From Sinohyriopsis cumingii (lineage: Eukaryota; Mollusca; Bivalvia; Unionida; Unionidae), in the NCBI GenBank assembly GCA_028554795.2, contig CM068839.1, positions 90,802,182-90,866,181 on the forward strand: a stretch of DNA of 64,000 bases, written 5' to 3'. The position numbers and the translations under genes are program-made. The notes under the pieces are model-generated. The model saw only the letters and a list, made by a program, of their open reading frames with translations. It was not told the origin of the DNA and made no database searches. Within the stretch, counting starts at the first letter, position 1. Each line of letters starts with the position of its first letter. Positions 1-64,000 of this stretch are shown in pieces.

Positions 1-508
1 CAAATATCCTTCCAAAAATCACTACGGTACATATTAAATAAGATACAGTTATATAACTGATATTCAAATTATTTTGTTCCCATGTAAATGCATAAAAATT
101 ATGTCTATTATCGCTTCAATACCGACCTTGCTTGTATTTTTATATATGCATCCGTTGCCTAAGACAAGGATTGTTGAACGTTTAAAATTATTTTGTTTCC
201 TGAACGTTAATAACTGTGTATACATAAAATCTGACAGAAATGGTCTGTTATGTTTCCTGTTTCAACTTGTGTTTTCTTTATCTCTACGTTGCTTCTGAAA
301 CAAGAAAATTAAATTGTCTTTCTTTTCATACCCCTTCTAAATGTTATACTTCACATATCGATCAATTTTCTCACAAGTGAATACCAGTTAATTAGTAATG
401 TCTGCACTCCTCTCTCAAATCAATGATTATTCGGCAATCAAACCAGTTTGTCACTAATTATAATGTTTTTCATAGCTATTATGAAGATGCAGTATCATCA
501 TCCTTTTA

Positions 509-557
<49 letters not shown>

Positions 558-640
558 TTGCAAGCACTGACATTCAGTCATAATGTGCGGAAGGATATTA
601 TTCCAGTACTAATGGAGAACAGTACTTAGATTAACAGAAC
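1..640. other. No gene seen; AT-rich sequence with a CT microsatellite
   Basis: No open reading frame with recognisable protein character was found on either strand. The short frames present have the biased composition of random AT-rich DNA. The only structure is a pure CT dinucleotide run at about 512-555. Confidence 0.6.
512..555. repeat. (CT)n microsatellite
   Basis: An uninterrupted TC/CT dinucleotide run of about 44 bases is directly visible. Confidence 0.95.
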
Positions 641-649
641 ACTACTTAG

Positions 650-815
650 ATTAACAGAGTCGAGACGTAAAGGGTGCCTGTTCGAGTCCTACGACCGGAT
701 AGGCCATGGTGGGCCGCCATGGTGTGTCCTTGGGTAAAGTACTTCACTCCAATTGATTCCTGACTAAATAACGTGCATGCATTACTGTACCGTAAAACAC
801 CAACCAAATCAATTT
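650..815 (+). mobile_element. SINE-like copy with box-B-like head
   Basis: A box-B-like GTTCGAGTCC occurs near 683, as expected for the internal promoter of a tRNA-derived SINE. It is followed by CCATGGTG, a CTTGGGTAAAGTACTTCACTCCAAT stretch described here only in part, and a CCGTAAAA...CAAATCA tail. A related body without the tRNA-like head is present at about 34735-34905 (CATGGTGACATCTTGGGC, CACTTCAATCCAATTTACC, GCCGTAAAAGACTCC). Finding two copies supports a dispersed element. Box A is poor, so the copy is degraded. The family name is not known to me. Confidence 0.5.
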
Positions 816-1053
816 AAATCTAAATACTAACGTAGCCGTGTAACAAATTGATAAATTTAAAGCAGATTATACATATAAATAAAACAGCGAAAGAAGGTAT
901 ATAGACGTTATAATTATTCTTATGCCAGAGATTTTCTTTATTATACCAAGAGTTGAAGTCCTCGTGGTACAAAATTACAACAAAAACAAAGATGACGGAG
1001 GCAGCGTCACACAAAAGTCACACATCGTAGTATTAAGATCGTACCACTGTTTG

Positions 1054-1302
1054 GTGTTTTGATTGGTTTGGTTTTGTGGTCTTATCGATATTTCTCAGCA
1101 CACGGTAGGCCTTGCATGGCTGACTGTATTAAGAGGAAAAAGAGCCTAGAAAACCCCCGGAAAGAACATCGACCTACGGTAAGTTCCTGTCAAGTTTTCT
1201 CACATACTCACTTTGCTCGGGCCGAGATTCGAACTCACGCGAACAGAGGCGAATTGTCAGCGATCTGTGTGGGCGAGAGTCTTAGACCACTCATCAACCC
1301 AA
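1054..1302 (-). mobile_element. tRNA-derived SINE-like copy, reverse orientation
   Basis: This segment is clearly related to 16006-16262: both share TTTCTCAGCACACG / TTTTTCAGCACACG, AAAACCCCCGGAAAGAAC, CAAG-TTTTCTCACATAC and a GCCGAGATTCGAACTC / GAATC..GACTCGAACC segment, and both end in CTTAGACCACTC / CTTGAGACCACTC. On the minus strand these ends read as a box A (GAGTGGTCTAAG) and a box B (GAGTTCGAATC), the two parts of a tRNA-type polymerase III promoter. The copy is diverged and carries no coding sequence; a 91-residue frame in it is an artefact. Confidence 0.6.
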
Positions 1303-1437
1303 TAACGCATCCATGTTTCTATGACCGTAGGTAAAGAAAAAACAGAGATAGAGTCTCATTTAGTGTGCCCATGACTGAATTGTCGTGCTCAACGTAGCAT
1401 AAATCAAAATTTCAGGTTCGTTACATAAACAAAGAGC

Positions 1438-1472
1438 AACACACACACACACACATTACACACACACGCACT
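1438..1472. repeat. (CA)n microsatellite
   Basis: An imperfect CA run is visible. The reverse-complement arm has a GT run at the corresponding place, 57518-57551. Confidence 0.9.
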
Positions 1473-1873
1473 TACATATGCACACGGAGTACTAACACAA
1501 GTTAAATGAAACAAATATAAGAAAGGATAAAAACCTTATAAAAATCATTACTTAAACCTCAGGCAAGTACAAATGTATTTGTAACAATTATTAGTCTCAC
1601 ATTCTATCAGACAATAAAAGAAATGAAGCTTTAAAGAACTTGCCTCTTTGATACGAATGGTAGGCTACGAGTTAGAAAATAGCCAATGGATTTTTTAAAA
1701 TATTTGTTTACCATAAAATCAGGTTCTGTCGAATTTCTGCTTTCCAAAAGTTACTATTTCTTTCACTGTAGTATCAATGACTGACAAACTGGACTATCCA
1801 TCAAAAAATGTATTATTTATAGATATCACAACAGTTCCGAATCTTTATCTCAATACATAGCAAACGTTGTCAG

Positions 1874-1894
1874 GTATACAAGGTATACAAGGTC

Positions 1895-1927
<33 letters not shown>

Positions 1928-2125
1928 TGTCACACATCAGGTATATCCGGTATTTATATATACATGTGTATAGTGTCACGCATCAGGTATACACGGTATT
2001 TATATGGGTATGTGTATAGTGTCACACCTCAGGTATACAAGTTATTTATTCGTATATGTGTATAGTGTCACACATCAGGTATACAGGGTATTTATATGTA
2101 TATGTTTATAGTGTCACACATCAAG
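1874..2125 (-). repeat. Minisatellite, about 55-bp unit, left copy
   Basis: About four degenerate units of the form GTGTATAGTGTCACACATCAGGTATAC + GGTATTTATATGTATAT are arranged in tandem, with an internal GT run at about 1896-1926. The reverse complement of the same unit forms arrays at 37780-37925 and 40300-40505, consistent with the larger inverted duplication. Confidence 0.85.
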
Positions 2126-2923
2126 GAAAAGAGAATTTAAGCAAGCTCCAGAGACTCTCATATCCGCCCTAAAATTGTAAATAATATTAGTCAAATTTGT
2201 TTTCATGGTGCATGCCTTAATGATGGCTAACTTTGAAATTTAGTGCATCCACTTAACTTAAGATTCATAAACTCTGGGGATGAATCGGTCCCTTTTTGAG
2301 TACTGAATAAATTATACATACAACAACAATTTGTTGTACCACTCGTAATATTAACATTTTACCGACATTCTTCCATCAACATAAAATATTTTTTTCTCAT
2401 TCATCATAACGCTACCGGGTATTTACTACAGCTAAATAATATCCGACATATCCTTTATTATCGGAGCACCAGCGAGTTACTTATGCCCATAATAATACAG
2501 TTACATTGCAATGACAATGGAAATATTTAATTGCAAATGAAAATGTAGCCGTGTCTGATTTTTAATATGTCAATGAACATTTTTAGCTCCCTTTTCTGTA
2601 GGTGTAGAGGAGATGAAATAATATTACTAACCCAAAGATCTTATTATTCTGAACTTATTAAGTAAAATTAAAACAGCAAACACTACTATCACCATTACCA
2701 CCTATCCTGAAATGAGCGTGAGTTCTATTTAAAGACTGGCAATCGGTTACATTGTAGTTCTTGTTTCATTTGGTTCACATATCAGGCATAATTTGATCGA
2801 ATAGATCTTGGCGAACAGTCAGCTTGTCGATATTTATCATAGAACTTTTTCTTAATATTTCTTGGTATCCGCAGCAAAATTGCCGTTCCCTTTACTATCA
2901 AAGAAGTTCGATCGCCTGCCAAG

Positions 2924-3157
2924 TCATACCAAAGAGTTTCCAAAATGGTACTAACAACTGCCTCGCTTGGCGCTCACCATTAAGAGGTTAGTGTTAGGAC
3001 TGATCGGCCTGGTGTCAGGATAATGTGACTGGGTGGGACATCATGCTACATGTCTGCGGCATGATGCCCCAGTGCTAGACGTCACTATAAGCTGCCAGAC
3101 TGCAGACAACGTAGCGATATGACTTAAAAATTGTTAAAGCAAAGTTAAAAATCCAAA

Positions 3158-3199
<42 letters not shown>

Positions 3200-3695
3200 C
3201 ACAAATTGTTGCGATCAAATTCCGTACTTGTGCAAAAAATGACATTTCAGTACAAGTCTTCCTGGCAGAGTTTTGCGGGAAACACTTATGATTTGCTCAA
3301 GGCCTTGTAGTTATACTAAAAAAGAACTTATGCCTTGTGGTTCATTAAATAATTTTATAATAAGAAAGAAAATTTTCTGTATTATTCCATATTTAGGTTT
3401 AACAAATGCGCAGAAATCGTACACATATTTTGAGATAAACATAAATATAACCTCATAATTTTCCACCATTTATTTAGCTGATCTCTGAGGTCATTCAGAT
3501 TTAGGTAAAATCCTGACCACATGCAGGCGCTTTCGAGTCATACTGCTACGACGTTTGCAGTGTGACAGTTTATAGCGATGTCTAGCCCAGTCACATTATC
3601 CTGACACTAGGCCGAGCAGTCTTAACAATAACCTCTTAATGCTGAGCTCCTAGCAGGCAGTTGTTAGTACTATTTCCATAAATCTTTGGTATGAT
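2924..3695. mobile_element. Fold-back (long inverted-repeat) element
   Basis: The left arm at about 2924-3124 (TCATACCAAAGAG ... CATTAAGAGGTTAGTGTTA ... GTGTCAGGATAATGTGACTGGG) is matched in reverse complement by about 3533-3695. The arms are 160-200 bp and imperfect, and the left one has an extra segment of about 40 bp. The loop holds a CA microsatellite (3159-3197) and AT-rich sequence without a transposase. The arrangement suits a MITE or fold-back element. An exact target duplication was not established. Confidence 0.6.
3159..3197. repeat. (CA)n microsatellite
   Basis: An uninterrupted CA run lies inside the loop of the fold-back element. Confidence 0.95.
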
Positions 3696-5445
3696 TCCAC
3701 CGGATTTCCAGCAATCTACCTCCGGTATCAGATGTCGCTTTCGAAGTGAAAAAGTGGCGGGTGAAAGAACGAATTATGCGCCATGCAGTACACTAGTAAC
3801 GCAATGCAACTTTGATAAGATTTTTATTTGTCTGCGTTTTTTGATTCATCAGAAATGTTTGCCCATTATGTGGTAATTACCGATTTGATAGCTCGACTTA
3901 ACGAAACTTATCGTTGTTTCTGGCGACCATGCAGAAAAAATGTTGAATTTAAGGTTATCGAGACTTACAATTTGCTGGCCATTGTTACAGAGCATAAAAT
4001 ACATAAATCAGGTTTAAACAACATTCCATTATATTATATCAAAGCATACGAACGATTCTGATTATGATTTTTATGGGAACTGTGTGTGGGGCTTCATTCT
4101 TTATTTATTTTGCCTTAAATCATTTAGAATCAAAATAGTTCCAGAGACTAATTATTTTCCACTCTAGAGTCAGATTTTACCGGGTGGAAAAAGCAAACTG
4201 TCAATACCCCTAGAGTGACCGTCAGTATGGTCACTGTACAAACATAGTTCATAAATCGTTAATCATCCTGATTAACCACGGCAAATTAAATGCAGGTAGA
4301 CCACTCTTCTAAAACCTAATCGTCCACGTGTGCAGTACAAGTCTAGTCATACATATGGAAAATATAACATTGAAAGAACTTACGTATTCCTACTTCTAGC
4401 TGTAGTGTCAAAAAGTAAAGCTATTGCATGCAAAAGGCCATGTCGTCATGTGCTAAAAGCACAAATAATTAATTACACTAATGAAATAGATGTAGGTGAC
4501 AGTGACCTTTGATTGTAAGGTGAATTACTAGCATATGCTTTCATTCATCAAGCTTCATTACTCTAAAATGAAAACTACACAGATATTCTCCATAAAAGCC
4601 ACAATATATGAATACATGGCTTACATATACAGATATTTCCATATTTATCGGCGTACATCAATGACATTATATTTCTTCTTGGACTTCATATTTGCACTAT
4701 GACATCAATGTCAAGAATATATCTCACTTCGTTCTGAAGTATGTTATGTTGTATTATGTGATGTTGATTAGCTACTGCTGCGAAGCAAAACTAAGCTGAT
4801 TAGCAATGTTGTTAATTCCGTTTTCATGGCAATGCACCCATAGCTGTAAAGAATCGTGTAATATTGGGTCAAAAGTTAACAGTAGGTCAATCAGTAGCTG
4901 TACCTGAAATAGATCAGTGTTAACTTTGTTCCATGCGATGAAGTGTAAATACTTTTATACAAAATTTTAAATCAGTATTCTATATTCTTCCATAAAATGT
5001 ATTCGGGGTAAATCAAAATATAACATTATCTCAGATTGTTGACAAATGACAAATTATTCGGTCAATTCTCATTGAAAGATCATATATTACAAAGGAGTAT
5101 TCGCGTTCTGTCTAAAATTTATGAGAACAAACGTGTTCGATGGTAAACTTTTATTTCTGAATCGGAATGTTTAGTTTCCGATTCCATTTCCCGGTAACAG
5201 ACATGTATAGTTCCTTATGAAGGCTTATGTATTGCTTTTACAACAACATTATCATTTCTTGTGATTTTACCTTTACCTTGTACATGTCAGATAAAAACAT
5301 ACGTAATTATTAGAAAATGAGTTTAATTTGTAGGTAAATATGCAGAAAATTTAAAAATAATTACAGATATGAAGTATATATATATTATTCCATTTCTGAC
5401 TCATTCTCCTCGATGCTACATTGATTTGTCAGCGATCTGAAAAGT

Positions 5446-6769
5446 GATTTTATTCTAAATGAAACTCTTGATGTTTCGTGGCTATTGAATCTTTCTTACC
5501 AATTTTTTAAATATGGTTTATTATGGTCAATTTTCAGAGAAATAGGTAAGGTTACAATGTATCCATTATATAAGAATGTTTCAATTCAATATCCCAACGA
5601 TTAGAGAGATATTTCGTTTACAAATGCAGTGTCCAAAATATTTTACAACAGTATTGAATTTCAAATTCACTATATTTTCTGATAAACAATTACAGCCTTT
5701 AATGATTATAGCAAGGTCAGTTCAGCAGATGTATGCCATATTTCCCATGCTGTCGTGACCTTTTAACCGTAAAAAACTTCTGGAAGAGAAAGGAAAATTT
5801 ATAAATCAAATCCTGGTCAAATTATTACGTTTTAGGTTTTTATATAAAATTCTTATAAGAATAATCATCCACTCCTATTTTAATATCAGTCTGAAATCGC
5901 TTTTGGTTGTCATTAAATATAATTTGAGATGAAATTTTTATTAAAATTATTCATAGGAATTATAAAGTCATTATTAACATTTTTTACTAAAACACTATTT
6001 TGGGTTCGTTATTATGAATTCAAAAACCATTCTGAATTATATCATTGTGGTACATGAAGACTATATGTATACACGATATAGACCTTGATCATCTGCAGGT
6101 GCTTCTCCCGGATTTCGAAGCATTAACTGTCGGCCACCACAAACTGATCCAATGTGTATGGTCCAGTTTGTTATCGTTTCTTGAGCTAAGAGCCCAAACT
6201 GCCTTTGGCTAGTTTTTCTTAATCAGAAAAATGGTTCGCCATGTGTTGGTCTCATAGTACTGAGTGCTGCGTCGCTTAAAGAGTGATAGAAAGTGTAGAG
6301 TCATCGTGCAGACGTGTCTGTTGTGAACTATAAGCTCTACTGATTGAATCTGTCTTGTGGACTCGCTTTCCAAATTCCGTATTTTTTCTGCTGCGGGTTT
6401 CAGTATGGCCTTGACCTCTGAGGGCATGTTTAAATGTGTTATAAAGCACGCCGCAAAACAAAATTTAGGTGGCTGTTCTTGAAAGTGTAAGGTTGCCAAA
6501 GCCAAACTCTTGAATGGGTAGAGGCCGCACACTACTGCAGCCGCAAGGTAATGATTCTCACGAGTTAGGTTTGTCGATACCAGTAAGCAGTTCAGGTTTC
6601 GTTGTGCCCATGCTCTATTCAGTCTACACCGGATCAGTAATGTCTACTGCCATCCACCGTCCTTCTCCTTACCATGGTCATGATTTGAACTGCGAATCAA
6701 AAACATTTTGAATGTCGGAAGGACGACAGTGTGTGCGTCAGAGCTTAACCCGAAGCTGCTACAGTGCTA
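5446..6769. other. No gene seen
   Basis: AT-rich sequence beyond the inner boundary of the left duplication arm. The longest frame (about 107 codons, minus strand near 6209-6532) has no recognisable motif, is overlapped by other frames of equal quality, and is not supported as a gene. Confidence 0.5.
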
Positions 6770-9110
6770 AATGGGTCCAAGGGTTATTAGCTCGGACCCC
6801 CGTCAATGCTTCAAACTGCTTGCGCAATACACGTGCTTGTTGTACACGTGCCATGGATAGAGTGTGCCTAGCTAGTGTTATCTTTAAATTTATATTCAAA
6901 CCTAATAGATATGTAGCTTATGAGTCTTATCTCTAAATCGATTCATGAATTGTCGCTAATACAAGCACATCCATTTGGATCTTTTTTCTATATGCGCCAG
7001 CTTATGGTTCACTATATCACTACCACATGGAAGGCTTCCTGCAGACTTCCCTTCCAAGAGGAACGAGATGCTGTTGGCAGAGTGCACTCATTTCTGTATT
7101 TTGTAGATGAACTTTGAAATATTTTTAGCACGAATTTTTGAGGAAGCAGTCTCACAAAACATCAATCCCTTGCAGTCATTGTAATATTTTGTTTAAGTAT
7201 GTCCATTTCAAAATATGTCATAAAAACTTAGATGCTCATAGAGGCGTGGACAGCAAGGGAAGTGTACCATCACTTATGTAGCTAGGAAGTATATCCAAAA
7301 AAGATGAGCATATTCTTTAAACACAGCTAGTTTTGTGTTTTCTGGTGGGGTTTGACAAGAAACGTATAGTTGTGTATGCTGTGTGGGTTTGAAAGAGTGG
7401 TGTCTGGCGCTGAGGGAGTGGGACGCCACGCATATCTGGCACGATCACCTTCCTTTCTGCTACAGATGTTAGGATACGTAAACTAGGATAATGTCCTGGC
7501 ACCGTCAGAGCTACTTCCACTGGAGGTGGGTAATACAATCATTCAGTAGCATTGCCGAGAGAAGTTTGTCAAATCCAATTTCAGAAAACGAATTTTCTTA
7601 CATGAGAGACATGCTTTAGTATATGCAGACCTCTACTATACTTATACACATGCATAGTAATGACACACTCGAAGCAGCTTCTGGTACAGAGTATATTAAA
7701 TTGGACTGTTATCGTACAGAAAAACACACACGTGTAGAGCGCGCATGTGTGCGTGTGTGCATTGTACTGAATACACAACAAGATGGTCCTAATCTAATCA
7801 CATTCAAAGCTATTTCTGCTGGGGGTGAAGTTCAATACTGTTTAGCTGAACAGATGAGGGAATTTACTGCTACGCAAATCGAGAAAATGAATTTCCTTAG
7901 AAGTAGAGCAATTTACAGTCAAGAGACATGTACTTCAAATGTGAAATCCCATAGCTACATTCCTGAGACAATGAAAGCTACTTGCGATTTTATTCCCATA
8001 TATATTTGCTACTCTAATAATATTCAGAAGATGTTAGTCTCACACTAATATGAGAGATAACATTTTCCCAGAAGAGACAATATTAGCTATTGTTAAGCGA
8101 CATAATCTGTGAAAGAGAGCCAATCTTCTAGGAACCGAACGAGCTAGTTCGTTTAGCGCGGTGGGATAAAATACCGTTTAATTGCATTGATGATGGAAAT
8201 GTCGGCAACCATCCATATTTATTAAAGAAAACTTTTCTGATATGAAGGGCAAGTTGCATCTAAGAGACGTTGATGCCACACCCATTCAAGTCTTTTCATA
8301 CACGTTACTGTCACATTAAAAACAACTACTCGTAAAATCCTTATAACATTCGAACAAAGGGAAGGGTCACTTCATAGCCCCACTTAGAGCTGGAGGTCTG
8401 GAGGTGTCCACACAAACAAATTGTAATTGGACTGACTATCGTGAGTTAGTGGAGAGGAAGTCATCAAATATGTTGCACGGGACTTGGGTTAACATCACTC
8501 GATCGCATGTCATGAGAAAATGCGGTTATCTTTAAATCTATTGCAAAACAGTTTCACATGCTCTGGATTAGTTGTTGCAACATCCATGTATTTTGAACGC
8601 AAGAAATCTCCCGAGTCAGCCATCCCAGGTCATTTTAATGAAAGCGACAAATCATGTCTCTGGGGTATGTCAGGTGCATCTTCCCTCCACCCCTACCACC
8701 CAAACTGCACAGAGGACTGCTGTCCTTTTGTTACAAATTGATACTATGTTTCACATATCTAAAAATAGAAATGTAATTTTAACTGTTTTAATACAGATGA
8801 AACAACCGCAGAACTCCATGAATTCAAAGCTTTCAGAGCTTTTATATGAAATATTTTATGAGTTTAAGAAGAAAAATGCCTATTTGTTTTCAAGTTTTAA
8901 CTAGATGAAAGTATATTAAAAGCTGTTTTATATACAAGAAACAGTGCATTGTTTCTCGAACTAAAATCGTACATTTTAGAAAAGATACACAAATTTTACA
9001 TATTACATTTAATGATGATAACAGTGAGGTAGACAATATTAACAAGATAGGAAGATGATTAAAACAGTGAAATAAAAGAAAAATAATTCGAAGATGATGC
9101 TGAAAAATAC
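6770..9110. repeat. Dispersed repeat family 1, copy A
   Basis: This region shares a colinear, diverged series of blocks with 25740-27430 and, in part, with 23130-23680. Examples are GTCAATGCTTCAAACT, TGTGTGGGTTTGAAA, CGTCAGAGCTA, ATGAATTTC, the TTAGTCTCACACTAATATGAGA block, GGAGGTGTCCACACAAACAAA and TTTCACATGCTCTGGATT. The frames of 60-141 codons in it are not conserved between copies, so the repeat looks non-coding. Copy A has about 500 bp near 6850-7370 that are absent from copy C. The nature of the family (LTR, Helitron or segmental duplication) is unknown. Confidence 0.65.
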
Positions 9111-9369
9111 AAACATTCGTTTACGGCAACATTTGAACTACGACTTGAAGTTCTCGTAATCTTCAGAAGGCCTGTATACAAAAATTTAGCAAAACAAAAT
9201 ATAGAATTTATCGAAACAAACTTCGATTTGAACTCAGAATACAGTGATCCGTTATATGTAATAGCTGTTTAAGAATCAACAGTGTGAATATATGACCCAT
9301 AAATCTGAAGCAATTTATCCGTTTGAGAGGATTGAACAAATTGCGCTAATTACTAGAAATACAAGTACG

Positions 9370-9620
9370 GGTTAGTAGTATATAAAAGTGGGGTTCTGGA
9401 CCACGTTATTGCTACGTGATAAGACGTGCTTGAGAGAGCCCCACTGATCTTTACTATTGGTCTAGCACTGTCCCTGCTTCTGGGTATGGTGTTTCTGAAC
9501 CACTGTTTTGTGTATATAGTGATGGGGTTCCTGGACTACCACGTGACAACGGTTGGTCTAGCACTGTTCCTGCTGCTGGGTGATGGTGTTTGGGTGAATA
9601 TAGTGATGTATTAGAGATGT
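9370..9620 (+). repeat. Tandem duplication, about 95-100 bp unit
   Basis: The phrases TTGGTCTAGCACTGT, CCTGCT.CTGGGT.ATGGTGTTT and TATAGTGATG recur in order at about 9458-9530 and again at 9552-9610, with a partial GGGGTTCTGGACCACG at 9390. A 62-codon frame across it merely reflects the repeat. Confidence 0.6.
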
Positions 9621-9639
9621 TCTTGTAGTATAGCTAAGA

Positions 9640-11361
9640 TGTCTCTTCCATATTATCCTTGGAGCGTCGATCGACTGGGATCTAGTGATGAGCTTGGTAG
9701 TAGTATTGCAATAGTGGAATTAAGTGAAGAGGAGTCCAATGAGGGGTTGAAGCGTGCGAAGGAGGCTATAACATATGCAAATAAGGATTTGAGTTAAGTT
9801 CCTGAGATGATTGACTGTGAGGAGAGCTATGATGAGTACGAGAACGAGAGTAGGTGGGACTCAGTGATAGTCATCAGCGTCCGGTGCAGCGTTACAAGCA
9901 GCATTATTACATAAAGAATAAGCTAAAACGTTTTCATTTGTCAGCGCCGTAGCGATATCATGTTTTTTTCAATTGTTGAATAGAATGACTTGAGTTCAGT
10001 TGGTGGGGCGTGTGAAATTTATAAAATATGAGTATGTGTTCAAGCGTATATTTTAGATGATGGGTCTTCACAAGCAAGCAGGTAAGTGTAAGACTGTATT
10101 ATAAAAGAGCATAGGCGAGGAGTATGATCAGATTATTTCAGAGGTGTTGTCGTCTCAGCAGTAGTGGTCACACAAGGAAATGTCATCAAAGGTGCTGTTG
10201 GAATCCACGAGTTAAATTGTTCAGGATGAATAAACTATTTGACGAGCGATTTTTCCCTTTGGTGGAGATGGCATTTTCGACTATGAAGAGGTTTTTTTTA
10301 TTTTTATAATTCCTGATTGTAAAAAGAACCCTGTATGGTCTCTCCCGATGAATCTTTGAGCATGTCCGTGACTGGAATGATTTTTGAATGCTATCAACGA
10401 CGATGACTGTAACAAGATTGAAACCGAATGGATGCTTGGATTGAATGACAACGCAACACAATGTGAGGGTATGAAAGTTTATGAATCAAACAAAAGATGA
10501 GAAAATAAATGTTCACTACAAGGCATATGCACACTACAGGGCATATGCACACCCAACTACTACAAATAATACACTACTATTATACTGAACATGTAACAGA
10601 TATCCGTATGTGTAACAAAGATATGAGTATGGTTTTGACATTCACATTGTGCACAATGATAATAATATGATTTACGGAGTCATAGGAGACAAATGAACAG
10701 ACACGAGTACGATTCACGGAATCGTATGTTGCACAAAAAGTAATCATGGTTCCGACAACCATATAATACCGATGACAAATACGTGGTTCACACAACCATA
10801 TGATAACAATGAAAAATATGTATATTTCACACAACCATAAGGCCCAAAATAAAGTATGATTAAAAAAAACTACGTGTTACAAAAAATGAGTATGGTTCAA
10901 CTAACCACGTGTTACAAAGCAAATTAAATATGGTTCACAGCCACGTGTATTTGTCAATGAAGTTAATAAATCAAATTTTTCTTCAGGCATGCCAAATTAT
11001 TTCCTTGCCTTATTCCTTGACTAAGACTTCTTCGGTCCAGTTAGGGGTGTATCTGTTTTCGAATGTAGCTTTTTGTCTGATAATTCTGAAGTGGTCACCT
11101 ACTTTGAAATTGGATCTAAAAATAAGACCTCCGTATTATGTTGTTTTTTTTTGTCAGCTGAAGATGCTTCCGTGGGAGTCATTTTAATGCTGCCGTGCGA
11201 AGTATGATTGTATTAGTCAACGATTTCTCTCCAAAGGTCTAAGTGTCGGTTAGCGTTATAGCTGATAGATCTCTTTCACGTGCGATTTTTGAGAGTTCTG
11301 TTAAACCGCACTACGACGGCCTATTTGATATTTGTATGCTTTACAATATAATATTATTGTT
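9640..11361. other. Decayed sequence, possibly part of an old virus-like element
   Basis: Short frames with moderately protein-like composition occur (for example an acidic stretch from the ATG at 9639 on the plus strand), but every one is broken by stops and none is recognised. The sequence lies next to the phospholipase and integrase relics at 11362-12150, so it may be debris of the same element. An array of palindromic repeats is described separately. Confidence 0.3.
10590..10945. repeat. Array of short palindromic iterons
   Basis: At least five units contain an imperfect GGTT...AACC palindrome (ATGGTTCCGACAACCAT near 10745, GTGGTTCACACAACCATAT near 10783, a degraded one near 10826, TATGGTTCAACTAACCACG near 10891, TATGGTTCACAGCCACG near 10929). 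They are separated by TGTTACAAA/TGACAAA-type linkers at spacings of roughly 40-60 bp. A different palindrome, ACGATTCACGGAATCGT, occupies the equivalent position near 10708. There is no CRISPR-type repeat/spacer regularity. Confidence 0.55.
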
Positions 11362-11585
11362 TCAAAACGAATCTGAGTCGGTTTGGTTATTGAATTCACT
11401 ACCATGATATGACCATAACTTATTGGGCTTTAGTGCACCTAGAAAGCTATCAGACGCTACAACTATAGCATTTTCTTTTTTTTCTAGAGGAAAAACCCAT
11501 GCGTATTTGCTGAAAACATTCATGACCGTCATGCCATATTTGAAATGATCATTGTACGCGCTGTAATATCTCATGTCGAGATCTG
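11362..11585 (-). pseudogene. Relic of a Polinton-type (retroviral-like) integrase
   Basis: A 70-codon minus-strand frame carries the typical beginning of the integrase catalytic core: a YGMTVMNVFSKYAWVFPL segment (the second strand of the RNase-H-like fold), followed about 30 residues later by a WSYHGSEFNNQ segment. That segment corresponds to the family's second catalytic aspartate region (usually D-x-G-x-EF); here the Asp is replaced, so the relic is inactive. The N-terminal and C-terminal parts are missing or scrambled, and a fragment of the same region is duplicated at 12143-12222. It lies downstream of the phospholipase relic, the same order as in the intact element at 54635-56124, but the sequences differ clearly, so it derives from another lineage. 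Confidence 0.65.
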
Positions 11586-12222
11586 TCGACCATGTATCGT
11601 CTGCTGCGACCGCGATGACTCTCCGTTATGGAAAATGCTTGCGCGCTTATTTATGCAGTTCTTCTGCGAGAACTTTCAGTTCCGAAAGATCTTCTGCCGA
11701 CTTTTTCATTCTACCTGCCTGTGCCTAACTTACGTTTGACTCCTATGATGCTCCGCACAAGACCTCGGTCTACACGCTCTCTGAAACTTTTCGGCTTGAG
11801 TTCTTTTAAGTCCTTCAGCATTACTCAGTCACATCACACTTTATCGTCTGGTTGATCTATGTAGCATTGCCGTTGTATGGCTCTTGACCCGGCTGATACT
11901 TTTCATCCAGTTGCTGTTCTAGTTGATTCCGCGGCCTTGTGTATTTGTCCTGGCAACGTATATCCGCCACGTGGTCTTGGAAGATTTTCGGTCAGCGCAT
12001 GAATGTCCACGGCGCCACCTAAGTTTTCTCTCTCTGCGGCATTCATACAGATCTTTTGTGCCTGGCTGCCACAATGATAGTTTACTTTTTGCTGCGGCGA
12101 CAGCATTAAATCTATTGGTAAATACGACATGGTGTTATGTAACCCATGCGTATTTGCTGAACACATTAATGACCGTCATGTGATATTTGAAATGATCATT
12201 GTACTAATTTCTCACGTCGACG
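11499..12222. repeat. Pair of about 80-bp direct repeats (11499-11580 and 12143-12222)
   Basis: Both copies start CCCATGCGTATTTGCTGAA and continue through GACCGTCATG and GATATTTGAAATGATCATTGTAC, or close variants. The first copy lies inside the integrase relic. The second lies upstream of the phospholipase relic, so a rearrangement or tandem duplication broke up the old element. Confidence 0.8.
11640..12010 (-). pseudogene. Relic of a phospholipase-A2-like Polinton protein
   Basis: On the minus strand the segment near 11700-11830 encodes a basic helix-rich tail (FRERVDRGLVRSIIGVKRKLG). This is the characteristic C-terminus of the PLA2-like proteins carried by Polintons and adintoviruses. Upstream (about 11850-11960), in other frames, lie a LPG followed by degraded traces of the calcium-loop region. 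At least two frame changes and several stops interrupt it. The catalytic His-Asp pair could not be found. The gene order (PLA2 then integrase, leftward) repeats that of the intact element. Identification is from memory of the family pattern only. Confidence 0.5.
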
Positions 12223-12339
12223 TACGTGGATACGCGACGCGTCAGAAATAATGTAAGATACATTCCAACGCTCACAAGAAATACCGTAAAATCGATGTGG
12301 TGTAGTCGTATCGGCATTAACGGAATTTTCTACGTCTGT

Positions 12340-14050
12340 TAAAATTTATTTGCTCAAAATATCGCACCCAGGATCACTGGAAGCGAGTGGGCGATTGACG
12401 GAATCACATCCAAATTTTAGCTACAAATACAGTTACCACAGGCGGTTGTTATCTGGAAATATCAAGTGCGCGGACGAAAATATGGTGCAATATAATTATC
12501 ACGTGGAGACACGACTGGCATTAAACCTGAAATTACCGCGGATGTGCTTTACAACGGTACAGCAGCGGAGGGAGCAACCACTCTTGAATTTTACATAAAT
12601 ACCAACTACACAAAGTATTCCATGTTTACGTTTTCAGTGGAAACAGCAGAACCAACTAATCAAGATTCATACGATAGATGGATTGATACAATTCATATCA
12701 GAGACTTGATATATTCACCATGGCAGAAATGCTCCTAGTGGCGATAGAGCTTTACCAGTTGCTATTCGATGATACTTATAGGCAGGATGCATCGTAGGCT
12801 TGAAATGTCCGTCACGTGCTGAAGCATACCATGGTAGTTAAAGCCGAGATCATGCAGGTGAGAAACTGTTCACGAACGATGGAAGTGATGGCGCTCGAGG
12901 AACGATCTGGCGAAGGTGCTACTAACTATGAGGTACCAGATGAAAAACCGCCTGGACGTGCTCCCGTGCAGTAACCTGTTAAGGCTATATAAGCTTTATG
13001 GTACGTGATCATGTACGGAGACCATGGAAAGGTGTATCCCAATCTGGCCGATGCCGCGTACCAATATCTAGAGAGATTTAAGCGGGACGAACTAATGTGT
13101 CAGCTGGCCAATGTTCTTCAGGACGACAATGTCATCGCCAACGGACATTGTGCTCATTTACAGTGGCCTCTCAGCATGTGGTTGTGAAGAAACACCTTTC
13201 TCGAGAAACATTAGCTTACGAAAAAGTAAATAGGAACGTGGAGAAAATTGGTAATGATTTTTATCGCCTTTACAGATATGACCGTAGTGATCAATACATA
13301 GAGATAACCGTATCAATACACAGATATGACGGCAGTGATCAGTAGACTATAACATATCGTGTAACAGTCGTGTGAATACTTAGACTATAATAACCTTCAA
13401 GCGGCTCCTGACATGTTAGCGGATCTTGTTAAATTAAACTAGGTGCCTGAGATAACAAGGAATCTGGCGTTTAGTATGCCGATTAGCCGTGGCCTCTCCG
13501 ACGAGTTCGAGGATGGAACCGTCAAAGTGGACCAAACGCATATCAAATTCCTCAAAGATTACCTGCTACAGCTTGAAATGCTGAGAAAGAGTTTAGTCGA
13601 CACCTGCTCATAAGGTTATAAAGCACATCATCTACTTCAATCACATCGACGAAAATTTGTCGACGGAGAAACGTCGCGAGCTAGAATCGTATTTCCGCTT
13701 CTATGACCGAAGAGCATACGTGTACAAAGACGCGATCAGACGATACAGATTCAAGGAGCGACCTCAGGGGTATCGCTCGTCGTGACTGCCACCGGTGTAA
13801 TATCCCTGGAAGCGCTAGCCAATTGCGATGATGTTGAATTTGTCCCGGGATGGACTGGCTCTACAAATGATGATGAAACGCATCGAACCTAAATTGGAGT
13901 CCAAAAACATTAGCGACAAACAAGTCATGCTGAAAGTATCAGAAAATGCTATATAAGATCCATTTACATGCAACTTCTCATCGGCGAGATGATAATTATC
14001 GATGATCTGATTGTGGACATGTGCATGTTGAAGGCTTTGCAAATTCATAC
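12340..14050 (+). pseudogene. Unrecognised decayed coding sequence, several fragments
   Basis: Plus-strand frames at 12350-12738, 12830-12970, 13005-13345, 13450-13612 and 13615-13785 have protein-like composition and continue one another through frame changes. For instance, a helical segment ending near 13610 is followed in another frame by a charged, Arg/Tyr-rich helical segment ending at about 13785. Base composition is visibly less AT-rich than the flanks. No family was recognised. It may be the remains of capsid or replication genes of the same old element as the integrase relic, or of an unrelated virus-like insertion. Confidence 0.35.
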
Positions 14051-14329
14051 ATGTTAAATTCGTAATTCACTTTGTACAACTATATATTACATTTTTTAAA
14101 TTAATGTTTGAATATAACGGGGATATTTAAAATAAATATAAATCCACACAAGGGTTATATTGGGAGTCGGGGAAAGAACACGTTTGATATAGCGTCGGAA
14201 CATAATCTCGGCCTGACGTCCTCGACATTCCTACACCGCGTCAAACTAGTTGTTTCCGCCCGCTTGGAGTAAAACATATGCGTTTTTTTTGTCCATATAT
14301 GGCCTGCTGAGGTTCATGAGAGTAATAAA

Positions 14330-15120
14330 TATATTCAAAACTGCGATAATCTGTTTTATTCAAAAGACCCAACAAGCCGTACACAGAACGTTGCACTAAA
14401 AGTGAACAAGAATAGTATTCTTCAATAAATATTTCTTTGAGAATTATGTTGATGTGCTATAAGTTTTTGATGAATCACAATAATAAAATCCAATAATGTT
14501 CTTGTCTGAAATCCCAATATTTCTCAATTAATGATCCAGTCCAAAAATAGTATTGATGAACATTTCGTATTTCCAGTTAATAATAATTTTAATAAATAAT
14601 TTCACCCTAGTGAAATACTGAACACAACAAATACTCTAATTCTGCCTCGGATGTTCAATGTAAGAATTTGTAATTTTTTAAGTAAATAAAAATATAAAAG
14701 CTAAGACACAAAAGTAGAACAAGAATGCGAGTCCAAAGTTCATTTTTAGAATATTCTAGGTTGTCAACAACATAAAATCTATTACTAAAATTTTAATAAA
14801 GATCATATTAAACATATTTAATAAAGATCATATTAAACATCAGGTACAACATGTTACTCTAGAATGAACTCCAGTGTCCTAGATTCAGACCAAAATAAAC
14901 ATATTTACTGCCAATGATAATGATCCTAATATGTAAACCTGATTCTTTTATAAATATTAACTATGTACTATTTGTTTACAAAATAAAAGATTACTAGTCA
15001 AGTGCACAATGAGTTTGATTCTGCCCAAGGTCAATTATAAAAATATATACATGGCAAATGAACATGAAGAAACAGACTAGCAAATACAAATTAAATAAAC
15101 AATTCAAAATAGAAATCTAT
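14330..15120. repeat. Dispersed repeat family 3, first copy
   Basis: Colinear with 15830-16720 (interrupted by a SINE) and 22130-22690. Shared blocks include GATCACAATAAT.AA.TCCAA, TTCTTGTCTGAAAT, TTTC.ATTTCCA, GAACACAACAA and ATTCTGCCTC. A fragment also occurs at about 18300-18400. Copies are diverged and non-coding. No gene is seen here. Confidence 0.6.
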
Positions 15121-15829
15121 ATTTGAACGTCAAGTTTGTTTAACGAAACATAAAATAGAATTTTGTGTTACTGTGATGGTGGCCTATTGAGACGGATGTA
15201 ACAGGTGATCTAAGAAACGCATTTTGTTTTAATTTTTCTGCGCGTGAGTCATGAGTATAAAATTTGCATATATGTTAGATGGTTAAATAGTATATTTTGT
15301 TTGTGTTCTGGAATGCGCTATTAGTTTTGAAGACATCAAATAGGCAAATATCGGGCAAAATTTGAGATTGGATAGAATTCGGGCCTATTTTGGAAATAAA
15401 AATAACTGTTAATTTCACATTGTTTCAATATGGCATGTGTACACATTTTGCATTTGATATTTAAGGATCTGACAACCATAAGAAATATGTCGCTAATTTT
15501 GGTGTCAACACCGGCCCTTATCTGACGTTGCCCAATTTACTGGCACTCATGATTCAAGTTAGAGTAAGAAAATTCATGCACAAATTCAATACAGGGTTGA
15601 GGCGTTTATTACTACTACATAGTCTTAAAATAAGTAATAGAAAAGAGAGAGAGAGAAAGGGAGAGAGAACAACAGTATTTGTGAAATTAAATGACTAATT
15701 TATTTTCCTAGAAGACAAAGTGCAAAATGTAAAAGCACTTACAGTATTGCGAATTAAATGCCATAATTACTGATACAAGTTGTAATGATTACAGTTCTAA
15801 ATAAATTATTTATAATCAAAATGAAATCC
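15121..15829. other. No gene seen
   Basis: AT-rich unique-looking sequence between two copies of repeat family 3, with a short GA-rich run near 15644-15666. No supported reading frame. Confidence 0.5.
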
Positions 15830-16720
15830 AACGTTGAGCATTTTGATATGCATGTGATGGCCTATGTAGTGATGATTTGTCAGCAGTCTTTTGTTGGATC
15901 ACAATAATGCAATCCAAGAATATAACCTTATTTTGAAATTTTACTATAAATCCATGTCTCTGTTTCCATTAATGTTACTTTTGAACACTTTGTATTTCCA
16001 GAGAAGTTGTTGTTGTTGTTGTTTTCGGGTTTAACGCCATTTTTCAGCACACGATATGCTATATATGGCGGCCAGTATTAATGGTGGAGGAAGAATCCGG
16101 GAAAACCCCCGGAAAGAACCACCGATCCACGAGAAGCTACTGGCAAGCTTTCTCACATACCCACATTGGCTGAATCTTAGACTCGAACCGACTCAGGCAG
16201 AGGTGAGATGGCAGTGAGCCGTAACGAAGAGCGCTTGAGACCACTCGGCCACTCGGGGCCCTTCCAGAGAAGTATAGATTCAATAAAATATTCGAATAAA
16301 TAAGTTCCTGCTAAATCAAACGTTGGACACAACAATGATTCTGCCTCTAGATCTTCCGCACGAATGAATAATTTCCAGATAATTAAGATTACCGGTATAT
16401 AGTCCTCTACTTGACCTCAGGTCCCAAGGAGCATTTTCTAAAACAAACACTAAACCTAATGAAAAATTTCATTCTGAAAGGTTCCAAATGTCTACAACAT
16501 AAAATCTGAGTTATAATTAGAAGGCCTTTTAATAGAATTATGATATAAATTATGATAAACACAATGTCCATTACTCAGGTCAAGATAATAATCTTAATAT
16601 TTAACCGTAATCATATGGAAAATAATTACTAGGTTTTAGTCTTTTACAGAATTAAAACAAAATCAATGATTCAGGTTAGAAAGTCGCCATCTTAGTAAGG
16701 GGTAAGGTTAATTGGATTTG
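15830..16720. repeat. Dispersed repeat family 3, second copy (split by a SINE)
   Basis: Matches the first copy before 16005 (GGATCACAATAATGCAATCCAA...TATTTCCAGAGAAG) and resumes at 16263 with CCAGAGAAGTATAG. CCAGAGAAG, repeated at both sides of the inserted SINE, is probably its target-site duplication. Confidence 0.6.
16006..16262 (-). mobile_element. tRNA-derived SINE inserted in repeat family 3
   Basis: On the minus strand the right end reads GTGGCCGAGTGGTCTCAAGC (a tRNA-Leu/Ser-like box A) and about 60 bp further GGTTCGAGTC (box B). The body contains GGGTTTTCCCGG and ends in a short (AAC)n tail, seen as GTT repeats at 16008-16025 on the plus strand. The flanks carry CCAGAGAAG on both sides, a likely target duplication. 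It is related to the copy at 1054-1302 and was presumably transcribed by polymerase III and mobilised by a LINE. Confidence 0.75.
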
Positions 16721-19700
16721 GCTGGCATTATCTAGAGGATGACCTCCCTCGATTGTATAGCCAATGTAGGAGTGGACAGGTAGATTGTCATCAGAGAACT
16801 GAGGAAGACTATTGAGGAATACATAATGCAATACGCCCCCACCCCCCTTAGACAAGGAAAATACAAAATGTAATCAATAGCAATTAACAGCGGCAACTCC
16901 AATTGAATCTAAGTTATGTCAACACGATTCAATTGCAGTGTCTAATTTGGATTTATTTCATCACAGTAACTAGTGGTGAAAAGAGCGCAACCTTCCTCTC
17001 GTGTCACGTGTATCCTGACTTCCTATTCTTTTCCTATTTTGTTCCAGGACTTCCTAGTCCTTTATTCTGAACAGACTTCCGTCTTCCGTCTTCGGACTGT
17101 CCTGTCTCTCCCACACAGCTTTTTATTTAAAGGACAACATTAGCCCTACAGCCCTAAATCTCTATACGGATCACTTCCTATAGGTACGTAAAATTCCCTC
17201 ACTTACTTTACTTGAAAGCATAAATACTATCCAAACACTGCATAAATTTTGAACTAATCCGATAGATCATCACTCTCGCTTCAGAACGACCAACCATACA
17301 TTAGCACGTGAGCGGTGTATCTAACATTATCGTATATCTTTACCTACGCTACCACATGCTCGATTACTATTGCATAAAATTACAAACCTCTAGCACACGG
17401 CAATCCCGAACTTAAAAGATTATTTAAACATTACAAAAACATATATAAAGGTGCGATTATTATTAACTCACGATAATCAATATCGTCCAAATAAACAAAC
17501 GAAATTATTTCCTATAACCCTATCAAATCCTACACATATGACAATTTGGATAGTATGCAATCGTCAATTCCATCAATGAACTAGTAACTGTATACTAAAA
17601 GAGATAACTCTAGCATCAACATATTTCCATAAAATTTACACATAATATGGATCATAGTCATATCAAACACATTTGCACAAAACAAACAATCAAAAATACA
17701 AAATTACGTGAAAAATTTAAATTGCGTACCTTAATCCTGTTCTCTTTCAGAAATTATGCGTCTTAGCACTAAATCCTGTCTTTTCGTAAAAGACAGACAC
17801 CTGGTCCCCTTTTCTTGTTTAACGAGGAAAGCATTGTTCTTTTTAGGCTTCCTCGGAGCCAAACTTCTTTCTCAGGATTTTTGGACTAAAGAATTTCTAC
17901 CAAGGTCGTCACTTTAAATTCACATTATTCCAAAGTGTACGATTTAATTTACTCTGACCAATCGTATGCAGTAGCTCCTAAATTTTCCCAAGATACTCAT
18001 TTCTTTCGTCAGATTTTGGATAGCCTAGAATCTATGAACTTTGTTGCATATCAATTTCCATTTGAAAATGATAATTTGACATGGGTTCCTTTTAAGTGGT
18101 TATGCTTGGTAGCACAAATGTTTACTTTCCCAAGACAGCGTTGCAATGCCCTGGACAAATCTCAATGAGTCATATAAGTCAGGCTTTCAAACTTAACACT
18201 GACATGGGGTGAGAAAAGAAGGAAGGTCGAATTGACCCTTCACAAAGACGTTTCTGGCGTAAATGTGATAAAATATTTATGCTCAACGCATTCAACTTTA
18301 AGGTTCAATACAATTCGAAATTCGACACTTTACACAGGTCAGGTAGAAAATGAACTTAATTTTGGACAAGGTCAATTCAAAAATATTATTATACATGGCC
18401 CACAGCATGGAAAGAATACTTCTTCTCCCGTGGCCACACTTTCAGTGATATAACACTTATTGCAATGGATCCCGACCCCAAGGGAGTTCCAAAAGGAAAA
18501 AAGAAAAGGAATCTACTGGATGCTCCGCCTTAGAACATTGAAACCAAGCGGTTTAAACCAAGAAGACTAGAAGAAGAAAAACCCAGCCATGCACAAATAA
18601 AATTATCTTTTTGCAGTAAATTATTATCTAAATTTGCTTGTTAGTCGCCCAATAGCTTATAATTACTACTATAACAATGAAATATCAGGTAATTGTCGTC
18701 ATGTCCCATCGTTTGCAAGGTCAATATAAAATATTTTCCAGCATCCGCAACAAGTTGAAATAAACTAGGTGAAACGTAATAAATTTAACGGTTTCATTCC
18801 AGTAGAAAAGTAAAGTTTTGAAAACACAATGGTTATTGTGTTTTATTTGTTTGTCGTGTCTATGTTTTGTATTTGTCTATGAAAAAGACTCACTAAGAGT
18901 CGAAAGCGTTCAGGCTAGTTAGGTACTAGTTTTGCACTGTTCGTTGTCAGTTCATTGCATTTATCTTAATCAGTCTCGGACACACTTGAAAGAACTATTG
19001 TTCGCCATATGATTTGTGTTTTTTATATATATACTGCTTTAGTTGTTACTTGGTTGTTTTGCCATTTATTGCTAAATTCGAACCTTATAATTCTAAATCA
19101 AAACAGCTTTGTTCATCGATTCTGCTTTGTATCAATGTGTCACGAATACTCTTTGTATGTATAATAAACTTTAATGAGACATTATTACTTAAAGGTCCAT
19201 TATCTTGAACATCTCCAGGATGTGAATTGTTCAAACCTCAAACCTTTGTTCAAGATTATGAGTAGATTAACAATCATATCTGCAACAATATTTACACGTA
19301 TTGAATCCCAGAAATAAACTGTTATAAGTATTGAAGTTTTAGATTGTCTGTATTTTGCCTAGCAACCCTTCAAATATTCATATTAAATGGTACTTTAAAT
19401 ATTTTAACATAAGGCATGGTTTGTAAAGACAACGAATAAATTTACAATTTATATAAATGGAAATGATTTTGAACTGACCACATTTGTTGACATTAATATG
19501 AAGAATCGTAACATTCACCCACTTTATAAGCATATCCTGTTATCATTTTAAAGGGCTCAGTTTTATATATGGGTCATTGTTTCAACGAAGAGGACGTAAT
19601 AATATGATCCATTACCCATATAAAAGTCTGCCCTGGTCAATTTGTTCTGTAGAAACGTACCACCTGCAGGGTTTTCTTCGGGGTCAATATTATATACTAC

Positions 19701-20760
19701 ATTGGTTTCACCATCTCGGGGGAAAATAAAACAGCAAAACTAGACAGCATATCCGATTATCCCAATGTTACTGATAAGGCAAATATTGTAATTTTAACAC
19801 TTGCAAAAGCAAAAGAAAGACTCAGTGTGCTACATAAACAAATTTAATTGAAATAAATAAATGTTCAACTTAAATTGCTATTGCAAATATTAAAATCTGA
19901 CACATGAAATTCACCCTATCTTTGCCTTTACTAATCACCACCATTGTTTTATTTTAGTTCTTGCATTGACACTAGTTAGTATTTGCGTTAAACCTTAAAG
20001 TTAAGTAGCACTGTTGTATGAAATAACTCTTAAGCTAATTTCTGTCGACTTTCATAACTTAATCGGGCAAATTTTGTTGACCTTAATCACCTGTACAATA
20101 TCATTCAAACTGATTTCATGTAGATGTCCATGTGTACCAACCTTTGCTGTGTAGAATCTATGAGGGTACCAGTATAGAGTGGGGTTTTAAGAGTGCATAC
20201 GCTCTCATGCAATGGCACTATAACACTATGGCACAGTATATTTTTAGAAATCATACATCTATATAGCGTTATGACGGAGAAAGAGAACTTCACTGACGGA
20301 GTCTTTTTTATCATCTAAGCACATGTATTGTTCATACCGAAATCCATAACCAATCAAGCACGACAAAGAACGCAAAACGGTCTGACGAGGGGATTCTGCA
20401 GCCTAAGCCGATATATACCTACTTTATTGCATTTAGAACATTTCAGGTATATCTCCGAGAATTGTGAATCACCAACATAAAATAGTATCATCAATTTTAA
20501 TACGAAAAAAGCGTCTTAATATTCTCTTTCTGTTTCAATTATCCCTTCCCTTTTGCGTATTAAATGTTAGAAAATGTAATATTTACTTAGTGACTTATAC
20601 ATACAGTCAGATGTTAAAATATTTGACGCATTTAAATCAGATTCTGACATTCACAGTTTTACTATTTCACAGAAACCAAATGTATGTCTCCCGATGGGTC
20701 CTGACAATCCACATTACACTACATATATATAATGTTCGATACAGGTTAGAGAGTCTGAAT
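16721..20760. other. No gene seen; mostly AT-rich
   Basis: No supported coding region. Frames near 17935-18168 and 18232-18453 have no recognisable motif. A fragment of repeat family 3 lies at about 18300-18400 (GGTCAGGTAGAAAATGAACTTAATTTTGG and following, only partly quoted). Nothing else was identified. Confidence 0.45.
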
Positions 20761-20774
20761 TCCTCTTGTAAGGA

Positions 20775-20862
20775 TATTCGAACCATGGTCCCCGGATAAA
20801 CGGCACCCATCACCTTGCCTGTAAGCACCGACTCCTATACCATCTGACCATGCACAAATCAC
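20775..20862 (-). other. tRNA-like sequence, probably a SINE head or tRNA relic
   Basis: On the minus strand GGTCAGATGGTATAGGAGTCGG resembles the tRNA 5' half with a box A, and GGACCATGGTTCGAATATCC resembles box B and the T arm about 50 bases later. The acceptor stem does not pair convincingly and the anticodon loop is not clear, so it is not called as a functional tRNA. Confidence 0.35.
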
Positions 20863-22129
20863 CAAACATAATGATACATTGTCGGTGGTATAGGCGTCCG
20901 TGCTTAGCAAAAACACATCCACAATTTATAATCCACTATAATTAGTTCTAAATACCTTGACTTATGTATTAAAAATCGGGAATGACTGTGTATAGATCAG
21001 AATTAATTACTAGGTCGACTAAGATGCAAACTTTAAAATGTAAATTAATCAATTGTAACAACTGAATACTCATCATTTAGAAACGGAAAGAAATGTCTTA
21101 TTTAGATATCACCGTCTCTATGCATATGAGTTTATACCGACACCCACCTCAAACGGGTGTTAAAATATACATTTTATCTTTGTATCTCCATCGCCTGATC
21201 CCAGTCTTCTAATAAAATTCATTGTTATTTTAAAAAAGTATAATGCTGTTTATGCTGGTGCCAAGATCGCCTGTTTAATTTAACTTAAAATGTCGGGAAG
21301 CAGCAATAGTCTGTACGATATAATCATCCGGATAATCGATATTTTGCTGTATAGTTTGAAACCAAGATATTAAATTGTAACGATGAAGGAGGATGGAAAT
21401 TTAGATCGAATATGACTCTGGTCCTGAAATATAAGAAAAGGAAATTGTGTCACTCCGAACATGTAATTATTCTTGTCAAAACAACATCGAAGCCTACCGT
21501 GGACACTCTTCTTGAATCTATCAGCTTTCTATATATATATTGCCCATGCTGTTTACACTGGAAACTCTTGACGGAAGCAGATATTACCAACTTTCATTTT
21601 GCTTTAGTCAGCTTAATAAATTATTTTTCTAGTGTCGAATTACCAAGAATTACACACCAAGAACATCACATTTATGACTAAAATGACATATTCTTGTGAT
21701 CAACCCAAGCTAAAGCACTGAAGCACAAGTAAAAACTCTACTTTTCTAACCTGTCTCGCTACTTTTTTTGCAACCGAACTTACAGATCTAGATAAAACGT
21801 TTTGAAATACGACTTGCCAAGGAAATAAACAAATATGGGTTGGGCCGATGGTGCATGAAACCTAAGCGATAGTTGGCGTTACGTGTGTTTTCTTCGAGTT
21901 TCGAACGAATTATTATCTAACATCTGAAATGATACTGGTGTATGTATGTATGTATGTATGTATGTATGTGTGCAAGTATGTATGTATGTATGTATGAATG
22001 TATGTATGTATGTACTTAAAGCTCTAACACAAGTCCTAATGCATGAAGTTCCAATTGAATTGCATTGGTATTCCAATTAAATTGCAATATTGAATGCGTT
22101 GATGTGCATGTTGTCTCAGATTTGCTAGT
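20863..22129. other. No gene seen; contains GTAT microsatellite
   Basis: AT-rich. An 89-codon frame at 21412-21681 has no family resemblance and lies in compositionally simple DNA. A GTAT tetranucleotide array occupies about 21940-22012. Confidence 0.45.
21940..22012. repeat. (GTAT)n microsatellite
   Basis: Tetranucleotide repeat with a few interruptions (GTGTGCAA and GAATG variants), directly visible. Confidence 0.95.
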
Positions 22130-22690
22130 TAGTCATTTGCCTGGAGCATGACAATGTGCTAAGAGTGTTTTGATGGATTACAATAATGCAGTCTATAATG
22201 TTCTTGTCTGAAATCACAATAATTACAAATGAATGTTACAGTCCGAGAATATTTATGATGAGCACTTTGGATTTTCATTGAATAATATTTTGAATAAAGA
22301 ATCCCACCAAAATGAAAAACTGAGTACAACGATCAGATTGACTCTACTTCAAGATGTTAAGGTAAGACTGAATAATTTCTCCAGTAAACAACGTTGTTTA
22401 TAATTAAGACACGAATAACAGAGCCAGGATAAAACTCAGCCTCTTCTCTAAAACATTCAAAGTTGATAACAAGTTTAGGAAATCTGATGTCCCAAATAAA
22501 CATGTTTACCCCCTTCGATACGTATTCCACACTCATAGAGAAATATTAGCTGTGTATTATGTTGTTTACAAAATAAATGTCCCTGGTCAGATACAAAGTG
22601 AACTTGATTTTGGAGAAGTTCGAATACCAGATACAAAATAGACATAACATATAATCATTACCTAAAGGCCACAAATATAACAAACTGAAA
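22130..22690. repeat. Dispersed repeat family 3, third copy
   Basis: Shares with the copies at 14330 and 15830 the blocks GGATTACAATAATGCAGTC, GTTCTTGTCTGAAATC, AGTCC.A.AATA.TTATGATGA, and the later GTGAACTTGATTTTGG block. Non-coding. Confidence 0.6.
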
Positions 22691-23129
22691 TTGACAATAT
22701 AGTATACCTAATACTGATTGTTACTCCATCTGTCACGTCTCCTTTCAATACAGGAGGGCTTTTAGTAAACTTGTGTGTTTTTGACATGAAACTTTGGACA
22801 ATGCCGTGGAATAGCGAAATGTACGGAACACGTCTGGATTAATTAATATGGTTCATCTTTACCACTACACAAAGATGGGATACTCATTTAGAATATTAAA
22901 TGTTAAAGAACCTTTTAAAAGGAGTTTGCCTTGTGCAGGAGGAAATAAGGTATCCCCTCTTAAAAGTTCCATGCTGGAAAATGGGTAGCCAAATAGGACG
23001 GCCACTAAGAAATCTGTCTTGCCATTTGTGTGAATTTCACCCTTCAAACTATAAACAGAGCGTGTGCTGAACGACTTTGTACGTTCTGGTGTTTAATCAT
23101 TTTGTCATTAGAAAGAAAGAAATTATTAG

Positions 23130-23306
23130 GAAACGTAATCAGTGAGAAGTAGTGCGAGCGTCAGAGCTAGCTCCGCTGGGGATAGGATAGTAGGGTAATT
23201 TCAGAAAAGTTGAGAAAAGTTTGCCGTATCCAATTTTATAAAACGAACTTTCTCACATAAGAGATAAGTTGCAGTCAAGATATGCGAACCACCACTAGTA
23301 GTACAC

Positions 23307-23337
<31 letters not shown>

Positions 23338-23700
23338 TGTATGTATGTATGTATTGCTATACAGGGCACAATATACTACGAATAATATTCAACTATGTAA
23401 TTTGCCACTATCCATAGAAAGGTCACTAGTATTTCGATTATACCTGCCTTGTCAAAAACATATAATTGTATCAACATATCTTTGTTCTTCAAAGAAGTCC
23501 AAAATAAAAAGAATGCTTTACAATCATTACTGAAGCAGCAAATTATGTAGGAAGAATACGGACCTGTTCTGCAATGTTGAAAGTAGAAGGAATGTTATTG
23601 GCTTTTGAGCTGTGACCAAGAAATCTCCTTGTTCAATATTTTTCAATCTATAGCTGTTAGAGCGGCTAAAACTGGGTGTTGTTTTTTATAATAAGCCACA
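23130..23700. repeat. Dispersed repeat family 1, copy B (partial)
   Basis: The first half matches copy A near 7500-7650 (GCGTCAGAGCTAGCTCCGCTGG, AAACGAACTTTCTCACAT). The second half matches copy C near 27400-27790 (TGTTCTGCAAT.TTGAAAG, GACCAAGAA..CTCCTTGTT). A GTAT microsatellite at 23305-23354 sits at the junction; copy C has one at the same place. Confidence 0.6.
23305..23354. repeat. (GTAT)n microsatellite
   Basis: Uninterrupted tetranucleotide array, directly visible. Confidence 0.95.
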
Positions 23701-23984
23701 CTAGTTATTAATTTTTAATGTTGTCATTTCGGCCCACTGATCGCGATTTCGATTTTTCAGTCATGTTTTAATATAACAATTTAGAGGCGCCGTGATAGGT
23801 CCAATAACGTACCTTGGTACTGCCTGCTTTTGTATTGATCAATATGTGCCTTTGTTAAGTTTAATTGCATCGGTCTTTGTGGATGGGTGGGTGTAGGTGT
23901 GTATTCATGAACTCATGTTCGATAAAACCAAAAATGTTAACAGTAATACGGATAGCTGGCGAATGCCGGTAGTATCGAGTTAGG

Positions 23985-24657
23985 TTAATTGCGCGTGAGG
24001 CTGCTACGGTTTTTCAAATGTGCTGATACAGCAGACATACAAATAGACCACAATATAATTTTGTTTTTGTGCCCGTCATTGTAAAGTCGCATTATCCGGC
24101 GGGGAAGTGCTGTGTGTAAATCTTGAGCCAGGAGGTTGTTTTTGTTCCATTGGTGTTGCTGCTTTCGTACATTATCTTGCCTGTGTGGCCAAACCACATC
24201 TTGGTATGCATTTCCAGATAGCTGTGAAATGCTGTTATTGAAAATTAAATTTCTTCCGCGAATGACTAGTTTAACTTCTGTCACTGTGTTAATTACAACC
24301 GAAGTGTACGATACGTGAGGGTTAGACTTCATTTCGTTCCTCATGGTCCTATAATTGTCGCCCTCATCAAAGATAGGCTTAATGTCTTGCTCGGGCATGG
24401 TATTGTCCAGAAACGCCATACATATGAATTTTACCGTGCTTTTGGATTTTTATTGCTGGTCCAAGACTGATAATGTTTCCAGCAAGAGAAACAAATCGGC
24501 AGGCAAGACCTGTAATTCCATGTGCAACCATGATTGGGGCGGCAATGATTGTCGCACGTCGCACGTCGGTTCCTACAGATATAGAAGTCAGTGTGGTGTC
24601 GACGATATGCAGCACCATGGCAATACGCCTATACTGTCGGAACGGCAGTAATACCAT
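23985..24657 (-). pseudogene. Relic of a Polinton two-helix membrane protein gene
   Basis: Two adjoining minus-strand frames (24657-24379, then 24419-23985) give first a double hydrophobic stretch (a TIIAAPIMVAHGITGLAC segment and the following Ala/Ser/Leu-rich one) and a KKxxK-like basic turn. They then give an acidic helical part (PIFDEGDNYRTMRNEM). This plan matches the membrane protein of the intact element at 46387-46992, where two hydrophobic helices are followed by a basic turn and an SDSEF...DVYNDYLK part. It also matches a protein type I recall from many Polintons. The two parts are in different frames, so the gene is broken. It comes from a different lineage than the intact element. 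Confidence 0.5.
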
Positions 24658-24659
24658 TA

Positions 24660-25290
24660 TGTGACATTAATGCTCCGTTAACACAGACTGAAGGCGATGC
24701 TCAGGTTGAGTAGCCGCGACTCTCGTGGAGGAAAATGGTATACAAATTGGCGCCAGGAATTGTGTTAGCGTCGTTATCGTTGCAGCGATACTAACCGGAC
24801 GCATTTATTGTCGTAACTATACCAACTGACGTGATTCTGAATGAAATCAAGTACACGATTTTAAGGGAGGTACTGGTACCCGAGATATCCGAGGCAGCAA
24901 CGACTCTCATGCCAGTGTGGTTTTCCATAGGAGACAGTACTTGTGTTCCCAGTGGACTCACCATCCACAATACTAAATTGTTGCAAGGCGCTCTTTTCCC
25001 CCATCAATAATACTCCCGGGATACGCTGGGGATTTCGGAACCGAACACGTACCTCCGTAGAAGAATTAATTTGAGGGAAGTCCAAAGATGGAAGCAAATT
25101 GTTCTACTGAGAATACTCGTTTGGCTATGGAGTGTGATGGTGACCCGTCCGGTAGCCTTATTGTAGTTCACAGTCATTTCTGGTATGGACGCCTGTATTA
25201 CATTTCGATCGTCGTTTGATTGTAATATCCACTGGGAATGGCGAGGCTGAATGAGTTGTCACTGATCACATGCATTTCGATTTTTTAAAA
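24660..25290 (-). pseudogene. Possible relic of a Polinton penton-like minor capsid gene
   Basis: Upstream of the membrane-protein relic on the same strand, broken frames contain SFSLAIPSGYYN near 25235 and FASIFGLPSN near 25085. These resemble, respectively, the IPxGxY segment and the LGF/LGL segment that follow each other in the N-terminal half of Polinton minor capsid proteins (compare LPTGSYQIEEIN and VLGWPRE in the intact gene at 46880-48313). At least three stops and frame changes interrupt it. The rest of the protein is not recognisable, so this is a tentative reading. Confidence 0.3.
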
Positions 25291-25739
25291 GCACAGCTGA
25301 AATGTTGAAATGTTGCTTTGCATGAAATCTACAAGAACGCCACGCGCATTACTGAGAATTGGTGCATGTCACCTGTTCTAGAAACAAGTTCAGCTAGATG
25401 GTTGGTGAATATAATATGCATCATAACACCATCCTTCACAAATATTGGTGTGGTGCCGATATTCACCAAGAGAGCTGGAAAGGCAGGCAACGCCGCGCCA
25501 CCGACTATGTGTGGTCTGTACCAGTATACAGGCAAGAACGTGCGGTTGCTGAGACCTTGTCGCCCGCACTATATTACCTGATTAGCAAAGACAATGTAAA
25601 ACTTAATCGAGTTTTTCATTAAGGGATGTAGGTTGGGCCCCCTGAGGTGGGAACCACTATTTTGCTTGTCCTTTGGATCCTCGGGACAAAGCGGCGCAGA
25701 TTCTCTTTTGGATCTGAACTGATGAAGTTCTTTTGGGGT
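25291..25739. other. No supported gene; possible continuation of the element relic
   Basis: A minus-strand frame (25535-25329) is Ala/Pro/Val-rich and may belong to the old element, but no family pattern was recognised. Confidence 0.3.
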
Positions 25740-27800
25740 CTTGAGGTAAGCCGGGCCGGACCTCGTCAATGCTTCAAACTCATCGCGCAATATAGTTGCT
25801 AACGCAGTGTGGGTTTGAAAAGATGGAGGCTGGTGCGGAAGGAGTGTGGACACTATTCATATTTTTTTACAATCACCTTTCCTGTAGCTGCAGGTGTATG
25901 GACACTTAATCAGTGAAGAAGCTGTGCCAGCGTCAGAGCTAACAATGTTGGAGGTGGGTTAATATAACCACTTAGAAAACTAAATTCTACATCCGCTTTG
26001 CTTTTGGTAAAATGCCGTTTTGTTGAATTGGTGAGAGAATTAGACTCTATACAGATTGAAAAAAAAATGAATTTCTTAACATTAAAGTCAAGCTGTAGTC
26101 CAAGAGACCTGGACTTCCAATGCGACACTTCCGATTTAATTCCCATGTATATTTGTTACTCAAGCAATATATACAAGTTAGTCTCACACTAATATGAGAA
26201 ATCAAACTTTTGCAAATGAGACTTTTTTAGGTAATATTCTTCGATATTATCGATGAAAAAAGCCTCATGCCGATCTTCTAGGCAACGTCAGAGCTAGTTC
26301 TGCGATTGGTTGGTAAAGCAACGTTTAATTGCATAGACGAAGGGATTTTCGCAGCCCATCCCAAGTTTTTGTTAAAGAACTTTGTTTGCAGAAGGGACAA
26401 GTTGTAACAAAGAGCTTTAGAGGCCCCAACACCTTCAACTCCCAACATTAAAAATAACTTCCCAACCAGAGAAAACCAAGTATTGTTTGTTTTACATATA
26501 TTATGCTCAATATAAGTTCACATTCAGTCTAATATGAGCAAAGAACTTTAACCAAATTAAATACCATTAACAGTGTAATCGAACCTTAGTCAAAATATTT
26601 GATTTAACCCCTTCAAAATTATGTTCGATTGTTTAAACAAATGCCCATAATAAAGATAAAGGTGGGGATATAGACACAATATGTAACAACTTTTAAGTTT
26701 CAAACAAGGGGGTGGGGGTCACATCATAAGCCTATAAAGGTTGTATAGCTAAAGGACTGGAGGTGTCCACACAAACAAAGTCTAACTGGACTCAATATTA
26801 TGAATTTATGGAGAGGAAGAGATCAACTCGGTTGCTCTGAACTTGAGGTCACATCACTTCAATCACATGTGACGCGAAAGTGCATTTCTCCTTAAATCTC
26901 TTGAAAACGGTTTCACATGCTCTGGATTTGTAGCAGTAACTTTCTAGCTTTCTAAATATAAGAGAAGTGCCGTCTAATCCATGTCAGGCGATTGTAAGAA
27001 AAGCGATAAAGAATGTCTCTGGCGTATGTCAAGTTCGTATGTTTCCTTCGCCCCCACTCCCAATCTACACAGTGGACTGTTGGGCTTTTTCCAAAATTGA
27101 TGCAAGAATTTGATATATTTTAGCATATTTCACATATCCATCCTAATTGTAGTTCAATTGTTTCAAAACATCATGAATAATTATTCAGGCCTGAACACAT
27201 TCAGCTGTTTTAGGAGTTAAAATAAATTTGTATGAGCTTAAGATAAAAGTAATAATGATAGTTTGTAGAAAGAATGCCTGTTTCCTTTGGACAGGACAAA
27301 AGCGTATTCAAGGCTAGCTCTGTTTCTCGATAAAATTAAAGAAAATAACAAAATGTTGATTTGCTTGGTTCTCTAATATACAATACATATATACTTAAAT
27401 ATTTTAGAAAAGATGCAGATTGAGCAAAAAATCAGTGCATGTATGTATGTATGTATGTATGTATGTATGTATGTATAATATATTTATTGATATATGGGAT
27501 ACATATATTCAAGAAAATATTCATGAGGTTAATTTCGCACAATCAATGCAGAGGACACTTATATTTTTATTCTTCCTGTTCTATTAAAAAGTATAAAATT
27601 GCATAGATTATTTTTGGTCGTCAAAGCGGTTCAAAACTACTAAGAAAGCTTTCCAATCATTCCTGACAGATGATCTTATGTAGGACACACATTTGTCTGT
27701 TCTGCAATATTGAAAGGAGAATTAACGGAATTCGGTTTTGGCTTGCGACCAAGAAGACTCCTTGTTTATATTTGCCGACGGATAACCGTCAAGGTGACAT
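25740..27800. repeat. Dispersed repeat family 1, copy C
   Basis: Colinear with copy A from GTCAATGCTTCAAACT through the TTAGTCTCACACTAATATGAGA block, GGAGGTGTCCACACAAACAAA and TTTCACATGCTCTGGATT. Its last 400 bp match copy B. It includes a GTAT array at 27437-27475. No conserved reading frame. Confidence 0.65.
27437..27475. repeat. (GTAT)n microsatellite
   Basis: Tetranucleotide array, directly visible. Confidence 0.95.
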
Positions 27801-27852
27801 CTGGTTGTAATTTTAAAGAAGATAATTATATATTTTGATACGTAAAACTCTC

Positions 27853-27853
<1 letters not shown>

Positions 27854-27898
<45 letters not shown>
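27854..27898. repeat. (CT)n microsatellite
   Basis: Uninterrupted dinucleotide run, directly visible. Confidence 0.95.
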
Positions 27899-27899
<1 letters not shown>

Positions 27900-28765
27900 A
27901 AGGGATCTGTGGTAGATGTATGGCTCATTTAGTACTTTTCATCTATTTTGTGTAGGTATTACATTTTGACAGGAGCAAAACATATGAAGAAAATGTCAGC
28001 AAAGTTATGCATGCGTATATATTGATAGACAGATGAATAAACCATACACGGATGGACATAGATACTAAAGCTACATTCATAATTCTCTTTCGGGAACATG
28101 AAGAAAAATGTTGATTTTCTTGGCTGTTGCAATAAAGTCATAAAACTGTAGGAATGATTGTTTTGCCAGATGAGACTGCAAGCATCGAGAAAACTTCACC
28201 TTATTTAGAATATAAATGAGTGTTTTTCTTAAATATTGAAAGTAGAACACATTCATGAAACTCATCTTTTGGCTAGCGATATAGAAGCAGTCATATTTAT
28301 TATTTCACTGTGATCGATAAAGCTCAACAAACGTTTCTTTAACAGTTAAAAATCGTTTGACTTTTGTGTATTAACAGATGTATAAAAGAAGAGACAGAGA
28401 GAGAGAGGAAGGATTACTTAGACCTATGGAGGAAAACAAAAATCATCCGTTTGAATTCTTATTCAGCAGGAAAGGAACACGTGCCGTTCAAAACTGCCTG
28501 GCACATAACACTGGCAGTTAAATAAATCAAAATCAATGGGACGGAATAAATTAAACAGGAAAGTGCAACTTTTAATCCTTAGATGTGCAACATTTCAGAG
28601 AATGAATCCAAAGGCATTCATCTGCAAAAATGAAAACAAAACAAACTCTGCTTGAAGTGCGTTGTCTTGCAATAAGGGATGATCTTTAAATTTGAATATT
28701 ATTATTGATGAAGACCAAGGTCAAATGTTGCATGTGTTAAATAGCATCATCACTAGTTGATAATC

Positions 28766-28799
<34 letters not shown>

Positions 28800-31470
28800 T
28801 CTGACTACAGTCCCTAGAAACACACACGACATAAAATGCATAGGAGTAAAGAATTAAATTAACGCAGTAATTTGTTATTGCTATAAATCAGAGTTGGACC
28901 AAGATAAATGAATAATTATTAGTGTACTTCACTGTGATTTAAGTTAATTTCTCAGAGACCATGTATATATTTTGATTATGTTTGACTCGTACTAAAATTT
29001 AAAATTAAATCGAAATTTGCAGCCAATGATATATGTAAACATAAGCTACCCTCCCAGTTATTATTGTCACAGTACCTTATCTTGAACATAGATATAGGTT
29101 GTTTTGCAATATTGAAAGTAGAACATATTCCTGGAACATATTCCTGGAAATATCTGTTTGAGACTAATTAGCAGTCCTGCTTATTTTTTGTCTTTTGCCG
29201 TTGTTAGAATTCATTGATAATTGATTTTTGATATAATGTGTATTAACTGTGGCGACCATGGGACTCATCATCATCAGCCTTTATACAGACAATCTGGCGA
29301 ACATTTGAATTTAATATTATATCTCTATTGTGACAAGTGACACTTGGTCGACATGTGGAATTTAAGTTATATAATGATATATAAGTAATGAATGGACAGT
29401 AAATAGTAGGAGTGCTTACATGTGCACAAATATAATAACAAACCTCTGAAGGGTAGGAACATTCAAACACTATATATACAAACATGCTTAATCCTGTTTC
29501 GGTGGGTAGTTGGGACGTGGTGTACATGAAAAAGATTTTGGTACTTATTTTGTTTTAACCTTCATATTTCCTACGTAAAACTCAAAGCTTTGCCATGGAC
29601 AAGGCATGAAACTATTGAGATGGAAATTACTTGGTCGGTCAGAATTATTCGTTGCATCGGATTCCAATGAAAAAGAGATCCCGTATTAGACTAAAAGTTC
29701 ATGGTATTTAATCGACAATACGTTGCCGGTATTGTGCGTATGTGCCGTTGAACTATAGACATGCATACAAAGATACCTACATATATACTGATCATATTTC
29801 TTAAGTAAGAGCTAACAGCTGCTTACGCCTCCTACAATGGATAAACTTTAAATATGCTATGTGGAGATACAGTTTATGTTTGTGGCTAGTGTTCGTCAGA
29901 AATGGATGTTCAAGACCTTTAACGTGTCATACACAAGGACAGCATCATCTGATCTACGTCGTGACAAAATCTTAATGAAAACACATACATTAAATAATCA
30001 ATACCAGTCCATTATCCCCAACAAAATCCAGAATAATTTGCTCTTTCATGCCTATCATTGAAATAGGTGTCTATTTGATTACTGAAAGTAAAACTTTATA
30101 GGTCAATTCAACGAGGCAGTTGTCAAGTTGTCGTTATTTCTAAACACAAACCTTTTCGAAATTCATTGTTACAGAGTGTAATGGTCACAAACTGCAAACT
30201 CGAATACAATTCCTGTATATGACACTGATTCCAAATCGTTGTTACACATTTTAAGTTGAGATTCTTTCAAAACTCACGCACGTGTCTATGTACGCAGGAG
30301 GGGAACCTGGGGAACGTGGATAAGGATGCTGATTGTTTGTTTTCCAGTGGTTGAAACTTATGTACATTTTACATTTTCTACACAACCTTTGTTTGGATCT
30401 ATTATGCACATCATACCATTCGACGTTTTACGACAGCTGACATTGTTTGGTAGTTTATACCTGTCACGTACTCATATACTCGCGTATATACTTCCATCCT
30501 CTTCCTAACTTCACTACTTATACTACTACTATTAGTACAATAATCACTATCGATTCTAATTTATCAACCAATGATAAATGTTTCTTCTTCTACTATTGCT
30601 GCTTCTTCTTCTACTATTATTACTACCGAAGCAAACAATCACATCAACAAAAGGTCTCGAACGCTATTCTCTTTATACACTGACTTGGTAAATGAAGACA
30701 ATAGGAGTTCGATAAAGGCGGTTTTTCTGTTCTCAGATAATTTTGGTTGGTTTCCCCCAAGGAAGTCATGGATGTGTGCGTGACTAGCGAGATTGTTGAA
30801 GTGCAAATTTAGTTGCACATCCTTTTCCTGGAAGTCAGTTGGGATTTGGTAAATGTTTCTTTTGTTAATTGGTTCCCAAACAAAGAACCTATGAGCTCTG
30901 TGCGCAACTTACATCATGCATTAAAGTGTGCGGATCATATTATGTATTTTTCTATTTATAAATCCTTATACCTTTAAAGAGAACTGATTAAGGGTAATAT
31001 TTTGAGGCACTTTTATCTACAGTTATATTTTGTATTCCTTTTTGTACTCATTTTGAATGAATACTATTTAGTTACTTCTATATACCATAGGTGATTATCG
31101 GATTATATTTGTGTTCAAACTTGAATCTGATTTAACATCACGTGATTTGGGAATTTCATTAGACAGGTCTTTCTTGTTCTATTTACCTACGAATTAAAAT
31201 ATACATTATAAAGTAAAAAGCCATCCGGTACATGTTGATTTTTACCAATATAGGGTCATACAAACTTAGTGTGTAAACATCGTCAATGTAGTAGCCATGA
31301 TACAAAGAGGGGGTAAACATAAAACTCACGACTCTCTGACCAAGATGGCTGAAGGAACAATTCTCAAGACCGCAATTAGAAAAATATAAATGATGTCATC
31401 TTCGAATGACAGTTAATTCTATCTCTTAAAAAAGCATTTTTCAATTTGATACAATTGTTGGGACCATAGG
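27899..31470. other. No gene seen
   Basis: AT-rich DNA with a short GA run (about 28392-28412) and an (ATA)n run (28768-28799). Frames of 60-94 codons are scattered on both strands with no recognisable domain. The frame at 30447-30783 is driven by a CTTCTTCTACT simple repeat. Confidence 0.5.
28768..28799. repeat. (ATA)n microsatellite
   Basis: Trinucleotide run, directly visible. Confidence 0.95.
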
Positions 31471-31477
31471 TAACTCT

Positions 31478-33285
31478 ATGCACATAAAGTTGCGTGACCC
31501 TGTAGTTTCCTCACAGCGAACTCGCTGGGACGAAACTACAGGATCACTAAAATGTATGCGCTTCAGCAGGAAATGCTGGAGCTTGATTCAAAGACATGGC
31601 ACCGCTCAACAACCACTTGTTCAAGCTTACCCTGTTGTCAAGCCAAATGCTTATTACAAGTGGCAAAAGCACCCCTGGGGAAATAGCACCGACGTCAAGT
31701 ATGAGGTGAGTGGCGACAGTACTGCCGACGAAAGTCAGATGAACTAGATCAAAATACCCCAGAGGCATTTACAACAACAGAACTTCAGACGGTGTTTTGC
31801 AGCATCAAATCATGCAAAGCAGCAGAATATGAAAACATCCTTCCTGAGTTCCTGAAGCATCTTGGCCCGACGGCAAAGGTATGGCTTGTCGTTTTTTGCA
31901 CCATGGTTGTTAGGGAAAAGTGCATTCTGACTTTGTGGCTCCAGGCAAAGATTATTGCGATCCCATAGCTTGGCAAAGATCCCAAAAATGCGGCAAGTTA
32001 TCGGCCGATCTCCTTGCTTTCAGTCTGTTTTAAGGTACTGGAGCGCCTGATTCTCCAACGAGTTGGTCCTGACTTTGTAAATATCATAAATGTTGAGCAG
32101 GCAGGTTTCAAGAATGGTCATTGTATTGTCTTTGCCCTGACTATATTTGTCGAAAACGGGTTTCAGAGGAACCTTAAAACTGGATTTGTTTTTTCTTCAT
32201 CTAACAGAGGCATATCACACTTTCTGGCATGCAGGGCTGCTGCTGAAAATTTGAAGAGTATCGCCGCGCTATATAGTTGATACTATTGAACTATTCCTTC
32301 GCAACAGGCGTTTCAGAGTCCACATCAGAGGAGTGGGGGAGAGAGAGAGATGCAGCTCGTGCATGTGTCAGACTAATGGACTCCCACAAGGGTATGTTCT
32401 TTCGCCAAGTTTGTTTAATGTCTATATCAATGACTTACCTGTAAGACAGTCGCGCAAGTTCGTGTATGCAGATGACATTGCTCTCGGATCTCAAATGCGC
32501 TCATTTGCTGGGCTTGAGAGGTACTGAACAAAGGACCTGGAGAATATGACGGACTTCTTAAAGAAATGGAGCCTACAGCCAAGCGCAACAAAGACGGCCT
32601 TCAGCATGTTCAACCTTAACAATTCAAATGCGAACAGTGAACATTGCATCCTCGTCAATGGGCAGCACATAAAACAGGACCCGACACCAACATACTATAG
32701 TGTGACTCTGGACAGATCATTGATATTCTACAACCACCAGAAGAAAACTGCAGCAAACCTCAGCACTCGAAACAACCTACACCGCAAACTGACTGGCTCA
32801 ACCTGGGGCGCTAGTGCTCAGACACTCAAGACATCAGCACTGGCCCTCTGTTATTCGACAGCCGAGTATTGCTCTCATGTCTGGGCTCGATCATCCCCCA
32901 CAAAATTAACTGATGTCCATCTCAACACAACAATGATCCTAATGTCTGGAACACTACGTCCTACTCCTTTAGCATCGCTGCCTGTACTCAGCAACATTCC
33001 TCCTTCACAGCTGCGTTGCCAGGAACAAACCACAAAGGAGATGGCTAAGGTCTATGCCAGTGAGAACATTTCACTGTACATGGACATCGCCTCACATCCA
33101 GGAATCCGCTTGACTTCGAGACGCCTAATTTGGTTATGTCCGTTGAAAGAGGATAAGACAGCTATGTCGGCATGGAGTGTCGAGTGGTCTTCGACATATG
33201 TTGTACTCCAATTCCTCGTAGCTGAGCATTATATCTGCCCACCTAGCTACAACCTTCCTTGTCATCTGCCAGCATAGTTTGATAT
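31478..33285 (+). mobile_element. Decayed non-LTR retrotransposon, jockey/I-like reverse transcriptase
   Basis: A degenerate reverse-transcriptase gene is spread over several frames. It has a SYRPISLLSVCFKVLERL segment near 31995-32050 (family pattern N-x-YRPI), EQAGFKNG near 32095, LPQGYVLSPSLFNVYINDLP near 32385 and the catalytic YADDIA near 32465. A long C-terminal part follows in one frame (32546-33277) with KKWSLQPSATKTAF, a CYSTAEYCSHVW segment and GTLRPTPLASLPVLSNIPP. Stops (for example at 32524) and frame changes make it inactive. No endonuclease domain or 3' tail was identified, so the copy is truncated. The clade assignment comes from recalled patterns. Confidence 0.8.
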
Positions 33286-34734
33286 GCATCTTACCCATCC
33301 TTCGTGCCACATAGAAGCACCAAATGAAGCTGAAGGTAAATCGGTTTGCGACTATAAAAGATCTGTATTTCTGCACTGCGATTGCTGGGAATAAATGTGA
33401 CAGGGGAAGTATTCGTTGATTCGTCAAATCCATTTTGCTGATATAATATTTATTGGTTGAGTTATTAACTTGTTTATCTCTATTACTGAATGTTAAAGCC
33501 ATACTTGGACTGAAGCCAAAGTTTAAAACTATTTAACTGTACAGTGTTCTCCTCTGTAAACTATGAATACATTTTCCGGTGCGCTAATTTGTTTAATTTG
33601 ATGGTCTGTATTTAAACACAGAAACTCGAGATAATGGTTCACCTTAAACAATCAGGAAAGTTTTTAACAAATAGTCATAAACGTAAATTGAACAAAGGAT
33701 GTACATACGTTTTAGTATTTTATCTCGGGAAATAAATTGTTTGTTGAATTAACTCAACATTGGTGTTTCCTTTCTCTTCTGTTAGATTATTTAAGACCAA
33801 AGATTCGTAACAACAGCAGCAGTTATTATTATAGCAATGTATACAGGTTATACCCAGTTTCACATAGTTACTTTGATTTTCATAAGAGAAAAATGTCATT
33901 TTGGGATTTAGTTTCTAGGAAGGAAAAAAGCAACTTTGAAAATTGAAAGAATTTGTGAGAGAAATGTCTACTCCAACAATAACGTTCTGTTTTCTGATGT
34001 AGACTTTAGTACCTACGTTGAAATTTGTTCAGACGTCAAAGGCACGCAATTTTTCCGAATTTCTTTAGAATCTTCGAACATCTTGGTGTCTTCCGTCTGT
34101 ATGTCTTAATATTCCTTATTAACCCCAAATTTCGTTAACGTTCAAGCATCAATTATATTAATATTAAAACATATCGTGCATAATATGTTTAATATGAATA
34201 AATTAGCAGCGAAAATACATTTACTAGTCCCGACTGCCGCTGATCTTATTGCAAAAATAATACATAATTTTCTTTCCTTTTTGTGTCATTCTACCTTGTC
34301 GAACAATAATGCATGTTTCTAGTCTGTAGAAGTAATACATGTGCAAGCTAACTGGTTAAGTTGGAGAGCAAATGTGTAAAAACTATATAGACCACAGTGG
34401 CTTTTATAGATGAGAAAATTCGAAGTCTGCATACTACAATGTGACAATCATCGAAACATGAATAGGTCGCATCAGAATCTGGTACATATTTATTCTCAAT
34501 ACCTTTCGCCAAAGACGGACTTTATGTCTACTCCCTTTATATCGTTCAGTTTTACGTTGACAATTACTGGCCAGGATTAGATGACACCTCAAAAGTGCCA
34601 ACATTGGTGCCCAAGTCATGATAATAATTAATTACAAGCATGTATTGTGTAATTATACTTTCCAAGTGTTAGTTTTGCTCTCCACTGTTAGCTCGAGAGG
34701 CGACTAATGGAGGCAGGGACCAGAATGGCCATTC
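33286..34734. other. No gene seen
   Basis: AT-rich sequence between the LINE relic and the SINE-like copy. No supported frame or repeat was found. Confidence 0.5.
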
Positions 34735-34905
34735 TTGTGACCAAAAGGGTGTAGGCTTGACTTCTACCGTTGGATTAGCTCAGGTCGGCTATCATGGTGA
34801 CATCTTGGGCAAGTCACTTCAATCCAATTTACCCGGCAATATTTAACCCACTAGTGTTGCTGTGCCGTAAAAGACTCCTGCTCCCTCAAATCACTTTAAA
34901 CTATT
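34735..34905 (+). mobile_element. SINE-like copy without a clear head
   Basis: Shares its body and tail with the copy at 650-815 (CATGGTG..., CACTTCAATCCAATTTACC, GCCGTAAAAGACTCC, CAAATCACTTTAAA). The 5' part, TAGCTCAGGTCGGCTATC, is only weakly tRNA-like. Confidence 0.45.
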
Positions 34906-37102
34906 TTTATCAATGTTTTAAAAAATGAGTTCGGGATGACATCCGTGTGTTTCTTAGTAAACATCTTGGTGGAAATGTAATATGTAGTAAAGTCAACTCT
35001 TGTTAATACGACCTAGCAGGTTACTCATTGTAAGGAATATGTTTTAAACATAAGGTGGTTAACTTAGAAAAGCGTCCCTGTCTGATCGTTGACAAACCAG
35101 TGTAGCAGTGAGCAGAAGGAGTCAGAAATAGAACTGTATAAACATCATATTTGCTGTTATCGTAATTCTCTTTTAAATCTTATGCACGGTTAGACACAAA
35201 TTATTCACATGTTCTGATAATGAAGAATGTTATTATCTGACATATGTCAGGTCAAAGTAAAATCACAGGAAATTATAATAATGTTGTGAAAGCAATATAA
35301 GGAACTATACATGTCTGTTACCAGAACTTCAGTGTTTGAATTAGGACCTAAATACTCCATAACATAAATAAATATTTACCATCGAACACATTTGTGTTCT
35401 CGTCAAGTTTAGACACAACCCGAATATCCCTTTGTAATAAATGTTGTTTCAATAAAATTGACCAAATAATTTCTCATTTGTCAAGAATCCGAGAGACTGT
35501 TATCTTTAGATATACCCAAAATACATTTTTATGAAAGAATATAGAATGCTGCTTTAAAATTCGCTGTAAAAGTGTTTACAATTCACTACACGGATTAAAG
35601 ACAGCATAAGACTGATCTAATTCAGGTACGCATCTGATTTGACCTCTGGCCGCTGTTTAACTTTAAAATTGCTGCTAGGGGTACATTACTATAGACAAAG
35701 CAATTAGCAGCATGGCTAACCAGCTTAATTTCGTCTAGTTTTGTCTCGCTAATGCATATTTCATTTTTAAAAGGCAGGTAACACTTAAAATAGTGATAGT
35801 GTTATTATTATGTAAAAACAGGACTAGCTAATCAATATTGATTTATACGAACATAACATACTGATACCTGTCAGAATGAAGTAAGGTATAGACTTGACAT
35901 CGATCTGACAGTGCAAATATGAAGTCCAAGATGAAATATACTGTCGTTTTTTACACAGTAAAAACATCATGGAAATATCTGATCAAAAGAAAATAAGAAC
36001 TCTTATGTGTAAGCCTTGTATTAATTTATTTTGGCTTTTATGGAGAATATTGTTGTACTGTTCATTTTAGAGTAATGAAGCTTGATAATTGAAAGCATCT
36101 CTGTTAGTATTTCAACTTACAATCAAAGGCCATTGTCACTTGCATCTTCTACTTCACTGGCATAATTAATTATTCGTGCTTTTAGCGCATGACGACATGG
36201 CTTTTGTATGCTATATACATAACACCCTTCATAGAAATACCTTTATGACAGTATAGTTGAATGTAGGAATAAGCAAGTTTATTCGATGGTAAATTTTCCA
36301 TAGGTATTAAGATTTGGACTGTAAAACGTGTATTTCAGCTGCAGTGGCTAATCAGGATAATTAATGAAGCATGAACTATGATTATACAGGGATCATGTTG
36401 ACTTTAATTCCACTAATATAGAAATTCTGCAATATACACCCTTTAAAATCTTATTTCTATGATGCAAAATAATTATAGTCTCTGAAACTAGTTTTATTCA
36501 AAATGATTTAAGGCAAAATATAGAATACATTAGAATGAATCCCTCCCCCAAATATATTATTTGGTTTGTATTACCTCATAATGGTTCCTATGCTTTGATA
36601 CAATAAAAATGATTTTTGTTGTTTAAAACTGTTTATGTATCTTACGATCTGTAACAATAGCCAACGATTTCTAGGTCACGTTAACGTTGACATTAAAGTT
36701 TTGTTCTGCATGGTTGATAGAAACAGTGAAAAGTTTCGCTAATTCGATCTATCTATTCAGTAATTGCCGAATAAAAGAATCAGTAAAAGGCAAAAAATCT
36801 TATCGAAGTTATATTGCGTTACTTATTTATTGCAAGGCGCGTACTTCGTGCTTTCACATCGGAAGCGCCTGCGTGTGGTCAAGACTTTACCTAAAAAGTA
36901 AATGTCTGGGGGAAAATTATGAAGTTATATTTATGTTTATCTCAGAATATTTGTACGCATCCTGCGAATCTGTCTAACATAAATATGAAATGCCACAGAA
37001 AACTCTCTCTCTTATTATAATATTTGTTCGAGAACCACACGGCTAAATTCCTTTTAGTAAAACTACTAAGCCTTGAGCAAATCGTAAGATTGCAAGTCTT
37101 CA

Positions 37103-37128
37103 AAAAAAAAAAAAATAAAAAAAAAAAC
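37103..37128. repeat. A-rich run
   Basis: A nearly pure A run broken by a single T, directly visible. It may be a retroposed tail, but no body was recognised next to it. Confidence 0.9.
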
Positions 37129-37779
37129 TCACGCTAATCTTGGAAAAACGTCAGAATGATATAAATGTTTACTGTTTTCATTTTAAATAATATATTCAGA
37201 ATAATAAAATCTTTGGGTACGTACAATGATTTTAACACTTATAAACCGGATATGCGAGTTACAAATGTCCATTGACATATTAAAAATCAATCACGGCAAC
37301 ATTTACAAACAGAAATTAGTTTGCAATTCAAAGTCACCCGCTGGTGTTGTAATAATAAGGTTGTGTCGGACATTGTTTATTTGCAGAAAATGACCGGTCG
37401 TGGTAAGATGAATGATACAGCTGCTTGATACATAATTTAATGTTTTATGTTGATGGAAGTAAAACCCAGAATGTCGTTTAAAGGTGGCATTACGACTGGT
37501 GCATCGAATTGTTTTTGCAAGTATATTTATTCAGTACTCCAGAAAGAGAATCATCCAGCTAACTTAGGACTCGATTCATCCATAGAGTTTATGAATCTTA
37601 TGTTGTGAATGCAATGCATTTCCAACTTAGCCACCATTAAAACAGTGGCCGTAGAAACCAAATTTGACTAATATTATTTAGAAATTGAGTGCGGAAAGGA
37701 CACTTTCCGAAGCTTGCTCAAATTATATTTCTTGACGTTTGACACTAAACACATACACCGGCGTTGATTACATACCCAT

Positions 37780-37925
37780 ATAAATACCTTGTATACCTAA
37801 TGTGTCACACTATACACATATGCATATAAATACCGTATATACCTGATGTGTGACACTATACATATATACAAATAAATACCGTATATACCTGATGTGTGAC
37901 ACTATACACAAATACATTGTGTCAC
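37780..37925 (+). repeat. Minisatellite, right copy, first part
   Basis: Units of the form AAATACCGTATATACCTGATGTGTGACACTATACACATATACAT (quoted as two overlapping phrases: AAATACCGTATATACCTGAT and GTGTGACACTATACACATAT) run head to tail. Interrupted by a LINE and continued at 40300-40505. Confidence 0.85.
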
Positions 37926-37929
37926 ACAT

Positions 37930-40300
37930 CAGTCTCTAACCCTCCACCTTTATCTGCTACTAAGAGAAACCTCCGTATGATAAATAGAACCAAACTAATG
38001 CACGATATCCAAGCTAACCTAACAACGTGCTTACTCCTACCGCAGAACAACTCGATAACTGTCTGCGTTTATTTCTTGACAAACATGCCCCAGCTACCAA
38101 GTACAGAATATCAATTCAAAAGTGTTATCCATGGTATAGCAGTGTTAGGGACCAGCTTCGCACTGCTAAAAGAGACCACCGTAAAGCTCAGAGGCTATGA
38201 CTTTCCACCAGACTCACTATTCGTAAGCAAATTTATGAAGTCGCTAAGAAGAATGTCACAAATATAGTCCATGCAGCGAAATCAGCCCACTACACTACTA
38301 AGATCATGGAAAGTTCCAGCTGCAAAGAGTTCTTCGAGAATACTAACAAACTAATGTCAAGGAACAAATCAACACCACTTCTAACTACCTTCTCTCCAGT
38401 AGACTTTCCGGACATGTTTGCAAATTTCATCCGTGACAAAGTACAAACCATTAGAGATAAGACTGACACCACAATTTTAATAGACTCCTCATCACCATAC
38501 AGTTGGGATACAAAATTTGAGCGGCAACCATTAGCAGCATTTAAACCTGTCTCTATGGATTTCGTACGTACAATGCACCAAAGTCATGTAAACTTGATCC
38601 AATTCAAAATTCACTGCTGCTTGAGTGCTTAGATCCAGTATTGCCTTAACTAACTGATGTTATTAATACCTCTCTCTCATCCGGGGAATTCCCATCATTT
38701 TTCAGAACTGTCATTGTAAAGCCTCTTTCTGAAGAAACCAACACTAGACCATAACGATTTAAAGAACTACCGCCCAGTTTCTAATCTCCCATTCATATCA
38801 AAAATCTTAGAAAAGGTTGTTATATCCCAGCTTGTATCTCATCTAAATTGAAAGTCTTTTTAGAAATGTACAATCTGCATATCGCCCTTGCCACAGTACT
38901 GAAACTACTGTTCTACAAGTAGTTATTATCATTCTGTCTGCGTTGGATAGCGGAAATATTACAGTCCTCACCCTCCTTGGTTTCTCTGCAGCATTTGACA
39001 CCATAGACATGATATATTACTTCACCGTCTCTAGCCTGTATTTGGCATTCATGATGAAACCTTACTGTGGTTCAAGTCCTACTTGGTCAACAGGACACAA
39101 ATTGTATCCTCAAATGGAATTCACTCCAGCCCAGTTGATCTATCTTGTGGTGTTCCACAAGGGTCTTTTCTTGGACCTGTTCACTTCATTATGTACACTC
39201 ATTCGCTCTCAAGTGTCATAGATCATCATCCAGTGTCTCACTAATGACACCCAAATATACAAATCTAGCCACCCAACTGAAGTTGATTGTTCCATCCAAG
39301 GTGTAGAGAGGTGCATTTCAGATGTGAAATCACGGATGACATGTAACAAGCTGCAGATGAATGGTGATAAAACTGAGGCCATTCTGATCACAACACAAAG
39401 ACTTTCTCATTCACATCCTTTACCTCAAACAATAAATATCAGCAACGCCAACATTAAATTCACACAATCAGTACGAAACCTAAGTGTTATTCTGGACAGT
39501 ACTCGCACATTGCACCAACATGTCATGAACATATGCAAGGCTGCATATCTTGAGCTGAGACGCATCAGCTCAGTTCGCAAATATCTTTCAGTTGATGCAA
39601 CTAAAACACTTGTGTGTTCATTAGTACTTTCAAGACTGGACTATCGTAACTCAATTATGTCTGGTTCATCTCAGTATCTACTCCAGAAACTTCAGAAAGT
39701 TCAAAACACAGCTGCTCGGATCATACTTAGAGTACCACGATCAGAGCACACCTCTACGCTGCTCTGTACCCTACACTGGCTCTCCATTTGATCCAAAATC
39801 AAACACAAAGTTTGTTCTCTGTGCTACTTTTCAATGTCGGACTATAGTCCAACATACCTATCTGATCTCACCCACGTGTACACACCAGCAAGATACTTAC
39901 GCTCTTCTTTTGACAATCGTATACTCATTATTCCCACTATGAAAACAAAGTCATATGGACAGCGTTCTTTTGCATACCAGGGCTCAGCAACATGGAATGA
40001 ATTGCCCACTGAACTTAGACACAAAGACACAGTCATCACATTCAAGCGTGCTCTCAAAACTCACTTATTTCGACTGCAAGAAGAAACTTATAAAGACCTA
40101 ATAATGTTTCCTACCTGAAATATTCTCAGCATATTTTTTATGTTTTAATGTTTTTTTTTTTTAATTTCATTGTGTTTGTTTTTGTAATAATATTATTATA
40201 TGTTTTTTATCTTATAGTTGTTGTCTAATGTTGTAAAGCGCTTAGAGCTTCCAAAAATTAGGCGTTATACAATGTCCTCATTATTTTTATTATTATTATA
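37930..40300 (+). mobile_element. Decayed CR1/L2-like non-LTR retrotransposon
   Basis: Coding debris on the plus strand includes, in order, a pre-RT part (37940-38630), LLGFSAAFDTIDM near 38975 (the first catalytic motif of CR1/L2-type reverse transcriptases) and KLQMNGDKTEAILI near 39350. These are followed by QSVRNLSVILDSTRTLHQHV, LVLSRLDYRNS and the ARIILRVPRSEHTSTLLCTLHWLSI region (39430-39790, only partly quoted). A final SYGQRSFAYQGSATWNELP part lies at 39960. Multiple stops and frame changes break it. The 3' end, GTAAAGCGCTTAGAGC followed by GGCGTTATACAA and a short TTATTA repeat at about 40280-40300, is typical of the clade. It sits inside the minisatellite. Confidence 0.8.
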
Positions 40301-40505
40301 TAAATACCGTATGATTTGTGACACTATGCACATATACATATAAATACCGTATATACCTGATGTGTGACACTATACACATATACATATAAATACCTTGTAT
40401 ACCTGATATATGACACTATACACATATACATATAAATACCGTGTATACCGGATGTGTGACACTATAAACATATACATATAAATACCTTGTATACCTGACA
40501 ACGTT
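40300..40505 (+). repeat. Minisatellite, right copy, second part
   Basis: Four further units continuing the array interrupted by the LINE. The last unit ends in CTTGTATACCTGACAACG, exactly mirroring the left arm at 1860-1890. Confidence 0.85.
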
Positions 40506-40561
40506 TGCTATGTAATGAGATAAACATTCAGAACTGTTACGATATTTATAAATAATGCATT

Positions 40562-40566
40562 AATGC
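40562..40566 (+). repeat. Target-site duplication, left copy (AATGC)
   Basis: AATGC immediately precedes the left TIR and immediately follows the right one (57146-57150). The preceding host bases read AATGCATT, which also occur after the right end. The duplication may therefore be 5-6 bp into a target that already contained a tandem AATGCATT, or 8-9 bp with extra bases at the left. See the finding on the empty site. Confidence 0.7.
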
Positions 40567-40863
40567 AGCAGCAGAGGGGGCGAACAGACCGAAACTATTT
40601 TCACAATAAACCCCTCCAGGAAACTATTCCTCGATAGAGGGCTTATTTCGACGAAATAAACCCTTCTATTCAGAATACAGGACAAAAAAAAATGTCCTTG
40701 AGAAATGCTTTGCATTTCCAGAAATGCTTTGTATTTCCGCTGATATAACGCGAGTTACTTCAATAAATCCGACTCGTATCCGACATAATTTCCACGGTGA
40801 GGTATCATCGAAAAATCAGGTGTAGTTTGCGCCCCCTCTGCTGCTCTACGAAATGAGTTTCCA
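40567..40863 (+). repeat. Left terminal inverted repeat, 297 bp
   Basis: It is the reverse complement of 56849-57145; base-by-base reading found no difference. It begins AGCAGCAGAGGGGGCG, and the reverse complement of these 16 bases recurs near its inner end (40830-40845), so the repeat is itself bounded by inverted repeats. It also holds hairpin-forming palindromes: GAAATGC-TTT-GCATTTC at 40702-40718, an imperfect second copy at 40721-40737, and GGGCTTATTTCG/CGAAATAAACCC near 40640. TIRs of this class carry the replication ends and integrase recognition sites. Confidence 0.95.
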
Positions 40864-40933
40864 AGTTGAGCGCGTTAACGCGCCAGGAAAAACATTTTTA
40901 TGTTAACGGAATTAAATCATTGATAAATAAATA

Positions 40934-42253
40934 ATGGCAAATATCGGAGAAGCACTCACAACTAGATTGGCACGACAACGACTAGCCGCGATTAAAAAAT
41001 TTATTCCTGTCCGTGATTCCGTCAGAGAAAAATTAAAGGCAAGACAAGAAGCGCAAGTTGAGTTTGCAACATCTGCGGAGGAATTATTTAAGCCTATTAC
41101 AGCAGCTACTGGTGAAGTTAAAACTGCAATTGTAGGAAAACCTGATCCTGCTGACCCTACCAAAACAAAACGAGGGTTACTTCAAGCAATAGAAGAACTT
41201 AAACAGCAACAGGCAGATGAAGGTGCTGTAGTTGATCCAGGTGCAGGAGCAGTGACAGTTGCCAAGGAAACATTTATTAATAAATTTACCGAAGATGGTA
41301 TTACTGATATAAAAAATATTCCACTTACTAGCGTGGATGAGCTTAGGGAGTTTTCTGCTTGGATTGTCTTAAATTATCCTAACCGGCAAGATTTTCTAAA
41401 ACCAGAAGCTGCTTCAGGTATGACCCTGAATGATTGGAGGGATTATGTTTACAAAGTAAACCGAGGTATTTCTCGAATATCTAGCACTGATGATACCTAT
41501 AATTTTATAAAAACTGGCGTAATTGGGGTTAATAAGGAACTAAGAGACCAACAAATGAAGGCAAAGGAAAGGGAAAGGCAGGCAAAAATACAGGAAATGG
41601 AAATGAAAAGGCAGGAAAGGGAGGAAGAAAAGAAGAAAAAAATGCAGGAAAAGGAAATGAAAAAACAGTTGAGACTACAGGAGAAGAAACCACCAGCTCT
41701 AAAAATAGACCCCGCAATAACACTGCCTGATCCAGTGCCTGAAATTTCATCACCTGAACAAATGGGGGCTAGCGCTCCTGATGATGATTTTACCACTCCT
41801 GTTTCGTCGCCCATCCCCCCCGATATATCAGAAGAGGAAATACTGAAAGAGCGAATAAAAGAATTAAAAAATGAATTAAAAAATTTAAAGGAGGAAAGAG
41901 AAAAATTACAAAAAGGAATACCGAAAAAGAGTACCCACTCTAAGATAGAAAAGATAGAAAAAAAGGAAAGATCTGTATTTGATGAAATTGTTAAAATATC
42001 AGCAAAACTAAAGAAAACAGGAAAAGGTTACACCGGTCGCGGATATAACAACCACATATGTCCTGATAATATCGTCAATGACGTATCACGGTTGGAAGTT
42101 CTCATCGGAGGAAGACGTGCCGGAAACAACTCTCCGGAAATTATAAATGAAGCCGCAGATATCTGTCAGAGACTATTTCAGCGTGGCATTATGGATATCG
42201 GCGTTTACCGGGGACTTATTGATGAACTCGCAGACGGTTACCACAGCGACTAG
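40934..42253 (+). CDS. Coiled-coil virion-associated protein candidate (unknown function)
   Basis: The 439-residue product opens the rightward structural block and is the first gene inside the left TIR. Residues 1-60 are basic and helical. Residues about 195-260 are an extremely K/E/R/Q-rich helix with M-K-x-Q-E-R-E-E periodicity. A Pro-rich linker (about 262-300) follows, then a second charged coiled coil (300-345). A compact C-terminal domain begins with GKGYTGRGYNNHICPDNI and contains RAGNNSPEIINEAADI. C-terminal segments with an AGN-x-S-x-E-I-x-N-E pattern are recalled from unnamed proteins of other Polintons at the same map position. No enzymatic motif is visible. The ATG follows AATAAATA. 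The function is unknown; a scaffolding or core role is a guess from the coiled coils and the neighbours. Confidence 0.85.
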   Translation: MANIGEALTTRLARQRLAAIKKFIPVRDSVREKLKARQEAQVEFATSAEELFKPITAATGEVKTAIVGKPDPADPTKTKRGLLQAIEELKQQQADEGAVVDPGAGAVTVAKETFINKFTEDGITDIKNIPLTSVDELREFSAWIVLNYPNRQDFLKPEAASGMTLNDWRDYVYKVNRGISRISSTDDTYNFIKTGVIGVNKELRDQQMKAKERERQAKIQEMEMKRQEREEEKKKKMQEKEMKKQLRLQEKKPPALKIDPAITLPDPVPEISSPEQMGASAPDDDFTTPVSSPIPPDISEEEILKERIKELKNELKNLKEEREKLQKGIPKKSTHSKIEKIEKKERSVFDEIVKISAKLKKTGKGYTGRGYNNHICPDNIVNDVSRLEVLIGGRRAGNNSPEIINEAADICQRLFQRGIMDIGVYRGLIDELADGYHSD

Positions 42254-42286
42254 CAAATTTAGTTAGAGAAACAATAATTAAATAAA

Positions 42287-42739
42287 ATGATCGTGCACAA
42301 TTCTCAACCCGGACACGCTCGTGTGTTACAAGTCCGCGTAGTAAACTCGCGATTACCAGTCTACAGAGCAACCTACGGAGATGGTCTCGGTGATACAATT
42401 ACTGGTTTGTTTTCAAGAATAGCCCCTAAGGCATTACCGATTGCAAAACAATTGTCGATGAAAGCTATTGATGTCATTAAGGATAAAGCCCTTGGATCTG
42501 TTGGTGATCTCGCCGGGAAAGCATTCGCGTCAATCAAGGACAGACTGTCACGGTTAACTCGTAGATTAAAAAAACCACCACCGGTGAAACTGGCCAGTAC
42601 TGAACTTATGCCCGCGGACGTCAGTAAAGTAATAAATCAGGCTGCCAATCAAAAACTTGCAGAGCTTGTAACCCAAACACCCGAACAAATAAATACAAGT
42701 CTGATATCAGGAAGCGGATTTCGTTTTAGAAGGCAATAA
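42287..42739 (+). CDS. Small basic virion protein candidate
   Basis: The 150-residue, strongly basic product has a conserved-looking start. It reads LPVYRATYGDGLGDTITGLF at residues about 24-43, then a run of amphipathic helix, ALPIAKQLSMKAIDVIKDKA. Next come a basic RLSRLTRRLKKPPP stretch and a C-terminus ending GSGFRFRR. A YG(D/H)GLG segment followed by a helix recurs in small Polinton proteins compared in the literature with adenovirus core or membrane-lytic proteins; this is recalled resemblance, not proof. It lies between the coiled-coil protein and the major capsid gene, 33 bp after the first and 11 bp before the second. ATG context is AATAAAATG. A DNA-condensing or membrane-active minor capsid role is inferred. 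Confidence 0.8.
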   Translation: MIVHNSQPGHARVLQVRVVNSRLPVYRATYGDGLGDTITGLFSRIAPKALPIAKQLSMKAIDVIKDKALGSVGDLAGKAFASIKDRLSRLTRRLKKPPPVKLASTELMPADVSKVINQAANQKLAELVTQTPEQINTSLISGSGFRFRRQ

Positions 42740-42750
42740 TTTTATATAAA

Positions 42751-44145
42751 ATGTTTAAACGTATATCTGATCCAGCGTTCGACATGGATGCACCAACACT
42801 CAAAGATGAGTCTGTGCGTGATTATCAGTATTATTCTTATGAGGCAACAGTACCTAATCAACGCGGACGAATTGAATTACGAGTCCAGGATACAAGTAGA
42901 TATTTCCTGCCCGCTGAAGCATTTCTTGAAGTCACGGGTGAACTTGTAACAGATGTTGTCGCTAATACAGAATACGGAGCTAATGTTCGAGTTGGTTTTG
43001 TTAACAACGGTATCATGGCGCTGTTCAAAAGTGCTTCATACAGCATTGACGGAAGAGAAATTGAAATAATTCAGGATAATGTTGACGTTGCTACAACAAT
43101 CCTGGGATTAGCGAGATACTCAGATGATTACACTAGATCAGCTGGTCCGACTATGATGTTCGCTAAGGATAATTCTGATCATCCGGATCATAGATCTAGC
43201 ATTTTTAGACAAGCAGTAAGTCGTGCTGCTCCTCCTGTTGCTGTTGATGCAATAGAGAATTTACCATTTCCCAACCCTAATTACAATCTTGGTTTTGCTA
43301 CGCGTAAATTAATGTTATCAGGTGACCGTAGGAGATTTTCATGCGCAATTCCACTATCTCACATCTTTGGATTTTGCAGAAATGTCAGAAAGGTTATTTT
43401 TGGAGTCAATCATACAGTTGTACTTAACCGAAAAGGTGATGACGTTGACGCCATCTGGCGAGAGGATACTGCTGGTGTTGCTGCCGGTAAAGTAATATTA
43501 TTCAAGCTTGCGTTGTGGATGCCAGTAATGTCCCCATCAATCACTGAAGAGCAACGGCTACTCTCTTTCATGGACACAGGCGGTAAATCATTGATATCAT
43601 GGTTGACAACAACAACAGATTCCATTCAGGGTGCCGGTGCTGGGCAATTCACGTGGCACATAGCATCACAGCAGGGGGTGTCAGCACCACGACATATTTT
43701 CGTAGCACTTCAGGATGGCGCAAGAGTAAATAGTCAAACACGATCGAATATGATATTTGACAAACTTACTGTCTCTGAGGTTTCGCTGCGAATAAACGGG
43801 CATCAAGAACCATCTGAGGACATACTGATAGATTATACAAACAATCAGGTCGCGCGTGCGTATCATCGTTTGATGACATTTATGGGACGTGATCAAAATA
43901 TTGATACCGGGTTGCAGATATCACAACTGGATTTTACAACGCTGTATCCGATTTATTACTTTTCGCTGGAACATTTGGATCTAACAAAACAATCTGTCGT
44001 TGATATACACTTCAGGGCTAACGTGGGCGAGTTTCCCGCTGGTGGTTTCAGAGCTGTCGCGGTTATACTCTCCGATAAAGCAATGCTGCTTGAAGGTGTT
44101 GGCGGACGAATGAGAGTTATTGACGCTCCAATCGAGAATATGTAA
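42751..44145 (+). CDS. Major capsid protein, double jelly roll
   Basis: The 464-residue product has the beta-rich, low-complexity-free composition of double-jelly-roll capsid proteins. It carries the segment NNGIMALFKSASYSIDGREI (residues about 88-107), a hallmark of Polinton/adintovirus major capsid proteins (NNG-I-x-x-LF, then Y-x-(I/L)-(D/N)-G-x-E-I). The following DNVDVATTILGLARYSDDY continues the same conserved region. Another typical stretch is SCAIPLSHIFGFC (about 208), with AVILSDKAMLLEG near the C-terminus. It is shorter than some Polinton capsid proteins but complete, without stops. It would form the pseudo-hexameric capsomers of an icosahedral shell, alongside the penton-like protein at 46880. 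The ATG follows TATATAAA. Confidence 0.88.
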   Translation: MFKRISDPAFDMDAPTLKDESVRDYQYYSYEATVPNQRGRIELRVQDTSRYFLPAEAFLEVTGELVTDVVANTEYGANVRVGFVNNGIMALFKSASYSIDGREIEIIQDNVDVATTILGLARYSDDYTRSAGPTMMFAKDNSDHPDHRSSIFRQAVSRAAPPVAVDAIENLPFPNPNYNLGFATRKLMLSGDRRRFSCAIPLSHIFGFCRNVRKVIFGVNHTVVLNRKGDDVDAIWREDTAGVAAGKVILFKLALWMPVMSPSITEEQRLLSFMDTGGKSLISWLTTTTDSIQGAGAGQFTWHIASQQGVSAPRHIFVALQDGARVNSQTRSNMIFDKLTVSEVSLRINGHQEPSEDILIDYTNNQVARAYHRLMTFMGRDQNIDTGLQISQLDFTTLYPIYYFSLEHLDLTKQSVVDIHFRANVGEFPAGGFRAVAVILSDKAMLLEGVGGRMRVIDAPIENM

Positions 44146-44172
44146 CGCAATTAAAATCAAACTTAGGATATA

Positions 44173-44631
44173 ATGTCATACAGTCATGTTAATGTCACCT
44201 TGACTTCCGGTCAAACGAAGAAATTGCAATCGAAACACGCAAGCACGTGCGGGACATCAATAACGTTAAAACGAGATCAACTTGTTGGTGGTCCAAACAA
44301 GCTGTCGTTGACTAATACTCAGATTAAACATTTTAATAAGGCACTAACAGCAAAAACCGGTATCCGTCTTGATTTCTCTGCTGCAGCTATCAAGGACATG
44401 ACTAAAACCGGTGGAATATTTCCCCTCATCCCAATACTAGCTGCTGCAATTCCAGGATTACTCGGCGCAGCGGCAAAAGCTGCAGCGTTAGGTGCAGTTG
44501 GAACTGCAGCTGGAATGGCACTAAAAAAGGCAACGGGAAAAGGATACAAGAAAAAAAAGGGGAGATCCACTCGCGGATCAGGTCTAAGACTACCAGGAAC
44601 TCCACCATCATGGTATCCAAAAAAATTCTAA
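44173..44631 (+). CDS. Hydrophobic-basic minor virion protein candidate (pVI/pX-like)
   Basis: The 152-residue product has three parts: a polar N-terminal half with KLQSKH...SLTNTQIKHFNKAL, a glycine/alanine-rich hydrophobic helix (TGGIFPLIPILAAAIPGLLG and the following AAAKAAALGAVGTAAGMAL, residues about 84-118), and a very basic tail (KKATGKGYKKKKGR). The TGG-F/I-x-P-L-I/L membrane-active pattern after a (S/L)-T-x-x-Q-I-K segment is recalled from small Polinton proteins. Those are often likened to adenovirus pVI or pX, which are processed by the viral protease. Its last 22 bases overlap the start of the protease gene, fitting coupled expression. Membrane disruption during entry is an inference. 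Confidence 0.8.
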   Translation: MSYSHVNVTLTSGQTKKLQSKHASTCGTSITLKRDQLVGGPNKLSLTNTQIKHFNKALTAKTGIRLDFSAAAIKDMTKTGGIFPLIPILAAAIPGLLGAAAKAAALGAVGTAAGMALKKATGKGYKKKKGRSTRGSGLRLPGTPPSWYPKKF

Positions 44632-45074
44632 CGCCGTTGAGCAATTTTGATTTACTCGATGCTGTTAAAAAATTGCGTGTAAAACATTTCAGAGGCGTAT
44701 TTATGCGAGATCAATTACCGACGCGGCCGAATAATCCAGAAACTGGCATTATCAATCTCGACAACAAAGATGGTCCGGGAACTCACTGGGTTGCTTACGC
44801 GATCGATCCACGTGGAATTATCTATTTTGATTCGTACGGTTTAGCACCGCCAGTTGAGTTTCTCAAGTATGTCCGCGGAGTGCCTCGCACTCTCAACAGC
44901 AGATTTTCTAATGTTCCAGTGTGGCAGTCGACGTTACCAACACAAACATTAATTGATCCGCCCATTTGTGGGAACGAGGTTTTAAATGTTCTTGATGCAA
45001 TCTCAAGAAATCCAGCAACGTCTCCGCATCGAGTAGTGTATGAATATACCGCATCGAGAAATGCTAGCATTTGA
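44610..45074 (+). CDS. Adenovirus-like cysteine maturation protease (C5/Ulp1 fold)
   Basis: The 154-residue product has the catalytic elements in the adenain order. These are GTHWVAY with His59, YFDSYG with Asp74 (the third triad residue), a Gln at about 106 (VWQST) that could form the oxyanion hole, and Cys120 in PICGNEVLNVL. The upstream GIINLDNKDGPGTHW is the usual lead-in. Length is typical for Polinton proteases and shorter than adenovirus adenain. It would process capsid or core precursors during maturation. The start ATG at 44610 lies inside the preceding gene. The stop falls in the palindrome AAATGCTAGCATTT (45059-45072), one of a recurrent family in this element. Confidence 0.92.
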   Translation: MVSKKILTPLSNFDLLDAVKKLRVKHFRGVFMRDQLPTRPNNPETGIINLDNKDGPGTHWVAYAIDPRGIIYFDSYGLAPPVEFLKYVRGVPRTLNSRFSNVPVWQSTLPTQTLIDPPICGNEVLNVLDAISRNPATSPHRVVYEYTASRNASI

Positions 45075-45092
45075 AAAACAGCAATAAGAATA

Positions 45093-46358
45093 ATGGTGGA
45101 TATTTACGGAAGACCTTTCACACGAGGAGGTAAACCAAGCACAGATGCTGATCTCTCAAAATATGCGACCCGAGATGAAGTCGATAATCTTTTGAATATA
45201 GCTGGAGTTGACCCAGATGAAGTTGCTATTTTCCAAGACAAGCAAGGAAAACTAAGAACGAGCAACATTAAGTGGAATGATATAATTCGCAGAGTTCTTG
45301 GAGCTACCAAGGATAATTTCGTTGCATTTAGTGATGGCGGCCGGATCAAGGACTCGAATATATCAATCGCAAGCATCAAAGACAGTATTGATAAAGGTGT
45401 TGATAAATGTGTGAAAAAAGCCGGTGACACGATGACAGGCGAACTCAGCATGAATGGAAACAAAATAACCGTACTCAGAGATCCAGCCTCGAACGACGAT
45501 GCAGCAAACAAACAATACGTCGACGCGCAGTACAAACTCGTTGTTGACCTAGTCAGCGACAAAGTAACAAAATCCGGCGACGTAATGACCGGCGGACTTG
45601 ACATGAGCGGCAACAAAATAACCGCGTTAGCAAATCCCGAATCCGACCAGGATGCGTCAAACAAACAATACGTGGACATCGTCAACGGTAAACTAAATAC
45701 GCTGCGTGCAGAGTATGATGTTCACGTGGGCGCGTTTACAAGACTTCGAAGAAACTTCTCAAAAACTGATGAGGCCGTGGATAAGTTCTTTGGGGATCCT
45801 CCAGTCGTCGACACGAAACTTTCTGAAATCATACCAAATCTTACTAATAACGCCAACGATATCAATAAGATTAATACCCGGTTAGGTGTAGTCAGAACGG
45901 AAAAAAGTTTTTCAGATCAAGTTCAGATAATAGAAAATAACATTAACACGATCAAACAAACACAGCAGAATATAGTATCGGGTATTCCTGAGATCGTTAA
46001 CAAAACCAGTCTGATTAAAGTTCCCACTGGAGTTACTCCCGGGCATATCACCAACATCGTATTCACGGTATCATCGGGATTCGCAACATGGTCACGACAA
46101 AATAGCACTATCAAATATACAGCAACAGCCACCGGTGTTTACAGGTTGTCTGTGTTTTCAGCCGCTAAATTTGAAATCTTCACAACATATCCTTGGAGAC
46201 ATTCCACCGATAAGTATTCCGGGGTTTGCACTGTAATACTAAACAGCGGAACCGAGGAAACATTTATGCTTGAAGCCGCCGACGATACTTTAACAGCAAC
46301 ATCTTACTGGTTTTGTTTGGAATTCGTCGCTGCAACGCCTCAATTGGTTACCGCGTAA
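45093..46358 (+). CDS. Fibre-like attachment protein with phage tail-fibre repeats
   Basis: The 421-residue product contains two copies of a roughly 40-residue module: KAGDTMTGELSMNGNKI...AANKQYVD (about 108-144) and KSGDVMTGGLDMSGNKI...ASNKQYVD (about 158-194). The pattern GDxMTGxLxMxGNKIxxLxxP....DAxxKxYVD is a classic element of phage tail and receptor-binding fibres. Before it is an N-terminal segment that could anchor in the capsid (PSTDADLSKYATRDEVDNLL). After it come a coiled-coil-like stretch (about 215-295) and a beta-rich C-terminal domain of about 110 residues with TGVYRLSVFSAAKF, resembling a C1q/TNF or fibre-knob fold. A trimeric attachment spike is the best guess. The head fold is inferred, not recognised by a signature. 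Confidence 0.85.
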   Translation: MVDIYGRPFTRGGKPSTDADLSKYATRDEVDNLLNIAGVDPDEVAIFQDKQGKLRTSNIKWNDIIRRVLGATKDNFVAFSDGGRIKDSNISIASIKDSIDKGVDKCVKKAGDTMTGELSMNGNKITVLRDPASNDDAANKQYVDAQYKLVVDLVSDKVTKSGDVMTGGLDMSGNKITALANPESDQDASNKQYVDIVNGKLNTLRAEYDVHVGAFTRLRRNFSKTDEAVDKFFGDPPVVDTKLSEIIPNLTNNANDINKINTRLGVVRTEKSFSDQVQIIENNINTIKQTQQNIVSGIPEIVNKTSLIKVPTGVTPGHITNIVFTVSSGFATWSRQNSTIKYTATATGVYRLSVFSAAKFEIFTTYPWRHSTDKYSGVCTVILNSGTEETFMLEAADDTLTATSYWFCLEFVAATPQLVTA

Positions 46359-46386
46359 TTGAAAATCGGCAGCGATTTTTAAATAA

Positions 46387-46992
46387 ATGTCAACGTTGAA
46401 ATCCGAAGGATTTCCAGATGCTCAACAATATCGATATAATCAAGTCCGTGAGTGGCAATCTGAGTTAAAAACTGTCATCGAAGTAACCAGTCAAAAAGTA
46501 AAAAAATACCGCAGACGCATAACAGTGTTAGACGTTATGGTTTATTCAGTATCCGCCGTTGTTGCATCCGCGGAAGTAATACTATCAGCGGTCACTCCGG
46601 TGACTGCAGTAGTCGCTGCCACGATTTCTGTTTCCGCTGCTACAGCAACAGCAGGAGTTTTCGGCATCATAGCAAAAAAAATATCCTCGTGTGCTAACAC
46701 AAAATTACACGATTACACGACAAAATTAAATACAGCCACGACCGCATACCAGAAATTATCATCGCTGATATCATCATCGTTAGACGTGCAATCCAGCGAC
46801 GCTACGTCGATATCAGATTCTGAATTCAAACTAATGTCAGATGTGTACAATGACTATTTGAAAACTAAACAAATAAATAATGTCACTGATGGCAACGCCA
46901 CAGGAACTGCTTCAGCAAATAGTTACAAACACAACCCCGGTAAAAACAACAATGATTTCAGTGTCGTCGACGAAACCAGAATTCAGTATTAA
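46387..46992 (+). CDS. Two-helix membrane protein of Polinton type
   Basis: The 201-residue product has a polar, basic N-terminus (to about 45), two adjacent hydrophobic Ala/Val/Ser-rich segments (about 48-68 and 70-97: VMVYSVSAVVASAEVILSAV and TAVVAATISVSAATATAGVF), a KK turn, and a Ser/Thr-rich helical region with SDSEFKLMSDVYNDYLK near 150-165. The same plan occurs in the decayed gene at 23985-24657. I recall similar proteins encoded near the capsid genes of many Polintons. A role in the internal membrane, entry or egress is inferred from the hydrophobic pair. Its last 113 bases overlap the following capsid gene in another frame. Confidence 0.8.
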   Translation: MSTLKSEGFPDAQQYRYNQVREWQSELKTVIEVTSQKVKKYRRRITVLDVMVYSVSAVVASAEVILSAVTPVTAVVAATISVSAATATAGVFGIIAKKISSCANTKLHDYTTKLNTATTAYQKLSSLISSSLDVQSSDATSISDSEFKLMSDVYNDYLKTKQINNVTDGNATGTASANSYKHNPGKNNNDFSVVDETRIQY

Positions 46993-48313
46993 TTTTCGAA
47001 CTCCTATTACCGTAAATGAAATCGCGTTGGCGAAGCTCAGTGTGTATCACAGCTGGCCCAATGTCAGAGTGGAATCATTTTCCGGTCAACAGCCGAATAA
47101 TTCGTTTGTGTTCTCGTGGAAAAGCAAAGTCGACTCTGACAAATTCGACTGGGATACAATTGCGCTACCCACTGGAAGTTATCAGATCGAAGAAATCAAC
47201 GCGGAGATACAACGCCAAATAAAACGAATCACCGGCAAGGAAGCCAAAATATCTGTGACCGCGCACGAACCAACGCTGTCTGCGGTCATTGAAATCTCAA
47301 CACCGGGATACGCCGTGGATATTTATAGCAGCTCAATCCGAACAGTATTAGGATGGCCACGAGAACGACCCGAGGTTGAACCGGGTCCACCGCCACCATC
47401 GAAGTCGGATTTCGAGACCACGAAGGAAGAACTACACGACCTCGTGTACGGTGAGCATTTATTATTTCCAGATCAATTACGATCAGACCAAGCCCGGTTT
47501 TCAACATCAGATAGACTCCCCTTGGATATAATAGGGGTAGGTTTCGAAGACGGGAGATTCCGGAATTACCAGCCAGAAGACATAGAAGCTCATTTTTTTA
47601 ATCCGATCAAACAAGCACATAAACAACAGCTAGACCTGTTGGGGGGACATTTCCAAGATTATATCTCTGATATAACAAAACCACGCACGAACATTATCAC
47701 CACCATAGAAAAACTAAACAAACTCGCATCCACGATGGAATTTATAAATCAAAAAGTAATTCAACATCTACTGGATCTCAAAGGCGATTATGGAACCCAA
47801 AAAAGATCGAATTTTGCAGCCCGATTTGGTATTCCCGTGAAGGATATTTCAGATTTTAAACTTCCTGGATATAACGTACACACACTGAGAAAATCAGTCT
47901 CTGATCTTATCGCGGAATCTTTCGAAGATATTCTTACCGCGTACACGAAAATAAAACCACAACCTGTTATTTTAAGACACGATAACAGTACAGCATCCGA
48001 TGGCAGACACATCTCACCCGGGATCGTAAATATCACAGATGTTATTGCGGTCAATCTTGTATGTGACGTCATCGACGGTAGCTACAGCGCTAGCGCTGAC
48101 ACAACGACGGCCCAACAGGGGTTTATCCTGTATACGTTCACACCAAAAGACCCCCCTGGTTTTCTGATTGTGCAAGAACCAATCAATGTGGTCTATCTGC
48201 GGTGTAATAATCCGTGGTTGTCAACGATAAATTTTAAACTCACCGACCAACGGGGGGGGTTGTTGGACCTGCGTGGCGAGACTGTCTCCGTGAACTTACT
48301 GGTGAAGTCCTGA
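46880..48313 (+). CDS. Penton-like minor capsid protein
   Basis: The 477-residue product starts with a beta-rich domain containing SINFRTPITVNEIALAKLSV and the segment LPTGSYQIEEINAEIQRQI (residues about 94-112), followed by VLGWPRE near 157. Its C-terminal part has CDVIDGSYSAS, LYTFTPKDPPGFLIVQEP and finally TDQRGGLLDLRGETVSVNLL. This (L/V)-x-DxxGxLxDxRGExxxxxL ending is the signature I associate with Polinton/adintovirus minor capsid (penton) proteins. A long helical insert lies between (about 170-350). It would occupy the vertices next to the fibre encoded at 45093. The start ATG follows AAATAAATA and lies inside the upstream gene. The stop TGA begins a hairpin (48312-48328) that may act in 3'-end formation. 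Confidence 0.85.
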   Translation: MSLMATPQELLQQIVTNTTPVKTTMISVSSTKPEFSINFRTPITVNEIALAKLSVYHSWPNVRVESFSGQQPNNSFVFSWKSKVDSDKFDWDTIALPTGSYQIEEINAEIQRQIKRITGKEAKISVTAHEPTLSAVIEISTPGYAVDIYSSSIRTVLGWPRERPEVEPGPPPPSKSDFETTKEELHDLVYGEHLLFPDQLRSDQARFSTSDRLPLDIIGVGFEDGRFRNYQPEDIEAHFFNPIKQAHKQQLDLLGGHFQDYISDITKPRTNIITTIEKLNKLASTMEFINQKVIQHLLDLKGDYGTQKRSNFAARFGIPVKDISDFKLPGYNVHTLRKSVSDLIAESFEDILTAYTKIKPQPVILRHDNSTASDGRHISPGIVNITDVIAVNLVCDVIDGSYSASADTTTAQQGFILYTFTPKDPPGFLIVQEPINVVYLRCNNPWLSTINFKLTDQRGGLLDLRGETVSVNLLVKS

Positions 48314-48335
48314 AACTCTTCGAGTTTCCACGCTC
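48312..48335 (+). terminator. Hairpin GAAACTC-TTC-GAGTTTC after the penton gene
   Basis: A perfect 7-bp stem with a 3-base loop begins at the stop codon of the penton gene and is followed by CACGCTC. The same unit recurs at 48655-48678 and, inverted, at 49244-49267. The position at gene ends suggests transcript termination or 3' processing; function is inferred. Confidence 0.45.
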
Positions 48336-48364
48336 ACGCATTTAAAAAAAAACAGTTGTATATA

Positions 48365-48640
48365 ATGTGTGAATACATTCACGCACGAGTTCATATTCAT
48401 GATAAGCAAATTCTTCACGAGGCAATAAAAACCGCATTTGGAAACTCACACGAACAGTATTTCCCCGTTAAAATAATCGTTGACGTGTACGGCGACGAAG
48501 ACTTCTTGTTAACGTCGTCACAATTAACACAGCTACAGCAAAATCATATGATCACAGCTTGGTGTCAACGAGAACAGATTATGAACTATTCTCATTGTTG
48601 TATTGATGTTGAAACGCTTAAGCAAATCCTGGAAGTCTAA
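48365..48640 (+). CDS. Small protein of unknown function
   Basis: A 91-residue frame whose likely ATG at 48365 directly follows TTGTATATA, the same AT-only context as the other genes of the element. A TTG nine bases earlier is not needed as a start. The sequence mixes charged and hydrophobic residues, with ILHEAIKTAFG and VKIIVDVYGDED, and has no recognised motif. It is flanked by hairpins at 48312-48328 upstream and at 48632-48669 downstream. The first of the downstream pair overlaps its stop codon. It may be an accessory gene cassette. Coding status rests on context and composition. Confidence 0.55.
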   Translation: MCEYIHARVHIHDKQILHEAIKTAFGNSHEQYFPVKIIVDVYGDEDFLLTSSQLTQLQQNHMITAWCQREQIMNYSHCCIDVETLKQILEV

Positions 48641-48678
48641 GGACTTCTCATGTAAAACTCGAAGAGTTTCCACGCTCG
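48632..48678 (+). terminator. Double hairpin after the small 91-residue gene
   Basis: GAAGTC-TAAG-GACTTC (48632-48647) overlaps the stop codon, and AAACTC-GAA-GAGTTT (48655-48669) follows, then CCACGCTC. An inverted equivalent of the pair stands at 49244-49288, on the other side of the next gene. Confidence 0.45.
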
Positions 48679-48794
48679 GGCAAAAAAAATAATACACTTT
48701 TTTTTACCGTGGAAATGTGCTTTACACTTAAGCGGGGGGGCTAGCGTTTCTCAGGTTCTACTTTCACTTTGTGCTGTGAGTCACACGCGGCGGT

Positions 48795-49211
48795 TTATAC
48801 TTCCTTGTCGGCCTCGTAGTCACAAATACTAGTATTTTCGTCAGAAATGCAAGGCATTTCCGTGTCTAGATTCTTTATATAACCTTTTAACCGTCTCACC
48901 CTGGTGCTAATTAATTTTCGAGTCTCATACTCGCTTGACAATACAAGACGAATCTTCTCAACTGCACGGCACAGTGGAATAAATTCAGATACCTGATTTT
49001 CAGTTATCCCGGCAAGTGATCTGTAAATGCGATCTTGCAAACCCTTAATGAACCTATAACACGCGGGGAGATTGTTCTTCCCCGATTGTGATAGCTCATT
49101 CAAGGATTCAAAATCTGACATAATTGTTTCAGTGTCTAGTAAAATATTAAAACCTCGCTGTTGTAATTCTTTAATTTCAACAAGTATGGTATTTATATTT
49201 TCGTGATTCAT
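48795..49211 (-). CDS. Helical protein of unknown function
   Basis: I take the ATG at 49211, giving 138 residues, because it is preceded by ATATATAATAAT, the typical context of this element; the longer frame would start inside a hairpin. The product is mostly helical and charged: NTILVEIKELQQRGFNILLD, LQDRIYRSLAGITENQVSEF, and RKLISTRVRRLKGYIKNLD near the C-terminus. No motif was recognised. The gene is flanked on both sides by the same pair of hairpins in inverted orientation (48632-48678 and 49244-49288). An internal palindrome GAAATGC-AAG-GCATTTC (48844-48860) lies within the coding sequence. Confidence 0.6.
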   Translation of the reverse strand: MNHENINTILVEIKELQQRGFNILLDTETIMSDFESLNELSQSGKNNLPACYRFIKGLQDRIYRSLAGITENQVSEFIPLCRAVEKIRLVLSSEYETRKLISTRVRRLKGYIKNLDTEMPCISDENTSICDYEADKEV

Positions 49212-49243
49212 ATTATTATATATTTTTATATTTTTAAATGCAT

Positions 49244-49300
49244 GAGCGTGGAAACTCGAAGAGTTTCTCTGGAAGTCCAAGGGACTTCTCATGCTAGCAT
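49244..49300 (-). repeat. Inverted copy of the double hairpin, plus ATGCTAGCAT
   Basis: GAAACTC-GAA-GAGTTTC (49251-49267), GAAGTCC-AAG-GGACTTC (49272-49288) and ATGCTAGCAT (49291-49300) stand in a row. Read on the minus strand, the first two and the adjoining CACGCTC reproduce the unit at 48632-48678. Confidence 0.8.
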
Positions 49301-50186
49301 CACCAAAAACAAAAATAAACAGATAGATGATGAGCGGTTATCACTTACTGGGTACTCTTCACCGGCCTACGGTTCTTTCATGAGTCCTTTGTTAGGATTT
49401 TTTTTTCTTGGTCTTATATTAGACCTTCGTGTTGTGATTTTTCCCTTAGGCACCTCATGTTACCGTTTATTTTTGGCCAACACTCTTTCTGAATGTTTCT
49501 ATTGGTGGGCACCCAGGTGACGTAGAGCTTTATGCATCCATCTATCTGTTTATTTTTGGGGGTCACTCACCCCATGAGGAACTTCTAGATCGTCAAATAA
49601 CGGTCTAGAAGCTCGGGAGGGACGATACAACACAGAACAACCTTTAACCTCTGATTCGAGTGTCATAGCAGGCAAAGGCACAATGAACATGTAATCTTAT
49701 CCTAACTTATCCTAAGACCTTATCCTATGACGACACAAACATGCAGGTGGGTCATTTTCTACGATCAGCAGCAGAGCAAAACCATCCATTGAATCGACCA
49801 TTGGATGGTGCACAAAAGACACCCGCCATTGGCGGATTTAATTTATGGTTTTGCTTGCGCGTGCTGACTTTCGATCGACCCAAAGGTCTTAGGGAGCGAT
49901 TTCGTATATAACCCAACTGTTACTTGCGAGTTGGAAATTCGCTCTAGCAGTGGGCGGGACTTGTTTAAAATATTTTAATTGCATGTTTTCTTGAGCGCGG
50001 TCATATAACAAGCACAGAAGAGCAAAACAGTCGGATATATTCAGTAAAACGAGGATATTGTTTGTAAAAAAATATATATTCTACGGTAAATAAATGATTA
50101 CATGTTATGAACTCGATAAAATATTTTATCAGGTTTGACTCTGTCAGGGGAAGTAAATCCTCTGACGACGACAACTCTGCAAAGCG
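49301..50186. other. Central non-coding region with repeats; candidate origin or control region
   Basis: This is the only long gap in the element, about 890 bp. The frames in it are poor. It holds an inverted pair CTTCTAGA/TCTAGAAG (49582-49589 and 49604-49611), three direct TTATCCTA repeats (49697, 49707, 49720), and an 11-bp inverted pair AGCAAAACCAT/ATGGTTTTGCT (49775-49785 and 49845-49855). The latter encloses CCATCCA/TGGATGG and the palindrome CCGCCATTGGCGG (49823-49835). AGCAGCAGAG, the outermost TIR decamer, recurs at 49767. Iterons plus nested inverted repeats next to replication genes suggest an origin or promoter region, but this is inference. Confidence 0.4.
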
Positions 50187-50759
50187 TTACACACTCGTGG
50201 AGGAGTTATCGTCGTTTGTGTCAACGATAAGAGGTACATAACTAAATGTGATCTTCTGTTTGAGCTTCTTTGAAAATGCTGTTTTGTGGATCCCATCTGC
50301 GACATGCTGTACAGCAGGTGGACAAATACCGAAATACCTACTGGCGGCGTTTATTGACTGGAATACAATTTCTTCACCTGCGTTTATAGATTTAATAGCT
50401 CTTCTTGCAACTGTTTTACAACGCCCTGTGTTACCCAGTAGGCAGTTCTTGCTCTGAGTGACCACGCGAAGATTGTTTATAGAGTTATCAAGTATGTTAC
50501 CGTTAATGTGATCAATGACAAAACCCTTAGGGATCACTCCGTTAAAAACCTCATAGACGAAACGATGACATAAATACCTCTTTGAGCACGTGGCAGTAAA
50601 TCTTAAATAACCAGCATTATCAACTGTACCAACTGGTCGTCTTCGCGTGCAGTGTCGCACCGTGCCATCTCGGTTTGCCTCATAATTTGGAATAGTTGGA
50701 TGTGCAACAAATTCTTGTTCGGGAACAAATTCTTGTTCGGGGACGAATTCTTGATTCAT
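50187..50759 (-). CDS. HNH homing-type endonuclease (NUMOD4-HNH-like)
   Basis: The 190-residue product begins with a short tandem repeat, EFVPEQ about 2.5 times, and then reads IPNYEANRDGTVRHC (NUMOD4-like). Next comes GYLRFTA...LCHRFVYEVFNG, then IPKGFVIDHINGNILDNSI with the DH of the HNH motif, and NNLRVVTQSKN. These are the H-x-L-V...DHIDGN...NLR(x)(V/C) series of phage and giant-virus homing endonucleases. A C-terminal FQSINAASRYFGICPPAVQH resembles the NUMOD1 DNA-binding helix. No intron or intein was seen in the element, so it is a free-standing endonuclease gene. It is a possible selfish passenger or a domesticated function. The neighbouring polymerase fusion also ends in an HNH domain, of a different type. 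Confidence 0.88.
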   Translation of the reverse strand: MNQEFVPEQEFVPEQEFVAHPTIPNYEANRDGTVRHCTRRRPVGTVDNAGYLRFTATCSKRYLCHRFVYEVFNGVIPKGFVIDHINGNILDNSINNLRVVTQSKNCLLGNTGRCKTVARRAIKSINAGEEIVFQSINAASRYFGICPPAVQHVADGIHKTAFSKKLKQKITFSYVPLIVDTNDDNSSTSV

Positions 50760-50787
50760 TATACTATAAGCAAATCATTTGTCTAAT

Positions 50788-51069
50788 TCATAATTTGTCT
50801 GAAAACTTATTTATGTAATCACGCTCCGAGAACGTGTTCGAGTCTGGATTTTTTTTATCATAATACCGTTTTAGTTCTCGATAGCGTTTCCCCCCACACG
50901 CTGAACATAATTGCGTTTTTCCTCGTACTCCAATGCCGCATCTGATACACGGTATCGGTCCTAGACTCCCACCGCGGACCTGTTGAGCATGTTGTCCACA
51001 GTATTCGTGTCTGCATGGTTTGCTACACGGCGCTGATGAATTTAGTTTAATCCACTTGCATTGGTGCAT
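50788..51069 (-). CDS. Small zinc-ribbon protein
   Basis: The 93-residue product has an N-terminal cluster, C15-x3-C19-x-H21-x2-C24-x2-H27, then a zinc ribbon C41-x2-C44...C55-x2-C58 (PCIRCGIGVRGKTQLCSACG), and a basic helix RYRELKRYYDKK. Cys-rich proteins of this kind occur in large DNA viruses as putative transcription or DNA-binding factors; no specific family was identified. It is divergently oriented to the polymerase fusion, separated by only 42 bp of AT-rich DNA that must hold both promoters. The ATG is preceded by AAATATATTAT. Confidence 0.7.
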   Translation of the reverse strand: MHQCKWIKLNSSAPCSKPCRHEYCGQHAQQVRGGSLGPIPCIRCGIGVRGKTQLCSACGGKRYRELKRYYDKKNPDSNTFSERDYINKFSDKL

Positions 51070-51111
51070 ATAATATATTTGTCTATTTAAATACTTGTCT
51101 TAATTATAATA
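51070..51111. promoter_or_regulatory. Divergent AT-rich promoter region
   Basis: Forty-two bases separate the zinc-ribbon gene (leftward) from the polymerase-helicase gene (rightward). They are almost pure A/T, with ATAATATATTT on one side and AATTATAATA directly before the rightward ATG. Confidence 0.45.
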
Positions 51112-54100
51112 ATGAGTTTTGAAAGACTATCCAGAATAAAACCTGGAAATCTCCAATTTCCCCGAGGTCGATTCGATCTTGACCGGTTAACTTTTGATCG
51201 ACGACGACGAGAACTCACACTCGTAATTGGTGTTATCAAGAACGCCAAAGAAGAGTTTCGTCGTGATGGTGCCGCACATGTGTGGTCTTCGTATAAAATC
51301 ATTTCTGAAAATGCCATCATTGATGGTACCATCAACGATACAATCGCGTCGAACATAATTGGGTATCTCGATGATAAAAAATATTTCATTCAGATAAAAT
51401 TTATCGTTGGCGTCGACGACACGGAAACAGGTGAAACAACGTGGATTATCAGAGACAAACTAGACCCTATTCTTGATGCCCGGCGGGGGAAAACCGTCGT
51501 CGTAACCAAAGACTCAAACCCGGGAGTACTTGTTGGGATTGATATACCATATTATGCCAGAGCGTATCCTGTGACCGCAGTCATTTATGGAATTTATCCG
51601 ATGAAGAAACCACGCGTTGATAAACTCGCCCCGATGAAGATGTCAGAGTCATTGATAAAATCCACAGGGTTGAATTGTGTAGCCGAGCGAGTAATGGAAC
51701 ATTTTAAAAATGCAATGCGAGGAAACGGCCTAACACCGCTAAGACAGACTAAAATAGCAGCGTGGGCGGCAAAAGTAGTGGATGAAGGAGCGTCAATAAA
51801 TGATGTTGCCGAGCTCGAACGATTACTAAAATTTCCTATAACGGTTTCATCGTTGACCGGTGAGGTATTGTACAAGAGTAAATATGATTCCCGTGGAGCA
51901 CCAATAACTATTATCGATCATAACAGTCACGCCTGGACTGACTCGGTTAGGATATTTCCTCGAGATCGTGTTGTAAAGTATTATCCGGAATTGGAAAATG
52001 CTAGTGGTTCCACGAGCGGAAATGCCAGCATTTCTATGTTTGATTTTATTTATCAGATAAGTAAAACCGATCCAGTGTCGGTGTGGTTATTCCGAAGTGA
52101 CCTCGAGGGAGAGTTTGATCAGTTTGTGAAACCCAACGGGGAGGTATACAGAACGGCGGCATTACATCACGAAATGAAAAAACTCGCAGAAAAATATCAT
52201 GCGACGAACACTGATACGTTACTGACGCAGTGTTTTACTGTCCCGGGTGTTGTCACGCATATAGCCCGAGAACGAAATTCATGGAGACCAACCCCGAAGA
52301 GCTTTCTCGAGGATATTCAACAGAGCTGTATCGAATACGGGCACGGTGGTTTGTGGAATACCCAGTATGATCACCGCGATATGATATCCGTGGATATGAC
52401 GGCGTGTTATCCAGGAAGTTTTCTTGGGCGGGGAGAATGTAGTGAGTATTTTAAACGGTTTGGTCATATTACAAGCTCGATGACAAGAGTTGCCATAAAC
52501 GGACCATTGCCTGATTTTGACCTGACCGGGGTTGCTTGTGTGTCGTCGTTTAAACTCGCTACGGGTTTACATCCTGTGTGTTATGCTTGGTTTGGTAAAC
52601 ATTTCGTTGAGAAGCGATGGGCACCAATAGTGTTATTGCGATACATGCTTGACAGTCAAATACTGCTGTCGCTGACGGTCAGTGAAGCGATTATATGCTA
52701 CTGTCGTCAAACCGAAGTTTGGTTGCCAACTCCGCAAGTCATCGAAGAAACTAATAATTTCCAGGAGTATCCAGAATCTTTTATCGACACTATCATCGAA
52801 AGAACTCCTAAAATTTCCCAAACTGATGAAAGCGCCGCAAAAGATCTAGGACGAAGAATAATAGGAAAATTTACTCAAGGTGGAGCGTATGATCATAAAC
52901 TACATCATAGTCGATTAATCATGGACGAGGCCGAATTGGATCTTATTGTCGCTGATGCCGCCACGAATAATACGTTTTGTACCCGCGAAGATGTGTTTCT
53001 GTCAAACGGGGAAAAATTAGGAACTGTTTTTAGTTATATCGACGGAGAATCATCTCAGTACACACATTTGAGATCTTCGATGCTCGCTCATGTATCAATA
53101 AACCTATTGTCGATGATTAATAGGTTTCCCGTTGACGCAGTGAGAGTTGCAACGGATTCATTCTATATCGATAAAAAACACTTAGCGGCGTTGAATAAGG
53201 TTATACCGAATGATCCATCGTGGGGTTCATGGAGAATAAAAAATGAAATGTTGCATGGATATTGTGAATCAGCTGATGTTGAAATCGAGGATGAATATCG
53301 CGGCGCAGAAATATCTGGGAAATTTTCAATTTCTACGACAACTTCGCTGCCGCCGGTGCACGATCCTGTTGTGAGACATAGAACAGTTTATCTCAACGGG
53401 GCTGGTGGTTCCGGTAAGACAACTCGCGCGATAGAATTATTTAGAAACTCTGACATGATTGTGCTAACACCCACACATAGACTTGCCAGGGAGATGAGAC
53501 AACGGGATGTTAACGCGTGCACGTATCACAGTTTTTTCAAATACAGCGGCGGCACATGGACTCCTACGCGAATGGGAACGAAATATATCCCTGGAATAAT
53601 CATCTGGGATGAGATAGACACTGTCCCGTTGGATACATTAAAACAGTTTCTGGATTGGTTGCTAAAGAAAAATACCGCAGTTGTTATGTGCGGCGATCAT
53701 GGTCAACCACCGCCATTTACAGGTGAATCTCCACACACGTGGCTGAAAACTTTTGTAGATTATTATGAGGAAATAACTAACGATGTTAGAGCACTCGATG
53801 AAACGCTGAAAGAGTTTAAGGCGTTGATCAGGCTACAAACCAATAAAGTCCAGTGTGAGATAATGCGTGAAATAATTCCAGAGACTTCGCTGAGCGACTT
53901 TTGGGAAACGTGGAAACCAGGTGATTTAATTGTGGCAAGTAGAAAGATAGTCAGGGACACACTTCAGCAGCGGTTATTTCAGTTACATCAGAAGAAATTT
54001 CCCATGTTGCCAGTGCCGTTGTGTTATAGACCAGCTGATACGCGATTGCAGAATACCGACGTTGATATACCTGGGAGATCGGAAAAACAGAATTTAGTAT

Positions 54101-54642
54101 TAAATGATATTGTCACAGTTGATATTGATGCTGTTGAACAGGCACTGAAAATGAGCAAATCCCCGTGGACGCTAGGATACGCTATGACCATCCACAGTTC
54201 GCAGGGACTAACTATTTCAGATACAACAGTTTGGATTGTTGATGATCGCATCGAGTGGTCAAATTTAGTTTATTTAGCCGTGTCAAGAGTAAGAAGGATA
54301 GGTCAGTTACGAAGAATTGTATTAGATGATGTTATCAACGACAGCATCAACAGATCAATCGCTGATGATACAATAAGAAAGAAATTAGCCGGTTACAAAC
54401 AGAGCGACAAAAAAAATGGCAACGAGTTTGATCTCGACGAAACATTTATTATACAATTACAACAACAGCAGAATAATCACTGCGCGAGTTGTAATTGTTT
54501 ATTGCTGTGGCAGTATTCGAAAAATAATCCAAGGCAATTTACCGTAGATAGAATAGATAGTAATCGCGGTCATACGCGTGAAAATGTGATGTTGACCTGT
54601 CTTGAGTGTAATCGACGCAGAGGTGCTGCTGCAGTTATTTAA
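51112..54642 (+). CDS. Replication fusion protein: PolB-like palm, SF1 helicase, C-terminal HNH
   Basis: The 1176-residue frame has no stop. A roughly 400-residue N-terminal region is unrecognised. A family-B polymerase palm follows: motif A SVDMTACYPGSF with Asp428 and Tyr433, a motif-B-like IIGKFTQGGAY (about 583-593), and motif C VRVATDSFY with Thr681-Asp682-Ser683. No convincing 3'-5' exonuclease or terminal-protein-primed insertions were seen. A superfamily 1 helicase follows: Walker A GAGGSGKTT (763-771), Walker B IIWDE (Asp833-Glu834), motif III CGDHGQ (Gln865), motif V TIHSSQG (1026-1032) and motif VI LAVSR (to 1059). The last 60 residues form an HNH/zinc domain: C1124-x2-C1127, DRID, H1154, N1158, C1163-x2-C1166. 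I recall anonymous PolB-palm proteins with the KFTQG motif from cnidarian and fungal genomes, but not as a Polinton hallmark. It presumably combines unwinding and synthesis. Confidence 0.88.
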   Translation: MSFERLSRIKPGNLQFPRGRFDLDRLTFDRRRRELTLVIGVIKNAKEEFRRDGAAHVWSSYKIISENAIIDGTINDTIASNIIGYLDDKKYFIQIKFIVGVDDTETGETTWIIRDKLDPILDARRGKTVVVTKDSNPGVLVGIDIPYYARAYPVTAVIYGIYPMKKPRVDKLAPMKMSESLIKSTGLNCVAERVMEHFKNAMRGNGLTPLRQTKIAAWAAKVVDEGASINDVAELERLLKFPITVSSLTGEVLYKSKYDSRGAPITIIDHNSHAWTDSVRIFPRDRVVKYYPELENASGSTSGNASISMFDFIYQISKTDPVSVWLFRSDLEGEFDQFVKPNGEVYRTAALHHEMKKLAEKYHATNTDTLLTQCFTVPGVVTHIARERNSWRPTPKSFLEDIQQSCIEYGHGGLWNTQYDHRDMISVDMTACYPGSFLGRGECSEYFKRFGHITSSMTRVAINGPLPDFDLTGVACVSSFKLATGLHPVCYAWFGKHFVEKRWAPIVLLRYMLDSQILLSLTVSEAIICYCRQTEVWLPTPQVIEETNNFQEYPESFIDTIIERTPKISQTDESAAKDLGRRIIGKFTQGGAYDHKLHHSRLIMDEAELDLIVADAATNNTFCTREDVFLSNGEKLGTVFSYIDGESSQYTHLRSSMLAHVSINLLSMINRFPVDAVRVATDSFYIDKKHLAALNKVIPNDPSWGSWRIKNEMLHGYCESADVEIEDEYRGAEISGKFSISTTTSLPPVHDPVVRHRTVYLNGAGGSGKTTRAIELFRNSDMIVLTPTHRLAREMRQRDVNACTYHSFFKYSGGTWTPTRMGTKYIPGIIIWDEIDTVPLDTLKQFLDWLLKKNTAVVMCGDHGQPPPFTGESPHTWLKTFVDYYEEITNDVRALDETLKEFKALIRLQTNKVQCEIMREIIPETSLSDFWETWKPGDLIVASRKIVRDTLQQRLFQLHQKKFPMLPVPLCYRPADTRLQNTDVDIPGRSEKQNLVLNDIVTVDIDAVEQALKMSKSPWTLGYAMTIHSSQGLTISDTTVWIVDDRIEWSNLVYLAVSRVRRIGQLRRIVLDDVINDSINRSIADDTIRKKLAGYKQSDKKNGNEFDLDETFIIQLQQQQNNHCASCNCLLLWQYSKNNPRQFTVDRIDSNRGHTRENVMLTCLECNRRRGAAAVI
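52019..52034 (+). repeat. Palindrome GAAATGC-CA-GCATTTC inside the polymerase gene
   Basis: A perfect 7-bp stem with a 2-base spacer lies within the coding sequence near residue 305. It belongs to the same recurrent palindrome family as copies in the TIRs, at 45059 and at 48844. Confidence 0.85.
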
Positions 54643-55606
54643 GTGATCGAGGTGGTAATTGTGTATCCGCGGGGATCACCTGAAGTTGCTCGCGTGTGAA
54701 CCCACGCTGAGGAGCAGTTGAATCTAATCTGTAGATTGCGTTTCTCCCAGTTGATCTGGTTATGCTAGATATCTTATGTGTTGTAACGCTCCATATAGGA
54801 TCAGTTGCCCTTTTTTTTCCTCCTTCGAGTTCGCCGGGTTCGTATAAATACCTAACGGTGACATTACCCAGTAGTGGGGACGCTAGCGTCGTTGGCTGCG
54901 TTGAAACACGTTCACTGACGCGGGGTATATATTATTTTGTGATTGCATTTACAGGTCTCATGTTTGTTGTTCTGGTAATTTCATTATTCAGTGCGGCTAT
55001 CACGTTTGGCAGTCTTGCAACCCATTCACGAGATCTCGTATCGTAAATGAATTCCCTCGCGTACTGGTATCCGAATAATCTCTCAGCGAGTGTTCTATTA
55101 AATCGCTCAACAATTGCCTGATCCCGATGAATTTCAGTATGTCCTCGTCGTATGGTAACGTTATGCTGCTTTGTCAGTGATGACACCGCGCCCTGAAATT
55201 CTTTACCAGGATCAACTTGTAATAATCGTGGCCAGTTTAGAGGTCCTCGTTGATAAATTCGTTTAAACGCAGAGGCGACTTCGGACGCTGTTTTAGTCGC
55301 TAACGGTTCTGCTTCTTTGTATCTACTAGCAACATCAACTACTGTTAGCGCGTATTTGTATGTTTTTCTACGGACAGTATCATGAGGCAGGAATAGTATG
55401 TCAGCCTGATGAACTTCATTGGGGGTACTAACATCAAAATGTGCAAAGTTGATTTGTCGAGGTGGTGGTAAGTAGATTTGCCATATTGCTTGTTTTGACA
55501 GCCATTTTTTGGCAACCTCGCGTGTTACTGATGCCGCGTTGGCGAGTTTATTAATTGCTGAGTTACCTCTCCAGTATCCGGCCGGGGAATAATAAATCGC
55601 TTCCAT
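54635..55606 (-). pseudogene. Retroviral-type integrase, interrupted by one in-frame stop
   Basis: The intact 5' part (55606-54932, 224 residues) has the Polinton-specific N-terminus (YYSPAGYWRG...VAKKWLSKQAIWQIYLPPPR). It carries the catalytic D,D-35-E core: Asp69 in VHQADILFLP, Asp132 in LQVDPGKEF, Glu167 in AIVERFNRTL. A TAA at 54932-54934 ends it. In the same frame, sequence down to 54635 encodes what I recognise as the family's C-terminal domain (YLYEPGELEGGKKR, DPIW, RGFTREQLQV), so the stop splits one gene. The alternatives are a recent nonsense mutation, readthrough, or a naturally truncated integrase. Its end overlaps the convergent polymerase gene by 8 bp. It starts 9 bp after the phospholipase gene. 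Confidence 0.9.
54879..54890. repeat. Palindrome GACGCTAGCGTC
   Basis: A perfect 12-bp palindrome centred on GCTAGC, between the integrase stop and its C-terminal remnant. Related GCTAGC-centred palindromes occur at 45059-45072, 48085-48098 and 49291-49300. Confidence 0.85.
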
Positions 55607-55615
55607 TGTTATTAA

Positions 55616-56124
55616 TTATCCAGCGCCTAATGCTAATTTAGATTTCATCGCTGATCTTATTAACCAATTAGCGAGTGACTCCTTAAATGATTTATTTTTT
55701 ATGGCGCTTAGTGCATGAATTAATTTCACATCCGCGATATGCCTGTCTTGCAGATCTTTACTTCGATAAGCAACATCATGCATGTGACACGCTGCGTCGA
55801 TAGCGTTTATCGGATACTCTCCCGGTTTTGGTTTAGACTGTTCATCAAGTCTGATATCTAGTCGTGTCCCTGGACCGCAGTAATTGTATCCTGGGAGATG
55901 TTTTTCTCCGGGATATTTAGCCCAAGGGGTACCTGGAAGTCGTCCGAGGGTTGCTGCGATGTCACCTCCGCTGACTTTGTCAGGCTTTTTTTTTGAAATC
56001 TAAATTTTTTTGTGCCACATCGCGCACACTTACCAGAAAGTGCTTGTCTGTTATTTTTTGTTGTAATGGTTGTTAGATCATTCGTAGGGGTTTGTGCCTT
56101 ACACTTCACACAATATAGATCCAT
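55616..56124 (-). CDS. DUF5679 zinc ribbon fused to phospholipase-A2-like domain, via a frame change
   Basis: The first frame (ATG at 56124) gives MDLYCVKCKAQTP...CARCGTKKFRF, a DUF5679-type zinc ribbon with C5-x2-C8 and C33-x2-C36. At a run of nine A (plus-strand T at 55986-55994) the coding continues in the -1 frame. There I read GGDIAATLGRLPG, the calcium-loop motif YCGPGT, the catalytic-helix motif DAACHMHDVAY (His-Asp pair near 55775-55780) and a C-terminal WLIRSAMKSKLALGAG, ending at 55616. Fusion of the zinc ribbon to a parvovirus-like PLA2 domain is familiar from Polintons and adintoviruses, where PLA2 may aid membrane escape. The zero frame also runs on for about 35 unrelated residues to 55858. 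The A run is in phase as a slippery site (A AAA AAA). Confidence 0.82.
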
Positions 56125-56146
56125 AATTATTATTCCTTATATACAA
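56125..56146. promoter_or_regulatory. Divergent AT-rich promoter region
   Basis: Twenty-two bases separate the leftward DUF5679/PLA2 gene from the rightward ATPase gene. They read AATTATTATTCC and TTATATACAA on the plus strand, so both genes have AT-only sequence directly before the ATG. Confidence 0.45.
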
Positions 56147-56818
56147 ATGGAGATCACTGATTTTTCTGCGACGCGAAGGAAAGAACCAGTCAAGCATAAT
56201 TCCGCGCTACCAAATTCTATCAGAATGATCATCATAGGACCGTCAGGATCAGGTAAAACGCAACTGCTACTGAACATGATAATGAAGTGGATGAAATGGG
56301 ACAAACTATACTTGATAGCTCCGTCTGTGGATGATCAACGTTGTTATGATGTTATAAAAGATTTTAATGAGAGTGCAAAAGCGCTGAGTGAAGACGGCGA
56401 GGATGTTGTTGAATTTATAACTGATATTGAAGAAGCTCCGTCCGTGGAAGACCTCGACGGGGAAATAAATAACCTAGTAGTGTATGATGATGTGATGCTG
56501 GACAAGCAAAAAAATCCTGCAAGAATATTTTCACGAGGTCGTCATAAAAACACTGATGTGATTTATGTTACTCAGCGTTATACACAAATTCCAAAAGTAA
56601 TCAGGGATAACTGTAATCTTCTTGCGGTGTTTAATGGAGTTGATGTTCACACGCTGAGAAATATTCATCAAACCTGGTGTAGCGGCGATATGGATATTAA
56701 TAAGTTTAAGAATTTCTTTAGTCGCGCTCAAAGAAACCAGCACGGATTTGTGACAATAAATTTACACGACCCGCGGACACGATACCGCGTCGGCCTTGAT
56801 ACACTATTTGCGACATAA
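56147..56818 (+). CDS. Genome-packaging ATPase (FtsK/HerA, A32-like)
   Basis: I choose the ATG at 56147, giving 223 residues, because TATATACAA precedes it and MEITDF is followed by a coherent domain. The longer frame from 56012 runs across the divergent gene start. Motifs: Walker A GPSGSGKT (residues 31-38), Walker B LVVYDD (Asp114-Asp115), and the FtsK/A32-type segment IYVTQRYTQIPKVIRDNCN containing the sensor Gln. The C-terminus reads FVTINLHDP. These patterns define the Polinton/NCLDV packaging ATPases that pump DNA into the capsid. The length is typical. It is the last gene before the right TIR, and a hairpin follows its stop. Confidence 0.93.
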   Translation: MEITDFSATRRKEPVKHNSALPNSIRMIIIGPSGSGKTQLLLNMIMKWMKWDKLYLIAPSVDDQRCYDVIKDFNESAKALSEDGEDVVEFITDIEEAPSVEDLDGEINNLVVYDDVMLDKQKNPARIFSRGRHKNTDVIYVTQRYTQIPKVIRDNCNLLAVFNGVDVHTLRNIHQTWCSGDMDINKFKNFFSRAQRNQHGFVTINLHDPRTRYRVGLDTLFAT

Positions 56819-56831
56819 AAATGTTTTCTTA

Positions 56832-56846
56832 GGAATCGAAGATTCC
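56832..56846 (+). terminator. Hairpin GGAATC-GAA-GATTCC after the ATPase gene
   Basis: A perfect 6-bp stem with a GAA loop starts 13 bases after the ATPase stop and abuts the right TIR. It resembles the GAAACTC-GAA-GAGTTTC hairpins in loop and position. A role in termination or 3' processing is inferred. Confidence 0.45.
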
Positions 56847-56848
56847 CA

Positions 56849-57145
56849 TGGAAACTCATTTCGTAGAGCAGCAGAGGGGGCGCAAACTACACCTGATTTT
56901 TCGATGATACCTCACCGTGGAAATTATGTCGGATACGAGTCGGATTTATTGAAGTAACTCGCGTTATATCAGCGGAAATACAAAGCATTTCTGGAAATGC
57001 AAAGCATTTCTCAAGGACATTTTTTTTTGTCCTGTATTCTGAATAGAAGGGTTTATTTCGTCGAAATAAGCCCTCTATCGAGGAATAGTTTCCTGGAGGG
57101 GTTTATTGTGAAAATAGTTTCGGTCTGTTCGCCCCCTCTGCTGCT
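56849..57145 (-). repeat. Right terminal inverted repeat, 297 bp
   Basis: Exact-looking reverse complement of 40567-40863, including a run of nine T matching nine A. It ends CGCCCCCTCTGCTGCT. The inner 16-bp inverted copy of the terminus begins at 56867. Confidence 0.95.
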
Positions 57146-57150
57146 AATGC
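57146..57150 (+). repeat. Target-site duplication, right copy (AATGC)
   Basis: Directly follows the right TIR and equals the five bases before the left TIR. The host sequence continues ATTCTTTGACGGATAGTCC, which aligns with the left duplication arm near 1790-1810 in reverse complement. Confidence 0.7.
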
Positions 57151-57514
57151 ATTCTTTGACGGATAGTCCAATGTGTCAGTCATCGGTACCACAGTGAATG
57201 AAACAGTAATGTTTGCAAAGCAGAAATTATGCAAACCTTGATTATAAGATGATTTTTTTAAAAAATCCATTGCTTTTTTTTTTCTCCTTACTGGAAGTCT
57301 CGATAATTTGTATTAAATATTACATTTGATTAGCAGAAAGTTCTTTAAACCTTGATTTCTTTTATTAAAATATATATGTTTTCTGATAGAATTTGAGACA
57401 AAGCATTGTTACTAATTCATTTTTACTTGCCTGCGATTTATGTGACACTTTCTTGTATACGGTTCTTATCCTTTCGTATGGCACATGTTTCATTCAACGT
57501 GCGTAAGGGTTGTT

Positions 57515-57517
<3 letters not shown>

Positions 57518-57551
<34 letters not shown>
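57518..57551. repeat. (GT)n microsatellite
   Basis: Uninterrupted dinucleotide run at the outer edge of the right duplication arm. It corresponds to the CA run at 1438. Confidence 0.95.
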
Positions 57552-57554
<3 letters not shown>

Positions 57555-57833
57555 GTTGAACCATGTTTAACGATTAGCTTATTTACTTTCAAATTTGCAG
57601 TACAGACCCGTATGTGTCCTGCATAAGATGTTGTGTCAGTAAGCATTGTACAGCTTTCTCCATTTTTTCCTACATCTTTGTTAAACGAAATTATATTTCT
57701 ACAATTTCGATTACTTAACGAGGCAGGTAGAATCAAATTGCAAGTGACCTCTGCATTTATAGTGTAAATTTTTCTACGTGAATATTATTTTAAGTACATG
57801 TTGCCCGTATGTCAATTATTAAAATTCTCTGTG

Positions 57834-57864
57834 ATACATACATACATACATACATACATACATG

Positions 57865-57896
<32 letters not shown>

Positions 57897-57948
57897 TACA
57901 TACATACATACATACATACATACATACATACATACATACATACATACA
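57834..57948. repeat. (ATAC)n microsatellite with internal (CA)n
   Basis: A long tetranucleotide array with a pure CA stretch at about 57874-57893. The frames of 65-98 codons across it on both strands (Tyr/Ile/His/Thr or Met/Tyr/Val/Cys repeats) are translation artefacts. Confidence 0.95.
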
Positions 57949-60900
57949 AATTCCGATGGAAAGGTTTTTGTACTTTTCTGACCCTGAGAATCCCAGACAA
58001 TGTTTTCATTGACCATTCATTAAATGCTTGAACGCTCGCAAACAAAACTAATAAACGATAAAATGCCTTTGAAGAGGGAGACAAAGGATCATAACAAGAA
58101 GTTCCCAAGTTTATTAAATATTTAAGTAATCAACTTCACTCTCAATATCGTACTTAAAAATTTTTAAACATCGGTTATTTAACTGCTATAACAAAGATAG
58201 CTTTATGTCTGAGAAAAGTCTTTAGGTGTTTTCAACAAGACCACAGGACTACTATCTAAAACAGACATGTTCATTTTCAGCAATTGGCCACATTTTTTCA
58301 ATCATGTCAAACGTATAAATTGTTTGCGATTTATACTAACATATTTCCATTGTTAAATCTTAAACAGCTATTTCATATAATGGCGCACTACATGCTAATT
58401 TTAAGTCGAACATTGTTTTCAATAAATTATATTGTTGTTTTTGTTAAATTTTGTAGACTGGCGTTTATGAAGTTAATGAGATCTTCTGATTGCATTGCAC
58501 ACTTACAAGTATATACATCTTGCATTTACTAAAATGAAGTGCTTAATACATGCGTTCATTATACTGCGCTGTTTTGCATACCTGTTACGACTGACGTTGC
58601 TTACTTCATTGCTATGACCATTAAATGAAACATGTAACTCTGCATCTTTTATGAACTATTTGAATATATATTGTTTTGATGTTCGAGAAACAAACTGACA
58701 TATTTTTCTTTTGTATTTTAATTTGTAATTCAATTAGCTTTGACCAACCGTTTATCCCGTCCAACCTGTTATAAACAAACACGTATTATTTCTTGATACT
58801 AGTATTGTTGCTGTCATCTTAAACTCATACAATATTTATACAAATTCCCTGAAAACTGTCGAATTTAAGTAACGCTAACGGAACGTGAGCAATGCTTTGA
58901 ATCTGTGTATACGGATTCGTATAGGCGCATATTTACAGAATATGTTTAGTCTGTCGTTCCCCTTAACGTCTCACACGATATCTTTATAACTAGCTTTGCT
59001 TCTGCCTTTGACGCTGCAGATACCATCCGGTGCAAGGGCCACATAGTCAGTGCACAAACGTCGGGATTTTCAGCCATTATAACCATCTTCGATGTTCGCA
59101 GGTTCGCAGTATGAACTCACGCTATACTTAAATTAAAAGCCAAAAAAGAAAATGAGGCTCGACCAGGCACACGTTAGGAAAGCAATTGACTGGTAAAGCC
59201 TGACTATACAGAGCTCGATAACGAAGTAGTAGAGCAGTTTGCACAAAAAAATACATGACATCAACAAGGAATACAAAATCTGAGGTAGGAAAAGATATGC
59301 GTGTCCTTGGGATTGATTAGGGTAAAACATGGACGCAAATCAGATGGACATCGAAAACTAGAGTCACCCAAAACATCTTAAGCCAACACGCTAGGTGTTA
59401 GGATTAATTGCACTGTATGAACATCAGCAAAATGTATTACTCTGGGGGATTTTGTTTGAGATTGTTACCACAATGACAACGTGGCATTAATCGAAGAGCC
59501 ATCTGCTATAAGTACCCTCAAATCACTCGTCAAGGGACCCCCCAAAGTAAAAAACAGGAACAAAAGAACAGTTGGTGAATATGTGAGCAGGGGGCATGGT
59601 ATTTGTTAAAGTCGAAGAACGTGGTGGCGGATCTGTTGACGACCATGAAATGTATTGATATCAAATAAATTGACTACTTCCAAGCCAGTTATTCACCGCT
59701 ACAGGCTATATTTACGTGCCTGGTTGACAGTTTATTCACGCCTATTCTGATTATTTAAGCTTTAATATCACGCTTCAGGCAGAGGAGTTATAATTTCGCT
59801 ATACCCAGAATCTATAAGACTCATAAGGATTGACTCCCAAAAGAGATCAGCGAGGCTGAAAATTTCTTTATGGTAATGTGTATATATGCATCTAATATTG
59901 TAAATGCAATATGGTATAACATATCTTTCTGGTAAGTTGGTTGTATTATTTTCTTATATGTCATTAATACGTCATTAAAAAGGTAACAACTAGGGCATCA
60001 AAGTTAGTAATAACTATAGAACTCAGGACTTGGGATAGATAAAGCAATTAACTCAGCTAGATGTGTTTATAATTGCATCTTTTCTCTTTCGAGCTACAAT
60101 TGATCCATAAAACACATCTAACACGATGTAGACAATATGCAATGCATACTAAATAATTAGATGGTACATCTTTACTATTAAATAAATTATTGATATCAAA
60201 CAAACTGTCCGTCTCTTTCTCTTTCCAATCACATCAAAATTTAAATTTATAGTACTTGCTTAAATTATTTCGCCTGTCCATCATATTATGTCTGTGTACC
60301 TGTCTATCAGAATACTAATGAAGGCTTCTGAGGATAGAAATTTACAATCGATTTAAAGTTATACTTTTGTTGTTCAAACCTTTCCATTCAATTAATTGCG
60401 TTTCATTTCCTTATGCCCTCAGAGAAGAAGCAAAGAGGTATAGTGATGTATGGCTGTCAATATGTATGCCCATAACAAATCTGTTTGAGCACAATAGCAG
60501 AAAAATGAATAAATGTTGGCATGAAATAGTGTACCATATTTTATATATGTATGTATCGATTAAAAGCAGATCTCCCTTGCCCTAATTGAAGATTTGACAG
60601 CGATTGTTTAAGGGTCATGTTCTGAAGGCCTATGTTCTTACCATAATCGAAAATTGTATTAGCCGATCAGACAAAGTCGTATACCTTCGCATTTAGGAGA
60701 CTGAAGAGCATCAGTGTGTGCCGAACGATTTGATTTACGTTCAAATTTCTGAAAGCTGCATTTCTATTTGCTAATTCAAAGATCGCCAGAATACGACCCC
60801 AAATGGGGCAGCTATCATATCTTCACGCAGAACGGAGGAGATATGGTATCAATCAGATTTTATTACATAGCCGTTTAATCTTGCATGGCTTTTATGGTGT

Positions 60901-60963
60901 GCGATATAGATATTCAGTCTGTGGTTCTGTATTACACACTTAAATTTCTGTATCTTCCACCCA
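57949..60963. other. No gene seen
   Basis: AT-rich DNA. Frames up to 82 codons were examined and none has a recognisable motif or protein-like composition. Confidence 0.5.
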
Positions 60964-62389
60964 GTCTGCCACTATCATCATCATCATCATCATCATCAGT
61001 CTCATGACCTAGTGTGGTCGTTGAGGCACTGTGCTGCTGAATATCTGACCAGTTCCCTCCACTTGTCTCGATCATGTGCTAATACCTGTGTCTCCGCAAA
61101 ACTTTTCCTGGTTCATTCTGTGATGTTGTCCGTCCACATTGTTCTCTGTCTACCTCTCCTTCTGACACCCTGGACGCTGCCCTGCAGGACTGTTGTGGAT
61201 AGACTGTTGGCTCTAGTGACATGGCCATACCATTTCAGCTTTCTCTTTTTGACGGTGGTGAGGAGGTCCTCATATTGGCATACTTCGCCCCTGATGGTAT
61301 TATGCACTTCTTCTTTTGTGATGTTGTCCATGTAAGAGAAGCCAAGGATGGTTCTGTAGCATCTCATTTCAAGTGACTGGATTCTTTGTTGTAATTCTGC
61401 TGTCAGGGTCCATGCCTCACATGAGTACAAAACGACTGAGATGACTAGAGCTCGCAATAGTCTGATTTTAGTTTTCGGACAGATATTTTTGTCTCTCCAG
61501 ATGGGTCTTAGCTTTGACAAAGCTGCCATTGTTTGTGCTGCTCTTGACAAAATTTCTGCTCTTGATCCCTCTTCAGTGATTATGGAACCAAGATATTTGA
61601 ACTGGCTCACTGTTTCCAGTTCATGTCCTCTGACTTTAATCTTGGCTGAGATTTATTTGCCACTATTTGTCATCAGTTTTGTCTTCTCAGCGCTTATCTC
61701 CATGTCAAATCTGGAAGATGTTTCATCCAGGTTCTTCACTAAGGTGGCTAGCTCGTCTTCACTGCCTGCCAGCCCATCAATGTCGTCTGCAAAGCGGAGG
61801 TTGGTGATGTTACGCCCTCCAATGCTGACTGTCCCACAATGGTTTTCCAGGGCTTCGCTCTTGATCCGCTTTAAGTAGATGTTGAAAAGAGTGGGTGACA
61901 GGAGACAGCTTTGACGCACTCCCACTGTTGTCTGGAACCAGTCCCCAACAGCACCTTGGGCAATTACTGCACTGGTAGCCTTGGCGTACAGCTGCTTGAT
62001 GGTATTGGTTAGCTTTTGACCCATGTTATACTTCTTCATTGTGGCCCACAATGCCTCATGCAACACTCTGTCAAAGGCCTTTTTGAAATCTATGAACACA
62101 TGATAGATGTCTTCTTGGTGTTGCGAGTACTTTTCGCACAGAACCCTGAGATTGAATATTTGTTCTGTTGTGCTTCTTCCACTCCGGAACCCGGCCTGTT
62201 CTTCAGCGATTATTTCTTCTGCTTGTGGTTTCAGTCTGTTCAAGATGATCTTCAGCATTACCTTACTAGCATGGCTGATCAAACTGATAGTTCTGTAATT
62301 TTGGCACAGCTGGAGATTGCCTTTTTTTGGGAAGTGTTATAATCAGTGACTGGGTCCATTGTGTTGGCCATTCACCTGTCTGCCACTAT
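60964..62389 (-). mobile_element. 5'-truncated RTE-like LINE with 12-bp target-site duplication
   Basis: GTCTGCCACTAT stands at 60964-60975 and again at 62378-62389, bounding a 1,402-bp insert. On the minus strand the insert encodes the C-terminal half of a reverse transcriptase. Its 3' end is an (ATGATG)n tail, seen as CAT repeats at 60976-60999. Target duplication, 5' truncation and microsatellite tail together show insertion by target-primed reverse transcription. The copy is well preserved compared with the two LINE relics upstream, so it is probably younger. Confidence 0.85.
61113..62345 (-). pseudogene. Reverse transcriptase fragment of the LINE
   Basis: In one minus-strand frame: a SHASKVMLKIILNRL segment, EEQAGFRSGRSTTEQIFNLR, VFIDFKKAFDRV (first catalytic Asp), GVRQSCLLSPTLFNIYL and LRFADDIDGLAGS (catalytic Asp pair). 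A TAA follows at 61653-61655, and in the same frame FKYLGSIITEEGS, LYSCEAWTLT and LKWYGHVTRAN, an order typical of RTE-like elements that lack a separate RNase H. The N-terminal endonuclease is missing through 5' truncation, so the copy cannot transpose autonomously. Confidence 0.85.
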
Positions 62390-62675
62390 AGTTACAACTT
62401 AAAATAGTACATGTCCACTTATAAAATAACGGAATGATTTATTGCTATCCATTTTATATTATTAATAAATGCCAAGATCTTTTGTAATTATAAGAAATGC
62501 AGTTATATTGCTGAGAATTGCCGCTTTTGGCGCTGTTGATAATGAGAGAGTAACATAAGTAGCGAAGGGCAGTTTGGGTGCATTTCACGGTACCTAGGCA
62601 GAAACTTAGAGTTTGTCGAGGTGGGCAACACTATCTTGGACAACGAGTTCTCAGTTGAAGCTGGTTTTCAAAGAG

Positions 62676-62677
62676 AC

Positions 62678-62714
<37 letters not shown>
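62676..62714. repeat. (GA)n microsatellite
   Basis: Dinucleotide run, directly visible. Confidence 0.95.
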
Positions 62715-62716
<2 letters not shown>

Positions 62717-64000
62717 AAGTGCTTTGCCGCTGAAATGGTGCATTGAAATTTAGAAAGATCCAGACAAAGTAATAATGACTCATGGAGTCATCTAAATATT
62801 CAAGGCATATTTAGAACTTCTCCACATTTGGGGAAATATTTAACCACTGTTTAATTCCCACGATAATTCGATAATCGAGATCATCTAAACATCCAAACAT
62901 AGCTAAAAATGTATTTAATCTTCAGAGTTTAATAACTATGGTTTTCTCAATCACATTTTTGAAGAAGCAAGATTAAATGGAGGGACTTGAAATTTGTCTA
63001 TTAAAGTTATCGAGAAATCGAATTTGTGTAGTAAATCTTAGGATAAAACTGACAACCATTTGCATCATAAAGGCAGATGTATCACAGAGAGCAGCTGCTG
63101 CTTTGATTAGGACCCAAATTGGAAGTATTACATCTGTTATGTAGTGTTAACAAAATCTTTCGGGAACAATAAGTGAAATGCAAGTTTACATTTTAAAGTC
63201 TTGCGATTGCTCAAATAGTAAACAAAGAGAATAACATAGAGCAATATTGCTATATTGTTTAAATATTTCATGTTAATACACATCCAAATGAATATTAAAA
63301 ATCTAGCCCGCATGTCAGAAAGAGACCGAGCCTTTGATTTCTTAATTTTCTGCTTAAATTTTCACTTAAGTTTAATTCATCAATAATTTTTTGCATTAAT
63401 TGAAAACATTAAAATAGCGCGTTTGAATGTACTGAAAACGTATGAGCTTTCCGTATACATTCGAATGTATTTAATTACTGTTAGTCTGTAAAATTTGCCC
63501 TGAAATTTGCTTGGAAAACGATTGTAAATTCACTAAGTAGAGTGTAAGAAAGGAGTCCTTTACTGGTTCAAAACCTATGTTCATTCTGCGAAATAAGGAA
63601 AAAATTAACTTGTCTTTGATTGCATATTAAATCCATTCATATGTCCCTTACAATATTTTTAAAAGTTCACGCCTAAAAAGTAATTCCATGTCTGAAATAC
63701 AGACAGACCGATGATGCAACTGCAATGATGCAACTGTACAACTGGCTACAGTTAAATACACGAACATGATGAGGGTCGTACACTATTTTTCATAAAACAC
63801 CAAAGGCCAATATTTTGTTTTAAAAAATATACATATACTTTAAAAAATAGAATGTGTGAATAAAAATGGTATATGTAATAATACAAAACTACATGTTTTG
63901 TTACGAGTTGGCGGAAAGAACTTGTTTGAACCGGAGTAGGATTCCCTTGTATACTAATATTAAGACTATCAAAGTACGATATGCTGACAAGAAGATAACG
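62715..64000. other. No gene seen
   Basis: AT-rich sequence to the end of the window. A short duplication TGCAACTGCAATGATGCAACTG lies near 63714-63738 (quoted in part). No supported reading frame. Confidence 0.5.

What the first reader, a model, noticed from the sequence alone, without database searches (positions are those of the whole stretch)
40567..57145. Nearly intact Polinton/adintovirus-like virus with apparently identical TIRs
Seen: 297-bp TIRs with no visible mismatch, AG...CT ends, flanking AATGC, about 15 genes with almost no debris. Known: integrase, FtsK-type ATPase, C5-like protease and double-jelly-roll capsid define the Polinton/adintovirus group. Inference: recent integration, perhaps a provirus able to make virions if the two interrupted genes are rescued. 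The replication module is atypical, so this may be an undescribed lineage.
Basis: partly seen in the sequence, partly recalled or inferred. Interest (0 to 1): 0.9.

Follow-up and report, generated by a model that had tools for sequence, protein, structure and literature searches.

The report
Integrated virus swarm swapping its coats
One genome, likely a freshwater mussel's, carries at least 39 full-length copies of an integrated DNA virus that share an almost identical replication gene but, in most copies compared, have quite different shell genes, which likely means that a virus population inserted itself recently while trading shells.

Summary
In detail: a 16,579-bp element with 297/297 identical terminal repeats and a 5-bp target duplication. 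It encodes a double-jelly-roll capsid, rve integrase, A32-type ATPase, fibre, parvovirus-type PLA2 and a 1,176-aa replicase ending in SF1 helicase and HNH, which fits the Tlr1-like fusions of polinton-like viruses, not an adintovirus polymerase.

It is not alone. At least 145 host loci match its replicase, capsid or repeat (capped lists). All 39 scored replicase hits are full-length, open and 98-100% identical. Their elements are 16.1-16.9 kb; 38 of 39 have exact 5-bp duplications; left and right repeats differ at 5 of 8,170 compared bases, though in 19 copies the match ends within 131 bases. Yet 13 of 14 sampled capsid genes are below 88% identical to the window's; one locus shows the reverse. 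Best reading: recent integrations from a recombining virus population.

The integrase stop is private to this copy (open in 7 of 7 others read); the PLA2 frame break is shared by its sister copies. Host name, virions and activity are untested.

The parts
40562..40566 (.). left target-site duplication AATGC
   Evidence: matches 57146-57150; exact 5-bp duplication in 38 of 39 elements of the family
40567..40863 (+). left terminal inverted repeat, 297 bp, with the 16-bp end motif repeated inverted at 40830-40845
40934..42253 (+). 439-aa protein of unknown role, rich in charged helical-looking stretches; only 35% or less of the compared piece is alignable in 12 of 38 other copies
42287..42739 (+). 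small unknown protein, 150 aa
42751..44145 (+). [quoted passage not shown] the exchanged module
   Evidence: PF21738 5.2e-14; relatives in freshwater mussels; 7 types in 15 copies; 91 scored full-length loci in the host
44173..44631 (+). small Gly/Lys-rich protein with a hydrophobic stretch, unknown
44610..45074 (+). putative adenovirus-type cysteine protease (weak)
   Evidence: PF00770 E 0.0069, below cut-off
45093..46358 (+). fibre-like protein with phage tail-fibre similarity
   Evidence: PF03906 1.9e-7; PHROG tail fibre 3e-12
46387..46992 (+). unknown protein, 201 aa, overlaps the next gene
46880..48313 (+). putative minor capsid (penton-like) protein; role inferred
   Evidence: 14 relatives, none named by function, several in freshwater mussels; model too weak to judge (pLDDT 53)
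48365..48640 (+). unknown 91-aa protein
   Evidence: present in the two other copies read there
48795..49292 (-). unknown 165-aa protein
   Evidence: similar frame in the two other copies read there
50187..50759 (-). HNH_3 homing-endonuclease-like protein
   Evidence: PF13392 2.5e-16
50788..51069 (-). small Cys-rich protein, possible zinc ribbon (not significant)
51112..54642 (+). 1,176-aa Tlr1-like replicase: N-terminal region with conserved Cys189/His270, polymerase-like motifs, SF1 (Pif1/Dda-like) helicase, C-terminal HNH
   Evidence: 39 of 39 scored host loci full-length and open
54690..55606 (-). rve integrase; in-frame stop at 54932-54934 in this copy
   Evidence: PF00665 4e-9; frame seen; open in 7 of 7 other copies read
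55619..55999 (-). parvovirus-type phospholipase A2 domain, no ATG before its core, own frame
   Evidence: PF08398 3.6e-14
55858..56124 (-). DUF5679 zinc-ribbon ORF running into the PLA2 coding region in another frame
   Evidence: PF18930 8.5e-15
56066..56818 (+). A32-type packaging ATPase
   Evidence: PF04665 1.6e-13
56849..57145 (-). right terminal inverted repeat
57146..57150 (.). right target-site duplication AATGC

Best explanation
This is one of at least 39 full-length, 16-17 kb copies of an integrated polinton-like virus in one genome that share a 98-100% identical replicase but, in 13 of 14 sampled, carry a clearly different capsid gene, and they likely come from a virus population that recombined its coat genes and then integrated recently. 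Shown: the copies, their sizes, their open replicase frames, the 5-bp target duplications, nearly mismatch-free left/right repeats within copies (over 93-416 bp in 37 of 39) but different repeats between copies, and capsid/replicase mismatch in both directions. Inferred from the families: the Tlr1-like protein would act as protein-primed polymerase plus helicase on a linear genome; the AGC-repeat ends would let it jump back at initiation and keep the two ends alike; progeny would be packaged by the A32 ATPase into double-jelly-roll capsids bearing fibres; a PLA2, perhaps made by frameshift or slippage at an A-run, would breach membranes on entry; the rve integrase would insert the linear DNA with a 5-bp stagger. 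Coat exchange would occur by homologous recombination between co-replicating genomes. Untested: virions, expression, host name, whether this copy (integrase stopped) can still move in trans.
For: 39 of 39 scored replicase hits full-length, open, 98-100% aa (capped list). 38 other elements 16,096-16,916 bp. 38 of 39 exact 5-bp duplications, 37 distinct sequences among 38. Within-copy TIR difference 5 of 8,170 compared bases; between-copy mean 8.1% over the first 93 bases in 37 copies; 19 versions of those first bases in 39 copies. Replicase DNA 98.3-99.0% in the 7 other copies read; capsid DNA 72.6-87.6% in 13 and 99.6% in 1 of 14 further copies, whose replicase is 98-99% by protein; 7 capsid clusters at 90% aa in 15 copies. 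Reverse case: of three loci with 98% identical capsid, two have replicase stretches 99% and one 76% identical in DNA. In one copy close DNA lies on both sides of a 72.6% capsid (row 10). pN/pS 0.138 replicase, 0.276 capsid. 89 of 91 scored capsid hits without a stop. At least 145 loci.
Against: No transcript, particle or free genome was seen; five scans of viral contigs found no relative. The replicase list is ranked by likeness to the query, so its uniformity is partly chosen. Replicase DNA and capsid DNA were read in different copies (7 and 14), so their link in the 14 rests on protein identity. The three reverse-case pieces are tied to their capsids by distance only, their ends unread. TIR comparison is ungapped and ends at the first cluster of differences, which understates divergence; in 19 of 39 copies the match ends within 131 bases, in two within 13 and 24, so the ends are not always kept equal. 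Recombination among chromosomal copies is not excluded. The polymerase palm has no database hit and was modelled poorly.
Confidence: 0.7

Rival explanations
1. A self-synthesising transposon that spreads inside the germ line without particles; capsid genes ride along and are shuffled by recombination between extrachromosomal or chromosomal copies.
For: At least 145 loci in one genome; no relative in the viral contig collection; no particle evidence.
Against: 89 of 91 scored capsid hits are without a stop and amino-acid changes are held down (pN/pS 0.276 over 8 copies); fibre, protease-like and PLA2 genes are kept in this copy. Capsid relatives occur on short contigs from sources marked jgi and ena, though these may be host DNA.
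Confidence: 0.25
2. Gene conversion among integrated copies homogenised the replicase after integration, leaving old, different capsids.
For: Same DNA pattern of a uniform gene beside a variable one; ends that match for only part of their length in 19 of 39 copies.
Against: It would have to act on dozens of loci on many chromosomes, spare the capsid, and still leave nearly every copy with its own matching repeat start and a clean 5-bp duplication.
Confidence: 0.13
3. An ordinary adintovirus/Maverick provirus, as first read.
For: Capsid, integrase, ATPase, protease-like gene, TIRs.
Against: Replicase is a helicase-HNH fusion with no polymerase B family among the Pfam matches of 30 members; target duplication is 5 bp, not 6.
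Confidence: 0.06
4. Assembly artefact: haplotigs or collapsed repeats make the copies look numerous and equal.
For: Two of the 39 replicase hits lie on small contigs (C96, C82).
Against: 37 distinct target duplications in 38 and different flanks, most on contigs of 72-193 Mb; the 8 copies compared differ from each other by up to 2.8% over replicase plus 1.5 kb on each side, one pair being identical.
Confidence: 0.03

Closest known systems
Tlr1 element of Tetrahymena and Tlr1-like pPolB-S1H polinton-like viruses (PMC11071308, section 10 and passages; PMC4642659 and PMC3671162, passages)
   Same: Large fusion with a conserved Cys/His region upstream, polymerase-like motifs with a single Asp in motif C, C-terminal SF1 helicase and HNH/GIY-YIG nuclease; rve integrase; capsid and packaging ATPase.
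   Different: Probable animal host; HNH instead of the GIY-YIG of Tlr1; PLA2; replicase 36-47% identical to most of the relatives found (P0005-P0036).
Vertebrate Mavericks (PMC8097293, passages)
   Same: About 16.9 kb mean size, TIR mean 402 bp, AG-starting end repeats, intact copies, purifying selection on capsid genes.
   Different: 6-bp target duplications and a protein-primed PolB there; 5 bp and a helicase fusion here; at most 38 intact copies in one genome there.
Cryptophyte polinton-like viruses (PMC12220804, section 11 and passages)
   Same: Large expansions in one genome, fibre proteins like those of phages, MCP and polymerase trees disagree, TSDs of about 4-6 bp reported for PLVs.
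   Different: Protist hosts; exchange inferred there from trees, here seen between copies with 98-99% identical replicase.
Adintoviruses (PMC11071296, passages; original paper not held)
   Same: Animal-associated, adenovirus-like virion genes, rve integrase.
   Different: [quoted passage not shown] the replicase here is another kind.
OmPLV of Oxyrrhis (PMC12721341, abstract and passages)
   Same: Helicase SF1-pPolB fusion in an endogenised PLV.
   Different: Helicase at the N-terminus, exonuclease present, no rve integrase found there.

Membership tests
[quoted passage not shown]
   PF21738 5.2e-14
Polinton/Maverick-type integrating virus (broad) | rve integrase | tested here: met
   PF00665 4e-9, above cut-off; stopped in this copy, open in 7 of 7 others read
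Polinton/Maverick-type integrating virus (broad) | A32/FtsK-type packaging ATPase | tested here: met
   PF04665 1.6e-13
Polinton/Maverick-type integrating virus (broad) | adenovirus-type (C5/Ulp1) protease | tested here: inconclusive
   PF00770 E 0.0069, below cut-off
[quoted passage not shown]
   candidate 46880-48313, model pLDDT 53
Polinton/Maverick-type integrating virus (broad) | long terminal inverted repeats | tested here: met
   297/297; matches at both ends in 38 of 38 other copies, left-right match of 93 bp or more in 36 of these 38
Canonical Maverick / adintovirus | 6-bp target-site duplication (Mavericks) | tested here: not met
   5 bp in 38 of 39 elements
Canonical Maverick / adintovirus | protein-primed PolB recognisable as DNA_pol_B_2 | tested here: not met
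   no polymerase B family among the 23 families matched by 30 replicase relatives at E up to 1; a missing hit is not proof of absence
Canonical Maverick / adintovirus | integrase with C-terminal chromodomain (adintovirus) | tested here: inconclusive
   no significant Pfam hit in the 80-aa C-terminal piece
Canonical Maverick / adintovirus | hexon recognisable by BLASTp against adintoviruses | not tested
   no named adintovirus sequence was available in the calls
Tlr1-like polinton-like virus | C-terminal SF1 helicase in a large fusion | tested here: met
   [not shown]
Tlr1-like polinton-like virus | C-terminal HNH or GIY-YIG nuclease | tested here: met
   phrog_3322 endonuclease 3.6e-11 at 1089-1173; Pfam HNH only weak, in 13 of 30 members, best E 0.023
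Tlr1-like polinton-like virus | vOTU with conserved Cys and His | tested here: inconclusive
   Cys189 and His270 nearly invariant in 30 rows; no domain hit, assignment made by eye after the description in PMC11071308
Tlr1-like polinton-like virus | protein-primed PolB palm | tested here: inconclusive
   DMTACYPGS-like and RVATDS-like stretches conserved, read by eye; palm region poorly modelled

The most novel reading that the evidence does not exclude
The genome is a recent snapshot of a still-circulating animal virus: a single replication gene has swept through many old capsid lineages, so that dozens of near-identical replicons wear serotype-like, freely exchanged coats, and its entry PLA2 is made by slippage at an A-run. 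That would make coat swapping by a Tlr1-type polinton-like virus of molluscs observable as it happens.
Probability: 0.4. Interest if true: 0.9.

Novelty: new variant of a known kind. Interest (0 to 1): 0.78.

Why it matters
Whether Polinton-type elements of animals are live viruses is hard to test because known copies are mostly decayed (PMC8097293, passages). Here one genome, probably an animal's, holds dozens of full-length, freshly inserted copies with open replicase frames, so activity can be looked for directly in living hosts. The copies also show module exchange at a fine scale: nearly the same replicase with capsids that differ by up to 27% in DNA. That ties the modular evolution inferred from trees to events recent enough to catch, and it extends the Tlr1-like replication module, described from protists and transpovirons in the papers seen, to animals (sea slug, and probably mussel).

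Tried and rejected
Adintovirus label: dropped (membership test). 'Second broken gene': dropped as a lesion private to this copy. In one search, 24 loci were examined and 18 scored: 10 at -1, 7 at +1, 1 in the same frame but with a stop between. Five were not scored (DUF motif missing or cut off; three of them young copies) and L004 was dropped because its motif match was spurious. Against the idea of a conserved break: in L097 the second half of DUF5679 reads in frame with PLA2 and the break lies further upstream, and L099 also slips earlier, so some old copies may just be decayed; the young copies are near-identical and count as one lineage. Since both directions occur, a strict -1 programmed frameshift does not explain all; slippage, a short intron or a non-ATG start stay open. 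RNA downstream of the A-run folds better than shuffles (z -2.98), one sequence only.

Viral-contig scans with replicase, capsid, ATPase, integrase and minor capsid found nothing; a genome-contig scan found one 3.2-kb contig. Minor-capsid model too weak to search. The palm domain was not reached in the fold comparison; that absence says nothing. A search for canonical PolB in the host, empty-site searches with host flanks and host naming by a mussel protein did not complete. Literature: 10 searches; no title or abstract start listed there is about Tlr1-like elements in molluscs, one search listed nothing relevant, two bivalve transposon papers were not opened, many subscription papers are not held. 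PMC12220804 (section 11) itself mentions pPolB exchange involving molluscs.
Full report
What is there. The element spans 40567-57145 (16,579 bp). Its terminal repeats are identical over 297 of 297 bases and no further. It begins AGCAGCAG and is flanked by AATGC on both sides. The 16-base end motif also stands inverted inside each repeat. Genes found: capsid (PF21738), weak C5-like protease, tail-fibre-like protein, HNH, SF1-helicase-HNH replicase, rve integrase, DUF5679, PLA2 (PF08398) and A32-type ATPase. The element is CpG-rich against its surroundings (1.18 against 0.78 observed/expected), as expected of young DNA in a genome that loses CpG; coding content may contribute.

Not alone. The window lies in a 2.905-Gb genome of 1,138 contigs. 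I fetched both ends of the 38 others. The repeat was matched at both ends in 38 of 38. Element sizes are 16,096-16,916 bp. With the window, 38 of 39 show an exact 5-bp duplication, one of these in a TA repeat and so ambiguous; one shows none. The duplications are 37 different sequences of 38, so these are independent insertions. Scored hits with the capsid (91, of which 2 contain a stop) and with the repeat (40) raise the count to at least 145 loci that match one of the three probes; 19 of these are known by the repeat alone. A search with the ATPase family listed 150 hits, also capped.

Age. Left and right repeats within copies differ at 5 of 8,170 compared bases, K = 6e-4. With substitution rates of 1-5 per billion years (recalled, not from a call) this is about 0.06-0.3 million years on average. 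The comparison is ungapped and stops at the first cluster of differences, so it understates divergence: the match ends at 124-131 bases in 16 copies, at 93 in one and at 13 and 24 in two, and in many of these one end resembles the window's repeat further than the other. Those ends may be recombinant. Between copies the first 93 bases differ by 8.1% on average in 37 copies, with 19 versions. Since this greatly exceeds within-copy divergence, most differences between copies probably arose before integration, with the outer ends equalised during replication.

Mosaics. In the 7 copies whose replicase region was read, replicase DNA is 98.3-99.0% identical to the window's. I fetched the capsid piece of 14 of the other 31 copies, picked by list position without knowing the capsid; their replicase is known as 98-99% identical protein, not as DNA. 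One capsid is 99.6% identical, 13 lie between 72.6 and 87.6% over 83-100% of the gene. With the window's, the 15 capsids form 7 clusters at 90% amino-acid identity. All 14 have open stretches of 413-486 codons; five begin at the edge of the piece, so their starts were not seen. The first gene is alignable over 71-100% of the compared piece in 26 of 38 copies and over 35% or less in 12. In one copy with a 72.6% capsid, the first gene (96.8% over 84%) and the end of the minor-capsid gene (94.3%) are close to the window's, so the capsid sits as a divergent island. The reverse also exists: of three loci with a 98% identical capsid, two have a 99% and one a 76% identical replicase stretch; these pieces are tied to their capsids by a distance of about 10 kb only. 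Published work reports disagreement of capsid and polymerase trees in cryptophyte PLVs (PMC12220804, section 11); the new point is its recency and scale within one genome.

Selection. Pooled, uncorrected pN/pS is 0.138 for the replicase in 8 copies (copies ranked by protein likeness, so biased down) and 0.276 for the capsid in 8 copies (synonymous sites near saturation in many pairs, so biased up). Both point to kept function, including virion function, in the source population. Vertebrate Mavericks show the same sign more strongly (PMC8097293, passages).

Broken or not. The integrase is stopped in the window (54932-54934) but open for 326-339 codons in 7 of 7 other copies read: intact copies exist. 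PLA2 has its own open frame of 127 codons and a 9-A run in 8 of 8 young copies, is offset by -1 from DUF5679 in the 5 of these that could be scored, and has no ATG before its core there. Older lineages are mixed: -1, +1, one same-frame, and one (L097) in which the second half of DUF5679 is in frame with PLA2. For the young family the offset is inherited rather than a fresh lesion of this copy; frameshift, slippage, splicing or a non-ATG start are predicted and untested. Because the older lineages are mixed I lowered the novel case from 0.45 to 0.4, and because of the partly unequal ends the best explanation from 0.72 to 0.7.

Host. Capsid and minor-capsid relatives are annotated from Sinanodonta woodiana and Potamilus streckersoni, freshwater mussels, and a replicase relative sits in a bin named for a bacterium (Candidatus Thiodiazotropha) that I recall as a clam symbiont. 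Contigs C1-C19 are 72-193 Mb, which fits a mussel karyotype of 19 (recalled); C20 was not seen.

Mechanism. Shown: insertion with a 5-bp stagger, matching outer ends, intact modules, module exchange. Inferred: protein-primed replication with jump-back on AGC repeats (by analogy with adenovirus, recalled), packaging, entry by PLA2, coat exchange in co-infected cells. Overall: a new variant of a known kind, with unusual evidence of recent activity.

Noticed in passing
6069-6857, minus strand: Decayed fragment of a related replicase (best E 7.7e-11, 36% to P0005); the significant hits are to relatives outside the window's own set, not to the window's replicase: a fossil of another lineage in the same window.
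   Followed up: partly
25572-25856, minus strand: Open stretch whose N-terminus looks by eye like the start of Elysia-type replicases (LRDEFEA...); not significant.
   Followed up: no
48312-48362, 48655-48694, 49217-49267: Short palindromes (GAAACTC/GAGTTTC type) repeated between genes, possibly transcript ends or recombination joints.
   Followed up: partly
49300-49590: Gene-poor stretch with inverted AT-rich arms (CAAAAATAAACAGATAGATG / CATCTATCTGTTTATTTTTG), perhaps a small nested element; the stretch to 49521 is also present in another copy (L117).
   Followed up: no
1919-2123, 37770-37917, 40312-40498: A similar 46-bp satellite unit, in either orientation, occurs in three places of the window, one ending 68 bp before the insertion.
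   Followed up: no
C15:35864377 and C18:12658687 (L014, L015): Two copies on different large contigs are identical over the 6,543 bp read, the closest pair of the 8 compared.
   Followed up: partly
C4:4253759 and C4:4259935: Two capsid genes with equal scores and lengths 6 kb apart in opposite orientation: a tail-to-tail or nested arrangement.
   Followed up: no
L001: A replicase relative on a 3.2-kb contig binned as a Diapherotrites archaeon, probably mis-binned eukaryotic or viral DNA.
   Followed up: no
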